Shown: one piece after another, positions 1-64,000 of the stretch | Position numbering within the stretch: the stretch's first letter is position 1 | How the letters are laid out: each line of letters opens with the position of its first letter | Origin: Bryopsis sp. KO-2023 | Taxonomy: Eukaryota; Chlorophyta; Ulvophyceae; Bryopsidales; Bryopsidaceae | Assembly (NCBI GenBank): GCA_030272585.1 | Contig: BSYQ01000008.1 | Span: forward strand, 4,774,001-4,838,000 | DNA: 64,000 bases | Direction of reading: 5' to 3' | Program-made: the position numbers and the translations under genes | The notes under the pieces: model-generated | The model's database searches: none | Told to the model about the DNA's origin: nothing | Seen by the model: the letters and a program-made list of their open reading frames with translations, nothing else

Positions 1-205
1 ACCACTGCAACAGTTACAACAGCCACTACAGCCGCCAGACTGCAGACAGACACAGTACTGCAGAACTGTGAGGGCCCACCGCCTGCCTTGCGCACCCATT
101 TGTTGGTCACACTCAACAAAACCAACTCCCTTTGCAACTCTGCAACTGTGGGAGCTACCATTTCTGGCTCCTCGGTCTGACCTCCGACCAAGTCTTGAAC
201 CTCAA
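1..205 (-). CDS. Element I gag-like ORF, internal part (runs off left edge)
   Basis: On the minus strand an open frame enters at 205 and has no stop down to position 1. It continues the frame that begins with ATG at 41463-41461, so element A interrupts codons about 9-11. A second in-frame ATG lies at 161. The visible part is acidic then Leu/Val-rich, as expected of a gag N-terminus that may form a helix or coiled coil. No zinc knuckle or conserved domain is in view. Assignment as gag rests on its position directly after the LTR, primer binding site and leader. Confidence 0.5.
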
Positions 206-824
206 TGTAACGGTTGGTTATCGCAGCACTCGAGCTGGAACTACAAGAGTAGTTGCCATGCTTCCTGCAGCTGAAAAAGGGAAGGTTGCAAGAGTGCAAC
301 GTGTAGGAGCAGCGTGCGAGAGTGCGGCGTGTAGGAGTGCAGCGTGCAGCGGTGCAGCGGTGCAGCGTGCAGCGGTGGATGCAGCGTGCAGCAGTGCAGC
401 GGTGCAGCGGTGCAGCGGTGTAGAGGTGCAGAGGTGCAGAGGTGCAGAGGTGCAGAGGTGCAGTAGTGCGACACCCTTGGAGTCACGACTACAACCAAGC
501 TCGATGGAGTTTGATGGATGATGATGTGGCAGCCATCAAAGTCGAGTTGTCAATTGGACGTGTGAGTTCTCGTGGAATAGGGGCACGTTCACAGTTGAGG
601 TGGCAAGGAGATGTGTGAATTCCTAGTGAATAGTGACACGTCGACAGGAACAAGGGTTTGATGCGCTGTGGCGCTAGGGTATAAGAGTGTGGAAGGAAAA
701 GGTCGTTGTATCTTCTTTATAACTTTATTCGTGTAAGGAAGTTCTATCTAACGAGACGCTTGAGGAAGGCACTCGTCCTCCTCTAGGAGGGCGAGGGGAC
801 CTTGAAAAAAGTAGCCTCGTTTCA
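206..824 (+). repeat. Element A 5' LTR
   Basis: The repeat is 619 bp, matches 40812-41430, starts TGTAACGG and ends GTTTCA. Positions about 300-470 are a GTGCAGCGG/GTGCAGAGG minisatellite that also gives rise to spurious ORFs on both strands. A TATAAG box lies at 680-685, so transcription should start near 710. Confidence 0.92.
680..685 (+). promoter_or_regulatory. Candidate TATA box in element A 5' LTR
   Basis: TATAAG lies about 140 bp before the LTR end, a usual place for the U3 promoter of an LTR. The same box is at 41286-41291 in the 3' LTR. Confidence 0.45.
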
Positions 825-825
825 T

Positions 826-837
826 TGGTTTCGGAGC
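826..837 (+). other. Element A primer binding site
   Basis: TGGTTTCGGAGC lies one base after the LTR end and would pair with a tRNA 3' end GCUCCGAAACCA. The same 12-mer occurs in elements B, C, D, E, F and I. Confidence 0.85.
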
Positions 838-3800
838 GAAGGCGCAATAAGTGTTACTTATTGTGCGACCCTGTGTGGCAAAGTGGAGTAAGGGGTCTAA
901 GAGCAGCGCTAATGGTGCGACCACAAGAGCAGAACGCGAGCAGCTATGGAAGCTACTGAAGTATGGACTACTGAGACGCTGGAGAAGAGCAGCGTTGCAA
1001 AGAAAAGAGGTTACCCACCACTGTCGACCCTTTGGACTAGGGTGGGGAAAGCGATCTGCAGTGGTGATGGTCGTGCCAGCGAAAGCGTGCTTTGAAGAAG
1101 CCTTGAAAAGGTGATCGCCAGCGAGGACGACAAAGAAGACGGCCCAGGGCCGAACCTGTCGTCTCCGACTATTGGTGTTCGAGTTCGTTGAACGACGAAG
1201 AGACTTGACCAAGGCTGCACTAAGTAAAAGTGACGTATGAGCATGGCAGCGCAAGTTCGTGGAAGCCCAACAGTGTGACCTGCCAAGAGAGTCGCAGGTC
1301 GTGAGGAACGACTGCGGAGTGTGAGCCAGCAGCTTTCGTTTCACCAGCAGCAACTGGAGCCGAGTGTGAGCCAGCAGTTTTCGTTTCACGAGCAACAACT
1401 GCAGCCTGCGTGGTTTTGGGGGCTGAGGTCGTACCATGACTAGTCGTCAGCGACGACCCCCCTTTTCTGACAGCAATCAACTCCAAGAGACTGGCTCGTC
1501 TAAGTCGAGTGGGTCGCTAGAGAGCGCCCACCCAGTCGCTAGGATCAGCGCAAGGCTGACAAGCGAAAGATCTCACACCCTACAGGGGTAACCTAAGATC
1601 TGAGGTTTTCCTCTTTTGAGGATCCCGAAAAGGCAAAGCGGAAAAGCAGCTGTTCAGGCTTCGCTTAAGGTTCAAAGAGGTCGTTAGACCCTCTGGAAGC
1701 ACCTATTGGCTGGTCGCTATCGAGCGCCAGGTCAATGAGGCTTTGCTTGAGATCCAGAGAGGGAGTCGAACCCTCTTAAGCCACCTAACTGGCTGGTCGT
1801 TCTATTGTACAAGTCGAGGAGACTGTACACAACAGGGCAAACCTCCTTGGGAGGTGAGTTCGATATCGTTGGTGTTGAGAGTGCAGACGATTCTGCATGA
1901 AAACAAAGCGATTGTGGAGACACAAACGGAATCCCAATGAAGGGGATGCAGCGAATGTTACATGCAGCACATTGCAATTTCATTGCAATTACAGCAGATG
2001 CAGATGTTGCGATGGAAGCGCAACGACGGAAGAAAGTGGCAGGCGTAAGCCTCGCCTCGGACGCGAAAAGACGGAGTTACAGAAGGCGTTTGGACACTGA
2101 CAAGAGTGCAACGCCCTGAGAACACAGGCGCAACATTATCACGAGTGATAAAAGTTGCAGCGCATTGAAACAGCATTTTGCAGGAAGTGCGCAAAATGCA
2201 GGACGAATCGACACAGAAAATTCGATCGAATGTTGATCGAACAGTTGCAGCGCGACGCCGCAGTTGCTACTGATAGCCTGACGGTTGATTGCATGGCGAT
2301 GGAGCAAAAGGATTGTCGAAATAGTTCGATTGAACTAGACAGCTACTCAGAGGCAGCGACAAGTCTTCTATTGTGCTATGTTTCGAAGATCACTGAACTG
2401 AGCCACACCACTCGAAGGTGGAATGTGCAGTCGACTGTGTTGATGCTAAGTGAGCGCTTTTGGCAAAGACTTGAGCAGCTTGTGCGTGGAGAAACGAATC
2501 TCACGCGCACCATTGATGGAAAGTGACCCAAGTGCAAAAGCGAACTGCATCAGACTGCGTCAGTTGGGAGTGACACAAGCGCAAAGGCAAACTGCAGAAG
2601 ACTATGCAAGTTTGGATTTCGACCTCTGAGGAGAGAAGTGTGACCAGGCGCCAAGCAAAACACGCCGCATCACCTGCAAGTGATGCCGGGCTGATAAGCC
2701 AAGCAACAGCAGCGTGAGAGTTTTGATGAGACGATTCTCAGAGAGGGTGAGAAGCGTGACTGCAAGGAATGCAGTCGTCAAGGTGTTACAATTGGAGGCA
2801 TTGCCGCAACTGGCACAAATGAGGGCAGCAAAGACAAGAGAGCCCCAACGAATGTTGCAATCAATCCGATTGTTAATGTTGCAGACATACATCGAAGTTG
2901 GCATCGACGACAACACAGTGAACGGAACAAGTGCGAATGATAATGAAGTCAATGATGAGACTGTGGTTGAGGTAGCGCACCGACACACACGAGAGAACCT
3001 CTTGAACGAGGATGCTGTTGAAGCACTATATGTGATACCCACTGGGATCAAGCGTGCGATCAAGAATGGATGTTACCTCGGGTGCATCTGGGGATACCAC
3101 AACGAATTCATATTGACTGCAGCATCTACTGCCAGCAGATTTCGCAGTTCGAACTGAGTTGAACATGCCGCAGCCATGACGTGTTGTTTACATGAACACA
3201 TGAAACAATACAGCCAATGTGTATCACATTGACTGCAACATACATTGGAGTGTATGATATGGCAAATATTGCAACGAATGCCAAGGCAAATATCAGAGTT
3301 ACTGATGTGGAGAAGATCACATCGAAATGCTGAGTCAATACCATCTACACTTGCACAAGAGGATGCACATCAAGTGGAAGAAGATCATTATTACTCAAGG
3401 AGACATGCAACAAATGCCACAGGAGCTGTTGAGTAATAATTCTGAGTGTGCTACAAGGCAAAGAATGATCTTCCCTCGGAGATGTTGCTGCAATACAAGA
3501 GTTGCAGCAAGAGAGCACCCATTGGATGCAAAGTGACTCATGTTTATCCAGCAGTAGGAGTCAGAGGACATGACTTGCTGATGCTGAACCTCTTCTTCAA
3601 GAGTTTGAGATGAGTTTGGTGGTATTGTCATCAGATTGAATGAATGCATTGGTCTTTTCGAAATTCGATGCAGAAAATGGACAGATTTTTATAAATCAAG
3701 GCAGAGAATTTGTTTCTCTTTTTGCATTTGATTATACTCACAGATATGGGAAGAAAGAGATACCTTTTCACCACTTGCTGAAAAATTTGGATAGCAAATA

Positions 3801-4823
3801 CAAATTTCTGAATGGTTGATGAACTGAGAAGAAAAGAAGTGATCAGGGGATTAATCTCTTTCATGCATTTATTTCATATGAGAAAAAAAAAAAAAAAAGA
3901 GGAATGATCTGATTACTGATGGAAATTTCAGGAGGAAAATGATTTTCTTTTGAAGGTTTCGGGTCATGTGAAAGGTGTTTTAGGCAGAAATCTCTCTGTG
4001 GAGTTTTCTGGTTTGATATTGTTGATAATGGAACTATATTGGAGTCCGATGTGGTGGAAAATGGTAAAGGATTTTTGAAAGCTTGTGTTGAATGACAGCT
4101 CTGGAAAATACATGGGCTGTGCATTGAAATCCAGTCAAGGACCATGATTTGGTAGATGATATTAAGGAGGATCAAGTTTGTGCACCAGCCAAGGAGGGCT
4201 GAGGCTGACCTAAGAAAGGAAGGTCTCTTCAAGAAAAAGAAGGGCACATGTCCCCACATCTGGATGGGATAGAAAAGTCTATGAGGTGGAGAACGAGGAT
4301 TGGAGAAACGATTGCGATCCGGCTGTTGTTTATGACAGAATGTTGTGAGACTTCTGGAGATACAAGAGGACATCAAGCTTGCGAATCAGTTGATTCGAAT
4401 TTGTATTTGCACCAGTGGCAGAAGGTTGCTTATCCTAAAGGCAACACCTCTGGTGGCAAATAAACTGGAGGTGAAAGGAGTGGCTACAGCAAGGCCAAGA
4501 ATACCCCAGTTGCTAAAGGAAAATGGCCAGAAAAATCGACAGTTCAAGGAACTTGTGAACTGCCGGCTCATGTTGATATGAGCTGATGTATGAGGGTCAA
4601 CAGCTTGAGCAAGAGACCCAAGTGGATCGCAGCCCAAGAATATATCGATGCCGTTTCTGCCAACGACACAAAAAGATGATTGTATTCACGGTGGTGAGAG
4701 CAACCAGTGGCATCAAAGATTTCTGGTGGTGAAGCAGCCAAAGGTTTATGGTGTCCACCTCAGAACTTCTGAGTCAGAAGGACATCGGAAGAAGATGCGA
4801 GCTTTGGTGCATTGTGATGCAAG
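838..4823. other. Element A interior, left half, no recognisable genes
   Basis: About 4 kb between the primer binding site and the B insertion. Scattered open frames are short, mostly lack good starts and resemble no retrotransposon protein. It holds a short poly-A run near 3885-3898 and an A/T-rich stretch around 3650-3900. It is best read as non-coding interior of a large non-autonomous element. Confidence 0.6.
2726..3157 (+). CDS. Unrecognised ORF in element A interior
   Basis: An open frame of about 143 codons from the first ATG at 2726. The product is mixed charged and hydrophobic with no motif I recognise, no signal peptide and no zinc-binding cluster. No repeat or second copy supports it. 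It may be chance or the eroded relic of an accessory gene. I list it only because it is the longest forward frame in this part of element A that does not overlap an LTR. Confidence 0.15.
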   Translation: MRRFSERVRSVTARNAVVKVLQLEALPQLAQMRAAKTREPQRMLQSIRLLMLQTYIEVGIDDNTVNGTSANDNEVNDETVVEVAHRHTRENLLNEDAVEALYVIPTGIKRAIKNGCYLGCIWGYHNEFILTAASTASRFRSSN

Positions 4824-4828
4824 CTCAA

Positions 4829-5000
4829 TGATACGTTCGCACTCATTTTGCAGTACGAGTGTGTAGTACGGGTTAGTACGGGTTCTAGGGGGTTAAGTTC
4901 AGAGAGAACACCTTGTAAAATTAATTCTCTGGTTTGTGAAAGTGTGTGACCCCAGTCTCAACTTCAGCAACGACTCACTAAAACCTACAGGGACCTAACA
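4829..5000 (+). repeat. Element B 5' LTR
   Basis: The short 172-bp LTR matches 36394-36565 with no difference seen. It contains a GTACGGGTTAGTACGGGTT direct repeat near 4868-4888. No clear TATA box is visible. Confidence 0.9.
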
Positions 5001-5002
5001 AC

Positions 5003-5014
5003 TGGTTTCGGAGC
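5003..5014 (+). other. Element B primer binding site
   Basis: TGGTTTCGGAGC begins two bases after the LTR end. Confidence 0.85.
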
Positions 5015-5502
5015 CGAAGCACCCTACCTGCAAGTCGAGTCTACTTCGTGGAAGAGATCGACAGGAGATTTTGCAGTCGAGGTGCAAAAGATCAGGGTCG
5101 GCTAGGTCGAAGAAGGTTTCCCCTCGTGTCTGGAACCTACTTCGTGTTGCTGCGCACCAACCAAACGCTGGACGAACGAGAACGCACGTTGCTGCGCTCG
5201 ATCATCCCTCCCAAAATCACAGGATCTATAGATCCTTGGACGCTACGACCACAGCACGGCGTAGTAGTACTTCCGTTTGTCGGAGAGTTGTCGACACTGC
5301 ACGCGGTTACCGCAGAGCGGACAAAACGAGTCTGCCAGCGGACGTTTCTGCGGACGAATACGTTTCCGCCAGAAATTACGTGCCAGAAACCGCTGCCAGA
5401 AACCGCTGACAAAGAGTGACCAATTAGTCACGTGGATTACCCGCCAACGGAATCCACCAAACGGACACGTGATTCTACCGCCGACGAATCAAGACATCCA
5501 CC

Positions 5503-6144
5503 ATGAGCGGACACGACGAGCAGCTATACCTGGAATACGGTATCGAAGACAATCAGCAAGAGCGCGACGCCCCAGATGGCCCGCCGCTATATCCGCTGAT
5601 CGTCGCCCAGGAATTACCTGCTGTCGGACTGCCGATACAAGCAGAAATGGACCGGCCATTACAGGCATACGGTATCCCCGCGCACCCGGACATGGTGGAG
5701 GAAGCAGGCGATGAGGAAGCGGACATTGGCCCGGAGTTTGATGAGGAGATGGAAGAAGAGCCAGGAGTCTTCATCAATCAACAAACGCAGCACCTGCAAC
5801 AGAGCCAAGTAAACGTGCATAACCAGACCCTGCACGTGCACAACGATGGCCTGCAGGAGCGCGACCTCCATGAATCGCAAGAGCGGTTATACAGCCAATT
5901 GTCCGAGGAGGCTGCCCAGCGGACAGCCCAGGTCGCCGAGCACCTTGATAGTCGGATGGAGGGAGCTTGTTCAAGCATGGCTTCCCAAGTATATGATGTG
6001 TTGGACTCTACTCTACAGTCCCGCCATCACCAGATCGAAGGACAGCTCAGTGAAAGGTTGGATGAGCGGATACAAGATCTGGATGCTGCAGCCAAGGGGA
6101 GGCTCAGCCAAATGGAAGCTGGCTTGGCGAATATCCGTGATGTC
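5503..6144 (+). CDS. gag: Element B gag, N-terminal part (split by element C)
   Basis: The frame opens at an ATG in good context (CACCATGAG) after a 490-bp leader and runs 214 codons to the C insertion. It resumes in frame at 27625 after one GATGTC copy, giving a gag of roughly 988 residues. This part is acidic and rich in Gln and Glu, with a long amphipathic stretch around residues 100-210 that looks like coiled coil, consistent with capsid self-assembly. Without the rest it would end a few codons into the LTR of C, so the present locus cannot make full gag. Confidence 0.85.
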
Positions 6145-6681
6145 TGTAACCACAAATAGGGTATCCTTGACCGCTGGGGTCACCCCTGCAGCCGTACTTA
6201 ACGGTGGTGATGGCGTTTCTGCAGAACGGGAACGGCGGAAGTGGGGACAGCCCCTCTTGAAGTTGATCACACGGCCTTTGCCAGGCACCTTACTCAGGAC
6301 TCTTCACACAAGCTTTCTTACAACAATCAATAAAGGTCCAAACTCGAATAAACACAAAAGCCTCACCCAGAATGCCCAATAACCTAAGATCAGCCATTAA
6401 ATAGGCTGCCGCCTGACTCACCCTAGTCCCACTGATCACCTAGGATCCCACCTACTGATGGGGACTACCTAACCTATCAAGCCTAGCTGATCTTCCTAAC
6501 CTCCCTCAATCCCTTCCCTTAGTCTCTACCCCTAGGACCGTCCAACCTCGTCATTTCCGCAGCTGGACTGCTACTTCCAGACTGTGGCTGGACTGTCCTA
6601 ACTACCCCTCCTCTACCCGATAGCACTCTGGCCTTGACCAGTGTGACGAAAACGGTGGAGGCGACGTGGTTTGGGGTTACA
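6145..6681 (-). repeat. Element C 3' LTR with terminal GGTTACA extension
   Basis: The 530-bp repeat at 6152-6681 equals 27089-27618. On the element strand it starts TGTAACCCC. It then ends in GGTTACA (6151-6145), which is not found at the LTR/primer-site junction of the 5' copy. A TATTTAA core-promoter-like motif near 6396-6402 is shared with element D. Confidence 0.88.
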
Positions 6682-6690
6682 GCTGTAACC
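6682..6690 (-). other. Element C internal GGTTACAGC nonamer between polypurine tract and LTR
   Basis: On the minus strand GGTTACAGC directly precedes the LTR start TGTAACC, forming the perfect palindrome GGTTACAGCTGTAACC (6675-6690). Its first seven bases reappear as the outer right end of the element. The same arrangement occurs in D (17115-17123) and, with one base changed in the LTR half, in E (42798-42806). Confidence 0.85.
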
Positions 6691-6704
6691 ACTCCCCTCC
6701 TCCC
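6691..6704 (-). other. Element C polypurine tract
   Basis: GGGAGGAGGGGAGT on the minus strand, immediately before the GGTTACAGC nonamer. It should prime plus-strand DNA synthesis. The identical tract is at 17101-17114 in element D. Confidence 0.8.
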
Positions 6705-7567
6705 TGAACTTTTGTCCCCAAAAGTTTTAACATCCCCTCCCCTCTTTTCTGAACTGTTTCTGTGTCTAGACTTCCATTTTCAAGATAACTAGGGTCAGAA
6801 CTGTTGGAGAAGTGGTGAATAGAAAGACCTAACTGCCTATTCAACCACTAAGTCCACAGATGCAGTGTCCCCAGTACTACAGAACAAGTGCTAAGTGCCA
6901 GTATGTTGGGATCCAAAATAAAAGTTTTTTTTTTTTTTTTTTTTCTCTCTTTTTTTTTTTTCAATTATCACTTTCTACACAACAGGAAAAATGTCTGTTA
7001 ACCTTGATAACACAAGCACAACACAATCCACAGCTGTTCTGTCAGCTTGTTCACTTCATCCCTAGAAATACTGAGCAACCTGCCTTCTCAGCAGCAAGCT
7101 TGTTCTCTTTTTTTTTTTTCTTTTCCAGGTCCAATAACCAGAGGTTTCTGTTTGTTTATTTTCCCCCCCCCCCCCTTTTTCATGCCTTCCCCCAAAAAGA
7201 TACCTATCCCATCAGACACCCACTCCTGCCACAGTGTTTTACTGCCTGCCCACTTCAGCAGCAGACAGTCTGTTCTCTAACCCTCATAGCAACTTGAAAT
7301 CATGTATCAAAAAGATTTAAGAAAGAACCCTGAACTCTGAACTCTTACTCTCTCTTCCTCACTTCCTTTTCTTTTCCATTCTTACTGGTCCAATCCAGTT
7401 CAGCTACTACTTTTCTTTGGGAAGGCTGTCTCTATAGCCATTCTCATGAAAACCAATAAAACAAAAACAAATAAAAACAATAAAAACAAAACAAACAGTC
7501 ACCCCTCCCCTCTTTTCTTCCTTTTTCTTTTTTTTTTTTTTTTTTTTCTTTTCACCTTCCCCCCTTT
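6705..7567 (-). other. Element C 3' untranslated region with purine tracts
   Basis: Between the stop of the last ORF (7568) and the polypurine tract. On the element strand it contains several long A or A/G runs and a G run (complements at about 6926-6960, 7110-7122, 7164-7177 and 7528-7552). No coding capacity is seen. Element D has shorter A-then-G runs in the same position. Confidence 0.6.
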
Positions 7568-9020
7568 TTAGGCTGTCGGCGGCGGCGGTGGTGGTGGTGG
7601 TGGCGGTCCTCCCTGACCTCCGCGACAGTGCTCCGGCGGCTCTCCTCCTGCTGCTGGATCGTCTGGACCTTCGTCTTCTCGGGGCCGCTTGGCTGCGCTG
7701 CCTCTCTCCAGGGGGATCTCGTCAGGGAACGGCCGACGGAGCTCGGGGTATCGCCCCCACATCTCCGCCGTCAGCGTGCGCCAGTATGCCGTCGTTGGGA
7801 AGTTTCTGGCTTCCGCTTCGCATCGCCAGCAGCGATTTTGGAAGACCTCGTCGGCGGTGATGCCAGGGCGATACTCCGGGATCCATGAAAGGTCCGCCGC
7901 CGGGATGTCCCCCAGCGTGAGTTCGCGTCCGCGGCAGAAGAGGTCGGGGCGCCGCAAGGCCACGAGGATGGCCAACACATCCTTGGCACACGCTTTCCAG
8001 GATTTTCCAAAGCGGTCTCGCGAGCAGTGTCGGTGGTGCCCGGGTGTGTTAGCAAACTTACAGGCGGTTGGGATGTACGCGTTGGAGCCGGGCGGTTTTG
8101 AACAACGGCTGCAACGCGTACCCATCCCTGGAGTGCCGCCGCCGCTGCTCTGGCCGTGCTGTCCCTTTCCATCACCCGGTGCTGTTCCGTCTGGGGGCCC
8201 TTCGTCCTCGCCAGTCTCCGTATCCGTTCCTGAAAAATCCAAGACGACCTTCTTGAGCTTCCCTTTTCCTGAGGCGAGTCTAGTGGTTGGGCCCTTCCTT
8301 GGCGCTCCTCCCTTCGATGCTGGAGTCCCGCTTTGGCTTAATCCCGGGGTAGTTCCTGTGGGAGTTCCTGCTCCGAACGCGAATGGGGCTTGGACATTCT
8401 GGAACATCTGGAAGGGGCGTGGTGGCCGAGGTCCCGCCATGGGTGGAGCTGGTGGTCTGATTGGCCCTGGTGGCAGCAAGACGAGTTGGGAGGCTGGAGG
8501 CACTTCCTCCGTCGTTGGGAGTTCAGCTGGTGGATCCTGGGGTCCTGCTTGCTCCGCTTGGTGGGCAAACGGAACTGGATCAGGTTCCTCCACACGAGGC
8601 TGTGACACCCTCTCCTCCCATCCTCTCCGGTAATGCATCCCAGGCAGCGGCTGGTGTCCCGCCAACGATCGATCTCTTTCCTCCCTCTGCACCTCCGCCC
8701 ATTCCTGAGCCGACAGTGGCTGTGGATGTGGTGGGCTTCCTGGGATCACATCAGCTGGAGCTGGGGGTTCATCCTCTGGTGTTGTTGGCTGCTCCTCCCC
8801 CACTTTCTCCCCAGTCCCTGCTTCACTCCCAACCAATCCTGAGCCTTCCCCCACTGTGGTTTCCTCATGCTGCCCCCCTCCTGTGGCTGCTGTTGCTGCT
8901 GTGGCTGCTGTTGCTGCTGTGGCTGCTGTTGCTGCTGTGGCTGCTGTTGCTGCTGTTGATCCCTCCAGACCTCCTTGTCCAGGCTGATGGAGTGGCTGTT
9001 CTCCTGTTAATGTTGCTGTA
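7568..9020 (-). CDS. Element C last ORF, C-terminal part: zinc-ligand-rich accessory domain
   Basis: This is the C-terminal 484 codons of the integrase-containing ORF, joined in frame to 17723-19797 once element D and one GCTGTA copy are removed. It holds an Ala-Thr-Ala repeat encoded by 18-bp units (8880-8960), then Pro- and acid-rich spacer. A cysteine/histidine cluster follows (about 8029-8126): CSRC, 13 residues, C, then HHRHC. About 75 residues later there is a second pair, CWRC. The tail is poly-Pro. No catalytic motif is recognisable. The clusters resemble those in the post-pol ORFs of B and F. Function is unknown; zinc and nucleic-acid binding is inference. Confidence 0.75.
8880..8962 (-). 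repeat. 18-bp microsatellite in element C last ORF
   Basis: Roughly four and a half units of CTGTGGCTGCTGTTGCTG on the plus strand, encoding an Ala-Thr-Ala run in the element C protein. Confidence 0.8.
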
Positions 9021-9606
9021 TGTAACCCCAAACCACGTCGCCTCGACCAATTTTGTCACCTCCAGGGCTAGAGTGATATCGGGGGAGGGAATGCTGCTTG
9101 AGGCAGTCCCAGACGGATTACGTAGGGCTAGCAGTCACCCCGGGACAGTTCTGCCATAGCAGTTCCGCCACAGTTTAGAAGTAGCAGTTCAGCTACAGAA
9201 ATGCCTAGGTTGGACGTTCCTAGGGGTTGGTGCTGAGGGAAGGGATTGAGAGTGGTTAGGAAGATCAACTAGGCTTGATGGGTTAGGAAGTCTCCATCAG
9301 TAGGTGGGATCCTAGGTGATCAGTGGGACCAAGGTGAGTCAGGCTGCAGCCTATTTAAACGGCTGATCTTAGGGTATTGTACTTCTTCTTGGTGCGGATC
9401 TTCTTGTTGTGGTTTGAGTTCGGACTTTGGGTTGTTGTAAGAGAGCTTTGAGAAAGGGACCTGAGTGGAGAGTATTATTGTGAACCCGTGTGATCAAACC
9501 CAAGGGGCTGTCCCCACTTCTGCCGTTCCAGTTCTGTAAAAACGCCACCACAACCGTTAAGTCCGGCTGCAGGGGTGACCCCAGCGGTCAAGGCGACGCA
9601 ATTTGT
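9021..9606 (+). repeat. Element D 5' LTR
   Basis: The repeat is 586 bp, starts TGTAACCCC and ends ATTTGT beside the primer binding site, without the terminal GGTTACA of the other copy. A CCTATTTAAAC promoter-like motif lies at about 9350-9360, followed by a GGCTGATCTTA block also present in the C LTR. Confidence 0.9.
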
Positions 9607-9618
9607 TGGTTTCGGAGC
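9607..9618 (+). other. Element D primer binding site
   Basis: TGGTTTCGGAGC directly after the last U5 base. Confidence 0.85.
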
Positions 9619-10085
9619 CCAGGCGCGCACACTTTTTAGCTGTGCTGCAGCAGACGTGCACTACGGCTCTGGCAGTCGTTATAAGTGGGCAGTCTGGACG
9701 AGCAAGACCTGAGAGTGAGAAAAGAAGCGGAGTAAGCTCTTGCAAGAGTGAAGAGAAGGACCCACAGGGGTGGATACGTTTCAAAAGGGTACAAGGTCGA
9801 GCTTGGGTCGCTCACAAGGGTGAAGAGAAGGCGAAAAAGCTTTGTGGGTTTCGGGATCTTGTGGGATCTTAACCTAAGGTTAGGTCAGAACTGCTGTTGG
9901 GTCGCTTTTGTCTTGTTTGGGCTGCAGCAAGGTCGAGAACAAATACAAGAAAGAGTGACGAACTGCATAAGGTGGAAAAAGAAGCAAGGGCAGTACTTAT
10001 CCGAGGTTTGGAGGAGAACAGAGGGTAAAAGAGAAGGATCACGACCAGAAGGGAGACTTGCCACTCAGATCTGTGGCGGCGCTGA
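9619..10085 (+). pseudogene. Element D leader with remnant of gag N-terminus
   Basis: The first part is still similar to the start of the C gag (shared GTGCTGCAGCAG..CGTGC and GGCAGTCTGGACGA blocks) but the frame is broken. A short open frame at 9603-9872 reads across the primer site and stops. D has thus lost the N-terminal gag segment that C retains. Confidence 0.45.
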
Positions 10086-13000
10086 AGGAAAAAGAAGATC
10101 TTGACGGAAAAAGTGAACGAGGAAGAAGAACCAAACGAGGAAGAAGGCCTTGGTGGTGCAGAAGGAGTGAACGTTGAGGTTTCTGAGGCACAAGGAAGTG
10201 TTGGTGCTTTTTCTGAGGCTGGTCTTGTTGACGACGAAGGGGTGTTGAAGGAAGACTTTCTTGGCGGCTGGGACAACGAGGAAGTGAACGAGGTTGACGA
10301 GAAAGAGGTTGTGATGGTCGAGAGTGTTCCCGAAGAACGTGAAGCAAGACAAGAAGACAGAGCTGCTGGAGACGAGGTTACGAGGGCAGAGGTAGACGAC
10401 GAAGTGGTTGCTGTCGTTAAAGAAGAAGAAGAGCAAGCAAGTGTTGACCCCACTGGAAGGGAGGTACAAGAAGGAAACCTCGTTGGCGTTACTGACCAAG
10501 GAGAAGCCGAGGTTGTCCAAGAGGAGGAAGAAGTGCTTGCGGAAGAAGTAAAAGAAGAAGATGAAGCAAGACGAGTGACCAAAGAAGAGGAGGAAGCCTT
10601 TGTTGAGCCAGAAGTTGTGGTTAAGGAAGAAGTCAAACAAGAAGAGGAAGAAGAGAGCAGTGTTGCTGCAGGGAACGGAGGAAATGGAGGCGCTACCAAC
10701 GAGCCCTCGAGTTCCAGTTCCGACGAAGACAAACCTGAAGGGGAAAGAGACAAGAGGGAGACATCCTCTAGTTTCGAGGAAGAGCCTGTGCCCCCAATAC
10801 ATCCACCACTGAACCCATTTGCCTTTGCTGCCAGTCTCCCCCAGATTCCTCCAATTGTGCCACCTGGTCCAGTTGTTCCACCCGTTCCACCAAGACCTCC
10901 TGTTCCACCACCAGTTTGTCCACCGACTCCAGGCAGTGGCGGCGCCATGATACATCCAGCAGAAGGACTTCCTAATCGGTTGACTGACAGTCATTTACCC
11001 GCATTTACGGGTGCAGAGGCAGAAGATGTGGCCACCTGGTTACGTTCCTATGGGATCCTCGCTGAAGGCTCTGGCTGGAATGTACCCCCAGCAGTGCAGC
11101 CACACGAAGACGAGAGGATAGAGAGACTGGTCCGCTATACAGCCGGGGAGGCTCGGTCATGGGTTGACAATTGGATATCCAGACATCCAGCCCTTGTGGA
11201 AGGAGTGCCAAACCCATTGAGGACGTGGCAGAAGTTGCAAACGGACATGCTGGCCTGGTTTGGAGTTGCCCCAGCAACACCAGTAGCCCATACCTTGGAG
11301 CAAAGCCGGAAGGGTGATGAAACAGTGGACGAGTATACATCTGTGCCATCCCAAGGGCAACAGCAAGTGGAAGCGAACAGAGTACCAGGCAATCCAGCCG
11401 TGGCAGATGGGTCCTTACTTCGATCGAACAAGGATGGAGCTCAGGGGGAGTTGACACCCATACTTCATGCACCCACGGAGGATACTTTGGAGGGAGTCAG
11501 TGCCAGAGCCAGACAAGTTGAGAAGAGACAAGTGGACCCCAGTTCCACCCTGAAGGAAGTGACGGTCCCAGCAACCGAACTGATGGGAGAACTGCAGGAG
11601 CATGCAGCATTGGAGCCTGTTTTGGCAGAAGTGGGCGTTATGGATCGGAGAGTAAATGGGCAAATTGACAGCCTAAGGAAGGAAATGCGTGATCACAAAA
11701 TTGTGACGGATTCAAGACTTCGAGGAGTGGAGCAGCAAGTGAGAATATCTGGGCGGCAGTATAGCGAACTCAGGAGGATGATCTCCGCCTTGACAGAAAG
11801 GGTAGCAGATATGCGACAATCGGAAGAACCCGAGCTGGCAGGGGTGAGCCATGGCATTACTGAAGACGCTGGAGCGGATGGAATACTTACCAATGGAGAA
11901 AGAGGCCGGGGAAGGAACAGAGGAAATGAATGGAGGAGAAGGAGTGGAAGGATAGACATGAGCGAAGTCACGTGTTGGCATTGCTTAGACCTTGGACATT
12001 ACAGAAGAAATTGTCCCAACCAAATGCAGAGTTTCCAAGCAGAACTGGAAGATCAGTTGATTATGGATTTCGAGCAGACCGACCCAGTGACAGCAGCCAT
12101 GAAGGAACCAGAGGAAGTCATGGCATCAATCTTGTACTCTGCTATGGATGTCGACAATGGAGCAATGGACAGTGCCCAAGGAAGCAATGGAGGGACTCCT
12201 GTGGATACGAGCTCAATACCCTCAGAACCGCAAGCAACTACTGCAGAAGATGTTGTAATGGAGGAACTGAAAGAGCAGCCAAACCTTGAATCAAAGAAAG
12301 AGCCAGAAGGGATTCCAAAGCGATTGCCGAAGCCAGAAGATGTGCCACAAGGATCCAAGCCAGTTGTGATGCCGCCATTGATGCATAGACCGATGCAAGT
12401 ACCATCGCCCAGAAATACCATGGCAAAGAAGAAGAAGATGGTCAAGAAATCAACAGTGAAGCCACAGGAGAAGCGCATGTTTACTACAGCGGAAGCCAAG
12501 AAGCTTGTGGAAGGACTGACTGCAGAAGTATCGGTAGCAAACCTTTGTCAGCACCACCCGGAGTTGATCGACGCTTGGCTGAAGGCATTAAGGGTGCCCA
12601 TGGCGAAAGTCCCAGCAGTTACCACCATGGCAGAAGTGGACAAGACAAGCTCATATGCAGTCACTACAGCCACAGCCAAAGTGATGGAAACGAAAGTGCC
12701 AGGAGCAATCATTGACACCGGAGCGAGTGCATGCGTTATATCAGCAAAACTCCTAGCACAAACGGGGTTAACACATCTGATGGAGGCACCAAAGGGAAGG
12801 TACCGGGACTGCAATGGAGAGACTCGGCAGGCAGTAGGATACATCCCTGCCCTACCTATCGCCCTTGGGCAGAGCAAACAAATGGTACCGTGCCATGTGG
12901 TGGAGAACAGCCACTTCTCCTTGATCATTGGGACTCCGTGGCTAGGGGAAGCGGGGGCGGAAATCGACTACGGGCGCAAAAAGCTCACTCCGTACATGGC

Positions 13001-13649
13001 GGGACAACGCATGGGTGGCGTGCCGATCGAGTTCATCCACTCTGTAACGCCTGCAACTGCTGCAGTCGTCTCTGTCTACCAGACCCTCCGCCACATCGAA
13101 GAATCCAGTCCTGCACCAGCACAACCACCCCCTTCTACCGGGGAACTTTTGCAGCCAAACTCAAGGACGACTCATGATGATCTGAACCAGCCCAACGCCG
13201 CCAGTCGACATCCACCGACCCTCCGGCTTACATACTACCAAGCAAGGGTGCTGCAAGAGTGCTACACCATGCGTCGGGAGAACGGGATGAGTGAGGCAGC
13301 AGCCTCACACCTCCACCAGCAAGAGATGGAGTTACTGGATGCAAGAAGAGGGCACCATTTGAAAATACAAAAAGAGAACGAAGGGAGTTTGGAGGAAACA
13401 CTGCGAAGGGAAGGAAAACAGGGGAGAAGGAATGGTGTAACAGAGGAATACATGCGGAGGCGGGAGGCACTGAAACAACAAGAAAACGAGGAGCTCAAAA
13501 AGCTATTGGAACACTTCCGGGAAACTGCACAATCATGGAGGCCAACAGGAGGGGCTGCAACAGGAGTGCCTCCAGCAGCGGCCGCAACCGGAGAGAAAGG
13601 AGGGAGTGAGCCACCTCGGGTGGTGAGCTACACAACGTCGGATTTTTGA
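10086..13649 (+). CDS. gag: Element D gag-protease polyprotein
   Basis: Open from after the TGA at 10083. The first in-frame ATG is at 10314 and a second at 10947, where C also has its first Met. The N-terminal third is Glu- and Val-rich and contains one copy of the acidic unit that is amplified in C. A Pro-rich linker follows. The capsid-like region is about 10980-11800. A CCHC zinc knuckle (CWHC..GH....C) lies near 11974-12015. The aspartic protease carries DTGAS near 12715-12730. Gag packages RNA and the protease cleaves the polyprotein. The frame ends GAT TTT TGA, where the RT frame overlaps at -1. Confidence 0.85.
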   Translation, partial: RKKKILTEKVNEEEEPNEEEGLGGAEGVNVEVSEAQGSVGAFSEAGLVDDEGVLKEDFLGGWDNEEVNEVDEKEVVMVESVPEEREARQEDRAAGDEVTRAEVDDEVVAVVKEEEEQASVDPTGREVQEGNLVGVTDQGEAEVVQEEEEVLAEEVKEEDEARRVTKEEEEAFVEPEVVVKEEVKQEEEEESSVAAGNGGNGGATNEPSSSSSDEDKPEGERDKRETSSSFEEEPVPPIHPPLNPFAFAASLPQIPPIVPPGPVVPPVPPRPPVPPPVCPPTPGSGGAMIHPAEGLPNRLTDSHLPAFTGAEAEDVATWLRSYGILAEGSGWNVPPAVQPHEDERIERLVRYTAGEARSWVDNWISRHPALVEGVPNPLRTWQKLQTDMLAWFGVAPATPVAHTLEQSRKGDETVDEYTSVPSQGQQQVEANRVPGNPAVADGSLLRSNKDGAQGELTPILHAPTEDTLEGVSARARQVEKRQVDPSSTLKEVTVPATELMGELQEHAALEPVLAEVGVMDRRVNGQIDSLRKEMRDHKIVTDSRLRGVEQQVRISGRQYSELRRMISALTERVADMRQSEEPELAGVSHGITEDAGADGILTNGERGRGRNRGNEWRRRSGRIDMSEVTCWHCLDLGHYRRNCPNQMQSFQAELEDQLIMDFEQTDPVTAAMKEPEEVMASILYSAMDVDNGAMDSAQGSNGGTPVDTSSIPSEPQATTAEDVVMEELKEQPNLESKKEPEGIPKRLPKPEDVPQGSKPVVMPPLMHRPMQVPSPRNTMAKKKKMVKKSTVKPQEKRMFTTAEAKKLVEGLTAEVSVANLCQHHPELIDAWLKALRVPMAKVPAVTTMAEVDKTSSYAVTTATAKVMETKVPGAIIDTGASACVISAKLLAQTGLTHLMEAPKGRYRDCNGETRQAVGYIPALPIALGQSKQMVPCHVVENSHFSLIIGTPWLGEAGAEIDYGRKKLTPYMAGQRMGGVPIEFIHSVTPATAAVVSVYQTLRHIEESSPAPAQPPPSTGELLQPNSRTTHDDLNQPNAASRHPPTLRLTYYQARVLQECYTMRRENGMSEAAASHLHQQEMELLDARRGHHLKIQKENEGSLEETLRREGKQGRRNGVTEEYMRRREALKQQENEELKKLLEHFRETAQSWRPTGGAATGVPPAAAATGEKGGSEPPRVVSYTTSDF

Positions 13650-15664
13650 GTGGGCCGGCCACCGACGTCCTCCTTCGTCGACACCTGGAGGGGTGGCGGA
13701 AGTGGGTCGGTCCAGAAAGACAAAAGAAAAGAAAAAGAAAAAGGAGGAGACGAGGCAAACGTGGGGGACGGAAAGAGCAATGGCGTCGATCAGGGAGGCG
13801 GATCAAGGAGCAGGAATGGAGAATGAAACGCCAAGGGCAAGAAATAGAACGAGCGAATCGGCGGTGGCCAGACTCTTGGGCCAGACAGTGTTTGAGTCAC
13901 AGCAGAAAAGTGGAGGCAGAAATTCTGATGAGACAAGAGATAAAAGAAAGGGAAGAAAGGGAAGAAGAAGGAAAAAGAAATACAAGAGAAAAAGAAGGGA
14001 AAGGGAAAAGAACAGGAAATGGAAAAAGAAAAGAAAAAGGGGAAGAGAGTTTGGGGTTACAAGGGACTGAACAGGCAGCAGTTCAGCTGCAGGAAAACCA
14101 AATTTGGGCAGGGGTTGCTCCCCTAGGGACTTCGGAGGTAGAAAATAAAACGTTTGCCACAGAGAAGGAAAAAGAAAAAGAACAGGTGTCACTTAGAGAA
14201 AAACTAGAGAACCTTAAAATCAGCTCCCACCTTACCCCACAACAACGGAAGGAGTTACTGGACTTGCTCGAAGAATATCCGGACGCCTGTGCTTGGTCCT
14301 CGGATCAAGTGGGCCAAACCAACGTCCTATACCATGAGATCCCAACCGGTGATCACCTCCCTATCAGGCAAAATCCCTACCGCTTCAGCTTCGCCGAGAA
14401 CCAAGTGGTGAAGTCAGAAGTGGCGAAGATGCTCTTGGATGGAGTGGTCCGGAAGTCGAAATCCCCGTGGGCCTCACCGATTGTTCTAGTGCCAAAGCCG
14501 GATGGAGCCGTGCGATTTTGTGTGGACTACCGCAAGCTAAACAAGATCACGACCCGGGATAGCTTCCCTCTTCCACGGATAGAGGATGCCATCAACCAGT
14601 TTTCGGAGGCGAAGTTCTTCTCGGCCCTGGATCTGCGATCGGGATACTGGCAGGTTCGCATGAGTCCTGCTGCAGCAGAAAAGACGGCCTTCATCACCCA
14701 AGAGGGACTCTACGAGTTTGTGGTGATGCCTTTTGGACTCAGTAACGCTCCAGCAACGTTCCAAAGGATGATGAACGAAGTATTGGGACCTATGCTGTGG
14801 AAGGGAGTCATTGTGTACCTGGATGATATCGTCATCTATGCAGATACGTGGGAGAAACATCAGGAGCTTTTGGCAGAAGTGCTGCAGCGGTTGAAGGAAG
14901 CCAACTTACGGATCAGCCCAAGCAAATCGGATTTTGGGTTTGAAGAGCTGCTATACTTGGGCCATGTTGTGGGCAAAGGGGAGATAAAAATGAATCCAAA
15001 GAAAGTGGCGACGGTGGAAATGCAGGTGCCACCGACGGATGTGTCTGGACTCCGGTCCTTCCTTGGCCTAACTTCTTACTACAGGAGATTTGTGCGCGAC
15101 TACGCGAAGATCGCTGCACCCCTGACAGAGTTGCTGAAGAAGAATGTGCCGTTCGTGTGGGAGGAACGCCATGATTGGGCCTTTGAAAAGTTAAAGAGGA
15201 GTATCACAGACCAACCTGTCCTAACCCCACCTCAGCCACATCTGCCCTACATCCTACAGACAGACTGGAGCAGTAAGGCTGTTGGAGCGGTGTTATGCCA
15301 GAAGGATGAACAAGGACTGGAGCATGTGGTAGCTTATGCCAGCAAAAGTCTCAATCCTGCTGAGAGGAATTATTCTGCAGTGGAAGGGGAGTGCCTAGCA
15401 GTGGTGTGGGCTTGCACCTTATTTCGGCCATACATCTACGGAACGGAATTTGTGCTGCAGACTGATCAAAGAGCCTTACAATGGTTGATGACGGGTACCA
15501 AACTGACGGGGAAACTGATGAGGTGGGCACTCCGCCTACAAGAGTTTGATTTCACGATTGAGTTCCGCGCTGGGAAGAGTAACGCAAATGCGGATGCACT
15601 GACAAGGCTTCCAGTTCCGCTGGACCATCCAATAGTCAGTGGTTCCACAGCGCTTCGTCCATGA
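13646..15664 (+). CDS. pol: Element D reverse transcriptase-RNase H
   Basis: The frame overlaps the gag stop in the -1 register and is open for 672 codons. A Lys/Arg/Glu-rich linker comes first. The RT follows with the FCVDYRKLNK motif near 14515-14545, LDLRSGYWQ, FGLSNAPATFQ, and the catalytic YLDD near 14815-14830. RNase H starts near 15240 (TDWSS, with conserved E and D residues) and ends at the DALTRLP stretch. No start codon is needed if a -1 frameshift joins it to gag. No integrase follows in the same frame, which is unusual for Ty3/gypsy pol. Intact RT alongside a broken integrase suggests D was copied with its own RT but integrated in trans. Confidence 0.88.
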   Translation: MSGPATDVLLRRHLEGWRKWVGPERQKKRKRKRRRRGKRGGRKEQWRRSGRRIKEQEWRMKRQGQEIERANRRWPDSWARQCLSHSRKVEAEILMRQEIKEREEREEEGKRNTREKEGKGKRTGNGKRKEKGEESLGLQGTEQAAVQLQENQIWAGVAPLGTSEVENKTFATEKEKEKEQVSLREKLENLKISSHLTPQQRKELLDLLEEYPDACAWSSDQVGQTNVLYHEIPTGDHLPIRQNPYRFSFAENQVVKSEVAKMLLDGVVRKSKSPWASPIVLVPKPDGAVRFCVDYRKLNKITTRDSFPLPRIEDAINQFSEAKFFSALDLRSGYWQVRMSPAAAEKTAFITQEGLYEFVVMPFGLSNAPATFQRMMNEVLGPMLWKGVIVYLDDIVIYADTWEKHQELLAEVLQRLKEANLRISPSKSDFGFEELLYLGHVVGKGEIKMNPKKVATVEMQVPPTDVSGLRSFLGLTSYYRRFVRDYAKIAAPLTELLKKNVPFVWEERHDWAFEKLKRSITDQPVLTPPQPHLPYILQTDWSSKAVGAVLCQKDEQGLEHVVAYASKSLNPAERNYSAVEGECLAVVWACTLFRPYIYGTEFVLQTDQRALQWLMTGTKLTGKLMRWALRLQEFDFTIEFRAGKSNANADALTRLPVPLDHPIVSGSTALRP

Positions 15665-16400
15665 TTTACTATGGAACCCCAGATCAGAGCTGACAAGGTG
15701 CAACCATTGTTGTCCCAATGGAAGTACTCAACAGTGGTAGGGGACACTTGAATTTTGTGAGGTTTTTGCATATTTCTTGCCTACCATTGTTGTTGCAAAA
15801 GGTCAAGGGGGAAAAAGTGGATCAATGGATGGATAAGGATCAAATGAAATATTTGGAAAGAAAGGATTTGCCTGCTGGGAGACAAGCTGAGGCAAAAGTG
15901 CACAGAAGAAGTCGACGATATTGAAGGGTAGCAGGAGATGCTCACCCACTCAAGTACTTGAGCAGAGAAAGAGAATGGCGACAGGTGCCAAATGAGGAAC
16001 AACGATAGTCTGTGGTTCGAGATATCCACAGACAGAATGCGCACATCGGCGGGAGAGGATTGAGCCAGAGGAGTGCAGCAGCTGCACTGCAGCAAGAGTT
16101 ATATATCAAAAGAGGAAGAGCAAGTGTGGCAGACGTGCCATAACTGCAGAGAGAGTCAGAAAGCGCCTAAGGAACTATATCCATTACGGCAGCATGGGAG
16201 AGAGAAAGCGCCTAAGGGACTTCATCCATTACGGCAGCATATACCGTTGAGAGCTTGGGAGAGATTGGGAGTGGACCTCATCACCTTGCTTACAGCGGAG
16301 AGAGGAGAAAGAAATGAAGTGGCAGAACTTCTACAGAAGCCAGGCGTTCAACTAAGGAAAGGACGACCATGCCATTCGGAGACCGATTGACTAGTGGTAC
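15665..16400 (+). pseudogene. Element D broken integrase
   Basis: Fragments in several frames match the C integrase in order: the acidic start, the HIGGRGL zinc-finger region, the WQTCH.C pair, a block ending PLRQH that is duplicated here, and the first catalytic Asp (VDLIT). Sequence then jumps straight to the VAELLQ region. The missing stretch includes the second catalytic Asp and its NGSEF neighbourhood. Several stops and frame changes are present, so no functional integrase can be made. Confidence 0.8.
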
Positions 16401-17100
16401 GGATGGATCGCGAAATACAATATGGTATTTTCTGGTTTTGTTTTGTTTTGTATTGTTGTTATGTTTGGTATTGCTGTATTTCTGCAGCAGCAGTGGGTGG
16501 GTTTTTATTTTGTTTTTGGTTCTATTTTGTTCTTGGGTACTATTTCTGCAGGAGTAGTATTCAGTCAGTCGATAAATAAAAGGATTCTTCTTTTGATACT
16601 TTTTGAGCTCAATAGAGAACTGGGGAAGAAAAGGGGGGTAAACAAGGGACAAACAGGGACAAACTGGTCACTTTGACCTATAGGGGTGAAAGAACAGCTG
16701 TTAGCTATGAGAAAAAAAAAAGGGGGGAAACTGATTGAAGTGCAGCACCACTGGTTTACATTCGAGTGCTCTTTGAACAGTCCTGCTGGGTTTAAAGAAC
16801 AGCTGATGGCTGTGATTAAAAAAAAAAAGGGGGGACCTGTTTGAGGAACAACATTGTTAGTTCACATTCTGATATCCTTGGATAGTTTTGTTGTGGAAAA
16901 AAAGTAACAGTGGGCACTTGTTTTGTGTTTCTGAGCACTACGTCTACAGACATAGTAGCCAGTCAGGCAGTTAAGAGAAAGATTTTCTTGTTGATACTTT
17001 TTGGAAAAGTTCTGGGAACAACTAGCTAACAACTAAAAGACCAGGGACAGAAGAAGTTCAGTGGGGGAGGTTGAGTTTAACTTTTGGGGACAAAAGTCAA
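16401..17100 (+). other. Element D 3' untranslated region
   Basis: Non-coding stretch with two A-then-G runs (about 16710-16727 and 16819-16836). The corresponding region of element C has longer homopurine runs. Nothing else is recognised. Confidence 0.55.
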
Positions 17101-17114
17101 GGGAGGAGGGGAGT
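17101..17114 (+). other. Element D polypurine tract
   Basis: GGGAGGAGGGGAGT, identical to the tract of element C. Confidence 0.8.
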
Positions 17115-17123
17115 GGTTACAGC
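17115..17123 (+). other. Element D internal GGTTACAGC nonamer
   Basis: GGTTACAGC lies between the polypurine tract and the LTR start TGTAACC, giving the palindrome GGTTACAGCTGTAACC at 17115-17130. Its first seven bases recur at the outer end (17710-17716). Confidence 0.85.
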
Positions 17124-17716
17124 TGTAACCCCAAACCACGTCGCCTCGACCAATTTTGTCACCTCCAGGGCTAGAGTGATATCGGGGGAGGGAATGCTGC
17201 TTGAGGCAGTCCCAGACGGATTACGTAGGGCTAGCAGTCACCCCGGGACAGTTCTGCCATAGCAGTTCCGCCACAGTTTAGAAGTAGCAGTTCAGCTACA
17301 GAAATGCCTAGGTTGGACGTTCCTAGGGGTTGGTGCTGAGGGAAGGGATTGAGAGTGGTTAGGAAGATCAACTAGGCTTGATGGGTTAGGAAGTCTCCAT
17401 CAGTAGGTGGGATCCTAGGTGATCAGTGGGACCAAGGTGAGTCAGGCTGCAGCCTATTTAAACGGCTGATCTTAGGGTATTGTACTTCTTCTTGGTGCGG
17501 ATCTTCTTGTTGTGGTTTGAGTTCGGACTTTGGGTTGTTGTAAGAGAGCTTTGAGAAAGGGACCTGAGTGGAGAGTATTATTGTGAACCCGTGTGATCAA
17601 ACCCAAGGGGCTGTCCCCACTTCTGCCGTTCCAGTTCTGTAAAAACGCCACCACAACCGTTAAGTCCGGCTGCAGGGGTGACCCCAGCGGTCAAGGCGAC
17701 GCAATTTGTGGTTACA
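17124..17716 (+). repeat. Element D 3' LTR with terminal GGTTACA extension
   Basis: 17124-17709 equals the 5' LTR. 17710-17716 is GGTTACA, followed by the target duplication GCTGTA. Confidence 0.9.
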
Positions 17717-17722
17717 GCTGTA

Positions 17723-19797
17723 GCTTCCTCCAAGTCTTCTGGACCCAACTGAGGAGGTGGCTTTCCTCCTTCCCCAATGTCCCCAGCCTTGAGGCTTTTC
17801 ACCGTTTTCTTTCGTGGGTGGCTGCTTCGGGGGTGTAGCGATCCTTTTTCCTTCCCCGTCAGTTCCGCGATCCGATCCTTCTGGCGATCCAAGAGGTCCG
17901 CCATCTTCTTCATCCGCCTCCGTTGTTGCTCCCATTGATTCCACGGCACCATGTCGCAGGTAGCCTGCGACCCCTGATCCCGCTGCTCTTCTTCGTCGGT
18001 TTGGGTGGCAACATTCTGGGTTTCCGGCTGGGTCATATGGCTCGCAAGGATCGCCGCAAAGTACGCGGCCACTGCATCAATTTGCAGCTCCACCGGCAGA
18101 TTTCGGAAGGTGGCCGGGAGTTCTACTGGTGGAGGTTGTGATGGCCCGGCTGCTGGTAAGGCGATCTCCACCATGGGCTCGCTGACCAACTCCTCCACTG
18201 TCTCCTCCTCCTGCAATCCATATTCCGCCTCCAAATCTGCTGTATCGAGGCTGCCGGATTCAGCCATGGGTGTGTCGTCATTTCCTTGCCCTGGTTGATT
18301 TCCGCCACCCCTTTGCGATGATCCACTGCCCCCTCGCTCTGGCTGATCGCCGCCACCCTCACGTGCGCCACCGATTGGCCCTACTCCGCCTCCGCCACTA
18401 CTCAACACGCCGCATATGATGGCCAGGAAACATACGAATCGGAACATGGTCGCTGGGCTCTCGAAAAGTGCAAATTCGTCTAATAATTCGCCGCCGCTGT
18501 CGGGTTTTTCTGCACTTCCGCCACGAGACTCCTCCACGTCCGTCCTCTCAATGAGGCGACACTGTACCCTGTCCACAGTCCATGCATCCCTTGGGGTCTG
18601 ACCCACCTTTACCAAATCCCCACGTAATTCCTGGACCATCCATGGCCCCTGATTGAATTCCATCTCCTTGGGGTGGTAGGGGAACCGAGTTGAGCACAAC
18701 ATCACCATGTCCCCTACTTTCAGTTCTGCTGGAGCTTTACCCCGCCTGATCGTCTCCCAGAGGTGCCCCAGCTGCTGTTTGACCCTTGCTTTCTGCAAGG
18801 CTCTGGCAATACTCCCCTCCTGAGCTTTCCTCTCCTCATTCATAAACCTCAGGGTGACCTGGCGCTGCAGCTCCACTGCATCTGCCCGGCGTAACTCCCC
18901 TCGCAATTCTGCTAAGCGTTCATTTCGTTTGGTTTTGGTGGAAAACTCCCGGAAAAACAATGCCTTGGCGGGGCTGAGTCCGGTGGAGGTGTGTTCCCTG
19001 GTGTTGATAGCATAAATCACCTCCTGCAGTTTCTCCGGCCATTGGGGCGTGATCCCGCCGCCACACTCCCTCCGCAATAGTTGTTGTATCTCCCGGTTCA
19101 TTCTTTCGACCAGCCCATTGGTCTCCGGGTGGTATGGGCGTCCTTTCCTCAGCTGGACTCCCCACTGCTGTAGAAGTTCTGCCACCTCTCCTTCGAATTC
19201 ACTCCCGTTGTCTGTGATGATGGAGGCGGGCGGTCCATATGGATGGAACACCGAGGCCTTCAGCCACGCCGCCACCGCAGAACTCCTCTTACTCGTTAAT
19301 GCCCCGGCGATCGTCCACTTGGTGAAGTAGTCTACCATGACTATCACATATTTTTCTCCCGTTCCGGTGGTGGGCAGGGTGATCAAGTCCATACCCAGTC
19401 TCTCCCAGGCTCTTAACGGTATATGCTGCCTTAATGGGTGTCGTTCCTTAGGCGCTTTCTGACTTCTTCTGCAGCTGTGGCACGTCTGCCACACTTGTTC
19501 TACCTCTTTCCTTATATATGGCCACCAGTATCTCTGCTGCACTTTCTGGCACAATCCTCTGCCGCCGATGTGCGCATTTTCTCTGTGGACTTTTCGGACC
19601 ACAGTTGGCCTTTGCTCCTCTTTTGGCACCTCTAGCCATTCTCCTTGTTTACTCAAGCACTTGAGTGGGTGTAGATCTCCTCCCACCCATCGATATCTCT
19701 GACCCCTTTTTCGCACCCTCGCTTTTGCTCGTTTCTCAGCGGGTAATGCCGTTGTTTTCAAGAATTCCATCAGTTCCGCATCCGCCCATGGATCCAT
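17723..19797 (-). CDS. Element C integrase with signal-like segment and long extension (N-terminal part)
   Basis: A separate frame downstream of RT, first ATG at 19797, open through the D insertion site and continuing at 9020-7568. The integrase zinc finger (HRENAH...CHSC) lies near 19480-19590. Catalytic residues are the Asp in MDLITLP (near 19390), the Asp in IITDNGSEF (near 19205) and the Glu in LVERMNRE (near 19105). After the integrase C-terminus an internal ATG at 18447 begins a short hydrophobic run (MFRFVCFLAIICGVL) like a signal peptide, then Gly-rich and acidic spacer, a charged helix near 17880-17930, and the zinc-ligand domain. It inserts the DNA copy into the genome. The extension is of unknown role. 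Confidence 0.85.
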
Positions 19798-19983
19798 TCT
19801 CCTTTGACCTCCTCCTTTGATCACGGCAGCAACTGTGGCAAATCACGAAGTCCGAACGGTCACGGTGTTCCACGCTACTTTTTCGGGGTTCGTGTGGCCT
19901 TGCCTTCAGTCTAGAAGTACCCCCATTGGACCAACAATGGTTCCTCTTTTTCCAGCCATGATCTTGAGATCCCCGGAAGATCC

Positions 19984-21999
19984 TTATGGACGAAGTGCTG
20001 TGGATCCACTGACTATCGGATGATCCAGTGGAACTGGAAGCCTGGTCAGTGCATCCGCATTCGCATTGCTTTTTCCAGCGCGGAACTCAATCCTGAAATC
20101 AAACTCCTGTAGGCGGAGTGCCCACCTCATCAGTTTTCCCGTCAGTTTAGTACCTGTCATCAACCACTGTAATGCCCGCTGGTCTGTCTGCAGCACAAAT
20201 TCCGTGCCATAGATGTATGGCCTGAATAGGGTGCAAGCCCATACCACTGCCAGGCACTCCCCCTCCACTACCGAATAGTTCTTCTCCGCTGGGTTGAGTC
20301 TTTTGCTGGCATAGGCTACCACATGCTCTCTCCCTTGCTCATCCTTCTGGCAGAGTACTGCCCCCACAGCCTGGCTGCTCCAGTCTGTCTGCAGAGTGTA
20401 TGGTAGGTGTGGCTGTGGTGGAGCCAGGACTGGTTGATCGGTTATGCTTTTCTTCAGCCTCTCAAATGCTTGTTGTTGTCGTTCCCTCCATTCAAATGGC
20501 ACATCCTTCTTCAACAACTCCGTCAGAGGTGCAGCGATCCTTGCATAGTCGCGCACAAATCTCCTGTAGTAAGAAGTAAGGCCAAGGAAGGACCTCAGAG
20601 TAGACACATCCACCGGTGGCTCCTGCAGCTCCACTGTGGCTACCTTCTTCGGATTCATCTTGATTTCCCCTTTTCCCACGATGTGGCCCAAGTAGAGTAG
20701 CTCCTCAAACCCGAAGTCCGATTTCCTCGGGCTGATCCTCAGGTTGGCCTCCTTCAGCCGCTGCAGCACCTCTGCCAAGATCTCCTGATGCTTTTCCCAA
20801 GTCTCCGCATAGATGATGATATCATCCAAGTACACGATCACCCCCTTCCACAGCATAGGTCCCAGTACCTCGTTCATCATCCTTTGGAATGTCGCTGGGG
20901 CGTTACTGAGCCCGAAGGGCATCACCACAAACTCATATAGCCCCTCCTGAGTGATGAAGGCCGTTTTCTCCGCGGAGGCAGTGCTCATCCTGACCTGCCA
21001 ATACCCTGACCTCAAATCCAGAGCGGTGAAGAACTTGGCCTCCGAGAACTGGTTGATCGCATCCTCGATCCTCGGGAGAGGAAAGCTATCCCGGGTGGTC
21101 ACCTTGTTAAGCTTGCGGTAATCAACACAGAACCGCACCGACCCATCTGGCTTTGGAACCAAGACGATCGGTGAGGCCCACGGGGACTTTGACTTCCGCA
21201 CCACTCCATCCAGGAGCATCCTCGCCACCTCCGATTTGACTACCTGGTTCTCCGCAAAACTGAACCGGTAGGGATTCTGCCTGATAGGGGGATGATCTCC
21301 GGTGGGGATCTCGTGGTATAATATGTTGGTTTGCCCGACTTGATCCGAGGACCAAGCACAGGCATCGGGGTACTGCTGCAGAAGCTCCAGCAGCTCTTTT
21401 CTTTGGTGGGGGGTAAGATGGGGACTAATTTTCAGTTCTTCCAGTTTTTCTCTAAGTGACACCTTTTTCTCTTCCCTTTCCTTTTCTGTGGCAAACGTTT
21501 TATTTTCTACATCAGAAGTCCCAAGGGGAACCACCCCTGCCCAAATCTGATTTTCCTGCAGCTGAACTGCTGCCTGTCCCATTTCCCTCAACCCAAACCT
21601 TTCTTTTCTTTCTCCTTTTTCTTTTCTTTCCTTTTCTTTTTCTGTTTCTTTGGCTTTCCTTTCCCCTGAATTTTCTTTTCCCTTTTTTTCTTTTTCTTCT
21701 CCCATTCCCTCCCTCATAAGGATTTCTGCCTCCACTGTTCTGCTATGGTTTAAGCATTGCATGGCCCATGAGTCCGGCCACAGACTCCTGGCCCTTTCCA
21801 CTTCTTCCGTTTGGCGTTGCATTCTCGCTTCCTGCTCCTTGATCCTCCTGCCTGCTCGACGCCACTGTTCTCGTTTACCCGCACGCTTGCCACGCCGCCC
21901 TCTTCCCCTTTTCCCTTTATTCCCCTTTGTGGGACCGAACCACCTCCGCCACCCCTTCAGGTGTCGCCGAAGAAGGACGTCGGTGGCCGGCCCACTTAA
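19984..21999 (-). CDS. pol: Element C reverse transcriptase-RNase H
   Basis: The frame overlaps the end of gag in the -1 register (GAT TTT TAA read as TTT TTA). Its first ATG is at 21822. A Lys/Arg-rich linker is followed by RT with the FCVDYRKLN motif (near 21130), LDLRSGYWQ, FGLSNAPATFQ and catalytic YLDD (near 20828), then RNase H (TDWSS, near 20380). It ends at 19984 before the separate integrase frame. Sequence is very close to the D enzyme over the whole length. It makes the DNA copy from element RNA in virus-like particles. Confidence 0.9.
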   Translation of the reverse strand, partial: LSGPATDVLLRRHLKGWRRWFGPTKGNKGKRGRGRRGKRAGKREQWRRAGRRIKEQEARMQRQTEEVERARSLWPDSWAMQCLNHSRTVEAEILMREGMGEEKEKKGKENSGERKAKETEKEKERKEKGERKERFGLREMGQAAVQLQENQIWAGVVPLGTSDVENKTFATEKEREEKKVSLREKLEELKISPHLTPHQRKELLELLQQYPDACAWSSDQVGQTNILYHEIPTGDHPPIRQNPYRFSFAENQVVKSEVARMLLDGVVRKSKSPWASPIVLVPKPDGSVRFCVDYRKLNKVTTRDSFPLPRIEDAINQFSEAKFFTALDLRSGYWQVRMSTASAEKTAFITQEGLYEFVVMPFGLSNAPATFQRMMNEVLGPMLWKGVIVYLDDIIIYAETWEKHQEILAEVLQRLKEANLRISPRKSDFGFEELLYLGHIVGKGEIKMNPKKVATVELQEPPVDVSTLRSFLGLTSYYRRFVRDYARIAAPLTELLKKDVPFEWRERQQQAFERLKKSITDQPVLAPPQPHLPYTLQTDWSSQAVGAVLCQKDEQGREHVVAYASKRLNPAEKNYSVVEGECLAVVWACTLFRPYIYGTEFVLQTDQRALQWLMTGTKLTGKLMRWALRLQEFDFRIEFRAGKSNANADALTRLPVPLDHPIVSGSTALRP

Positions 22000-24900
22000 A
22001 AATCCGAGGAGTCGTAGCTCACCACCCTTGGTGGCTCACTCCTCCCCTCCCCGCCAGCTGCGGCTGCTGTGGAGGTCCCCCCCCCAGTCTCGCCACCCTC
22101 CACTGGCCTCCACCTCTGGGCCTCCCTGCGGAAGTGCCCCAACATCTCCTCCGACTCCTCCCTCTGTGCGCTCGTCACAGCGTCGCACCTTCGGAAATAC
22201 TCCCTTGTGATAGCATCCCTTTTTCTCGGTTCTCCCTCGCATCTCAACCTTTCGTCGTGGATCTTTTTGAACTCCCTCTTTGTCCCTCCGTGGTGCCTCC
22301 CCCTGGTGTCCAGTATTTCTGCCTCTTGGTGATACAGATGTGTGGCCGCCGCCTCACTCATCCCCTTTCCCCGCCGAATAGCGCAGCACTCCTGCAGCAC
22401 TGCCTTCTGGCGCTTGGTGACCCACAGAGGAGGGGGTTGAGGAACGTAGAGGTAGGGCTGGATAAACCCATCTGGTCGGCGTTCCCCCGGTGGCGTCTGG
22501 CTCGTCATTGAATCCTGCTGTGGCTGCTTTTCAGTGGGGGCTGCTGGCGGTTCTGGGGCGGCGCTCGTTTCTTCGATCGATCGGAGGGTTTGGTAAACTG
22601 CGACGACTGCAGCACTCTCAGGCGTCGTTGTGTGAAGGAACTCGATGGGTACGTGACCTACTCGCCGTCCAGCCACACACGGAGTGAGCCGCTTGAAACC
22701 AAAGTGGATCTCTGTACCGGTATCCACCAACCACGGGGTCCCAATGATCAGGGATAGATGTTCGTTCTCCACTACATGGCACGGTACGATCTGTTTGCAT
22801 TGTCCAAGGGCGATGGGCAGGGCAGGGATGTACCCCAGAGCTTGCCTAGTCTCGCCATTGCAATCCCTGTACCTCCCCTTCGGTGCCTCCATCAGGTGGG
22901 TCAACCCTGTCCGTGCTAGGAGTTGGGCCGATATCACACAAGCACTCGCCCCCGTATCAATGATGGCCCCTGGTACCTTGGTCTCCATGATCTTGGCCGT
23001 GGCGGTAGTGACTGCATATGGGCTGGGCTTGCCCACTCCCTCCACAGTAGTGATTGCAGGTACTTTAGCCATGGGCACCCTCAGTGCCTTCAACCATGCA
23101 TCGATCAACTCCGGGTGGTGCTGGCACAGACTCGCTACTGGAACCTCCGTCATCAGACCCTCCACAAACTTTTTGGCCTCTGCCGCCGTAAACATTCTCT
23201 TCTCTTTTGGCTCCCCCGCCGTCTTTTTCCCCATTTTCTTTTTCTTGGTCATGGTATTCCGTGGGGACGGTGGCCGCATGGGTGGAGATAACATAGGTGG
23301 TAACATAACCGGTCTCGATCCTTGTGGCTCATCTCGTGGCCTCGGCACATCTTCTGGTTCAGGCACAGACTTTGTCTTCTCCTCCGGCTCCCGTGGGGGT
23401 TCTGGTTCCTTCTTTGGTTCCTCCATCACAATTTCCTCCCCAGCATCTGCTCGAGGTTCTGAAGGTATTGGGCTCGTGTCCATGGGGGTTCCTCCACTGC
23501 CTCCCTGGTCCCCGTCCAAGCCTCCGTGGTCAATATCCATTTCAGAGTACCAGATTGGTGCCAGAACCTCCTCGGGTCCTTCTGTGGTGGTTGCCCCAGG
23601 GTCCGTTTGCTCAAAGTCCATCACCAGGTGGTCCCCCATTTCCGCCTGGAAGAAGTTTAAATGTTCAGGACACTGGCTGGCATAATGGCCAAGGCGCGAG
23701 CAGTGCCAACATCTGACTTTGTTCACATCATAACGCCCTCCTCCCCAGCCTCTTCCTCCATTGCCATTGTTCCGAGTTCCCCGTCCTCTGCCTCCTCCAT
23801 TTCCCCAGCCATTGCCTCTGTAGGCCCCTTGCCCTCTGCCTCCATTGATTGGCACTTGGTTTGCTCCGGTACCCCCAGTATTTCCATAGTTCCCTCCTCC
23901 TGGCTCTGGCACATTAGGCTGTCTCACATCCGCCACCATTCCTGATAGAGTGGAGATCATACTTTTGAGTTCGCCAAACTGCTGCCCAGAGGTTCTCACA
24001 TGCTGCTCCACTCCTCTGAGTCGCGAGTCCGTGGTGGTTTGGTGTTCGCGCACCTCCTTCCTCAAATTCTCGATTTGTTCGTTCACCCGCTGATCCATAA
24101 TATTTACTTCCGCCAGGACTGGCTCCATCACTGCTTGGTCCTGCAGTTCCTCCAGTGTGTTGATCGTTGCCTTTCGCTTTGGCCCCGGCCGCACTTGTCT
24201 CTCTTCGATCTGTCTGGCTCTTGCCACTGCTTCATCCAGGGTATCTCCTGTAAAACCCAGCAGGATGGGGGCAAGATCCTCCCGCACTCCGTTCTTAAAC
24301 AATTGCAGTAGAAGTTCGTCGGCCACGGCGGGACTGCCTGGGGCTCGACTCGCATTGAGTTGTTGCTGCATCTGGGAGAGTGCAGAAGCGTATTCCCCCA
24401 CAGTTTCGTCATTCTTTTGTTTCCGTTCCAAGATACGGGCCACCAACGTCGCTGGCGCCACTCCAAACCTTGCCAACATGCCCATTTGTAACTCCTGCCA
24501 TGTCCTTTCTGGGTTCGGCAGCCCTCCCACATGTGTAGGGTGTCTGGCCGTCCAATTGTCCACCCATGATCGCGCTTTCCCCGTCGTATACAGGACGAGT
24601 CTCTCAATTCTCTGATCCTCATGGTCCGGCACCGCTGGTGGTACACTCCACCCTGAGCCTGTGGCGAGAATCTCGTATGACCGTATCCAGGTGGCCACAT
24701 CTTCCTTCTCTGCCCCAGTGAAGGCGGTTAACTGACTGTTGATCAGCCTGTTTGGAGGTCCTCTGGGGTGGGCCATGGCACCGACTCCGCCTGGTGGGTG
24801 TGGTGGAGGAGGTGGTGGAGGGACTGGTGGTGGACCAGGTGGTACAGGTGGAACGGGTGGAGGAACAGGTGGGACTGGTGGTTGGAGATAGGGAAGTCCA

Positions 24901-27053
24901 ACCTCAAAGGCAAATGGGTTCAGCGGGGGCTGGTCCGGTAACGGTTCTTCTTCAGCACTGGAGGATGATCCACTCTCGCCTTCTTCTTCGTCAAAGGCAA
25001 AAAATGGGTTCAGCGGGGGCTGATCTGGGGGTAACGATCCTTCCCCAGAACTGGAGGTCGACTCTCTTTCGCCTTCTCCTTCGTGGGACTCTTCCTCGTC
25101 TGAAGTGGTACTCGATGGCTCAGAAGGGTCCTCTGGAAACCCTGGCTCGATACGATAGGCTCTTCCTTCCGCCCAACTAGCGGCGCTGTGGTACTCAGTT
25201 CCTCCGCCTGATCCCGCTCCGTTGGTCTCTCCGCTACTCCCTGGAACGGCCGCACTTCCTCCTTCCTCAACTGGTTCAACACCGGCTTCCTCGTGGTCAG
25301 TGGTTCCAACAAGATCTCCTTCAGAGGCTCCTTCTTCAACAGGTTCGACTCCGACTTCTTCCACAACAACCTCGGCTTCCTCTTGGTCAGTGGCTCCAAC
25401 AAGATCTCCTTCGGAGGCTCCTTCTTCAACAGGTTCGACTTCGACTTCTTCCACAACAACCTCGGCTTCCTCTTGGTCAGTGGCTCCAACAAGATCTCCT
25501 TCGGAGGCTCCTTCTTCAACAGGTTCGACTTCGACTTCTTCCACAACAACCTCGGCTTCCTCTTGGTCAGTGGCTCCAACAAGATCTCCTTCAGAGGCTC
25601 CTTCTTCAACAGGTTCGTCTCCGACTTCTTCCACAACAACCTCGGCTTCCTCTTGGTCAGTGGTTCCAACAAGATCTCCTTCGGAGGCTCCTTCTTCAAC
25701 AGGTTCGACTTCGACTTCTTCCACAACAACCTCGGCTTCCTCTTGGTCAGTGGCTCCAACAAGATCTCCTTCGGAGGCTCCTTCTTCAACAGGTTCGACT
25801 TCGACTTCTTCCACAACAACCTCGGCTTCCTCTTGGTCAGTGGCTCCAACAAGATCTCCTTCGGAGGCTCCTTCTTCAACAGGTTCGACTTCGACTTCTT
25901 CCACAACAACCTCGGCTTCCTCTTGGTCAGTGGCTCCAACAAGATCTCCTTCAGAGGCTCCTTCTTCAACAGGTTCGTCTCCGACTTCTTCCACAACAAC
26001 CTCGGCTTCCTCTTGGTCAGTGGTTCCAACAAGATCTCCTTCGGAGGCTCCTTCTTCAACAGGTTCGACTTCGACTTCTTCCACAACAACCTCGGCTTCC
26101 TCTTGGTCAGTGGCTCCAACAAGATCTCCTTCGGAGGCTCCTTCTTCAACAGGTTCGACTCCGACTTCTTCCACAACAACCTCGGCTTCCTCTTGGTCAG
26201 TGGCTCCAACAAGATCTCCTTCGGAGGCTCCTTCTTCAACAGGTTCGACTTCGACTTCTTCTACAACAACCTCGGCTTCCCAATCACGGGGAAAGTCTTC
26301 GTGGCTCTCTCTTTCCTCGTCCTCCGACTCAACCCTGGGCTGCTCGCTCGCGCTGCCTTGCTCAGTCTCGTCGTGCACTGTCTCCGCGCTGCCACCAAGG
26401 CTCTCTTCACTGATCTCGCTGTCCGGTTTTTCCTCAGGTTCTCCAACTCCTCCAACTTCGCCTGCGCCGCCACTCAGATCTGGGGAATTTCTGCTTGCCG
26501 GGCGTGATCCCTCGGCGTCTCCCTCCGTTCTTTGGTGATACTCGTCTTCAAGACCCTTGAGGAACTTCGTTTTCCACTGCTGCTCGGCTTTTTGCAGTTC
26601 CTCCGATACTCGTTCTTCCACTCGCTCTGTACCCAGCCGTGCTGCCTCGTGCTCTCCCCAGAACAGCCGTGAGACCTCGTGATCACGCGCTCTGTCTCGG
26701 GCTAGCTTGAAAAGACCAGATAAGTCGTTACTGAACAGCTCACGAGTTTGTGAGTCCCCCTCTTCCTTGGTTAACAGGCCTGTGAGTACACTCTGATATA
26801 TCCACCAAAAACTCTTCGCGCGGAAACGATGGCACCACACAGCAACCCACTCGTCCTCAAATATGGCAGGTATGGGTCCGATAAACTCAGGGTGTATTGT
26901 CAGGGGTGGTCTATAAGCTACTTCCTCTGCAACCTGTTCCCGTTCCTGCCAATGGTATAGGCGCAGGCGAAAGCCAGCCGCCTTTAACTCCTGATCGTCC
27001 AGACTGCCTTCCTGCACGTTTTCCCAGAATGTGTAGCACGCCTGCTGCAGCAC
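21996..27053 (-). CDS. gag: Element C gag-protease polyprotein with repeat-bearing N-terminal extension
   Basis: An open frame of 1685 codons begins just after a TGA near the primer site, and no ATG occurs until codon 760 (24776). There the frame matches the element D gag start region (GAM before HP). Codons 1-759 include a conserved-looking globular start, an acidic region, and about eleven copies of a 30-residue acidic unit (90-bp repeat). The rest contains a Pro-rich linker, capsid-like domain, a CCHC knuckle (CWHCSRLGHYASQC, near 23670-23720) and an aspartic protease with DTGAS (near 22950). The extension needs a non-AUG start or splicing to be made. Otherwise gag starts at 24776. Confidence 0.8.
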   Translation of the reverse strand: MLQQACYTFWENVQEGSLDDQELKAAGFRLRLYHWQEREQVAEEVAYRPPLTIHPEFIGPIPAIFEDEWVAVWCHRFRAKSFWWIYQSVLTGLLTKEEGDSQTRELFSNDLSGLFKLARDRARDHEVSRLFWGEHEAARLGTERVEERVSEELQKAEQQWKTKFLKGLEDEYHQRTEGDAEGSRPASRNSPDLSGGAGEVGGVGEPEEKPDSEISEESLGGSAETVHDETEQGSASEQPRVESEDEERESHEDFPRDWEAEVVVEEVEVEPVEEGASEGDLVGATDQEEAEVVVEEVGVEPVEEGASEGDLVGATDQEEAEVVVEEVEVEPVEEGASEGDLVGTTDQEEAEVVVEEVGDEPVEEGASEGDLVGATDQEEAEVVVEEVEVEPVEEGASEGDLVGATDQEEAEVVVEEVEVEPVEEGASEGDLVGATDQEEAEVVVEEVEVEPVEEGASEGDLVGTTDQEEAEVVVEEVGDEPVEEGASEGDLVGATDQEEAEVVVEEVEVEPVEEGASEGDLVGATDQEEAEVVVEEVEVEPVEEGASEGDLVGATDQEEAEVVVEEVGVEPVEEGASEGDLVGTTDHEEAGVEPVEEGGSAAVPGSSGETNGAGSGGGTEYHSAASWAEGRAYRIEPGFPEDPSEPSSTTSDEEESHEGEGERESTSSSGEGSLPPDQPPLNPFFAFDEEEGESGSSSSAEEEPLPDQPPLNPFAFEVGLPYLQPPVPPVPPPVPPVPPGPPPVPPPPPPPHPPGGVGAMAHPRGPPNRLINSQLTAFTGAEKEDVATWIRSYEILATGSGWSVPPAVPDHEDQRIERLVLYTTGKARSWVDNWTARHPTHVGGLPNPERTWQELQMGMLARFGVAPATLVARILERKQKNDETVGEYASALSQMQQQLNASRAPGSPAVADELLLQLFKNGVREDLAPILLGFTGDTLDEAVARARQIEERQVRPGPKRKATINTLEELQDQAVMEPVLAEVNIMDQRVNEQIENLRKEVREHQTTTDSRLRGVEQHVRTSGQQFGELKSMISTLSGMVADVRQPNVPEPGGGNYGNTGGTGANQVPINGGRGQGAYRGNGWGNGGGRGRGTRNNGNGGRGWGGGRYDVNKVRCWHCSRLGHYASQCPEHLNFFQAEMGDHLVMDFEQTDPGATTTEGPEEVLAPIWYSEMDIDHGGLDGDQGGSGGTPMDTSPIPSEPRADAGEEIVMEEPKKEPEPPREPEEKTKSVPEPEDVPRPRDEPQGSRPVMLPPMLSPPMRPPSPRNTMTKKKKMGKKTAGEPKEKRMFTAAEAKKFVEGLMTEVPVASLCQHHPELIDAWLKALRVPMAKVPAITTVEGVGKPSPYAVTTATAKIMETKVPGAIIDTGASACVISAQLLARTGLTHLMEAPKGRYRDCNGETRQALGYIPALPIALGQCKQIVPCHVVENEHLSLIIGTPWLVDTGTEIHFGFKRLTPCVAGRRVGHVPIEFLHTTTPESAAVVAVYQTLRSIEETSAAPEPPAAPTEKQPQQDSMTSQTPPGERRPDGFIQPYLYVPQPPPLWVTKRQKAVLQECCAIRRGKGMSEAAATHLYHQEAEILDTRGRHHGGTKREFKKIHDERLRCEGEPRKRDAITREYFRRCDAVTSAQREESEEMLGHFRREAQRWRPVEGGETGGGTSTAAAAGGEGRSEPPRVVSYDSSDF
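25290..26285 (-). repeat. 90-bp tandem repeat in element C gag extension
   Basis: About eleven near-identical 90-bp units encode an acidic 30-residue block with the core EEGASEGDLVGATDQEEA. Because the unit is a multiple of three, other frames on both strands are also open for about 400 codons; these are shadows. Variation between units is limited to a few positions and is patterned, as expected from segmental duplications of three to four units. Confidence 0.95.
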
Positions 27054-27076
27054 AGCTCAAAAGTGTGCGCACCCTG

Positions 27077-27088
27077 GCTCCGAAACCA
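27077..27088 (-). other. Element C primer binding site
   Basis: TGGTTTCGGAGC on the minus strand, immediately after the 5' LTR copy. Confidence 0.85.
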
Positions 27089-27618
27089 ACAAATAGGGTA
27101 TCCTTGACCGCTGGGGTCACCCCTGCAGCCGTACTTAACGGTGGTGATGGCGTTTCTGCAGAACGGGAACGGCGGAAGTGGGGACAGCCCCTCTTGAAGT
27201 TGATCACACGGCCTTTGCCAGGCACCTTACTCAGGACTCTTCACACAAGCTTTCTTACAACAATCAATAAAGGTCCAAACTCGAATAAACACAAAAGCCT
27301 CACCCAGAATGCCCAATAACCTAAGATCAGCCATTAAATAGGCTGCCGCCTGACTCACCCTAGTCCCACTGATCACCTAGGATCCCACCTACTGATGGGG
27401 ACTACCTAACCTATCAAGCCTAGCTGATCTTCCTAACCTCCCTCAATCCCTTCCCTTAGTCTCTACCCCTAGGACCGTCCAACCTCGTCATTTCCGCAGC
27501 TGGACTGCTACTTCCAGACTGTGGCTGGACTGTCCTAACTACCCCTCCTCTACCCGATAGCACTCTGGCCTTGACCAGTGTGACGAAAACGGTGGAGGCG
27601 ACGTGGTTTGGGGTTACA
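27089..27618 (-). repeat. Element C 5' LTR
   Basis: The 530-bp repeat starts TGTAACCCC at 27618 and ends CTATTTGT at 27089. It matches 6152-6681. GATGTC follows at 27619. Confidence 0.9.
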
Positions 27619-27624
27619 GATGTC

Positions 27625-29949
27625 GCCCAGAAAGAGGTGGACGAAGCCAAAGAGGCTCAGCGGATATTGGCTGAACAAGTGGCTGACACGGACGAAAAAA
27701 GGAAGAAACTCGAAGAAGAGTATGACCGGCAATATAACGACGCCCTTTGGGGGTTGGATACGGTTCAACAAGAACTGAGAGAGACCCAGGCAGAACTGGA
27801 TGCGGGTCAAGATAAACAGTTCAAGGAAATCGCTCGTGTTAAGTATGATCTCAAAGAGACGCAAGAAAAAGCGGAAAGTTTTCAGATACAGCATCATGCG
27901 GAAGTAGCCTATTTGTTAAAGGAGGCAGCGGCTGCGAAAGAAGCGGCGGCTAGATTACACGCGGAAATGGAGGAGTTGAAAAGAAGTCAAAGTCGGTCTT
28001 CAAGGAGAAGCAGATCGAGAAGCTCAACAAGGAGCAGAGAGCCGCGGGAAATGCTACAAGAAATGCTACAAGATCCGGAAACAGCGCAAGAGCTAAAGAA
28101 GGTGTTTGAGGATGTAGCGGACACAAAGTTCACGTCGAATTTTGAGTTTTGGCGGAAGAAAGATGCTGCAGCAGTTGCCACACAAATGGCATCCGCTGCT
28201 CAACAAACACCTCTTGTGGCTGCTATGGCGGGAGCGGGAACCAGAACGGTGGCACAACCACCAAGCTTGGCCGAAGTACAAGTTCCATTCGGTCAACCGC
28301 CCCAAACCTCATCCGGCTTTGCCCCGGATTCGGTAGGTTTCCCGCCAATACCACCAGTATTCCCGCGGGCAAATAGACCGATTACCCGACCTGCATCACC
28401 CCCAGTCATTATTCCTGGAGTGGGGCGAGGCAGTGCAATCAGCGGACAGGGAAATGTACCTAGGCCGATCGTGAGGCCTAGCGCTGTGTTTGGACAAACA
28501 CCAAATACAAGACCACCAGCGGTATTACAGCCAGTACAACCGCCACAGCGTACGCAGGCTTCTCCCGTGGTACAAACTGTTCCGCTGACAACTCCAACAA
28601 CCACGTCACCCGAGCCACCTAGAACATTACCTATGCCACCACCAGTTTCTCAGCCAGTGTTATCACATCCATCAATGATTTCACCACCCGGCTATTATGC
28701 CATGGGAGCATCATACATTCGGCCTTCTATCTTAGGTCACTCCGTGAATGTATACGGAGCTCCATCATCCGGAAACCCCTATGTTGGATGGGGATCCTAT
28801 CCGCGTATTCCTCAACGCGCAGGCGGAGGAGGCGGAGGAGGCGGAGGTGGAGATGATGATGGTTCCGGTGATGGAAGTGGCGGAGGCCCATCGGACAGAA
28901 GTGGCCGTGGGTCTGCACCTGGACCACATATTGGTGGAGGAGGAGAAGGACCATCTAGGAACCCAGGAGGCGGTCCTGGAGATGGTGGTGGTGGAGGTGG
29001 CGGAGGAGGCGGACCTCCTGGTCCCCCAGGTGGGGTCCCAGATTTTATGGGCTATGCACGTCCAGAAAATCGTTTGCTTCACATTCCCAATGCGGTCAAA
29101 TTCCCGATGCCGAAACCGTATACTGGCGCTGGAGATCGCTGGATTCGGGATTGGCAGGCAGAACTCACCAACTTCTGTAAAGTTTATGATTTGGATGAGT
29201 CTGTTTGGCTTAAAGTATTCCGCACAAATCTCTCTGGTTCAGCCGCCACATGGCGGAATATGCAAGAGATGCGGATTCGGGAAGGAGTTCGTCCGATGTT
29301 CCAGGACTGGGTACAACTTGTGGAAGAGTTAGCTATTGCTTTCGAACCAACAAGAATGTCCGATGTTTCACGTAGGAAGCTGCGGAAACTTCAACAAACG
29401 GGGACTGTTCGTTCCTACATTAACGCATTTCGGGATCTCATACTCAGAATTCCGAATATGACGGAGGAGGAGCAGTACTTGACGTTTGTTGACGGACTAC
29501 GGCCCCAGATCCGACATCAAGTTGTTACAATGGTGACAGAAGGAGTGGAAGCGGCGATAGTCACTGCCGAAAGAATCGATTCGTTGGGAGGCCAATCTCA
29601 AAACAACCGCGGACGTGGTCGCGGACGAGGGCGATGGAACTGGAATTGGAAAAACAAGCCCAAAGCTGATCAGAACCAGCAAATGCAAGGTCAGCAACCG
29701 CAACCACCACCTCCACCCCAAGATCAAAATCAGCAAATGGGAGGAGGCAACAGAGGTGGAGGCGGCCGTGGCCGCGGAAGAGGCGGACGACGAGGTGGCG
29801 GACGAAATCGAGGTGGTGGCGGAAGGCAGCAACAAGGCGGAGCTAGAGGCGGAGGCGCATGTTACATCTGCGGTGAAGTGGGTCATGGCTTTGGAAAATG
29901 TCCTAAAGGCCCAACTTTTCAAAAATGGCTAAAAGATCACGCCGCATAG
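27625..29949 (+). CDS. gag: Element B gag, C-terminal part
   Basis: Continues the frame of 5503-6144 after the C insertion. It starts with a charged coiled-coil region (to about 27980), a small Ser/Arg patch (28000-28045), a long Pro-rich linker, and a Gly-rich tract (28820-29030). The capsid-like retrotransposon gag domain is near 29080-29560. An Arg/Gly-rich segment and one CCHC knuckle (CYICGEVGHGFGKC, near 29860-29900) follow. It ends at 29949, overlapping pol by 25 bases in the -1 register. Capsid and nucleocapsid functions are inferred from domain order. The Gly-rich and RGG-like parts would bind RNA. Confidence 0.87.
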   Translation, partial: AQKEVDEAKEAQRILAEQVADTDEKRKKLEEEYDRQYNDALWGLDTVQQELRETQAELDAGQDKQFKEIARVKYDLKETQEKAESFQIQHHAEVAYLLKEAAAAKEAAARLHAEMEELKRSQSRSSRRSRSRSSTRSREPREMLQEMLQDPETAQELKKVFEDVADTKFTSNFEFWRKKDAAAVATQMASAAQQTPLVAAMAGAGTRTVAQPPSLAEVQVPFGQPPQTSSGFAPDSVGFPPIPPVFPRANRPITRPASPPVIIPGVGRGSAISGQGNVPRPIVRPSAVFGQTPNTRPPAVLQPVQPPQRTQASPVVQTVPLTTPTTTSPEPPRTLPMPPPVSQPVLSHPSMISPPGYYAMGASYIRPSILGHSVNVYGAPSSGNPYVGWGSYPRIPQRAGGGGGGGGGGDDDGSGDGSGGGPSDRSGRGSAPGPHIGGGGEGPSRNPGGGPGDGGGGGGGGGGPPGPPGGVPDFMGYARPENRLLHIPNAVKFPMPKPYTGAGDRWIRDWQAELTNFCKVYDLDESVWLKVFRTNLSGSAATWRNMQEMRIREGVRPMFQDWVQLVEELAIAFEPTRMSDVSRRKLRKLQQTGTVRSYINAFRDLILRIPNMTEEEQYLTFVDGLRPQIRHQVVTMVTEGVEAAIVTAERIDSLGGQSQNNRGRGRGRGRWNWNWKNKPKADQNQQMQGQQPQPPPPPQDQNQQMGGGNRGGGGRGRGRGGRRGGGRNRGGGGRQQQGGARGGGACYICGEVGHGFGKCPKGPTFQKWLKDHAA

Positions 29950-32900
29950 AGGAGACTTCACTCCATGCGGCCAGAAGAAAAAGAGCCAGACGCCGAAGAT
30001 ATAGACATCGCAGACGTCAGAAGCTCCGGGAGTCACGAGCAAGAGAACGAGAGGGGAATAAAAAGACCGAGAAAGAGTCAAAAAGAAATCCCGCCCAGAG
30101 GGCTGAAAATCCGCTGATGAGTACAAAACTTGGTGACAAAGAGCGGATGGATGATTCAAGTACGGTCATCCTAAGCACTTCCGGCAGAGAGTTGGCGGAA
30201 AGTGTTGGTTCAGTACATGAAGACTCTGGAAGTTCCTCCGGAGATAGCAACCTGGAATCTGTCCCGCCTTGTGGAGAGAAACAGGCTTCGGAAGGAAGTG
30301 TAAAAAGTTTAGACCGGACCAGCCCAAGGGTTCCGTCTGACGCCGATGCAAGGGAGGCATCGGACAGAAAGAAACAACCGGGGGTTGAAGGTGGGGATTA
30401 CCTTCAAGACAGTTTTAACCCGCTGGTAAATAATCACCACCTTAAGTTCATGGGATATGAGCTTAAGGGGCGGATAGGGGGAGTTTCAATCTCCGCTTAT
30501 TTGGACTGTGGAGCTACGGAAAATTATGTAGCGCAGAAACTTGTGGATCGTTTGGGGTTAGAGTTCTCCTCGTGTAATAAGACCGTTTCATTAGCCAACG
30601 GGTCTGTTTGCAATGTGGACAAACGATGCGGAAACATCAATATGCAGTTGGGCGGATACAAAACCCAGTTTTCTGCGGATGTTTTTCCTCATCTCACATA
30701 TGACATCGTTTTAGGGTTACCGTGGCTCATCGCCAATAACCCGTCCATAAACTTTGCACAGGGAACTATCAACATTCGCCAAGGTCAAGGTTGGATAACA
30801 GTACCGGTAAAGGAAAGACCGACTGATTATCTTCAACTTGCGAATGAAACCACACCTCTCATCACCCACAAGAAGATATTCCGCTACATCAAGAAGCAAA
30901 CTGAAGCCACAGATAGTTTGGCTTACTTGGTGGTGGTGCGTGAATCTGACCCCACGGATAGCAATCACTTGATGCAATATCCGTATGAAGGGGTAACCGT
31001 TGATAGCCTTCAAACTTCAGCGGGCACCAACACACCACAAGAGACGGAGGTACCGAAGTTGCTGCATGATCAGATGCATCCGGATATCCGCTCTGTGGTG
31101 GAGGAATATAGCCACATTTTTCCAAAAGATCTCCCACCTGGCATACCTCCCGTCCGCAAGGGTCATGAATTTAAGATCGACCTTGAGGATGAGAGTATGA
31201 GCCCAATCCACCGTCCCCTGTACAAACTTTCTCCGGCTGAATTGGATGAAGTTCGGACACAAGTGGATTATCTCCTCGAGCAACGGAAGATTAGGCCGTC
31301 AGAGAGTCCCTGGGGAGCCCCCATACTCTTTGTCCCTAAGAAAGACGGCGGACTGCGGATGTGTGTTGATTACAGATGGATCAACCACTACACCATTAAA
31401 AACCGCTATCCACTTCCGCTCCCCGAAGAGTTAATGGACCGGCTCGCTAAAGCAAAGATCTACACCAAGATCGACCTCCGCTCGGGCTACTGGCAATTTC
31501 CAGTCCGGCCAAAGGATACCCCAAAAACTGCATTCCGCACACGATACGGGCATTTCGAGTTCCTCGTTTGTCCCTTCGGAATGTCCAACTGTCCGGCCCA
31601 GTTTCAAACTATGGTGCAGGATTTGTTGGGGGAGTTTTTGGACCACTTTGTGGTTGTTTTCATTGACGACATTCTGGTGTTTTCCAATTCAGTGGAAGAA
31701 CATGTCGATCATTTGAAACAGGTATTCGAGCGGTTACACAAACACAAGCTCTACGCGAAAGCGAGCAAGTGTGAAGTGGGGGTCAGCGAGACCGATTATC
31801 TGGGATATCATTTGTCAGGAAAAGGCCTGCAACCAATGAGTGATAAAGTGCGGGCTATTCAAGAATGGAAGGAGTTGAGCTCAGTTGGGGATGTGCGAAG
31901 TTTTCTGGGCATGGTATCTTACTATCGTAAGTTTATACCAGAGTTTGCGCGGATTGCAGGACCCTTACATGATCTGATCAAAAAGAATCATGTGTGGACA
32001 TGGGGGCCTATTCAGCGCGAAGCCTTCAGCAAACTCAAGCAAAAGATCACCCGCACCCCCATACTTCTCCTACCCGATCCGCTTCTTAGGTACACCGTAA
32101 TAACGGACGCATCAGGAACTGCATATGGAGCAGTTCTGTGTCAGGACCATGGAAAGGGGCTACAGCCAATAGCCTACCTTTCAAGACGATTAAAACCAGC
32201 TGAGACACGATATTCCGCATATGAGCGGGAGCTGGGGGCTGTAGCATATGCGCTCAGCCAATGGCGGCATTACCTCGAAGGAGCGCCTGGGGAGGTTACG
32301 GTTCTGACAGACCATCAGCCGATAACCCACTTCATGACCCAAGCTAAAATGTCGCGGACACAATCCCGATGGTATACGTCAGGGTATTTTGATTCCATCG
32401 ATCCAAAAATCGTCTATGTGCCTGGTAAAGCCAACGTACTGGCGGATGCGTTATCCCGAAGCCTTCCTGATTCACAGGATCAAATTCATGCTTTGTCCGC
32501 CTGGGTGGTGGATGAAGCGGATGCATGGAAGACCGCTATTGCAGCAGATCAAAAACTGCAGGCGGAAGTCACGAAAATTCAAGCGGGTAAACCCACGAAA
32601 CTTTCGTTCGAGGATGGCTGGTTGTACTATCAAGCAACTCCCACCTCAGACAAAGTACTAGTGGTTCCAAATGGATACCGGAAAAAGGTTATGGGGGAGT
32701 TCCATGATGTTCCGAGCGCTGGACACGCAGGTGCCGCCCGGACATCGGATGTGCTACAGCGATACTACTGGTGGAAAGGAGTTGGAAAGGATGTCCAAGC
32801 ATACGTGCGGACATGCCCTGTCTGTCAGCGGACAAAAGCTGATACGACGAAGCAGAAAGGGCTTCTGCATCCACTCCCAATACCGACAACAAAGTGGGAA

Positions 32901-34034
32901 CAGATCACCACTGACCTCGTGACTGATTTACCAAAGTCACGTGGGTTCACCGCCATCGCGGTATTTGTTGATCGATTAACCAAGTACGTTCGCTTCGCAC
33001 CCTGCACTAAGGAAATAACCGCCCCGGAATATGCTAAGTTGTTTGTGGACAAAATATACAAACACTATGGCCTCCCCAAAGTGATAATTTCCGATCGAGA
33101 CCCCAGATTCACAAGTTCCTTCTGGCGGTCTTTATTTTCACTTCTGGGAACCCAACTCCGAATGAGCACAGCCTACCACCCACAAACAGATGGGCAGTCA
33201 GAGGTTACTATTCGGGTGTTGGAAGACTTTTTGCGGCCTTATGTGGAGCGGTATCCAGACCGCTGGGTTGATTTCTTGGCGACAGCGGAATTTGCTGCCA
33301 ACAACTCCCGCAATGTGTCAACCGGCTATGCCCCAGCACACTTGTTGTATGGGCAGCATATGGGACAAATTACCGTGCAGAAAAAGTTAACGGCGAAAGA
33401 AGAGTCCGAAATGGCAACCGAAATGGTGAAACGAATGGACGAGCAACTGCAGCAGGCAAAGCAGCAGTATGCAACCGCACAAGAGCGGATGTGTGTCCAA
33501 GCGAACAAACGGCGGCGGGAAGTAATCTTCAAAGAAGGGGATGAAGTTTTGGTGCGGAGTACATTTATTCCGCTGCAATCCTTGCAAAAGATCCCACCAA
33601 AAATCCGCCGGAGGTTTGTCGGGCCATTCAAAGTGGACAAAGCGATATCCACAGTCGCTTATCGCCTGCAACTACCACCCCATTGGACTATTCATTCTAC
33701 CTTCCATGTCTCCAAGCTGAAGGCATACAACCGCTTGTCAAAAGATGATGAGCGGGAGGTGGAACCTCCCGAAGGGGAGTTGGTGGATGGCGCCATTGAA
33801 TATGAGGTCGAGCGTATTCTGCGGGATCGAGGCACACCCAACCGTCGGGAGTACTTGATTCTGTGGAAGGGCTATGATTTGATGGAAGCCACCTGGGAGC
33901 CAGAAGCCCACCTGGCCAATGCCAGCGATATCTTGGCAGAGTATCTCAGAAACCGCACGCGCTTGCCGACCAAAGAGGAAATCCGCTCTAAGCGGGAAGA
34001 AAGGCGGACAAGGCGGCGGAAACAACCTCTTTAG
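29925..34034 (+). CDS. pol: Element B pol: protease, RT, RNase H, integrase, chromodomain
   Basis: 1369 codons from an ATG inside the gag end, in the -1 frame. A basic N-terminus is followed by the protease near residue 193, whose motif is LDCGAT rather than the usual D[ST]GA. RT has FVPKKDGGLRMCVDYR and catalytic FIDD near residue 578. RNase H follows from about 720. Integrase has a zinc finger with CPVC, Asp near 997, SDRD near 1055 and Glu near 1091. The GPF-like module comes next, and the chromodomain is at about 1291-1342 (VERILRD...YLILWKGY...TWEP). The chromodomain directs integration to marked chromatin in known chromoviruses. No stop interrupts it. Confidence 0.95.
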   Translation: MAKRSRRIEETSLHAARRKRARRRRYRHRRRQKLRESRAREREGNKKTEKESKRNPAQRAENPLMSTKLGDKERMDDSSTVILSTSGRELAESVGSVHEDSGSSSGDSNLESVPPCGEKQASEGSVKSLDRTSPRVPSDADAREASDRKKQPGVEGGDYLQDSFNPLVNNHHLKFMGYELKGRIGGVSISAYLDCGATENYVAQKLVDRLGLEFSSCNKTVSLANGSVCNVDKRCGNINMQLGGYKTQFSADVFPHLTYDIVLGLPWLIANNPSINFAQGTINIRQGQGWITVPVKERPTDYLQLANETTPLITHKKIFRYIKKQTEATDSLAYLVVVRESDPTDSNHLMQYPYEGVTVDSLQTSAGTNTPQETEVPKLLHDQMHPDIRSVVEEYSHIFPKDLPPGIPPVRKGHEFKIDLEDESMSPIHRPLYKLSPAELDEVRTQVDYLLEQRKIRPSESPWGAPILFVPKKDGGLRMCVDYRWINHYTIKNRYPLPLPEELMDRLAKAKIYTKIDLRSGYWQFPVRPKDTPKTAFRTRYGHFEFLVCPFGMSNCPAQFQTMVQDLLGEFLDHFVVVFIDDILVFSNSVEEHVDHLKQVFERLHKHKLYAKASKCEVGVSETDYLGYHLSGKGLQPMSDKVRAIQEWKELSSVGDVRSFLGMVSYYRKFIPEFARIAGPLHDLIKKNHVWTWGPIQREAFSKLKQKITRTPILLLPDPLLRYTVITDASGTAYGAVLCQDHGKGLQPIAYLSRRLKPAETRYSAYERELGAVAYALSQWRHYLEGAPGEVTVLTDHQPITHFMTQAKMSRTQSRWYTSGYFDSIDPKIVYVPGKANVLADALSRSLPDSQDQIHALSAWVVDEADAWKTAIAADQKLQAEVTKIQAGKPTKLSFEDGWLYYQATPTSDKVLVVPNGYRKKVMGEFHDVPSAGHAGAARTSDVLQRYYWWKGVGKDVQAYVRTCPVCQRTKADTTKQKGLLHPLPIPTTKWEQITTDLVTDLPKSRGFTAIAVFVDRLTKYVRFAPCTKEITAPEYAKLFVDKIYKHYGLPKVIISDRDPRFTSSFWRSLFSLLGTQLRMSTAYHPQTDGQSEVTIRVLEDFLRPYVERYPDRWVDFLATAEFAANNSRNVSTGYAPAHLLYGQHMGQITVQKKLTAKEESEMATEMVKRMDEQLQQAKQQYATAQERMCVQANKRRREVIFKEGDEVLVRSTFIPLQSLQKIPPKIRRRFVGPFKVDKAISTVAYRLQLPPHWTIHSTFHVSKLKAYNRLSKDDEREVEPPEGELVDGAIEYEVERILRDRGTPNRREYLILWKGYDLMEATWEPEAHLANASDILAEYLRNRTRLPTKEEIRSKREERRTRRRKQPL

Positions 34035-34355
34035 ATGATACAGGTTGATATGGGGAAGGGAACGATGGTTGATGTGTTGGTATCAGTTCACCCATAATCA
34101 AATACATCTAAGAGCGAGCTACAGAGAGCTGAGTCAAGATAGCGAGGGTAATATCAAAGCGGGCTAGAACCTTGGATGAGACGACACTCAATAGAGGAAG
34201 TCTTCCATCAGTGACAAGTGAGTGACTCTATCACTTGTATAAACTAGCTAGGCTGCAACCCTCCAGCCCTATTTCGTCAAAAGTTTACGCCGAGCGCACT
34301 GAACCTTCAGAAGCAACCGCCACCAGAGCAAAACATTAAAAGCATTTGCATAAAA
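34035..34355 (+). other. Element B pol to ORF3 spacer
   Basis: 321 bp without coding potential. It contains a TATAAA at 34238-34243 and short direct repeats (GTGAC/CACTTG). It could hold a promoter or splice signals for the downstream ORF. Confidence 0.4.
34238..34243 (+). promoter_or_regulatory. Candidate internal TATA box for element B ORF3
   Basis: TATAAA lies 113 bp before the ORF3 ATG at 34356, in a region that is otherwise non-coding. An internal promoter is one way to express a post-pol gene. A spliced mRNA is the alternative. Confidence 0.3.
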
Positions 34356-36238
34356 ATGTCTGGAACATCCGAGCATTTGGAGCGACTCCGTCAGCAGAGG
34401 GATGAGTGGAAAGCAAAGGCAGAGGCCTTGGAAACGGAGCTCGCGGAAGCCTTAGAATCTGGAACTGAGGCGGTGGAATCACATGCAAATGTGGCGGCGG
34501 ATTACGAAAAGTTACACAAGAAGCTTCAGGAGGGTGTGACAAAAAGAGATGAGCAGGAGGCGGAAATCTGTGAGCTGGCGGCGGAACTCCGGGAAACAAA
34601 AGAGGAAAGGGCGGCGGAAAAAAAACTAAGCTGGAGGCGGATTGGACAAATCGATACCGGGCTCTTCAACAGCAGTTGAGTGATGCTCAAGTGAAAGCCC
34701 GCGGTGCGGAAGCGGAACTCAAGACTATCAAAAGAGAGTTATCCGCGCAAGAGGAAGAAAATTCCGCAAAGGATCAAGTAATTTCCGCGCGGAATCAAGA
34801 AATTTCCGCGAAAGCCAAGGAAATTACCCAGCTGACCACCGATCTGGCCCTGTCCCGGAAAACAGCCACCAAAGCTCAGGCGGATACCGAATGGTATCAC
34901 AAGGAGAATAAGCAGCTCATCAGTGAGGCGGAGAAACGCTACCGCAACCTCGTCACGGTCCAAAAAGAGTTGGCAGCCACAAAAGCCGCTCTCGCCAAGG
35001 CGGAAAAGGGAGACGACTTCTGCAGCAGCACGACCGCCCGGGTGTTGATGTCAGAACTCGTCGCGTCCAAAGTTGAGGTCAACCGGCTTCGGGCCAACCT
35101 CATGGACATCCCGCAGTCACTCGCGAGTTTCTCACACGGACTCGTGGGCGTACGGCTGGATACCGCGAAGGCGCAGGCGCAGTTGGTGCGAGACGGCCGG
35201 ATAAAAGATCAGGTCGATATGCATAAGGTCAAGGAGATCACCATCACGAACGTGGACCTTACGAAGGCGCACAATTTGGACCAAGTGAACGACTGGTTGA
35301 GCCGGATAGACGGGGCAGCGGAGAATATCTCAAAGCAATTGGCGAAACCACCCCAGAGTTCCCTTGACGATGACGACAACGAAGACGTCATAGCGGAAGA
35401 ACCGACAGGTTCAAAACCACCGCTGAGCGCGGAGGACACACAAACAAAAGCACTCGTCAAAGCAGCAATGCTCAAAGCACTCGCGGAGGCGGATGCGGAG
35501 AAAAAGAAAGCAGCCGCGGAGAAAAAGGCGGCCGCGGAAAAACAAAAAGCGGACGCGGAGAAAACACACGCGGAGAAAAAGGCGGCTGCGGAAAAACAAA
35601 AGGCGGACGCGGGAAAAACACACGCGGACGCGGGAAAACAAAAGAAGGCGGACGCGGAGAAAAAGACAACCGCCGAAACCAAGAAAGGGGAGCCGTCGAC
35701 TCAGGCGGATGCGGAAAAAGTGAAGGAAGCGGAAAAAAAGGGCGCGGAGAAAAGCACCAAGCGGGGGAAAAAACGCACACGCGCGAAGGACGCGAAAGAG
35801 CTGCGTGCAGCGCTCAAGAAGATCAAAGGCACGCACGATCCAGCACTCGCGGGAACGAAGTGCTATTACTGCGCGGGAACGCAACATGGTGTCGGGGTAA
35901 AAACCAGTTGTGGGGCACACTACGTTTGCCCTACACACTGGCCCCATCATCATGTAATGGATCGGGTCATCAATCGGTGGCTCGCGGATAAAACTATCCG
36001 GCCGCTCGATATGACCGCGGAGCATCTTCGCCTCGGGAAACGCGCGGAGGATTTTCTTCCGCTCCCATCGCTTCCATCCCCGGATACCACTGATCAGCTC
36101 ACCTTACCATGTCAGGTGTGTCGGGTCAAATCCGCAGCCTTCCCTTCAAAAACCGGTGTCAAGGAGCTTGGATCCCGGCTGACATACATCCTACGAACGA
36201 TGTGGGATCTCGAGGGCTTGGACTCGGAGACAGAGTGA
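34356..36238 (+). CDS. Element B post-pol ORF3: coiled-coil protein with zinc-ligand C-terminus
   Basis: ATG at 34356 opens a frame that ends at 34679. A -1 shift at the run of eight A (34618-34625, register A AAA AAA) joins it to the frame ending at 36238, giving about 627 residues of uninterrupted coiled coil and then the C-terminal domain. Codons about 370-480 are an Ala/Lys/Glu repeat. The C-terminus has CYYC, 12 residues, C..H..C (near 35861-35935) and a second CQVC pair (near 36110). It sits where env would be but has no signal peptide or membrane segment. Similar clusters occur in F and C. Function is unknown. Confidence 0.72.
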
Positions 36239-36393
36239 GCGAGAGCGGAGCCAGAGCCAGAGAGTCAGAGCCGGACAGAGACAGTTTTTCCTTGGGGGTT
36301 TTCTTTTCTTTTCTTTTCTTTTCTTTTCTTTTTCTTTCTTTTTGGGTTCTTCTACGGGTGTGGACACCCTTTGGGGGGGGGGGGGGGAGTAGT
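36239..36393 (+). other. Element B 3' region and polypurine tract
   Basis: A TTTTC microsatellite (36300-36345) is followed by a run of sixteen G ending in AGTAGT (36372-36393), directly before the 3' LTR. The G run is the likely plus-strand primer. Confidence 0.75.
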
Positions 36394-36565
36394 TGATACG
36401 TTCGCACTCATTTTGCAGTACGAGTGTGTAGTACGGGTTAGTACGGGTTCTAGGGGGTTAAGTTCAGAGAGAACACCTTGTAAAATTAATTCTCTGGTTT
36501 GTGAAAGTGTGTGACCCCAGTCTCAACTTCAGCAACGACTCACTAAAACCTACAGGGACCTAACA
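36394..36565 (+). repeat. Element B 3' LTR
   Basis: The 172-bp LTR equals 4829-5000 and is followed by the target duplication CTCAA at 36566-36570. Confidence 0.9.
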
Positions 36566-36989
36566 CTCAAGGTTGCTGAAGTTGTCTTTTCACCCTTGCC
36601 GAGACTTAAGGCCCCAACACAGATGTGTGGAAAGAAGAGGGCATACTGTGGATGGTCCAGCCCGGTGATAAATCATGCTTGGTAAGCTGATGTTGTCCAC
36701 TGTGGTGTGGATCATTGCTGCAACCTGGAAATTTCAGGAAAATTGCGAGTGCAAGAGAGTGAAAGCAACAACCGCTGAAGATGGATGGAGTGAGCTTTAT
36801 GTGGGAGGTATCCCAAGACATACTCAGTCCAGAGCTCAGTTTTGAGTTGCTGAGAGATCAACACATGGCATCTTTGGCTGATGTGCAGCCTGGACTGGTC
36901 CGGTGTTTGTGCCGCAGCCAGGATTTGCACCTGTTACTATGTGAAGAAGAGATCTTGAATGTGGAAACAAGAGCTGCAGCAAGCTGCAG

Positions 36990-37095
36990 CAAGGATTTGG
37001 ACAAGGTGCTGATGCAGCAACCAAGGCAAGGATTTGAACAAGGTGCTGATGCAGCAACCAAGGCGAGGATTTGACTGAGGTGCTGATGCAGCAAC
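36990..37095 (+). repeat. Tandem repeat of about 37 bp in element A
   Basis: Three imperfect copies of a unit containing AAGGATTTG and GGTGCTGATGCAGCAA. Confidence 0.75.
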
Positions 37096-39420
37096 TGACA
37101 ACAAGGAGTTGGAAAAGAGGGGCTGATGCCACAGCCCACAACAAAGGAGCATCAAGAGTTGCAGCCAAAAGCATTGGCTATGGAGTTCTATCAGAGAACA
37201 CCCACTTTTATTTGTGGCAAGAATGCAACTGCATGCCGAGAGAGATGATACTATCGCGGACATGAAGCGACGCGAGAGCAATTACAGTAAAATACATATG
37301 ACGAAACCCAGACCACTACGAGAGAAGTGCCTTGAGCCTCTCTCAAGACTAGTGGCGGGGTTGAAGAAAGGAATGGAGGACAGAGTTCCTGTGATACCGA
37401 GGAGAGAAGTGCCTTGGGCTACTCTCAGTACTTGTGGTGCAGCCGCGGAGAAAAAAAGGGGTTGAGCGAGAGATCCCCCTGATGAATGAGAAAGTGCTCA
37501 GGCTAGGCCGCCTGTACCAAGTTTCAAGGAGTTGAGACAAGCAAGAACGCACAAAGAACAAGCGAGCCTTGGGCCACTTGTAACGCAATTGAGGGGGCAG
37601 AAAGAGCCATAGGCCATTTGTCACCAAGAAAAGGGAAGTGGGGATGGGTTCCCTCCCAATTCTGAACCAATTGCGAAGCTTAGGAAGAGCCATATGGGCC
37701 ACCTAAGGTCAGTGCACGACTAGAACCTTGAGCCACCTGTAGAAGGTTTGAGGAGAGCCGACTCGACGGAGGGCCCCTCCAGATTTCAAGAATTTTAGGA
37801 TACCTCCAAAAAGCGGTCGAGCGTTTGCCGCCGCCTTTCGGAGAAACACCCATCAGACGTCAATGGCGCTTGGATAATATCCACAAACACTTTAGCGTCA
37901 AACGGGTAGCTCCCGTAGGGGTTGAGAAAACTTCCCCCATGACTTAAGTGTAGGAAGATTGCAAAGGGAGTAGAGCTAACTGGAGCTTCTTCTGTAGGCA
38001 ATATGGTGGTGTGAACTATATTGATAAAATATATGGGATTTATCTTACATCCCGTGAGCTCTCAAGCCTGAACGAGCACACGTACGCCTTATTTATCGCT
38101 TTGACTGGCTGCAGCCTGCAGGCCATTAGCAGCAAAGTGAATGGTGGATCACCATTGGTGATGTCAGATTTTCCCAAGCTCAGTGAAGATGTTCAAGAAT
38201 ACAACACTGTGAATGCAACGATTGTGCTACAATCGATACGGAGAACGGAATTGGATTACCTTGGAAGACGAACATGCAAGGCTTGCATGTGCCTGGAGGT
38301 TCAGAGGAATGGCGAGATCCACTGCCACTGAAGTGAAGATTCCTCACTGAAGAATCACAAAAAGCTTCTACTCAATCTCCCTGAGTATATTGCTTCCTTA
38401 TCTCCGTTGCACAAGACGGCGGTGCAATGCCGTGAGTGTGGTTTGTTTCTGAACATTCCCTTCGATATTGATGATTGTTTATATCGTTGTGATCACTCGT
38501 GGCAACATTGATTGCCCCTCACTCAGTTTTGAATCCTATTGTTAGGCAAGGGACTGCCTAAAGCTGGTGGGGAGGGGGCTTTCAGCGGGTTTTTCAACAC
38601 GAGTTTAGTGCAGCAAGTGTATGGTTTATTTTTGGGACATCAGTCTCGGGGCTGATGTTGTTTTGAGCATCTGATGTTGAGTCTCACTTGGGACAGTGAG
38701 GCTTGATGACTGGAAAAAAGAACATATGATTTTGAGTTCCACTTGGAACAGTGGGGCTTGATGAATGGGGAACGAGAGAGTATGGAATGAACGAAAAGGG
38801 AAGGAACAGAGTGAGAGTGAATATTTTGTGGATACCCACAGAAGGCAGCAAAATTTCTGAAGGGAAAAAATGCTATGGAAATTTTCAGGCATTCATTTGG
38901 TGCCCCAATGAAGGGAGCACAAGTAAAAAAAGAAAAAAAAAAGAAAACATGAGAGCAACCCTCTGGATATTTTATTTTATTTTCAGGTGCCTCGTTGGTG
39001 GGAGCACATAATTCCAGAGAGGGAAGAATAGTGGACAGAGTTGGTTAATTTTCTGGTAGCCCTTGAGGGCAATGGAACCAACTGGATGTTTCTATTGAAG
39101 TGCTGAGAATCGAATCAGTTCGTTGACATGAAACTGATTCAAATGAATGTTTCGGATATCTCGAACTTTGTTGGAGGTTAGAACATATTGTGGAGAACAA
39201 TATGGTTCTCTGAACATTGCTTCTGATGTTCTTGAAGTATCAAGAGGTTGTCAAAATTCGACAGCAGTGGAACATGTTGTAATAAGCGTGGATTAAGGAG
39301 AGTACATCGCAGAAATTCTGGAGTGCGATGGAAGTGCAGAAATTCTGGAGTATTGAAGTGCAAGAATTCTGGATTCTGGAAATGCAAAAATTCTGGAGAA
39401 TGGAAGTGCAGAAATTCTGG

Positions 39421-39540
39421 AGAAAGCTTGATGATGGAGACTGCATTGCAGAAATTCTGGAGAAAGCTTGATGATGGAGACTGCATTGCAGAAATTCTGG
39501 AGAAAGCTTGATGATGGAGACTGCATTGCAGAAATTCTGG
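39421..39540 (+). repeat. 40-bp tandem repeat in element A
   Basis: Three perfect copies of a 40-bp unit starting AGAAAGCTTGATGATGGAGA, preceded by degenerate GCAGAAATTCTGGA copies from about 39308. Confidence 0.92.
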
Positions 39541-39949
39541 AGTGCAATCGAGGTGAAGAAACTTGCAGTTCGGGAAAGCAAACAGCGGGACTCCATAAAA
39601 GCTTATGCGCTGTCGAATCAAGAGATCAGAAGCCAAGGAATTAAGTGAAGCTGGAATGTGACAAACTGGAGAGTCTCTAGTGGAGACAAATCAGGCTGCA
39701 GCATGGTGCAGCAGCAGCAATCCATGGGAGTCTCAAGTGATGATAAACGAGGTTGCGTTAGATGCAGCAACAGCAGCAGCAGCAGCAGCAATCCAAATAT
39801 TGCAAGAAGAGGAGCTCTGGAAACTCAAGAGCAGAGAAAGGATATTTCAGTGTGCGGAAGAGAGATTTGAAAGAAATAAAATAAAAAAAGAATGCTGATT
39901 TTTCAAAAGATTATTCAGTGACTTGGAGGTGAATGAATGGTTCAAAGAA

Positions 39950-40416
39950 CAGAGATAGGACTTGGGCCAAAAATCTGGTCCGGCTACGGTCCGGTCCGGT
40001 TACGGTCGGGTTACGGTCACCGTACTACGGCCGTAACTCCGTACCGTAACCGGAGTAATATGCTGTTTTTACGGTACGGAACAGGTACGGTATAGCTACG
40101 GCAGGCCCTAAATCACCGTGAAGTAGTGTGGTTCAGTGCTAAAGCATTAGGCTGTAGTCTGTAAGGTCGTGGGTTCGAATCCCCCTGGGTTCCTTTGGGT
40201 TCTCGGAACCCTGCGGGGGTTACTATTTACGGTTACGGTTGGTACGGTCCAGTACGGTCGGTACGGTCCGGTACCGGAGCAGTACGGAGTGGTACGGTGG
40301 TCCGGTTCCGAGCACGAAAACCACTCCGGTCCGGACCGGAGTGACCGTAACCGTAAGTGACCGGAGTGGGGTTACGGCACGGTTTACGGTACCGTAACCG
40401 TAAAGTCCTATCTCTG
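39950..40416. mobile_element. hAT-type MITE in element A
   Basis: A 467-bp element with 14-bp terminal inverted repeats, CAGAGATAGGACTT and AAGTCCTATCTCTG, flanked by the 8-bp duplication TCAAAGAA (39942-39949 and 40417-40424). An 8-bp duplication and CAG-type ends are hallmarks of the hAT superfamily. Both arms are packed with TACGGT/ACCGTA and TCCGGT motifs, like the subterminal transposase-binding repeats of known hAT elements. It has no ORF, so it must be moved in trans. A tRNA-like core lies in the middle. Confidence 0.88.
40121..40190 (+). ncRNA. tRNA-like sequence inside the MITE
   Basis: It contains an exact B box (GGTTCGAATCC, 40172-40182) and an A-box-like TGGTTCAGTGC 40 bp upstream, with a CTGTAG stretch where a Tyr-type anticodon loop would be. 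The T stem has one mismatch and the anticodon stem pairs poorly, so it is a pseudogene or a SINE head rather than a working tRNA. Pol III promoter activity is possible. Confidence 0.45.
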
Positions 40417-40424
40417 TCAAAGAA

Positions 40425-40799
40425 AGAGCATGATTAGTTGTCCTTTCACCTGGTTTGAGAAAAGATATATATGAGCAAAGGAAAACATTGGTGGAATACT
40501 TGATGGACAGAAGTATATTTTTGGAGTGATACAAGATGATTTTCTGAATGTTAAAGGATTTTCTTTTCAGCCAGATGTTTTTCATTTTCATTTTCAGTTT
40601 GAAGTAAAGAGATGATTTTCTCGATTTTATGGACAAAGCGAAAGAAAATATTATGCCAGTCTCGTACTCTTTTCGTGTTTGGACACTGAAAGATATTCTG
40701 ATTTGGATTGTGAGATGCCTTATGGATTGTGATACTTTATGCAACGGGTTTTATTTGAGACATGCTCTCCACGGCAGTGTTGGAACTTACTGCCAACCT
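40425..40799. other. Element A interior after the MITE
   Basis: About 375 bp of A/T-rich sequence up to the polypurine tract. No gene is seen. Confidence 0.5.
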
Positions 40800-40811
40800 G
40801 GTGGGGAGGAA
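40800..40811 (+). other. Element A polypurine tract
   Basis: GGTGGGGAGGAA directly before the 3' LTR. The same 12 bases plus TGTA occur in element F at 56182-56197. Confidence 0.85.
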
Positions 40812-41430
40812 TGTAACGGTTGGTTATCGCAGCACTCGAGCTGGAACTACAAGAGTAGTTGCCATGCTTCCTGCAGCTGAAAAAGGGAAGGTTGCAAGAG
40901 TGCAACGTGTAGGAGCAGCGTGCGAGAGTGCGGCGTGTAGGAGTGCAGCGTGCAGCGGTGCAGCGGTGCAGCGTGCAGCGGTGGATGCAGCGTGCAGCAG
41001 TGCAGCGGTGCAGCGGTGCAGCGGTGTAGAGGTGCAGAGGTGCAGAGGTGCAGAGGTGCAGAGGTGCAGTAGTGCGACACCCTTGGAGTCACGACTACAA
41101 CCAAGCTCGATGGAGTTTGATGGATGATGATGTGGCAGCCATCAAAGTCGAGTTGTCAATTGGACGTGTGAGTTCTCGTGGAATAGGGGCACGTTCACAG
41201 TTGAGGTGGCAAGGAGATGTGTGAATTCCTAGTGAATAGTGACACGTCGACAGGAACAAGGGTTTGATGCGCTGTGGCGCTAGGGTATAAGAGTGTGGAA
41301 GGAAAAGGTCGTTGTATCTTCTTTATAACTTTATTCGTGTAAGGAAGTTCTATCTAACGAGACGCTTGAGGAAGGCACTCGTCCTCCTCTAGGAGGGCGA
41401 GGGGACCTTGAAAAAAGTAGCCTCGTTTCA
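40812..41430 (+). repeat. Element A 3' LTR
   Basis: The 619-bp copy of 206-824 is followed by CTCAA (41431-41435). It has a TATAAG box at 41286-41291. Confidence 0.92.
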
Positions 41431-41460
41431 CTCAAGGCCAGTAGACCCCTCTGGTTGAGC

Positions 41461-41463
41461 CAT
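41461..41463 (-). CDS. Element I gag start codon (exon before the A insertion: 41431-41463)
   Basis: The ATG at 41463-41461 on the minus strand opens the frame that runs to 41431 and, after removing element A and one copy of CTCAA, continues at 205 towards position 1. It is the first long frame after the leader of element I. Only the first ten or so codons lie on this side of A. Confidence 0.5.
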
Positions 41464-42115
41464 TTCCTCACACCTTCTATTGACCAAATAAAAGGGAAAC
41501 TCACTCACTGAAGCTCTCCAAGCACTTCAGTACAACTGTACTCTTTCCACCATCCAAGACACAACTGCCCTTGGTATGCTATGTAGCACTAAGGCTTCTC
41601 GAGAGCGCACACACACACACTAGAGCTCTCTAGGGTCTTGATAAGAGCTCAAGGAGAATAAATCTCAGCAACCCCAGTCACAGCCCTCACTGATGTTTGT
41701 GGGTTTCCAGAAAAACCTCAGCCCACTTTCACTTGCTTATCCACCCAAAAGAAAACACCCCTTTGAGTAGCAACAAGCCCTATGGACCCAAACAAGCACA
41801 CAGCACCACCAAAACTCTCCAACACTTGTCTTAGGGTACTTGACCTGACCCTTACCCTAACCTAGGGTAAACCACTCAGTGAACAAGAAAACAACCCAAG
41901 TTTTCCTTCGCGAACCCAAACGAACCACTATAGGCCACCCTGAAAAACGTCAGGATCTTCAAACGGCCATAACTTGCTCGTCTGAACTCCGATAACCGAG
42001 CGACAAAATGCTCTGGAAAGCTCTTTTTCTGTAGATACTTTTCGCAACCTTGGAATCCCAATTCCGAGTCGTGTGCGACCTCTAGCAGCCGAAAAACGTG
42101 CGCCAGTCGTCACTT
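41464..42115 (-). other. Element I leader
   Basis: About 650 bp between the primer binding site and the gag ATG on the minus strand. It is non-coding apart from chance frames. It includes a short CA microsatellite near 41608-41622. Confidence 0.5.
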
Positions 42116-42127
42116 GCTCCGAAACCA
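42116..42127 (-). other. Element I primer binding site
   Basis: TGGTTTCGGAGC on the minus strand, two bases after the LTR end. Confidence 0.8.
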
Positions 42128-42304
42128 ACTGTTTAGAACCTCTCCTGCACGACCTTGTCGCCCCAAAAGAAGCCCCCTGGACAGCCCCTTGAAGTCCTTT
42201 AACCCTCCAACCCCATGGGTCCCATCAACCACGTGGAGGAACCTAGCAAGCTAGGCGGACACCCTGTCCAGTCACATCACCCATCAGGGGGATGTGACAT
42301 CGAC

Positions 42305-42797
42305 TGTAACCATCCTTTGGGTGCGCCTTGCAGGCGATGGGTCAGGTGTTTCTTAGCAGGAAACGCTGCAAATCGAAAACCTTATACCCTTTATCGTTTC
42401 AACTAGGAGAGCTCGGTGAGAGGTCGGAATACAAGAGCTTTGGACGACCAAAAGCGTGGAGACTGAGGCACAAGTCGAACATGAACAAAAAGTGGTTACA
42501 AGGAAGAATAAAAACCCCCTTCTCTTATAGGGTAAAAGAGCCACTTCTTAGCTACTCATTTGTACAAAGTAGCTACCCCGTAGCTACCCATTTCTAATAC
42601 CCTAGCTTCACCCAACTACCCTTTATTAACTATTACCAACCCTTACAAATTGGAGGTACTCAGTGAGAAATACTGAGTACTGTTTCCTAAGTTTCACTGT
42701 TTCTGATAACATAAGCAGGACTTCTGAACGTCCTTCCCAGTACTGCAAGAGGAGCTGGACCCTTCTCCTGCCACAGACCCTTAAAATGCAGGTCACA
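42305..42797 (-). repeat. Element E 3' LTR with terminal GGTTACA extension
   Basis: 42312-42797 equals 46406-46891. On the minus strand it starts TGTGACC and ends AAGGAT, followed by GGTTACA (42311-42305). Confidence 0.88.
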
Positions 42798-44295
42798 GCT
42801 GTAACCCACTTCGTTTCCACTGTGAAGTACTCCGAATTTCATACCATCTACTCAGATGGTCTGCAACAAAATTGGCTTTCCCATCTATGTGTCTTACGGA
42901 GATACTTGAACAACCGCTGAACTGCAAATTTTCTTTGATTCCCGTTACTGCTCGCAAAGTTCTCAAATCTTTAATCGGTGTTGCCTCTTTCCCCTCTTGG
43001 GTAAGGTGTGCCCATAAACTTTTCACTGCTGCCCAATTATCGGAGAAAATCTGAACAGCAGTTCCTCTCCACAAATCTGCGGGTATTTCCTTAACGGCGC
43101 TCATGGCTGCCAATACTTCCCCCAAAAAACTTGAATGTTGTCCACTTATTTTTCCATGTCCGAGGTATAAAATCCTTCCCGAACCATCGGTCAAAATATA
43201 CCCGAAATACTCTGAGGTGTCGATAGAAGCCCAATCAACGAACAGCTTCCTTTGATTATCGCCGGCAGAAAATGCTCGGCAATAGCAACGACTCAACCAA
43301 CGCGATACCTTACTTTTCAGTTCTTCCTTTACCTCTTGTGGCGATACTTGATTGGCTTCCATCTTAGCCAAGAAATGCTGCATGTCCCATTCCAGAGTCG
43401 AGTTCTTGAAAGCATTCAGCAAACCGCGGAGCTGCTGAATCTCCCGCAGTTCTGCCGATCCCACCAGCTTGGCAATAGTTTCGTTCACTTTTTCCCACGG
43501 TATATCCGGGTGGAATTTTCCTTCTTGGATATGGAATCCGAGAAACTTTACCTCAGTTCCGCTGACGATTTTCCTCTGGTTGATCTGAAGTCCATACTCC
43601 TTGCATCGAGAAACGACCTTTTCGAAATTCTGGAAGCACTCCTCCACAGTAGCGCCGCCAATGAGCAGATCATCCATGTAACGGCGGAACTCTTCCAAAC
43701 CTTCGAATACACGGCACATCTTGTCGTTGAATACTCTAACGGACCAAGAAGTACCGTGGGGGATGGTGCTATTGACGAACTCTTTGCTCCCCACTTTGAA
43801 CGCCGTTAGTGCCTTGACCTCCTTCTTTATCGGCACTTTATTGTATGCCTTGGCTACATCCACGACGATGAAGTATTTCCATTTCCTTGGAATCGATCTC
43901 ACGAGTCTTCTTGCGTCCTGAATGCCCGGTTGATGCTCATCGCTGCCGTAGGTGTTGAGCTTCCTGAAGTCTATGATCGGTCTTGGCCCCTTTCTCCTTT
44001 CGCAGTAGCTTATCTGAGATGGATTCCAGTATACGCCTTGAGGGTAGTCCTTCCGATGCAGCGGTTCAATGAACCCGAGCTCCACTTGTTCCTTTAGCCA
44101 TTTCTGCACTTGTTCTTCGGATAATCGCTGGTCTTGAATACTCCTTTGAGGGACGTTTGACTTCGGCGGCTCTCTCCTATAGCCGCATTCCTCCAGCGAT
44201 ACTGCCATTTCCGCCATTTTAGTCTTCTGCGGAGGTACTAGAGTCCCGAAGACCTCCGGGTGTTTCCTCACCATTTCTTTCAGCGCTTCCGCCAT
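42793..44295 (-). CDS. pol: Element E reverse transcriptase-RNase H
   Basis: 500 codons from ATG at 44295. The frame is open upstream to the gag stop in the -1 register (AAC TAA read as AAA CTA). RT has the RPIIDFRKLN motif (near 43975) and catalytic YMDD (near 43675), with VDVAKAYNKVP as the palm lead-in. RNase H begins near 43240 (FVDWASID), and later Glu and Asp residues are in place. The frame runs past the polypurine tract and stops within the LTR palindrome. The RT is divergent from those of B, C, D and F. No integrase follows. Confidence 0.85.
   Translation of the reverse strand: MAEALKEMVRKHPEVFGTLVPPQKTKMAEMAVSLEECGYRREPPKSNVPQRSIQDQRLSEEQVQKWLKEQVELGFIEPLHRKDYPQGVYWNPSQISYCERRKGPRPIIDFRKLNTYGSDEHQPGIQDARRLVRSIPRKWKYFIVVDVAKAYNKVPIKKEVKALTAFKVGSKEFVNSTIPHGTSWSVRVFNDKMCRVFEGLEEFRRYMDDLLIGGATVEECFQNFEKVVSRCKEYGLQINQRKIVSGTEVKFLGFHIQEGKFHPDIPWEKVNETIAKLVGSAELREIQQLRGLLNAFKNSTLEWDMQHFLAKMEANQVSPQEVKEELKSKVSRWLSRCYCRAFSAGDNQRKLFVDWASIDTSEYFGYILTDGSGRILYLGHGKISGQHSSFLGEVLAAMSAVKEIPADLWRGTAVQIFSDNWAAVKSLWAHLTQEGKEATPIKDLRTLRAVTGIKENLQFSGCSSISVRHIDGKANFVADHLSRWYEIRSTSQWKRSGLQL
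42798..42820 (-). other. Element E GGTTACAGC nonamer and polypurine-like tract
   Basis: On the minus strand GTGGAAACGAAGTG (42820-42807) precedes GGTTACAGC (42806-42798) and the LTR start TGTGACC, a palindrome with one mismatch pair. The tract is less purine-pure than in C and D. Confidence 0.65.
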
Positions 44296-44357
44296 GGACT
44301 CTTTTTCTTGTTCGGATCTAGTCAGGCCCGCCCGAAGTCCCCTTTCGACGGGCCTTT

Positions 44358-46328
44358 TTAGTTTGATACCTCTCGGTCATTGAACTTGACCACCCCTTCG
44401 TGAGCAAAGGTTGCAACCTTGTAATTGCTCGGCAACTGCACTGGTAACTCGTTCCAGTTCCCTATCTGCACGCGGAAATACTGCCCGCGATAATTAAGTC
44501 CGGCATGGATGGCGATACTGCTCCCAGTTGGCACTACTGGCTTCAACTCGATTTCCTTGGAAGCCTTGATAGGTATCCACACGGTTGACAACGAGTGAGG
44601 TCGAAGGACGAGATTTCTCCCCAGCGGCACTGAATAGTAGTTCTCGGCAACGTTGATTATCTTCAAGTGACGCTTGGCAGAAGTGAGATCCAGGCTTTCT
44701 CCTTCCACTGGTTCTCTTTCTGGAAGAACCACTTCTTCTGGCAACCGTGTTACCATGCACTGCAGCGTTTTTCCGGATCCGATACTGATCCTCTTCCTCC
44801 GTACATCAATAACCGCGTTCAAGGAGTTGAGTATCGGCATTCCAACCAATAACTCATAGCCGGGCTCCTTCATCACATAAAAATCTGCGGAAACCTTCTT
44901 CCCCTCGGTGCCTATCTTGATGGAAGAAATGCTGCCTTCGGTTTCCACAGTCCTGCCATCAGCAGTTTTTATCTTGCCGGGTCCTCCCTCTTGTGTCGGC
45001 GAGACTCCCAATCTCTTTGCCAATCCGGAAGACATCACATTCACCGCGGCTCCCGTGTCGATGATTGCAAATTCCTCCACGCTCTCGGCAGCAGTGGATA
45101 CAAGGGACATTTTGGTGGTAAGCAGTCCTGCTGATCTCCCCACGGTCAATACTTCTTTGTAAGTTTTGCTTGTCGTGATTCCTCCGCATCCGGTGGATTT
45201 GGGAATCTTCTTTTGTTTGGGTCCTGTAGCAGTTTTGCTCTGGCGGTACTGCGTTCTTTCAGACTTCCTCCACTTCTTCGTTGGCACTTTCTCCACAGGT
45301 GCAACCGAGATAGTCCCGACATAGTTTGTCTCGGGTTGGTAGAGGTCTTCTTCTTCCAATCCCTCAAAATCATTGTGATCTTCGAAATGGGGTTCCTCGA
45401 ATTGGACCGTTCTTGCGGCCATTCCACGATATGGTGTACCACTTCTCCTGTATCCTCCAGTGTTTCTGGAACCACTGTTGCCTGCATTTCCGCTGCTTCC
45501 GTTTCTGGCCAACCAGCTCAAAAATCCACGAAATCTTCTGTCTCTCTTGCTCAATTGAGTGATGAAAAACTTGAGCGAGCCGAATGGTACCTCTTTTAGC
45601 TTCTGCTGCCAATCAGTTGGCGGCATATCTCCCTGTCTCACGGGTGTTTCCGTTTCTGCTGTTGCAGTACTGCCCATCGCTTCTCCTACGGCTCCAATGT
45701 CCATCGCGTCCCCTTGGAGTTTCGCTGTTGTATCTTCGAGGCGAAACACGTTGATGATCCATTCCTTTGCGTTTGCGATGGCGTCTACGTATGTGGCAGT
45801 CACCATTGCTGCCGTTCCGACTCTGCAATCCTTTGGAAGTAGTTTGAAGAAAATTTCTTTTATTTTCGCATCATCCACATCCTGTTCCACTGCCATTGCT
45901 TCTTGGCGAAACTGCTCGATCCACTGCAGCCACGTTTGCCCCTTTTTCTTGACACATTTGCGAAGGACTGCTTCCTTTTCTGAAGGACTCTCCAAGATAG
46001 CTCTTTCCGTTACGAGAAATCCTGCCACGTTCATCTTTAACGCATCAATATTTCCAGCCACTGCTGCTGGAGAAGCTGTGGGCCTCCCGTGTGATCCTGG
46101 AGGATACGCTGCGTCGAAGTCGGCCATCAGAACATTGTTAACTTCGTACAGTATTGCCAAAATATTCTCTCCGGGTCCTTCTGGGACATAGTGGTCCACC
46201 ACTGATGCGCAGAACTGCTGGTATGTCGCGTAGATCCTTGAGCGCTGAAACGCATACCGGAAATTTCTGGAAGTGATAGTCTCATATCGACATATCTTAT
46301 CCAGAGATGGTGATGGTATCCCCGCCAT
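44358..46328 (-). CDS. gag: Element E gag-protease
   Basis: First ATG at 46328. The frame is open up to and across the primer binding site. The N-terminal half is helical and of gag type without a zinc knuckle. The C-terminal part is an aspartic protease with IIDTGAAVNVMS (near 45070) and the flap/second Gly region GMPILNSLNAVID (near 44830). The leader before the ATG is only about 65 bases. It ends at 44358 with AAC TAA, where the RT frame overlaps. Confidence 0.78.
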   Translation of the reverse strand: MAGIPSPSLDKICRYETITSRNFRYAFQRSRIYATYQQFCASVVDHYVPEGPGENILAILYEVNNVLMADFDAAYPPGSHGRPTASPAAVAGNIDALKMNVAGFLVTERAILESPSEKEAVLRKCVKKKGQTWLQWIEQFRQEAMAVEQDVDDAKIKEIFFKLLPKDCRVGTAAMVTATYVDAIANAKEWIINVFRLEDTTAKLQGDAMDIGAVGEAMGSTATAETETPVRQGDMPPTDWQQKLKEVPFGSLKFFITQLSKRDRRFRGFLSWLARNGSSGNAGNSGSRNTGGYRRSGTPYRGMAARTVQFEEPHFEDHNDFEGLEEEDLYQPETNYVGTISVAPVEKVPTKKWRKSERTQYRQSKTATGPKQKKIPKSTGCGGITTSKTYKEVLTVGRSAGLLTTKMSLVSTAAESVEEFAIIDTGAAVNVMSSGLAKRLGVSPTQEGGPGKIKTADGRTVETEGSISSIKIGTEGKKVSADFYVMKEPGYELLVGMPILNSLNAVIDVRRKRISIGSGKTLQCMVTRLPEEVVLPEREPVEGESLDLTSAKRHLKIINVAENYYSVPLGRNLVLRPHSLSTVWIPIKASKEIELKPVVPTGSSIAIHAGLNYRGQYFRVQIGNWNELPVQLPSNYKVATFAHEGVVKFNDREVSN

Positions 46329-46393
46329 TCTTCCTTGTAGTCTTTGGAGTAGTCTTCCACGAAAACTTAAGTTCTCCAGAACGCTGTAACCTG

Positions 46394-46405
46394 GCTCCGA
46401 AACCA
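46394..46405 (-). other. Element E primer binding site
   Basis: TGGTTTCGGAGC on the minus strand. It is followed two bases later by another GGTTACAGC (46391-46383). Confidence 0.85.
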
Positions 46406-46891
46406 ATCCTTTGGGTGCGCCTTGCAGGCGATGGGTCAGGTGTTTCTTAGCAGGAAACGCTGCAAATCGAAAACCTTATACCCTTTATCGTTTCAACTAG
46501 GAGAGCTCGGTGAGAGGTCGGAATACAAGAGCTTTGGACGACCAAAAGCGTGGAGACTGAGGCACAAGTCGAACATGAACAAAAAGTGGTTACAAGGAAG
46601 AATAAAAACCCCCTTCTCTTATAGGGTAAAAGAGCCACTTCTTAGCTACTCATTTGTACAAAGTAGCTACCCCGTAGCTACCCATTTCTAATACCCTAGC
46701 TTCACCCAACTACCCTTTATTAACTATTACCAACCCTTACAAATTGGAGGTACTCAGTGAGAAATACTGAGTACTGTTTCCTAAGTTTCACTGTTTCTGA
46801 TAACATAAGCAGGACTTCTGAACGTCCTTCCCAGTACTGCAAGAGGAGCTGGACCCTTCTCCTGCCACAGACCCTTAAAATGCAGGTCACA
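46406..46891 (-). repeat. Element E 5' LTR
   Basis: 486 bp. A TATAAG box lies on the minus strand near 46619-46624. It is followed outward by the duplication ATCGAC. Confidence 0.88.
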
Positions 46892-46964
46892 ATCGACCAC
46901 CCACTACACCACGCCACCCACGTGGCTAGTGGAGGCGGCACACTCAGGCAAGGAGGGCATAACA

Positions 46965-47235
46965 CCCAACGACTCCCCACTTGGATGGCAGTTTACAGCC
47001 TTCTCTAGGGATTTCTTCTGAAAACACTGAATTAGATTCTGGAAAGAAAGCAGTACCTTCTGCAGCTCCTGGATTTGCGAAAAGAAGTTCTGGATCATTG
47101 GAATTCACCTTCCAGGGAATGCTCTCTCCTCCTTCAGCTCCAACCACTCCTCACACAGATGGCAGTTTACAGCTTTCTCTGGGGATCCTTCCTGAAAGCT
47201 CTCGGGTCAGTCCTGGAAGGGAAACACAAGAAGAC
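46965..47235 (+). pseudogene. Element G linker ORF, left piece
   Basis: An open frame with two copies of a roughly 60-residue unit (TPH.DGSLQ.SLGI..), followed by the F insertion at AAGAC. It is Ser/Pro-rich. From its position just before an RT start it is probably part of a protease-RT linker, but I recognise no domain. Confidence 0.45.
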
Positions 47236-47585
47236 TGTAGTGAATCGCCTGATTCAGAGCCTGCTGGGCCCTGAATCAGGAGATCTGACTGTAGGTTGGC
47301 GAGCTGGCAGCTCAGCAGGTGTCCCTGCTGAACTGGCAGCTCAGAACATTCTTTGATCTGACCTGATACAGTGATGGGTTCACTGTGTCAGCTCAGTAGT
47401 TGTCTGATCAGGGGATCAGGTCTTGTCAGAGGTGCTGCAGCAGGGTATTTGGGCAGCGCCTCTAGGGTATTGGTACACTTGGTTTTAACCTAGCTTTTAA
47501 CCTTGTTTGGAGTGCTTTGCACCTTGGTCTCCCTTTGTTTCACCTTCAGCTTGGCTGGCAGACTTGCAGAGTCGCAGCCGTTGCA
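47236..47585 (+). repeat. Element F 5' LTR
   Basis: 350 bp, TGTAGTG to GTTGCA, equal to 56194-56543. It contains the inverted repeat CTGATTCAG..CTGAATCAG near 47248-47278. No clear TATA box is seen. Confidence 0.93.
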
Positions 47586-47586
47586 T

Positions 47587-47598
47587 TGGTTTCGGAGC
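47587..47598 (+). other. Element F primer binding site
   Basis: TGGTTTCGGAGC, one base after the LTR. Confidence 0.87.
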
Positions 47599-48023
47599 AC
47601 TCTTGTGGCAAGATCACAAGTGATCTTGGGAGAGGTAGAGAGTTCTGGTGAAGCAGCAGGCGCAGAGTTTTCAGGCGCAAGGTTTTTGCAGAATCGATCA
47701 GGGCGCAGGGTAGCGCTGAGTGCAGGCATAGTTGGCGCAGTTTTCGCACAGTTTTGTGTAGGCGCAGTGCTGCACAGAGGTCGTTTTGTACGCAAGGTTA
47801 TAGTAGAGTTTGCAGGCGTTGCCTAGCATAGAACGTTGTCAGGCGCAGGTTTTGCGCAGCAGTAAGGGGCACAGTTCAGTGCGGGCACAGACGCAGATTT
47901 GCGCAGCCTTGAGTGGTAGAGTTTTGCAGGCGCAGGTTTTGCGCAGCAGCAAGGGGGCACAGACGCAGATTTGCGCGGCCTGAAGTGTTAGAGTTTGCGT
48001 AGCGGAACTAGGGTCGGCAGTTG
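47599..48023 (+). other. Element F leader with GCGCAG repeats
   Basis: Contains two imperfect copies of a roughly 70-bp block starting GCAGGCGCAGGTTTTGCGCAGCAG (about 47838-47930 and 47927-47995) and many GGCGCAG motifs. It could fold or serve packaging. No ORF is convincing here. Confidence 0.55.
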
Positions 48024-48344
48024 ATGAGCAGTGCGGGCTCAGGTTTTACAGTTGTTAGTTCTGACGAAGAGGAAGTGTCCTCTGACGGGTTTCCTAGTGA
48101 GAATCAGCCAGATCAGACTCGGACTTTACCTGCCTTTGTTTTCAGAGCAGGACCTATCAGGGAAAACAGGGTGCAGGAACCACTGAGTCAGGTGGAGGAG
48201 AGTTCAGTTTTGGCTCCCTCGCACGATCATTATTGGGTGTTTCGTCAGGGTACTTGGATATATTCTGTTACTTGTAGGAATCCGAACTGCCTTCTTTTGT
48301 TAGAGTGGCTTGAGAAGGAAAGGATCAGAACTAGCAACCTGTAA
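48024..48344 (+). CDS. Element F accessory ORFa (small, possible zinc-binding)
   Basis: 106 codons from ATG at 48024. An N-terminal Ser/Asp/Glu-rich stretch is followed by a basic-aromatic region. It carries the pattern HxH, 4 residues, RxG, 2, I, 4, C, 2, PxC (48222-48290), which recurs with identical spacing in ORFb. No family is recognised. His and Cys ligands suggest a small zinc site. It precedes gag, an unusual place for an extra retrotransposon gene. It could be a separately spliced product. Confidence 0.6.
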   Translation: MSSAGSGFTVVSSDEEEVSSDGFPSENQPDQTRTLPAFVFRAGPIRENRVQEPLSQVEESSVLAPSHDHYWVFRQGTWIYSVTCRNPNCLLLLEWLEKERIRTSNL

Positions 48345-48371
48345 AAGAGATCTTCTGACTCTGGTTGTTGT

Positions 48372-48854
48372 ATGAGTTTTGGTAGACCTGTAGCAGTGAG
48401 AAGTAGCGAAAGTGAGGCAGAAACAGACGAGGAAACTGTGATTCAGGGTGAGGCAGAGTTTCAGGGAAACCTGCCACCTGATCTGTTTACTTTCGCAGGG
48501 GACTGGGTTCCAGCTCCTTACAGGTTACCCAGACCGGTGCAGGTTCTGGGTCCAGTGAGACACCCGTTGGCAGTGGTGCCACCACCTCCTCTCAGAGCGC
48601 CTCCTCACGGCCACAGAAAGGCAGAACGCAGTGGTAACGTCATCAGATACTACGACTGTTCTGATCCTCAGTGTCCTATCTACAGATTGCAGAGGGCAAC
48701 GCAGGAGAGGCGTGAGCAGAACGAGCAGAGGCGTGAGCAGAACGAGCTGAGGCGCAGAAGGAATGTCAGGCGGGGAGGAGCAGATGGGGGTACCAGCCCC
48801 AGATCCTTTCGATCTGCAGGCAATGAGGCAGATGATAACAGATCTGCAGAATGA
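48372..48854 (+). CDS. Element F accessory ORFb (paralogue of ORFa)
   Basis: 160 codons from ATG at 48372, in the same frame as ORFa after its stop. It has an acidic Ser/Glu N-terminus and a Pro-rich middle. The same HxH..RxG..I..C..PxC pattern follows (48606-48674), then a Glu/Arg/Gln-rich charged helix and basic tail. The last 92 bases overlap the start of gag in another frame. The shared pattern and acidic start mark a tandem duplication of ORFa. Function is unknown. Confidence 0.6.
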   Translation: MSFGRPVAVRSSESEAETDEETVIQGEAEFQGNLPPDLFTFAGDWVPAPYRLPRPVQVLGPVRHPLAVVPPPPLRAPPHGHRKAERSGNVIRYYDCSDPQCPIYRLQRATQERREQNEQRREQNELRRRRNVRRGGADGGTSPRSFRSAGNEADDNRSAE

Positions 48855-49956
48855 AGTCCTTCACCTGAGGAATGTTGCTGCAAATGTCAACCATCAGATG
48901 AATGATGTGGTGCAGCAGGCTGTGGCAGAAAGGTTGCCTCAGCCACAGGCTCCAGCAGCACTGGGCAAGGCCAGAGCAAAGACACCAGATGCTTGGTATG
49001 GTGACCCTGGTGATATCCCACTGAATGAGTGGCAGGTGCAGTTACAGACATATTTTGATGTGACAGGCACAAGGGATGTAGAGCAGCAGGTTTTAGTGGC
49101 TGCAGGATCACTCAGGGGAGCTGCAGGTACTTGGTGGAGAGGCAGATATGAGGCTGCTCTTGCAGGCCACCAGGAACTGCCTCAGTCACTTGTTGCTTTG
49201 GTTGAACAGCTGAGACAGGAGTTTGGCAAGGTGAACGAGAACCGTGACTTCAGAAGAGAGTGGTCTCGGTTGCGTCAGGGGCGACTTTCGGTTGCTGAGT
49301 ATGTACACAAGTTTCGCAGGCTCACACTGCAGATTCATGACAGCAATCCTGGGGAAAAGCTCTTCAGGTTCATGGAGGGTCTGCACGAGCGTCTGCGGAC
49401 GAAGGTTGAGATGGAAGATCCCAACACCCTCGAAAGAGCGATCGCGCTGGCGGCGACCTGGGAAGGTCCTCTTGAAAACTACCACAGAGATCGCAGTCCC
49501 AGCAGCAGACGCGCAAGGTCGCGCAGGGACAGATCGAAGAGTCGTGGCAGGTCGTTCAGCAGAGGCAGATCCCAGAGCAGAGGTCGCAGTAGCAGTCGAG
49601 GAAGGTATAACACCGAACGCGACAGGTACCACCCGCAGCGTCAGGCACCACACTTAGGTGATCGTATGGAGGTTGATGGCCTCCAGCGTAACCGCGTGGG
49701 GTTTGATGTCAGGGAAGGTCGCAGCGGCAGTAGGGGTCGCAGCGGCAGTCGCGGTGGTGATCGCAGTTACAGTCGCAGTAAAAGCAGAGGACGCAGTGGC
49801 AGTCCTCGCAGACACCAGAGGCAGAAACGAGGAGGAACTGGAGAGGGTTCCTCAGACAGGAGGAGCAGAATGGATATGGGCAGATCAGCAGCACATGTTG
49901 ATTGTTACAGGTGTGGCAAGAAAGGCCACTTCGCCGCTGACTGCTCGGAAAACTAA
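48763..49956 (+). CDS. gag: Element F gag with RS-rich domain and zinc knuckle
   Basis: 397 codons from ATG at 48763. A coiled-coil start is followed by the retrotransposon gag capsid domain near 48980-49440 (PDAWYGDPGDIPLNEWQVQL, AAGTWWRGRYEA, EFGKVNENRDFRREW, SVAEYVHKFRRL). Next is an Arg/Ser dipeptide-rich domain (about 49490-49830) and one CCHC knuckle (CYRCGKKGHFAADC, near 49905-49945). It ends GAA AAC TAA, overlapping the pol frame that is open from 49941. The RS domain is like that of splicing factors and is unusual in gag. Confidence 0.92.
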   Translation: MSGGEEQMGVPAPDPFDLQAMRQMITDLQNEVLHLRNVAANVNHQMNDVVQQAVAERLPQPQAPAALGKARAKTPDAWYGDPGDIPLNEWQVQLQTYFDVTGTRDVEQQVLVAAGSLRGAAGTWWRGRYEAALAGHQELPQSLVALVEQLRQEFGKVNENRDFRREWSRLRQGRLSVAEYVHKFRRLTLQIHDSNPGEKLFRFMEGLHERLRTKVEMEDPNTLERAIALAATWEGPLENYHRDRSPSSRRARSRRDRSKSRGRSFSRGRSQSRGRSSSRGRYNTERDRYHPQRQAPHLGDRMEVDGLQRNRVGFDVREGRSGSRGRSGSRGGDRSYSRSKSRGRSGSPRRHQRQKRGGTGEGSSDRRSRMDMGRSAAHVDCYRCGKKGHFAADCSEN

Positions 49957-52900
49957 AGAGGTCAAGGGCTGGAGAGTCCCTTGGCCGGAATGAAAAGGTG
50001 AAGGAGGACAGAAGAGGAGTGTGGGAGGGCCGGCGTAGCCACCCACACAAGGAGGCTACCATGGGGAGGGTAGCATCTGTTTCAGGGAAGCAGAACCTGG
50101 CAGGTGGTGTGCCTTGTGAAGCCACACCGAAAGGGAAGGTCGGTCGTTTGGAAAACGTTGAATTGGCGGGTACTCTGTTGAAGGCAGAGTCTCCTGCAAG
50201 TAGGTCAGTGGATGAATTGGCGGGTACTCTGCTGGAGGCAGAGTCTCCTGCAAGTAGGTCAGTGGATGAATTGGCGGGTACTCTGTTGGAGGCAGAGTCT
50301 CCTGCAAGTAGGTCAGTGGATGAATTGGCGGGTACTCTGTTGGAGGCAGAGTCTCCTGCAAGTAGGTCAGTGGATGAATTGGCGGGTACTCTGTCGGAGG
50401 CAGAGTCTCCTGCAAGTAGGTCAGTGGATGAATTGGCGGGTACTCTGCTGGGGGCAGAGTCTCCTGCGAGTAGGTCAGTGGATGAATTAGTGGGTGCTGC
50501 TGCAGGGGCAGTAGCATCTGCAGGAATTTTGAAGGAGGTTTCCGGGAATGAGGAGGCTGGTCGGTCGAGTGGAACCACCACCTCTCAGGTCCCAGAGGCA
50601 GGAGGTGCAGGGCCAGGCGGGGCCACACCTGACCTGCATGAGTTTTCTGTGCATGTGAGTGCTGACAGTGATCTGAGGGCAGACACTGCAGACTCGTTTT
50701 CAGTGAGAGAGGAGTCTGGGCTGGGCAGACCTAATGAAGTTTGCTTTCAAGGACATAGCTTAGATGAACCCCCACTTTTGAAGTTGAGAGGAGTCCATGG
50801 GGGGACTCAGGGAATGTTGAAGACCACAGGATTTGTGGCAGGTTGTTTTTCTCGAATATTGATAGATAGTGGAGCAACTGACAATTTTGTTTCAAAAGAT
50901 TGGTTGCTTGAAAATGGCATTCAGACAGAAGCTGCTGAGGTACTGACTGAGGTGCAGTTAGCAGATGGTAAAACCTCAGAAAAGGTAGAAAAAGAACTGC
51001 AGGCCAGTGTCAAAATGGGCAAGTTTGTGTCAGAGGAAAAGATGTATGCCATAACACTAGGGAGGTACGACCTGGTGTTAGGAATGTCTTGGTTAAGCAA
51101 ACACAACCCTGTCATAGATTGGCAAAAGAAGTTGTTGGTTTTGCAGACACCTCAGGGAGCAGTCAATCTTAGAATGCAGACTGGTAGAGTAGAAGATTGC
51201 AGTACAGCAGAATTGGATCTGATGTCTGCAACAGAGTTCGCACAGGTTGCTCGCAAGGGCAGACCCATATATTTACTTCATTTGAGAGAAGTGGATGTTG
51301 AACATGCCATAAATGGGTTAGAAAGTACTGAAGCAGTAAAAGGAAGTTTTGCAGATACAATCTCAGAGGAAGAAAGAGAAGCTTTGCAGTTGGAAAAAGA
51401 AATCAGAAAAGAGTTTCAGGATTTGTTCAAAGAAGAACTGCCTCAGGAGTTACCTCCTGACAGAGGTGTTAACCACAAGATAGAACTTGTGGAAGGGGCA
51501 GAACCAGTAAAGAAGGGACTTTACAGGGCTAGTTTTGCAGAAAGAGAAGAACTGAAAAAGCAGTTGGCAGAGTTGCTGAAACAGGGTTTTATCAGACCTA
51601 GCAAGTCACCCTGGGGATCACCAGTTTTATTCGTTCCAAAGAAAAATGGGAAGTTGAGGATGTGTGTCGATTTCAGGGCACTGAATAAACTGACAGTGAA
51701 AAACAGGTATCCTATTCCAAGGATTGAGGAGTTGCTAGATCAGATTCAAGGAGCTCGTTGTTTCAGTAAAATAGATCTCTGCTCAGGTTATCATCAAGTG
51801 CGGTTGGACCCTGCAGATTCAGAAAAGACGGCCTTCCGCACTAGATATGGGCTTTTTGAATATGTGGTTCTTCCTTTTGGGCTGACAAATGCCCCTGCCA
51901 CCTTTATGAACACCATGAACCATGTTCTTCATGATTTCTTGGATATTTTCTGCATAGTTTATCTGGATGACATTTTGGTTTACAGCAGGAATTGGGCTGA
52001 ACACAAGGTTCACTTGCAGAAAGTGCTGCAGAGACTGAGGGAACAGAAACTGTATGCTTCAGCTACTAAATGTGACATCTGCAAGATGCAGGTGGAGTTT
52101 TTGGGGCATGAAGTGAGTGCTGCAGGTATACAGGTGTTGCAGAGCAAAGTGCAGATCATCAGGGACTGGCCTCCCTTAACGTCAGTGAAGGACCTCAGAT
52201 CCTTCCTTGGCCTGGCAAATTACTACAGAAGGTTCATCAAGGACTTCTCTGCCAGGGCTAAGCCATTGACTGCCTTGCTGAAGAAGGAAGCAAGCTGGCA
52301 ATGGACAGAAAGGGAAGCTGCGTCAATGCAGGATATTAAGGAGGCATTGATGTCTGCACCAGTGTTGTTGGTGCCTGACCCAGGATTGAAGTTTGAAGTC
52401 ACCACTGATGCTTCAGACTATGCTATTGGAGCAGTCCTTACACAGGACCATGGACAGGGTCAGCAACCTGTGGCCTATGAAAGCAGGAAACTGCAACCTG
52501 CAGAACTGAATTATGCTACCCATGAGAAGGAGCTCTTGGCCATTGTACATGCACTCAAGGTGTGGAGGCACTATCTGGATGCTCAGGAGTTTGTGGTGCA
52601 CACTGATCATGCACCGCTGAAGTATCTACAGACTCAGCCTCAGTTGTCCAAGAGGCAGGCAAGGTGGATGGAGACCTTGCAATCCTTCAAGTTTGAGATC
52701 AAGTACAGACCTGGAAGAGACAATGTGGTGGCAGATGCACTGAGCAGGGCCACACATCAGACTGCAAGGGAGCAGCCTGAGGTCAATGCACAAGCAAGAT
52801 TGGACCTGACCCAGGGATTTCAGGAGGAGGTCAAGGAGGCCTATCAAAAGGATCCTTTGTGCAAGCAATTGATTGAGGCACACTACAGACCAGCTCATGT

Positions 52901-54257
52901 GAAATGGGATGGTCAGAGGCTTTGGAGAAGGGTTTGCAATGCCTGGAAATGGTGGATACCTGATGCAGATGGGCTCAGGGAGAAGTTGCTCCATGACTGC
53001 CATGAATCAGCATTGGCAGGACATCTGGGCAGACGAAAAACGCTGGTCAGAGTGCAGGCGCATTACTTCTGGCCACGCATTTCAGGCACAGTACAGAAGT
53101 ATGTCAAGAATTGCATCCCCTGTCAGAGAAATAAGGCTTCTAATCAGAGGCCTTTGGGTAAGCTGCAGCCTCTGCCTATTCCTGATGGCAGGTGGTCCAG
53201 TGTTTCAATGGATTTTGTAGGCCCTTTGCCTAAAACCAGGAAGGGGTCAGATTATTTGCTTGTGGTAGTGGACAGATTCAGTAAGATGTTGCGATTGATT
53301 CCAACCAAACAAACGGTAACTGCAGCAGGTGTTGCAGATTTATTCTTTCAGAATGTAGTTCGTTTCTTTGGGTTGCCTCAAGAGATTGTTTCGGATAGAG
53401 ACAGTCGGTTCACTAGTAATTTTTGGAGAGCTCTGTGGAAGAGAGCAAATACTAGATTGGCAATGTCTAGTAGTTACCACCCTGAGACAGACGGGCAGAC
53501 AGAAAGGGCTAACAGAACTGTGCAGGAGATTCTGCGAAATTATGTTGAGCCTGCAGGTGCAGATTGGGAAGAGCATTTGGCTGCTGCAGAGTTTGCTTAC
53601 AACTCCAGCATCAATGCCACTACAGGATTCTCTCCCTTTTTCCTTATGTACGGGCAGAATCCCCGAACTCCTGCAAGTGCTGTAGCAACTACAGCCTGCC
53701 CTGCGGTGGATGATTGGTGGACTACTTGGCAGCAAGCTCTGCTTGCTGGCAGAGACAACATTGCTCAAGCTCAGGATCGACAACGCCAGGTGGCGGATCA
53801 AACCAGGCGGGGAGGGGGCTTTGAGCCAGGCGAAAAAGTTTTTCTGGCAACCAAGGACTTACCCCTACCTGATGTACTGAGCAGGAAACTAACTGCAAAG
53901 TTCTGTGGGCCATTTGAGGTGGTAGAAAGGCTGTCAGAGGTGACAGTCAGGTTGAGGCTGCCAGGGCATTGGCGAATCCATGATGTGTTTCATGTGTCCA
54001 AGCTGAAGCCTGCCTTTATTGATCAGGAGGGCAGTTTTCCAGCCAGGAGGACACACACACTGCAGCCTGAACCAGAGCTGGTTGAGGGGCAAGAGGAATA
54101 CCTGGTGGACAGGATTCTTGCAGAAAGGACTGTCAGAGGCAGGAAGCAGTACCTTGTCAGGTGGCAGGGCTATGACCAGTCAGAGGATACATGGGAGCCT
54201 GCCAGAAACTTGCGAAACGCACCGGACAAGTTACGTGAGTTTGAGATAAGGAGCTGA
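49941..54257 (+). CDS. pol: Element F pol: protease, RT, RNase H, integrase, chromodomain
   Basis: The frame is open from 49941 (overlap with gag, -1 register), and its first ATG is at 50061. An N-terminal region carries six to seven copies of an 18-residue unit. The protease DSGAT lies near 50866. RT has FVPKKNGKLRMCVDFR and catalytic YLDD near 51961, and RNase H begins near 52400. Integrase has a zinc finger (HESALAGH...CIPC), Asp in MDFVG near 53212, SDRD near 53391 and Glu in TERANR near 53505. The chromodomain is at about 54095-54240 (VDRILAE..YLVRWQGY..TWEP). All catalytic residues are present. It should encode a working polyprotein of a plant- or fungus-type chromovirus. Confidence 0.96.
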   Translation: MLGKLKRSRAGESLGRNEKVKEDRRGVWEGRRSHPHKEATMGRVASVSGKQNLAGGVPCEATPKGKVGRLENVELAGTLLKAESPASRSVDELAGTLLEAESPASRSVDELAGTLLEAESPASRSVDELAGTLLEAESPASRSVDELAGTLSEAESPASRSVDELAGTLLGAESPASRSVDELVGAAAGAVASAGILKEVSGNEEAGRSSGTTTSQVPEAGGAGPGGATPDLHEFSVHVSADSDLRADTADSFSVREESGLGRPNEVCFQGHSLDEPPLLKLRGVHGGTQGMLKTTGFVAGCFSRILIDSGATDNFVSKDWLLENGIQTEAAEVLTEVQLADGKTSEKVEKELQASVKMGKFVSEEKMYAITLGRYDLVLGMSWLSKHNPVIDWQKKLLVLQTPQGAVNLRMQTGRVEDCSTAELDLMSATEFAQVARKGRPIYLLHLREVDVEHAINGLESTEAVKGSFADTISEEEREALQLEKEIRKEFQDLFKEELPQELPPDRGVNHKIELVEGAEPVKKGLYRASFAEREELKKQLAELLKQGFIRPSKSPWGSPVLFVPKKNGKLRMCVDFRALNKLTVKNRYPIPRIEELLDQIQGARCFSKIDLCSGYHQVRLDPADSEKTAFRTRYGLFEYVVLPFGLTNAPATFMNTMNHVLHDFLDIFCIVYLDDILVYSRNWAEHKVHLQKVLQRLREQKLYASATKCDICKMQVEFLGHEVSAAGIQVLQSKVQIIRDWPPLTSVKDLRSFLGLANYYRRFIKDFSARAKPLTALLKKEASWQWTEREAASMQDIKEALMSAPVLLVPDPGLKFEVTTDASDYAIGAVLTQDHGQGQQPVAYESRKLQPAELNYATHEKELLAIVHALKVWRHYLDAQEFVVHTDHAPLKYLQTQPQLSKRQARWMETLQSFKFEIKYRPGRDNVVADALSRATHQTAREQPEVNAQARLDLTQGFQEEVKEAYQKDPLCKQLIEAHYRPAHVKWDGQRLWRRVCNAWKWWIPDADGLREKLLHDCHESALAGHLGRRKTLVRVQAHYFWPRISGTVQKYVKNCIPCQRNKASNQRPLGKLQPLPIPDGRWSSVSMDFVGPLPKTRKGSDYLLVVVDRFSKMLRLIPTKQTVTAAGVADLFFQNVVRFFGLPQEIVSDRDSRFTSNFWRALWKRANTRLAMSSSYHPETDGQTERANRTVQEILRNYVEPAGADWEEHLAAAEFAYNSSINATTGFSPFFLMYGQNPRTPASAVATTACPAVDDWWTTWQQALLAGRDNIAQAQDRQRQVADQTRRGGGFEPGEKVFLATKDLPLPDVLSRKLTAKFCGPFEVVERLSEVTVRLRLPGHWRIHDVFHVSKLKPAFIDQEGSFPARRTHTLQPEPELVEGQEEYLVDRILAERTVRGRKQYLVRWQGYDQSEDTWEPARNLRNAPDKLREFEIRS
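50164..50492 (+). repeat. 54-bp tandem repeat at start of element F pol
   Basis: About six copies of a 54-bp unit encoding ELAGTLLEAESPASRSVD, before the protease. Copies differ at a few bases. Confidence 0.93.
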
Positions 54258-54431
54258 AAGGACCCGACCAAACAGAGGTGACAGGTTGATATCTCTGACA
54301 GACTGAAGCAACCCCTGACAGAAACAGCGAAAAGAGTGCAGCATACTGGAACAAGAAGCTGTCTAGCAAGTTACGTGCGCAGAGCAGGAAAAGAGAAAGA
54401 GGAGCTTATCGTTCGAAAGGAAGGAGTCAAT

Positions 54432-55298
54432 ATGGATCAGCAACCAGCAAACCAGACCGCCCTTATCGTCTCAACCCCCGCCAGCAGCAGTGAACCAGCA
54501 GAAACTACCCCTGTGGTTATCAGCGGAGAAGCGGTGGAGAAAGCCGACGTGAGCAAGGGGGCAGATGAGGTTGTGGCGTTTGAGGAGGCTGTGCAGGTTC
54601 TGCGGAAGAGGGCAGTCGACGTTGCGGAGTTGGAAAGGCTGAGGAGCAAGTGTCAAAAGGTGGAGCAGGAGAAGTGGAAGCTGCAAGGGTCTCTGAGTGC
54701 TGCCGAAAGTGAGCTGAAAGCGTGGCGAGAGTGGGCGAAGAAAATGCCGGTAACGCGGTTGGATTCCGAAGAGGAGTTGTCCTTCGGCTTCCTGGACACA
54801 GGGCTCCCTGAACCAGAAAAACCTGCAGCAGACCAAAAGAGTGAGATGGAGACGGCGCTGAAAGAAACGGGACGTGGCTGTTCGCTTTGCTTCAAGACGG
54901 CGAGGTCTCTTGGGGCACCAGTGCGGGAGCTCCCATGTCGGAAGCACAGGATATGCTGCAGAGACCTCTGTGTCCAGAGACTCTGGTACGCGCCAGACGT
55001 AACGGTGGAAAAGACGAACCCAGACGGGAGCTTGGACGTGGTCGGACAACTCAGCGAAACGCGAAAGGGGGTTTCGGTGGATGCAGCGAAAGAGTGTGGG
55101 CTATGCCAGCTTCGGGTGCACACGGCCATGGCGCCGAGGGTGCTGACATCCTTGCGAATCGCGCTCGTCAGTCCACCCCTGCCGACGCAACCAGCCTCCC
55201 CGGGACGAACCAATCGTGATTGCGTGCCGCTGCGAGAGGTCCGCTGGAGTGTGCCTGCGCTTGCGCCAAAGAGGGGCTTGAAACGTCCGGCGACCTGA
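54432..55298 (+). CDS. Element F post-pol ORF: coiled-coil and zinc-ligand protein
   Basis: 288 codons from ATG at 54432, with the open frame starting upstream at about 54336. An Ala/Thr/Val-rich start precedes a coiled coil of about 60 residues (near 54600-54740), then an acidic patch. A cluster CSLC, 13 residues, C..H..CC..C follows (near 54869-54975), and about 50 residues later a CGLC pair (near 55097). There is no signal peptide or membrane helix. It has the same plan and position as the B ORF3 and the C extension. The role is unknown; zinc-dependent RNA, DNA or protein binding is inference. Confidence 0.7.
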   Translation: MDQQPANQTALIVSTPASSSEPAETTPVVISGEAVEKADVSKGADEVVAFEEAVQVLRKRAVDVAELERLRSKCQKVEQEKWKLQGSLSAAESELKAWREWAKKMPVTRLDSEEELSFGFLDTGLPEPEKPAADQKSEMETALKETGRGCSLCFKTARSLGAPVRELPCRKHRICCRDLCVQRLWYAPDVTVEKTNPDGSLDVVGQLSETRKGVSVDAAKECGLCQLRVHTAMAPRVLTSLRIALVSPPLPTQPASPGRTNRDCVPLREVRWSVPALAPKRGLKRPAT

Positions 55299-56181
55299 GG
55301 CAGGAATCGACAGGAGGTGTGACCATGGGAGTTGTGGCAGGATTGAATGTGGTTTGCTCAGTGGGTGCAGTGAAAGAGTTGGAATTTTTCAAGGGCTGTC
55401 CAGTTTCTGGTGATCAGTGTGTTGGAAGTGGAATTTTTCAGGCAGGGTTAAACCCTTAGGGCTGTCCAGTTTCTGGTGATCAGTGTGTTGGAGGTGGACA
55501 AGGATCTCTTTTGCAGTTTCTGGACAGGTTGAGATGAAAACTCTGAAGTTTGCAACCTGTTTTGGTTATGAAAATGGTTCACCTGTTGATACATTGCAAG
55601 TCCAGTAAAAGGGGTTTTTATCTTTGTGAGGTTGGTATTTGTTGCCACTTGAGTATGGCTGGTTAAAAGGGCAGATACAGCAACCTGCATGGAGTTTTTA
55701 TTTCAGTTTTGAATATGGAAATTGGTTTGACAAATCAGTGGCAGAATTACAACACTTGAGGGGCTGGAAAAATGAGAGATTTGGGTTCTATTTCAGACTG
55801 CAGATGGAGTGCAGTGTTTGCTTGAAAGAAGGGCTCTGATTTCTCTATATTACAGGTCCATGGATAGTTTGTTGAGCTGAAACATTTCTGTGGGAAGTTT
55901 GGTCCCTGTGAAAGTTATGGTTGTGTCAGAGTGCATAAGGGATAGCAATTTCCAGTGGCAGGACTTAGTATGGTTACATTTATTTTGGACTTGATTATCA
56001 GTGACTGAAATCTGAAAGATGTTTTATTTTAATTCGATACATTGGGTTTGGTCTGAGTTGCAGATATGAATTTTCATTGGCAGAAGTTGGACTAAGAAGT
56101 TATTCACTGATATGGGTTTTGTTAGCTTGCAGTCTCTTGGGTTTTTCCTTTCTAAGTTGCAGTAGGGGCTACTGCAGTTCA
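55299..56181 (+). other. Element F 3' untranslated region
   Basis: Non-coding, T-rich. It has two copies of a 37-bp block starting GGGCTGTCCAGTTTCTGGTG (55393-55430 and 55459-55496). Confidence 0.6.
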
Positions 56182-56193
56182 GGTGGGGAGGAA
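56182..56193 (+). other. Element F polypurine tract
   Basis: GGTGGGGAGGAA, directly before the 3' LTR, identical to element A. Confidence 0.87.
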
Positions 56194-56543
56194 TGTAGTG
56201 AATCGCCTGATTCAGAGCCTGCTGGGCCCTGAATCAGGAGATCTGACTGTAGGTTGGCGAGCTGGCAGCTCAGCAGGTGTCCCTGCTGAACTGGCAGCTC
56301 AGAACATTCTTTGATCTGACCTGATACAGTGATGGGTTCACTGTGTCAGCTCAGTAGTTGTCTGATCAGGGGATCAGGTCTTGTCAGAGGTGCTGCAGCA
56401 GGGTATTTGGGCAGCGCCTCTAGGGTATTGGTACACTTGGTTTTAACCTAGCTTTTAACCTTGTTTGGAGTGCTTTGCACCTTGGTCTCCCTTTGTTTCA
56501 CCTTCAGCTTGGCTGGCAGACTTGCAGAGTCGCAGCCGTTGCA
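56194..56543 (+). repeat. Element F 3' LTR
   Basis: The 350-bp copy of 47236-47585 is followed by AAGAC (56544-56548). Confidence 0.93.
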
Positions 56544-56548
56544 AAGAC

Positions 56549-57017
56549 CTTTCTGCAGCTCCAGTTGTACACCATCAACATGCAACTGCAACATTTCTGG
56601 GAGAACACGAAGAGCATTTGAAGACAAACCTGAATGGGCCTGCAGTTCCACCTCCAACTCCAGCAGCTGCTCAGCTCCCCTTGCGAATGGATAAGGACAC
56701 CTGTGGACAAACAAAGGAAAAGTCGGGAACCGGGAAGAACGAAACACAAGACAAACTGGACAAAGCAGAGCAAACAAATGGAATGAACCCCCCTGAGGAT
56801 GCCTCCCTACTCCAGCACTGGATATCAAGCTTTCCTGACGTCTTCACTGACGACCTACAGCACATTCCGAAAAACAAGTGGAGTAAACGACTTCGAATAT
56901 GTCACAGGGAAATAGACTGGAGAGTACCTATGCACAGAATACCTTTGTCGTCGACAGGAAGACGATACCATCCTACTGGCATCGAGAAACACGAAATCGC
57001 TGAGTTTATGGAAGAAA
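56549..57017 (+). pseudogene. pol: Element G RT N-terminal fragment
   Basis: Continues the left G frame. After a Pro- and Lys-rich linker it shows the typical pre-RT region FPDVFTDDL (near 56833) and the fingers lead-in with RVPMHRIPLS (near 56922) and EKHEIAEFME (near 56985). The frame then enters the inverted segment and ends at 57097. No catalytic palm is present. Confidence 0.65.
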
Positions 57018-57223
57018 CCGTCAGAGAGGTCGAGGACAGAGAACGTCGTCCATTCCGCAGGGATGGAGTCCACCACCGAACGCACATTCAGAGATGACGA
57101 ACCCCAAGGAGGAGAATAGCCATTGAGCGTTCTGAAGTCGACTGTCTTGCGGAGTTTCCCCGATGGCTTCCTCAAGAAGAGAACTGGGGAGAAATGGGCG
57201 CGCTGTCCAGGTAAGAGATGCAT
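57018..57223 (-). pseudogene. pol: Element G inverted RT segment
   Basis: On the minus strand this reads PVLFLRKPSGKLRKTVDFRTLN and LDLSDGFF, which is the RT stretch that should follow the plus-strand fragment just to its left. The piece is therefore inverted in place. No catalytic YxDD lies within it. Confidence 0.65.
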
Positions 57224-57306
57224 GGGCTGAAGCTTTGGATTGGACAGGAAAAAGGAGAGAACAGATCAACGCACGATGAACAGCTCCCAATCGGCATTAT
57301 CACTGT

Positions 57307-57510
57307 GTGGGGGAAGAAGTCCTAATCCTGGATTACGATCGTCTGTCGCGCGAATTGGGAAAACTGGAGCCGATTTGGAAGGGACCTTACAGAATCATTA
57401 CTCACATTTCTGGCAGAAGGTTCAAGGTAGCTCCAGTCACGAGGGAAGTCAAAAAGGGACGCAAGCCTTACTTAATACTTCATGCCAACCAGATGAAGCA
57501 TTATTACTAG
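57307..57510 (+). pseudogene. Element G integrase C-terminal fragment
   Basis: Short frame with KLEPIWKGPYRI and an ending typical of the GPY/F module of Ty3/gypsy integrases. It stops at 57510. The integrase core is missing. Confidence 0.6.
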
Positions 57511-58670
57511 GCTTTGAGGGATCTCCTATTTTTTTTACTAATTTATTTCTCTTTGCGAAATTTCGTTATATCGGAGTTTTTCTGCGCGGTGAAGCGTGTT
57601 GGGAATTTGATTTCAGAGTAGCCTTAATTTCTGTAGATGTGAACTAAATTAGTTGATGAGAGGAGAGATCTTGAAGTATAAGTTTGGAAAGTAGGATTGT
57701 GTCCGGGAACAATTTTCTGTAAGAAAAACACTTGTTCGAAACAAGGCTAAGGCTTGCGATATTAACAAGCGTAAAAGAATTCTGACCTATCCACAGAATC
57801 CAATGGCTCAAAGGAAAAACTTATTTAAACATTTAGATGTCTGTCCGAGTGATCACTTATGAGAAAAACCGAAGAAAACCTTTTGCAGAGTGCAAGCTTA
57901 CAAGTAAAAGTTCGCCACTCAATCCAAGCCTCTTAGTAGCAGCGCTGCTAGCAACACACTATCAATCATATATATCTATCACTCATATCGCCCCTCTTTG
58001 CCTATAAACTCATTTCATACCCCTGCCAAGAGACCCTGTTTTGTTCCACCCCAAAAAATGTGTGCAGAGAATCGTTCACATTTCAGCTTGCTTTCCCTCA
58101 GTTAAAAACAATCCTCTTCTTGTCCCAACTGTGACTGTTTTGAGTTCCTTGTCCCCAGTCTCCAGTAAAACTGTTAGCAAGGAATTTTTAACGCCCAGGG
58201 AGGTTCGTGAAGGATAAGACTCACTGAAAATCTTACAAACAATCGTTCACTGTGGCCCAATTAATACTGCCCATTCAGTTGGTACAGTAACCCACACATT
58301 AACCGCCGACATTCTAACCACTTCCAATCCAGGCCAGTCCAACTAGTACACATGCACATGACTCCCGTACAGGCCTCCCCCACAATGGTTAATCGTGCCC
58401 TCACGATTTACTTCACAAATAGATGCCCAACAGCTTTCCCATTTTGTGAACACTTGTCCCAGTTTTTTCTTTCCTCTATTTGAACCATGCCCAGCAATAC
58501 CACCCACTGACACTATACCTTCCCTCAATGTGTTCTCAATCAAAAATCAATACAAATCCTTTCCCCAATCTGTTCTTCCCATTCCTGTTCAGCATTCAAA
58601 AAACTCACTTCCCCACACTTCCATTCTTCAGTCAAAATTGCTCACATCAAAAAACAGGCTGGAAACTACC
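57511..58670. other. Non-coding stretch between G and H
   Basis: A/T-rich, with no convincing frame and no detected repeat partner in the window. It may contain the 3' end or LTR of G and/or H, but no TG..CA boundaries can be confirmed from a single copy. Confidence 0.4.
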
Positions 58671-61535
58671 TCACTTCAAAGTTTTTATTTGCCAATCAGC
58701 AAACAACTTACCCTTTACACGTACCGCTCCTCGCTCTCCAACCCAGTCCACCTCGTATGGCCCTCTCCAGCAAACCTCCACCTTGCTCCTGTGCTTGGGA
58801 TCCGTCAAAACCATCACTTGATCTCCTTGCTTGATCTGCTCTGTGCCACCATAAGCGCTGTTCCTTGCCCATTGGTCCCTTTTCTCACCCATGACATCCA
58901 ATGCGTGATCGCGAATTAATCCCAAGCAGCCCAATTCCTTCCCTACTTCCAGAACTGGAACTGCGACTCCATTGTCCGACATCCACACCTCTCCTGGCAA
59001 CCGTGGTTTCAATCCGCACATTAACTCCAATGGCGAGTGGATATAGGTCTCCGTTTGCCTGGTATTGATGGCAAAACAAGCCGCCGCCACATACTGATCC
59101 CAATTCTCATTCGTGACATTGTATCGACGCAATCGCTCCAAAATCAAGTGGTGCGCATTCTCAACTTTCCCATGGCTTTCCGCTCTGTACGGAATCGATT
59201 TCTTCTGTTTGATCCCCAACTTTGCAACGAGATTAGCGACTTCACCTTGAAAATGTGATCCATTGTCCGAATACAGCACCTGTGGTGTTCCAAAAACGAG
59301 GAACACTCGCTTCAGCAGAAATTGAGCAGCCGTGGTGCTATCACAATTTGGGGTTGCCTCCGCGATGACATAACCACACGCACAATCCACCAGGGTCAAT
59401 AGAGCGATATTCCCAGCTTGCGACCGTGGCATCCCAACGCAGTAGTCAATCTCCACCATTTGCCAAACGGAACGCACGATCATTGGCTCAATGCGGCCTG
59501 GCCCTCTCCTTGGTTCCACCAGCTGACAGTTCACACATCGACGCACATATTCTTTCACATCGCGAAAAAGGGTTGGCCACCACAAAGTTTCCCTGATTCT
59601 CATGGCCGTTGCCTGCACGCCGAAATGACCCACGCAGTGTGCAACCTGAATTGCACTTTCCACATCCTTGCTGCGCAAACATTGCCGAACCATTCCATCG
59701 CAATTTCGATGCCAAAGTCTCCCCTCCTGGACCATGAATTCCGATAATTCCTCCTGTGCATCGCCTTGTACCAACAGCCCAATAACCTGATCGTACCAAT
59801 CCGTGCTGCGCCATTGCACCCTGGCACTTCGCACCACTTCCACGTCTGGCTCTTCACAACGCAGTCGAGACAAACCATCTGCATTCCGATGTCTGACTCC
59901 TGCTCTGGTTACCATTTCCAGCTCCGCGTATTCTTGGATTTGACACTGCCATCGTGCCACCCTGCCTGTAAGGTCCACCTTCCTGAATAGCCCAAGTAAT
60001 GGCGCGTGGTCCACACGCAGGGTGATCTTTTCGCCCAACACATATGGTCGAAACGCTTTGAGTGCGTGTATGACCGCCAATCCCTCTCGCTCAGTGGTAC
60101 TGTAATTCCTTTCTGTCGCAGAAAACATTTTGCTCGTGTAGAACACTGGGCGTTCGACACCATCTTGAATTTGGCTGAGCACTCCACCCGATGCATATTG
60201 CGATGCATCCGAATCAATGATGTAAGCCACACCCTCTTGAGGGGCTGCCAGCACTGGCGTCGTCGTTAGTGCGCCTTTTAAATCGTCGAATGCATCCAGG
60301 CTCTCCTTTGTCCACTCAGGAAAAGGTGTCGTCGCAATCATCGTATGCAACACCTTTGCTCGATCGGCGAACTTCGGCACAAATCGTCTGTAGTAAGACG
60401 ATAACCCCAGAAAGGATTGTAACTCCTCACGATTCCTTGGTGGTAACGCTGCAGCCACTTTCTGCACTTTCTGAGCTTGAGTACTCAATCCTTGACGCGA
60501 TAGACGATGGCCCAGGAATTCGACAGTGGGATAACCCACGTGACACTTCAATGGTTTGCAGCGCAGTGATGCTCCAGCCATTTTGCTCAATAACGTTTCC
60601 AAATTCGGTGCAATTGCTTTTTCTGTGTCGGCACCTTGACATATGTCATCAACGAATGCTGCTGCCTCTTTTACGCCCCGGAGAGTATGATCGATGATGC
60701 GCATATAACACGCAGGCGCATTCTTGACTCCGAATGGCATCACTCTCCACGAGTAGATACCGAATGGTGTGAGAAACGCAGTGAGGGGCTGCGAATCAGG
60801 TGCAATTTCCACGGAGTGGTAGCCCGCCAAACAGTCCAACGTAGTGTAAAAAGCATGCCCAGCCAATTCATCCAGTAACATATCCGTCCGAGGCAGCGGA
60901 TATGGATCATCTAATGTGGCCTCATTCAATTTTCGGTAATCCACACAAAATCGAAGTAAATTCCACTCTCCAGTGACTGGATCCTTCTTCGGAACCACCG
61001 TTGCTGCTGCCAACCATGTCGTTGTGTTTGTGGGAGTGATCATATTCGCCTCCAGTAATTTTTCGCAGTGTTCTTTCATGAACGCCACTTCCTTGGGCGC
61101 ATATCGTCTCAGCCGACCACACTTCCAAGGCACAGCGCCTGGTTTCAAATTGATATGGAACTGCGCAGTCGTTGTGACAGGCATCTGCGTGATATCCGAT
61201 GTGAACACGTAGCTGTACTTGGTCAGGACGGCCCAAATGTCAGCCTGCACCTCCTTTGGCAACTCCGAATTGATATGCACATCCTTGAGGGGATTGTCGT
61301 CACCTCCAGTTGATTTCTGTGACGCCTGTAAAGCCTGTAACGCCTGTAACGCCTGATCCTCCGCCTTGATTTCCCAGGCTCGAAACGCACTCTCAGTGGC
61401 ACTCGTAGTATCCTCCGATTCACTCTCATCCTCTGATTCATCAGTATCCCATTCCAAACCATCGAAGCCATCCACGTCCTCCACATACATATGCAACTGA
61501 TGTTTGCCCTGTTGTACCGTCACCCCTGGATGCAT
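58671..61535 (-). CDS. pol: Element H truncated Ty3/gypsy pol: RT, RNase H, integrase
   Basis: 954 codons from ATG at 61535. An acidic start is followed by RT with VVPKKDPVTGEW, FCVDYRKLNE and catalytic FVDD (near 60645-60660), the expected place of YxDD. RNase H begins near 60210 (DSDASQYASG). Integrase has a zinc finger (HCVGHFG...CVNC), Asp in VEIDYC (near 59446), YSDNGSHF (near 59265) and Glu in GKVENAH (near 59160), then a GPYE module. There is no chromodomain, and gag and protease are absent: the frame begins directly beside the GATCGG repeats. The ORF is intact but 5'-truncated, probably by the hAT insertion. Confidence 0.88.
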   Translation of the reverse strand: MHPGVTVQQGKHQLHMYVEDVDGFDGLEWDTDESEDESESEDTTSATESAFRAWEIKAEDQALQALQALQASQKSTGGDDNPLKDVHINSELPKEVQADIWAVLTKYSYVFTSDITQMPVTTTAQFHINLKPGAVPWKCGRLRRYAPKEVAFMKEHCEKLLEANMITPTNTTTWLAAATVVPKKDPVTGEWNLLRFCVDYRKLNEATLDDPYPLPRTDMLLDELAGHAFYTTLDCLAGYHSVEIAPDSQPLTAFLTPFGIYSWRVMPFGVKNAPACYMRIIDHTLRGVKEAAAFVDDICQGADTEKAIAPNLETLLSKMAGASLRCKPLKCHVGYPTVEFLGHRLSRQGLSTQAQKVQKVAAALPPRNREELQSFLGLSSYYRRFVPKFADRAKVLHTMIATTPFPEWTKESLDAFDDLKGALTTTPVLAAPQEGVAYIIDSDASQYASGGVLSQIQDGVERPVFYTSKMFSATERNYSTTEREGLAVIHALKAFRPYVLGEKITLRVDHAPLLGLFRKVDLTGRVARWQCQIQEYAELEMVTRAGVRHRNADGLSRLRCEEPDVEVVRSARVQWRSTDWYDQVIGLLVQGDAQEELSEFMVQEGRLWHRNCDGMVRQCLRSKDVESAIQVAHCVGHFGVQATAMRIRETLWWPTLFRDVKEYVRRCVNCQLVEPRRGPGRIEPMIVRSVWQMVEIDYCVGMPRSQAGNIALLTLVDCACGYVIAEATPNCDSTTAAQFLLKRVFLVFGTPQVLYSDNGSHFQGEVANLVAKLGIKQKKSIPYRAESHGKVENAHHLILERLRRYNVTNENWDQYVAAACFAINTRQTETYIHSPLELMCGLKPRLPGEVWMSDNGVAVPVLEVGKELGCLGLIRDHALDVMGEKRDQWARNSAYGGTEQIKQGDQVMVLTDPKHRSKVEVCWRGPYEVDWVGERGAVRVKGKLFADWQIKTLK

Positions 61536-61540
61536 ACTAT

Positions 61541-61880
61541 GGATCCGATCACGATCTAATCGGTCACGGATTGATCGGTCCGACCGATTAAATCGTGATC
61601 GGGTTTTCCCGATCAGATCGATCGCCGATCAAATCGGTCTGGCCGATCATCGATGGAGATCGGCCGATCACCATTCTGATCGGCTGACCGATGAAATCGG
61701 CCGACTATGAACGGCCGATCACGATCACACCGTTCGACATCGGCCGATCAAGCGCCGACCGGGCGAGGCGCTTGATCGTGATCGTGGTCGTGATCGGTTG
61801 CGCCGTTCAAAGTCGGTTCGCGCCGATTATGATCGGCGCAAGGCCGATTATGATCGGCCCCTCGTTACGTAGCCGCATCT
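61541..61880. repeat. GATCGG/CCGATC-rich repeat cluster
   Basis: More than twenty ATCGG or CCGAT hexamer-type motifs in both orientations within 340 bp, forming many imperfect inverted repeats. It lies between the truncated H pol and the hAT transposase. By analogy with hAT subterminal repeats it is probably the left-end transposase-binding region. The exact terminal inverted repeat cannot be set because the other end is outside the window. Confidence 0.7.
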
Positions 61881-62381
61881 GGTCATGCTTGGCGCCGGTG
61901 GTTACTCACGGTCTGTTCGTACACGGATTCTGTTCCCATCAACACCTTATACTGCTCAGGTCACCTCGTGGCCACTCGCGACGTGGAAAATGGTTCGGCA
62001 TGGAAAGGGAAAAGCGCGCGTTACTGCCCCAAAACAGCTGCACCGTATCTTCGGACCACAGAGGCGGAGTGGATCTGGAACCGGATCTGCGGAGGGTTTG
62101 GGAAGTCGTCCTGAGGGCAGTGTTCCATCCGTGGAGCAACAGGGCTCAGGGCGAACGTCCGACCCCGAAAACAGTGCGTTACTCCAATTTCTGAGCTGGT
62201 GTGTTGCTTTGTTTTCAACCTGGTCACTGGAGGTGACTGCCTTGTGCAACTGACTCAGCTAGGGGGGTGGGTGAAGTGTTTGTGCTGCCCTGCAGTGATA
62301 GGATCTGGTACAATTGAGACACTGCTGATTGCAGATGTGAATCCAGATGGTGGGAAGCAGGGTAATACCTGGGTTGATCCG
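61881..62381 (+). other. Region between the GATCGG cluster and the transposase ORF
   Basis: Contains open but non-matching frames (61885-62253 and 61691-62194). The transposase frame itself is open from 62115. It may hold promoter, 5' leader or a first exon. Confidence 0.4.
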
Positions 62382-64000
62382 ATGTTTGTGACAAATGAAG
62401 CTGGAAAGCTGATGCTGTTCAAGGATCAACGTAACAAGACTGTTGTATCATGCAGAATCTGTGGTGACAACCTTGTATATATCAAGGGTGGCAGGATCCC
62501 ACTTGTCAACCATGCAGCCAAACATGGTATCAGAAGCAGCACTGAACTGGACCTGGCTGTTAGTGTTGGATTCGATGTTTATCGAGCACAAGTTGTAGAG
62601 CATGAGGAAAGGAATCAGAAACGGAGCCGACAGGGGGAAAAGATCATATCGTTTGGGAAGCAAAAAACCCTGACATACGTCTCAAAATGGGGGGCCACTT
62701 CCCGGGAGTTCAAACAGTATCGGGACAAGGTGATGTGCTTTGTGGTCAGTACTGGGGCACCGTTCAGAATCGTGGAAGACGACCACTTTCGCAAACTCTG
62801 CAGCCAACTGAACGCATCTGCTCCGGCTCTGTCGGCCAAATCCATGTCCCATTGTGTTGGTCAGGCTGCCAAGGATCTGAGGAAGAAGTTGCAGGAACTG
62901 AATCTGACCAGATTTAGACCCTGTTTTGTTGCTGACGGGTGGTCCCAGCAACACAAGCACTGGCTTGCCATGGGCGCCGTGTATATCCACCGGGATCTGG
63001 AACGGGACATGTTCGAACTGAAGCGGATCAGCCTCGGCACCTGGGAGATGAACGGAACTGCAACTGCTAAGATGATCTGCCAAAAAATGAACGAAATCAG
63101 GAAGGAGTTCAATCTGGATCAGTATCGGGCCAGCATAGTCACAGATCATGAGGCCAGGATGGGTCTCGCTTGCGAGCAGGAGAATCTGTACGACTGGCAC
63201 GGATGCGGAACCCATCGGATCAACCTCGGTATCAAGAAAGCCTTCAAGCACGCCCCAACTGATCTGAGCAATTTAGTGACCAGGGTACACGACATCTGCA
63301 GGACCGTCATGGGTGCCTCCACTCATTGGGAAAAGCTGAAGGAGTTTCAGATCAATCGGGTGGGGAAAGAACGAGCTGAACAGGAAGCACAACGTGCCCA
63401 GGCTGCCCGCCAATTGGTGGCTGATCAGATCGCTTCATCGACGGGTGCCTCAGGGGTAGGCATCAGCATGGTTGATCAGACCCTGCCTGTAGATTTAGAG
63501 GAGGAGGTTCAGATTGTGGATGCTCCAGAAGAGGAGGCTAATGAGAACGAAGACCTGAGTCAGGAGCAAGCTGACCAAATAGCACCTGACCGGATGTATT
63601 CAAGCGATGAAGAACCTTGTCCCGACGATCTGGATGATGTGGAGGAACCTGCCGACTGCCCTGGACCTGTTCGGAGATCACAGAAAGTGCTGAGACTGAC
63701 CTTGGAAGTGGAGACCCGCTGGAATTCAACCTGGTATATGATACATCGGTTTCTGATCCTGAAACCTGATTTGATCAAGCTCCTTGAACTCCTTCCCCCC
63801 CAATACATGCTCAGCTCTGAAGACTGGAGTACCCTGCTGGAATTGTACCACACTCTGAAGCCGTACAAGGAAGCCACGAAAGTATTGGAGGCAGAAAAAA
63901 AGGTTACGGGCAGTGCCGTTCTGATGCTCATGGCCCGGATCAGTGCTGCGGTAGACGCCATGGTGTTTCAGGATCAAAATGTGACAGCCTTTCGGGACAA
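62382..64000 (+). CDS. hAT-family transposase, partial (runs off right edge)
   Basis: A frame open from 62115 to the window end without a stop; first ATG at 62382, about 540 codons visible. Near 62455-62530 there is a BED-type zinc finger (C..C then H...H). The RNase H-like core follows. The first acidic residue is in FVADGWSQQ (near 62930). The second is in IVTDHEARMGLACEQE (near 63140). The hAT hallmark WHGCGTHRINL is near 63200. An acidic insertion (63480-63640) and the conserved TRWNSTWYM-type block (near 63715) come after. The C-terminal dimerisation region is beyond the edge. It would cut and paste hAT elements. Start and splicing are not certain. Confidence 0.85.
   Translation, partial: MFVTNEAGKLMLFKDQRNKTVVSCRICGDNLVYIKGGRIPLVNHAAKHGIRSSTELDLAVSVGFDVYRAQVVEHEERNQKRSRQGEKIISFGKQKTLTYVSKWGATSREFKQYRDKVMCFVVSTGAPFRIVEDDHFRKLCSQLNASAPALSAKSMSHCVGQAAKDLRKKLQELNLTRFRPCFVADGWSQQHKHWLAMGAVYIHRDLERDMFELKRISLGTWEMNGTATAKMICQKMNEIRKEFNLDQYRASIVTDHEARMGLACEQENLYDWHGCGTHRINLGIKKAFKHAPTDLSNLVTRVHDICRTVMGASTHWEKLKEFQINRVGKERAEQEAQRAQAARQLVADQIASSTGASGVGISMVDQTLPVDLEEEVQIVDAPEEEANENEDLSQEQADQIAPDRMYSSDEEPCPDDLDDVEEPADCPGPVRRSQKVLRLTLEVETRWNSTWYMIHRFLILKPDLIKLLELLPPQYMLSSEDWSTLLELYHTLKPYKEATKVLEAEKKVTGSAVLMLMARISAAVDAMVFQDQNVTAFRD

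What the first reader, a model, noticed from the sequence alone, without database searches (positions are those of the whole stretch)
6139..46897. Split terminal repeats in three DDE-integrase-type LTR elements (C, D, E)
In C, D and E the LTR beside the primer site and the outer 3' LTR differ in a consistent way. The outer right end carries GGTTACA after U5, absent at the LTR/primer-site junction. The same GGTTACA, followed by GC, lies between the polypurine tract and the LTR start TGTRACC, forming GGTTACAGC/TGTRACC. The outer left end begins at TGTRACC. Written A-interior-B-A-B, this is a split direct repeat as in the tyrosine-recombinase retrotransposons PAT, Ngaro and Chlamydomonas TOC1, yet C has a DDE integrase and all three have 6-bp target duplications. 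Normal reverse transcription cannot place GGTTACA after U5. A circle or concatemer junction (U5 joined to GGTTACAGCTGTRACC) cut at the palindrome centre, losing GC, yields exactly the observed ends with canonical TG..CA.
Basis: partly seen in the sequence, partly recalled or inferred. Interest (0 to 1): 0.93.

Follow-up and report, generated by a model that had tools for sequence, protein, structure and literature searches.

The report
Retrotransposons integrating from joined cDNA ends
In a green alga (Bryopsis), a group of virus-like jumping genes carries end sequences best explained if the two ends of the DNA copy are first joined (most simply into a circle) and then cut open at a nearby site before insertion, a route proposed for retroviruses in the 1980s and since regarded as a dead end.

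Summary
Elements C (6145-27618, -), D (9021-17716, +) and E (42305-46891, -) have left end TGTRACC, inner 5' LTR ending at the primer site, inner 3' junction PPT-GGTTACA-GC-TGTRACC, outer right end U5-GGTTACA, and exact 6-bp target duplications. In the same genome (Bryopsis sp. KO-2023, by a 100% identical HSP90) 84 of 96 junctions followed to the right show U5-GGTTACA. All 31 single insertions read at both ends have split ends (30 exact TSDs). Where the two arms differ, the outer right arm copies the inner left arm, not the reverse complement of the left end: F6 GGTCACA (9 of 9 in one scan), F7-F10 AGGGACA, AGCTTTGACA, GACCGATTGCA, GATCCGTGACA. The join falls at both predicted cDNA termini and carries 1-2 extra bases in 18 of 77 copies, like end-joining. 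Integrases of six split families form one group with intact DDE; three ordinary elements in the window have ordinary ends. Best explanation: cDNA ends are joined (most likely a 2-LTR circle) and integrase cuts at CA-NN-TG inside the left-end sequence. The tyrosine-recombinase comparison is structural only; a full palindrome is not required. No 1-LTR-circle product was found.

The parts
6139..6144 (.). TSD copy of element C (GATGTC), partner 27619-27624
6145..6151 (-). C outer right arm GGTTACA, directly after U5
6152..6681 (-). C 3' LTR (starts TGTAACC at 6681)
6682..6683 (-). C GC spacer between inner arm and LTR start
6684..6690 (-). C inner arm GGTTACA, just 3' of the polypurine tract
7568..9055 (-). 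C: 495-aa open frame on the far side of the D insertion (its first bases lie in D's LTR), no Pfam match; probably the rest of the integrase ORF (inferred)
   Evidence: other copies have 1178-1184 aa frames
17578..19842 (-). C integrase ORF (H2C2 zinc finger, rve core, DDE intact), interrupted by D
19984..22035 (-). C reverse transcriptase-RNase H ORF
21996..27056 (-). C gag-protease ORF with a 90-bp tandem repeat array
27076..27088 (-). C primer binding site TGGTTTCGGAGCC, abutting U5 with no GGTTACA
27089..27618 (-). C 5' LTR, outer left end TGTAACC at 27618
27619..27624 (.). TSD copy of element C (GATGTC)
9015..9020 (.). TSD copy of element D (GCTGTA), partner 17717-17722
9021..9606 (+). D 5' LTR, outer left end TGTAACC
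9607..9619 (+). D primer binding site TGGTTTCGGAGCC
10086..13649 (+). D ORF with aspartyl protease (gag-protease)
13610..15664 (+). D reverse transcriptase-RNase H ORF; no integrase ORF found after it
17115..17123 (+). D inner arm GGTTACA plus GC, just 3' of the polypurine tract
17124..17709 (+). D 3' LTR
17710..17716 (+). D outer right arm GGTTACA after U5
17717..17722 (.). TSD copy of element D (GCTGTA)
42299..42304 (.). TSD copy of element E (ATCGAC), partner 46892-46897
42305..42311 (-). E outer right arm GGTTACA after U5 (GGAT)
42312..42797 (-). E 3' LTR (starts TGTGACC at 42797)
42798..42806 (-). E inner arm GGTTACA (42800-42806) plus GC (42798-42799)
42793..44376 (-). E ORF with reverse transcriptase core; no integrase match
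44358..46475 (-). E ORF with aspartyl protease
46393..46405 (-). E primer binding site TGGTTTCGGAGCC
46406..46891 (-). E 5' LTR, outer left end TGTGACC at 46891
46892..46897 (.). TSD copy of element E (ATCGAC)

Best explanation
C, D, E and their relatives are Ty3/gypsy-like LTR retrotransposons that integrate from end-joined cDNA. Plus-strand priming at the polypurine tract starts upstream of the LTR, at arm-NN-TG..., so the linear cDNA begins with arm-NN-TG and ends at U5 without a terminal CA. The two termini are joined, most likely within one molecule to a 2-LTR circle, with occasional 1-2 extra bases. The DDE integrase recognises the composite site [U5 - join - arm..CA]-NN-[TG - U3], cuts 3' of each CA (removing the 2-bp spacer) and inserts the resulting TG..CA ends with a 4-6 bp TSD. 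The arm thereby moves from the left edge of the cDNA to the right edge of the integrated copy (A-interior-B-A-B). Shown by sequence: the end structure, the arm swap, the position and looseness of the join, TSDs, intact DDE residues. Inferred: the cDNA termini, the circle itself, who joins the ends, and that integrase does the cutting.
For: (1) 31 of 31 single insertions read at both ends have left TGTRACC and right U5+(0-1 nt)+GGTTACA; exact 6-bp TSD in 30, one base off in 1 (L072); a tandem copy (L022/L023) shares one TSD. (2) Of 96 PPT junctions followed to the right (of 118 counted, 100 listed), 84 show U5+arm. (3) Arm swap: E-type inner GGTTACA/TGTGACC gives outer GGTTACA in 5 of 5 (E itself included); F6 inner GGTCACA/TGTAACC gives outer GGTCACA in 8 of 8 loci and in 9 of 9 right ends of a genome-wide pattern scan, 7 of them the same copies, 0 GGTTACA; F7 AGGGACA 3 of 3 right ends, F8 AGCTTTGACA 1 of 1, F9 GACCGATTGCA 2 of 2, F10 GATCCGTGACA 1 of 1. 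(4) The join lies where U5 meets the tRNA site and where the PPT ends; 59 of 77 copies exact, 12 +T, 2 +A, 2 +G, 1 +C, 1 +GT (4 copies of a TTATTTGG subfamily set aside; the inner U5 end was read in the same copy only for the pairs, five of the 18 with extra bases among them). (5) In 6 of 10 families the terminal inverted repeat continues in register, or with a small gap, across the join into U5 (shuffle p 0-0.006), while the PPT-side flank shows this in 0 of 10 and three ordinary elements in 0 of 3. (6) U5 lacks a terminal CA in the families whose inner end was read, whereas three ordinary elements in the window end in CA, have identical inner and outer ends and 5-bp TSDs. (7) DDE residues intact in six split families, which form one group in a tree (96/88). 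(8) Always the element's own arm, where it can be told, speaks for joining within one molecule.
Against: No circle or join was seen outside chromosomes; all evidence is from integrated copies. The identical 16-bp palindrome at PPT/LTR gave no integrated 1-LTR product (two matches, one unrelated and one a mutated junction; only flanks starting A, C or T and the GGAGT-type PPT were tested) and no LTR-LTR tandem (0), so something beyond the palindrome must decide the cut. The inverted repeat across the join is not significant in F8 and F10 and marginal in C (0.053) and F7 (0.097). 9 of 96 right ends gave no readable end; one of them (L153) reads U5 followed by unrelated sequence. Of 10 distant copies whose ends I fetched, 4 gave no LTR pair (L092/93, L100/101, L102/103, L108/109), though L108 alone shows a right end. 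The single F10 copy shows no TSD. Retrovirus experiments found 2-LTR junctions poor substrates (titles in the reference list of PMC1180852).
Confidence: 0.82

Rival explanations
1. Joined ends, but in linear head-to-tail concatemers of different cDNA molecules rather than circles; integrase cuts two neighbouring joins.
For: Gives the same ends for one family. Tandem copies exist (L022/L023 with one shared TSD).
Against: Random mixing would give F6 copies the commoner GGTTACA arm; 9 of 9 have their own GGTCACA, and C-type U5 with GGTCACA is 0. The L022/L023 tandem has a single LTR between its two interiors, as homologous recombination would give, not a two-LTR join. Concatemers made only of one family are not excluded.
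Confidence: 0.12
2. The right arm is made by reverse transcription: minus-strand synthesis starts from an alternative primer ending in the reverse complement of the arm, so the linear cDNA already ends in U5-arm.
For: In C/D/E the arm read with the preceding T (TGGTTACA) resembles the start of the primer site (TGGTTTCGG).
Against: F7-F10 arms do not resemble the primer site, yet equal the inner arm in the copies read. Extra A, C or G before GGTTACA would break a CCA-ended primer. The primer-site start TGGTTTCGGAGC is shared by the families read.
Confidence: 0.04
3. The GGTTACA at the right end is an inverted repeat kept matched to the left end by gene conversion or selection for symmetry.
For: In C and D the ends are a perfect 7-bp inverted repeat.
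Against: Where the arms differ (E, F6, F7-F10) the right end follows the inner left arm, not the reverse complement of the left end.
Confidence: 0.01
4. Split direct repeat of a tyrosine-recombinase retrotransposon (PAT/Ngaro type).
For: Same A-interior-B-A-B layout (the PAT/Ngaro layout is recalled).
Against: DDE integrase, 6-bp TSDs, no tyrosine recombinase among Pfam matches.
Confidence: 0.01

Closest known systems
Prototype foamy virus (spumavirus) integrase cutting 2-LTR circle junctions (PMC1180852; abstract, passages and section 9 read)
   Same: Integrase cuts a joined LTR-LTR site 3' of CA on both strands with only 2 bp (CA-NN-TG) lost, giving both processed ends in one step. PFV integrase is the best solved-structure match by sequence for C and F10 integrases.
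   Different: In PFV the palindrome is made by the two LTR ends meeting, so (my inference) integrated proviruses look ordinary. Here the cut lies 7-11 bp to one side of the join, so the integrated copies record it. The PFV likeness is not specific: an ordinary integrase in the window scores higher against PFV, though best against Ty3.
Circle-junction integration model for retroviruses (Panganiban and Temin; recalled, and mentioned for SNV/RSV/ASV/ALV in passages of PMC1180852)
   Same: Joined LTR ends as the integration precursor.
   Different: Given up for retroviruses on experimental grounds (recalled; titles of Lobel 1989 and Ellis and Bernstein 1989 seen in PMC1180852's reference list). 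Here integrated copies themselves carry the trace.
Copy-out/paste-in insertion sequences (ISCth4, IS30 in passages of PMC7780238; IS3 recalled)
   Same: DDE enzyme, joined ends with a short spacer as donor, spacer lost on insertion.
   Different: No RNA stage; the transposase makes the junction itself and the spacer comes from flanking DNA. Here the spacer is element sequence and the join would come from cDNA ends.
Ty3/gypsy LTR retrotransposons
   Same: Gag, aspartyl protease, RT-RNase H, H2C2 plus rve integrase, tRNA primer site, polypurine tract, LTRs.
   Different: U5 lacks a terminal CA; arm and 2-bp spacer between PPT and LTR; inner and outer right LTR ends differ.
DIRS/PAT/Ngaro tyrosine-recombinase elements; Chlamydomonas TOC1
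   Same: Split direct repeats, circular DNA intermediate (DIRS-1: passage of PMC5633606).
   Different: Different recombinase class, and those elements lack TSDs (recalled). TOC1's enzyme and ends could not be checked here.

Membership tests
Ty3/gypsy LTR retrotransposon | RT-RNase H of Ty3 type followed by H2C2/rve integrase | tested here: met
   C; integrase frame after RT in the same element; D and E lack integrase
Ty3/gypsy LTR retrotransposon | tRNA primer site directly after U5, PPT before the 3' LTR | tested here: met
   the tRNA itself was not identified (none in the window)
Ty3/gypsy LTR retrotransposon | inner and outer LTR ends identical, TG...CA | tested here: not met
   outer ends are TG..CA but the inner U5 end lacks arm and CA; ordinary elements A, B and the chromovirus meet it
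Tyrosine-recombinase retrotransposon (PAT/Ngaro/DIRS) | tyrosine recombinase | tested here: not met
   no such Pfam match in the ORFs scanned; DDE integrase present
Tyrosine-recombinase retrotransposon (PAT/Ngaro/DIRS) | no target-site duplication | tested here: not met
   6-bp TSD exact in 30 of 31
Tyrosine-recombinase retrotransposon (PAT/Ngaro/DIRS) | split direct repeats A-B-A-B | tested here: met
Spumavirus-like junction cutting | CA-NN-TG junction with 2 bp lost | tested here: met
   (sequence evidence only)
Spumavirus-like junction cutting | purified integrase cuts the joined substrate | not testable with these tools
   bench assay
Copy-out/paste-in transposition | circular intermediate with joined ends as donor | not testable with these tools
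   no extrachromosomal DNA data held; only integrated traces

The most novel reading that the evidence does not exclude
A whole clade of LTR retrotransposons has moved its integrase attachment site off the cDNA termini, so that the joined-end (2-LTR) circle, not linear cDNA, is the obligatory integration substrate. The right-hand integrase site (U5 plus arm) does not exist until the ends are joined and, in most families, is kept by selection as an inverted repeat that spans the join. This makes them retro-elements with a copy-out/paste-in-like circular step.
Probability: 0.7. Interest if true: 0.93.

Novelty: new variant of a known kind. Interest (0 to 1): 0.87.

Why it matters
Linear cDNA is taken to be the integration substrate of LTR elements and retroviruses, and 2-LTR circles are called dead ends. 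Here integrated copies carry a trace of a join between their two cDNA termini, in about ten families and dozens of insertions. This makes an old, abandoned question (can joined ends be the integration precursor?) directly testable in a living system. It also shows how an element could tolerate imprecise end-joining: by placing the cut site 7-11 bp away from the join. It would add a third way, beside linear integration and tyrosine recombination, for a reverse-transcribed element to enter a chromosome.

Tried and rejected
Looked for 1-LTR-circle insertions (PPT-GGTTACA at a target site): none; two matches were an unrelated site and a mutated junction. Looked for LTR-LTR tandems with U5-GGTTACAGCTGTAACC: none. 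Looked for mixed-family joins: none in 9 F6 right ends, none for C-type U5 (the F6 pattern misses copies with G at the tenth flanking base, such as L047, which also has GGTCACA). Searched viral contigs for relatives outside this genome: none confirmed. Protein relatives of C's integrase elsewhere are at most 36% identical and cover at most 49% of it (7995 best candidates scored); no related element outside Bryopsis could be examined. A first guess of 5' ends from integrase distance failed. A PFV-specific kinship of the integrases was considered and dropped: an ordinary integrase scores higher against PFV. An earlier count said E-type outer arms 6/6; the correct count is 5 of 5. Element E was cut one base short and corrected. 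A tandem (L126/L127) looked like a dimer insertion but its flanks differ.

Paper searches made. Their listings (titles and starts of abstracts) show no split-LTR element with a DDE integrase. That covers open-licence PMC text only; of the listed papers I looked into three (PMC1180852, PMC5633606, PMC7780238), none in full.
Full report
WHAT IS THERE. The window lies in a 91-Mb, 28-contig eukaryote genome. Its HSP90 is 100% identical to a protein of Bryopsis sp. KO-2023, a green alga. C (outer, minus strand, 6145-27618) contains D (plus strand, 9021-17716), which interrupts C's integrase frame; E (minus strand) is 42305-46891. C encodes gag-protease, RT-RNase H and a DDE integrase. D and E keep protease and RT but no integrase among their Pfam matches, so they probably borrow one (inference). 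LTR pairs are 99.6-99.8% identical, so the insertions look recent.

THE END STRUCTURE. In each element the 5' LTR runs from TGTRACC to U5, which abuts the primer site TGGTTTCGGAGCC with no GGTTACA. The 3' side reads polypurine tract, GGTTACA, GC, TGTRACC...U5, GGTTACA, target site. Both outer flanks carry the same 6-bp target duplication.

IS IT GENERAL? The junction GGTTACAGCTGTRACCYC occurs 118 times in the genome and its reversed control never; 100 places were listed. I followed 96 of these to the right; two more listed places are C and D themselves, two were not fetched, and 18 were not listed. 81 read U5 + 0-2 nt + GGTTACA and 3 more (L010, L119, L122) the same arm after a different U5. 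3 are inner LTRs followed by the primer site (tandem layout; L023, L126, L140). 9 had no readable end (L007, L114, L120, L151-L153, L162, L164, L165), one of which (L153) has U5 followed by unrelated sequence. For 33 junction/left-end pairs, C, D and E included, I read both sides. Thirty-one are single insertions and all have the split ends; TSDs are exact in 30 and 5 of 6 in one (L072). The other two (L022 and L023) form one tandem copy whose outer flanks share the TSD CACGAT. These pairs were chosen because junction and primer site could be matched, so broken copies are under-represented.

THE DISCRIMINATING TEST. If the right-hand arm were simply an inverted repeat of the left end, it should be the reverse complement of TGTRACC. 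If it is the stretch between PPT and LTR, carried over by joining, it should equal the inner arm. The two predictions differ where the arms differ. E type: inner GGTTACA, LTR start TGTGACC, outer right GGTTACA in 5 of 5. F6: inner GGTCACA, LTR start TGTAACC, outer right GGTCACA in 8 of 8 loci and in all 9 matches of a genome-wide pattern that allowed either arm (7 of the 9 are the same copies); one F6 copy read on both sides has the TSD AAGGAC. More distant families found through their integrases (39% to 31% identical to C's) behave alike in the copies that could be read: F7 inner AGGGACAGC/TGTGGGT, outer AGGGACA in 3 right ends, TSDs GTTGTG and GTGGTG in the two read on both sides; F8 inner AGCTTTGACAGC/TGTGGCAG, outer AGCTTTGACA, TSD CCCAC (a 6-bp reading is possible because of a shared A); F9 inner GACCGATTGCAGA/TGTCGTCGG, outer GACCGATTGCA, 4-bp TSDs CTGC and GCAG; F10 inner GATCCGTGACAGC/TGTCATAG, outer GATCCGTGACA, no TSD found. 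Of ten such distant copies fetched, four gave no LTR pair. The constant rule is arm..CA-NN-TG; F9 shows that neither the palindrome nor GC is needed.

THE JOIN. The arm starts where plus-strand synthesis would start (3' edge of the PPT) and follows U5 where minus-strand synthesis starts (edge of the primer site); both positions are predicted from the sequence, not measured. Among 77 copies with the common U5 end the join is exact in 59, and carries +T in 12, +A in 2, +G in 2, +C in 1 and +GT in 1 (four copies of a TTATTTGG subfamily set aside). In the pairs the inner U5 end of the same copy was read and five extra-base joins stand (L012, L021, L026, L076, L084); for the others the family's U5 end is assumed. 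Two of the 9 F6 ends have +T. Looseness at just this point, 7 bp inside a sharply defined end, is what end-joining of linear cDNA followed by a cut nearby would leave. The +T class may reflect one primer-tRNA base left on, or PPT cleavage one base earlier; I cannot tell.

SIGNS THAT THE JOINED SITE IS WHAT INTEGRASE SEES. The termini of the modelled linear cDNA show no shared inverted repeat beyond chance in 9 of 10 families (F7: p 0.034). The joined right end does: beyond the arm, U5 mirrors the left LTR start with p 0-0.006 in D, E, F4, F5, F6 and F9, marginally in C (0.053) and F7 (0.097), not in F8 and F10. The PPT flank shows this in 0 of 10 and three ordinary elements of the window in 0 of 3 (1000 shuffles each; C, D, F4 and F5 are related, so not independent). 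This would explain why the same 16-bp palindrome next to the PPT is not used: I found no insertion of 1-LTR type and no U5-palindrome-LTR tandem. The first test covers C/D-type PPTs and flanks not starting with G.

CIRCLE OR CONCATEMER. Where it can be told, copies carry their own family's arm (F6 9 of 9 although GGTTACA junctions are far commoner; C-type U5 with GGTCACA 0), which favours joining within one molecule or particle. A circle is the simplest form, but it was not observed.

CONTROLS AND KINSHIP. Elements A, B and the chromovirus in the same window have a primer site with the same start, U5 ending in CA, no arm at the outer end, identical inner and outer LTR ends and 5-bp TSDs. Integrases of six split families form one group (96/88) apart from the window's ordinary ones and from 33 public relatives in the tree (several long branches, F9 among them). 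The DDE residues are present in all six. Target sites have a pyrimidine-purine centre (95% C/T then 98% A/G in 81 right flanks), as is usual for integrases (recalled).

COMPARISON. The nearest described system is foamy virus integrase, which in vitro cuts the 2-LTR junction after both CA with two bases lost (PMC1180852; abstract, passages, section 9). There the claim rests on enzyme assays and DNA measurements, and other retrovirus work speaks against circles as precursors (reference titles). Copy-out/paste-in insertion sequences (PMC7780238, passages) work alike without RNA. Tyrosine-recombinase elements share only the A-B-A-B layout.

VERDICT. What is missing is the extrachromosomal molecule and the enzyme assay.

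Noticed in passing
window 204-41430: Nested insertions: element A (LTRs 206-824 and 40812-41430, TSD CTCAA) holds B (LTRs 4829-5000 and 36394-36565, TSD CTCAA), which holds C, which holds D.
   Followed up: partly
window 92-121: Right end of an F6-family copy (U5-GGTCACA) just outside element A.
   Followed up: yes
window 46383-46391; L053, L066, L068, L069: In E and F4 the same 9 bases GGTTACAGC as the PPT-side arm plus spacer stand one base after the 13-nt primer site; no explanation.
   Followed up: no
window 25187-26386 and 50105-50536: Tandem repeats (90-bp units inside C's gag ORF; 54-bp units near the start of the chromovirus pol ORF).
   Followed up: no
G000 C-family copies, e.g. C6:4656274-4658412: Many copies carry an open frame of 1178-1184 aa starting with integrase; the long C-terminal part has no Pfam match in the piece tested (window 7568-9055).
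   Followed up: no
L022/L023 (C3:701-726 kb): Tandem LTR-interior-LTR-interior-LTR with one shared TSD CACGAT; a second tandem (L126/L127) has unlike flanks.
   Followed up: partly
L097 (C2:530000-536300): F10 copy with a 408-aa integrase ORF but short interior, no TSD, and a reverse-complement copy of its own arm in the left flank; could be self-integration or a second end.
   Followed up: no
L153 (C9:4152085-4152325): One F4-type right LTR end followed by TTGCTC instead of the arm, 12 bp from another element's end; possible true exception or rearrangement.
   Followed up: partly
left-end loci; window elements A, B, chromovirus: Split and ordinary LTR families share the primer-site start TGGTTTCGGAGC, and several split families seem to have a short inverted repeat right after it (by eye).
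   Followed up: no
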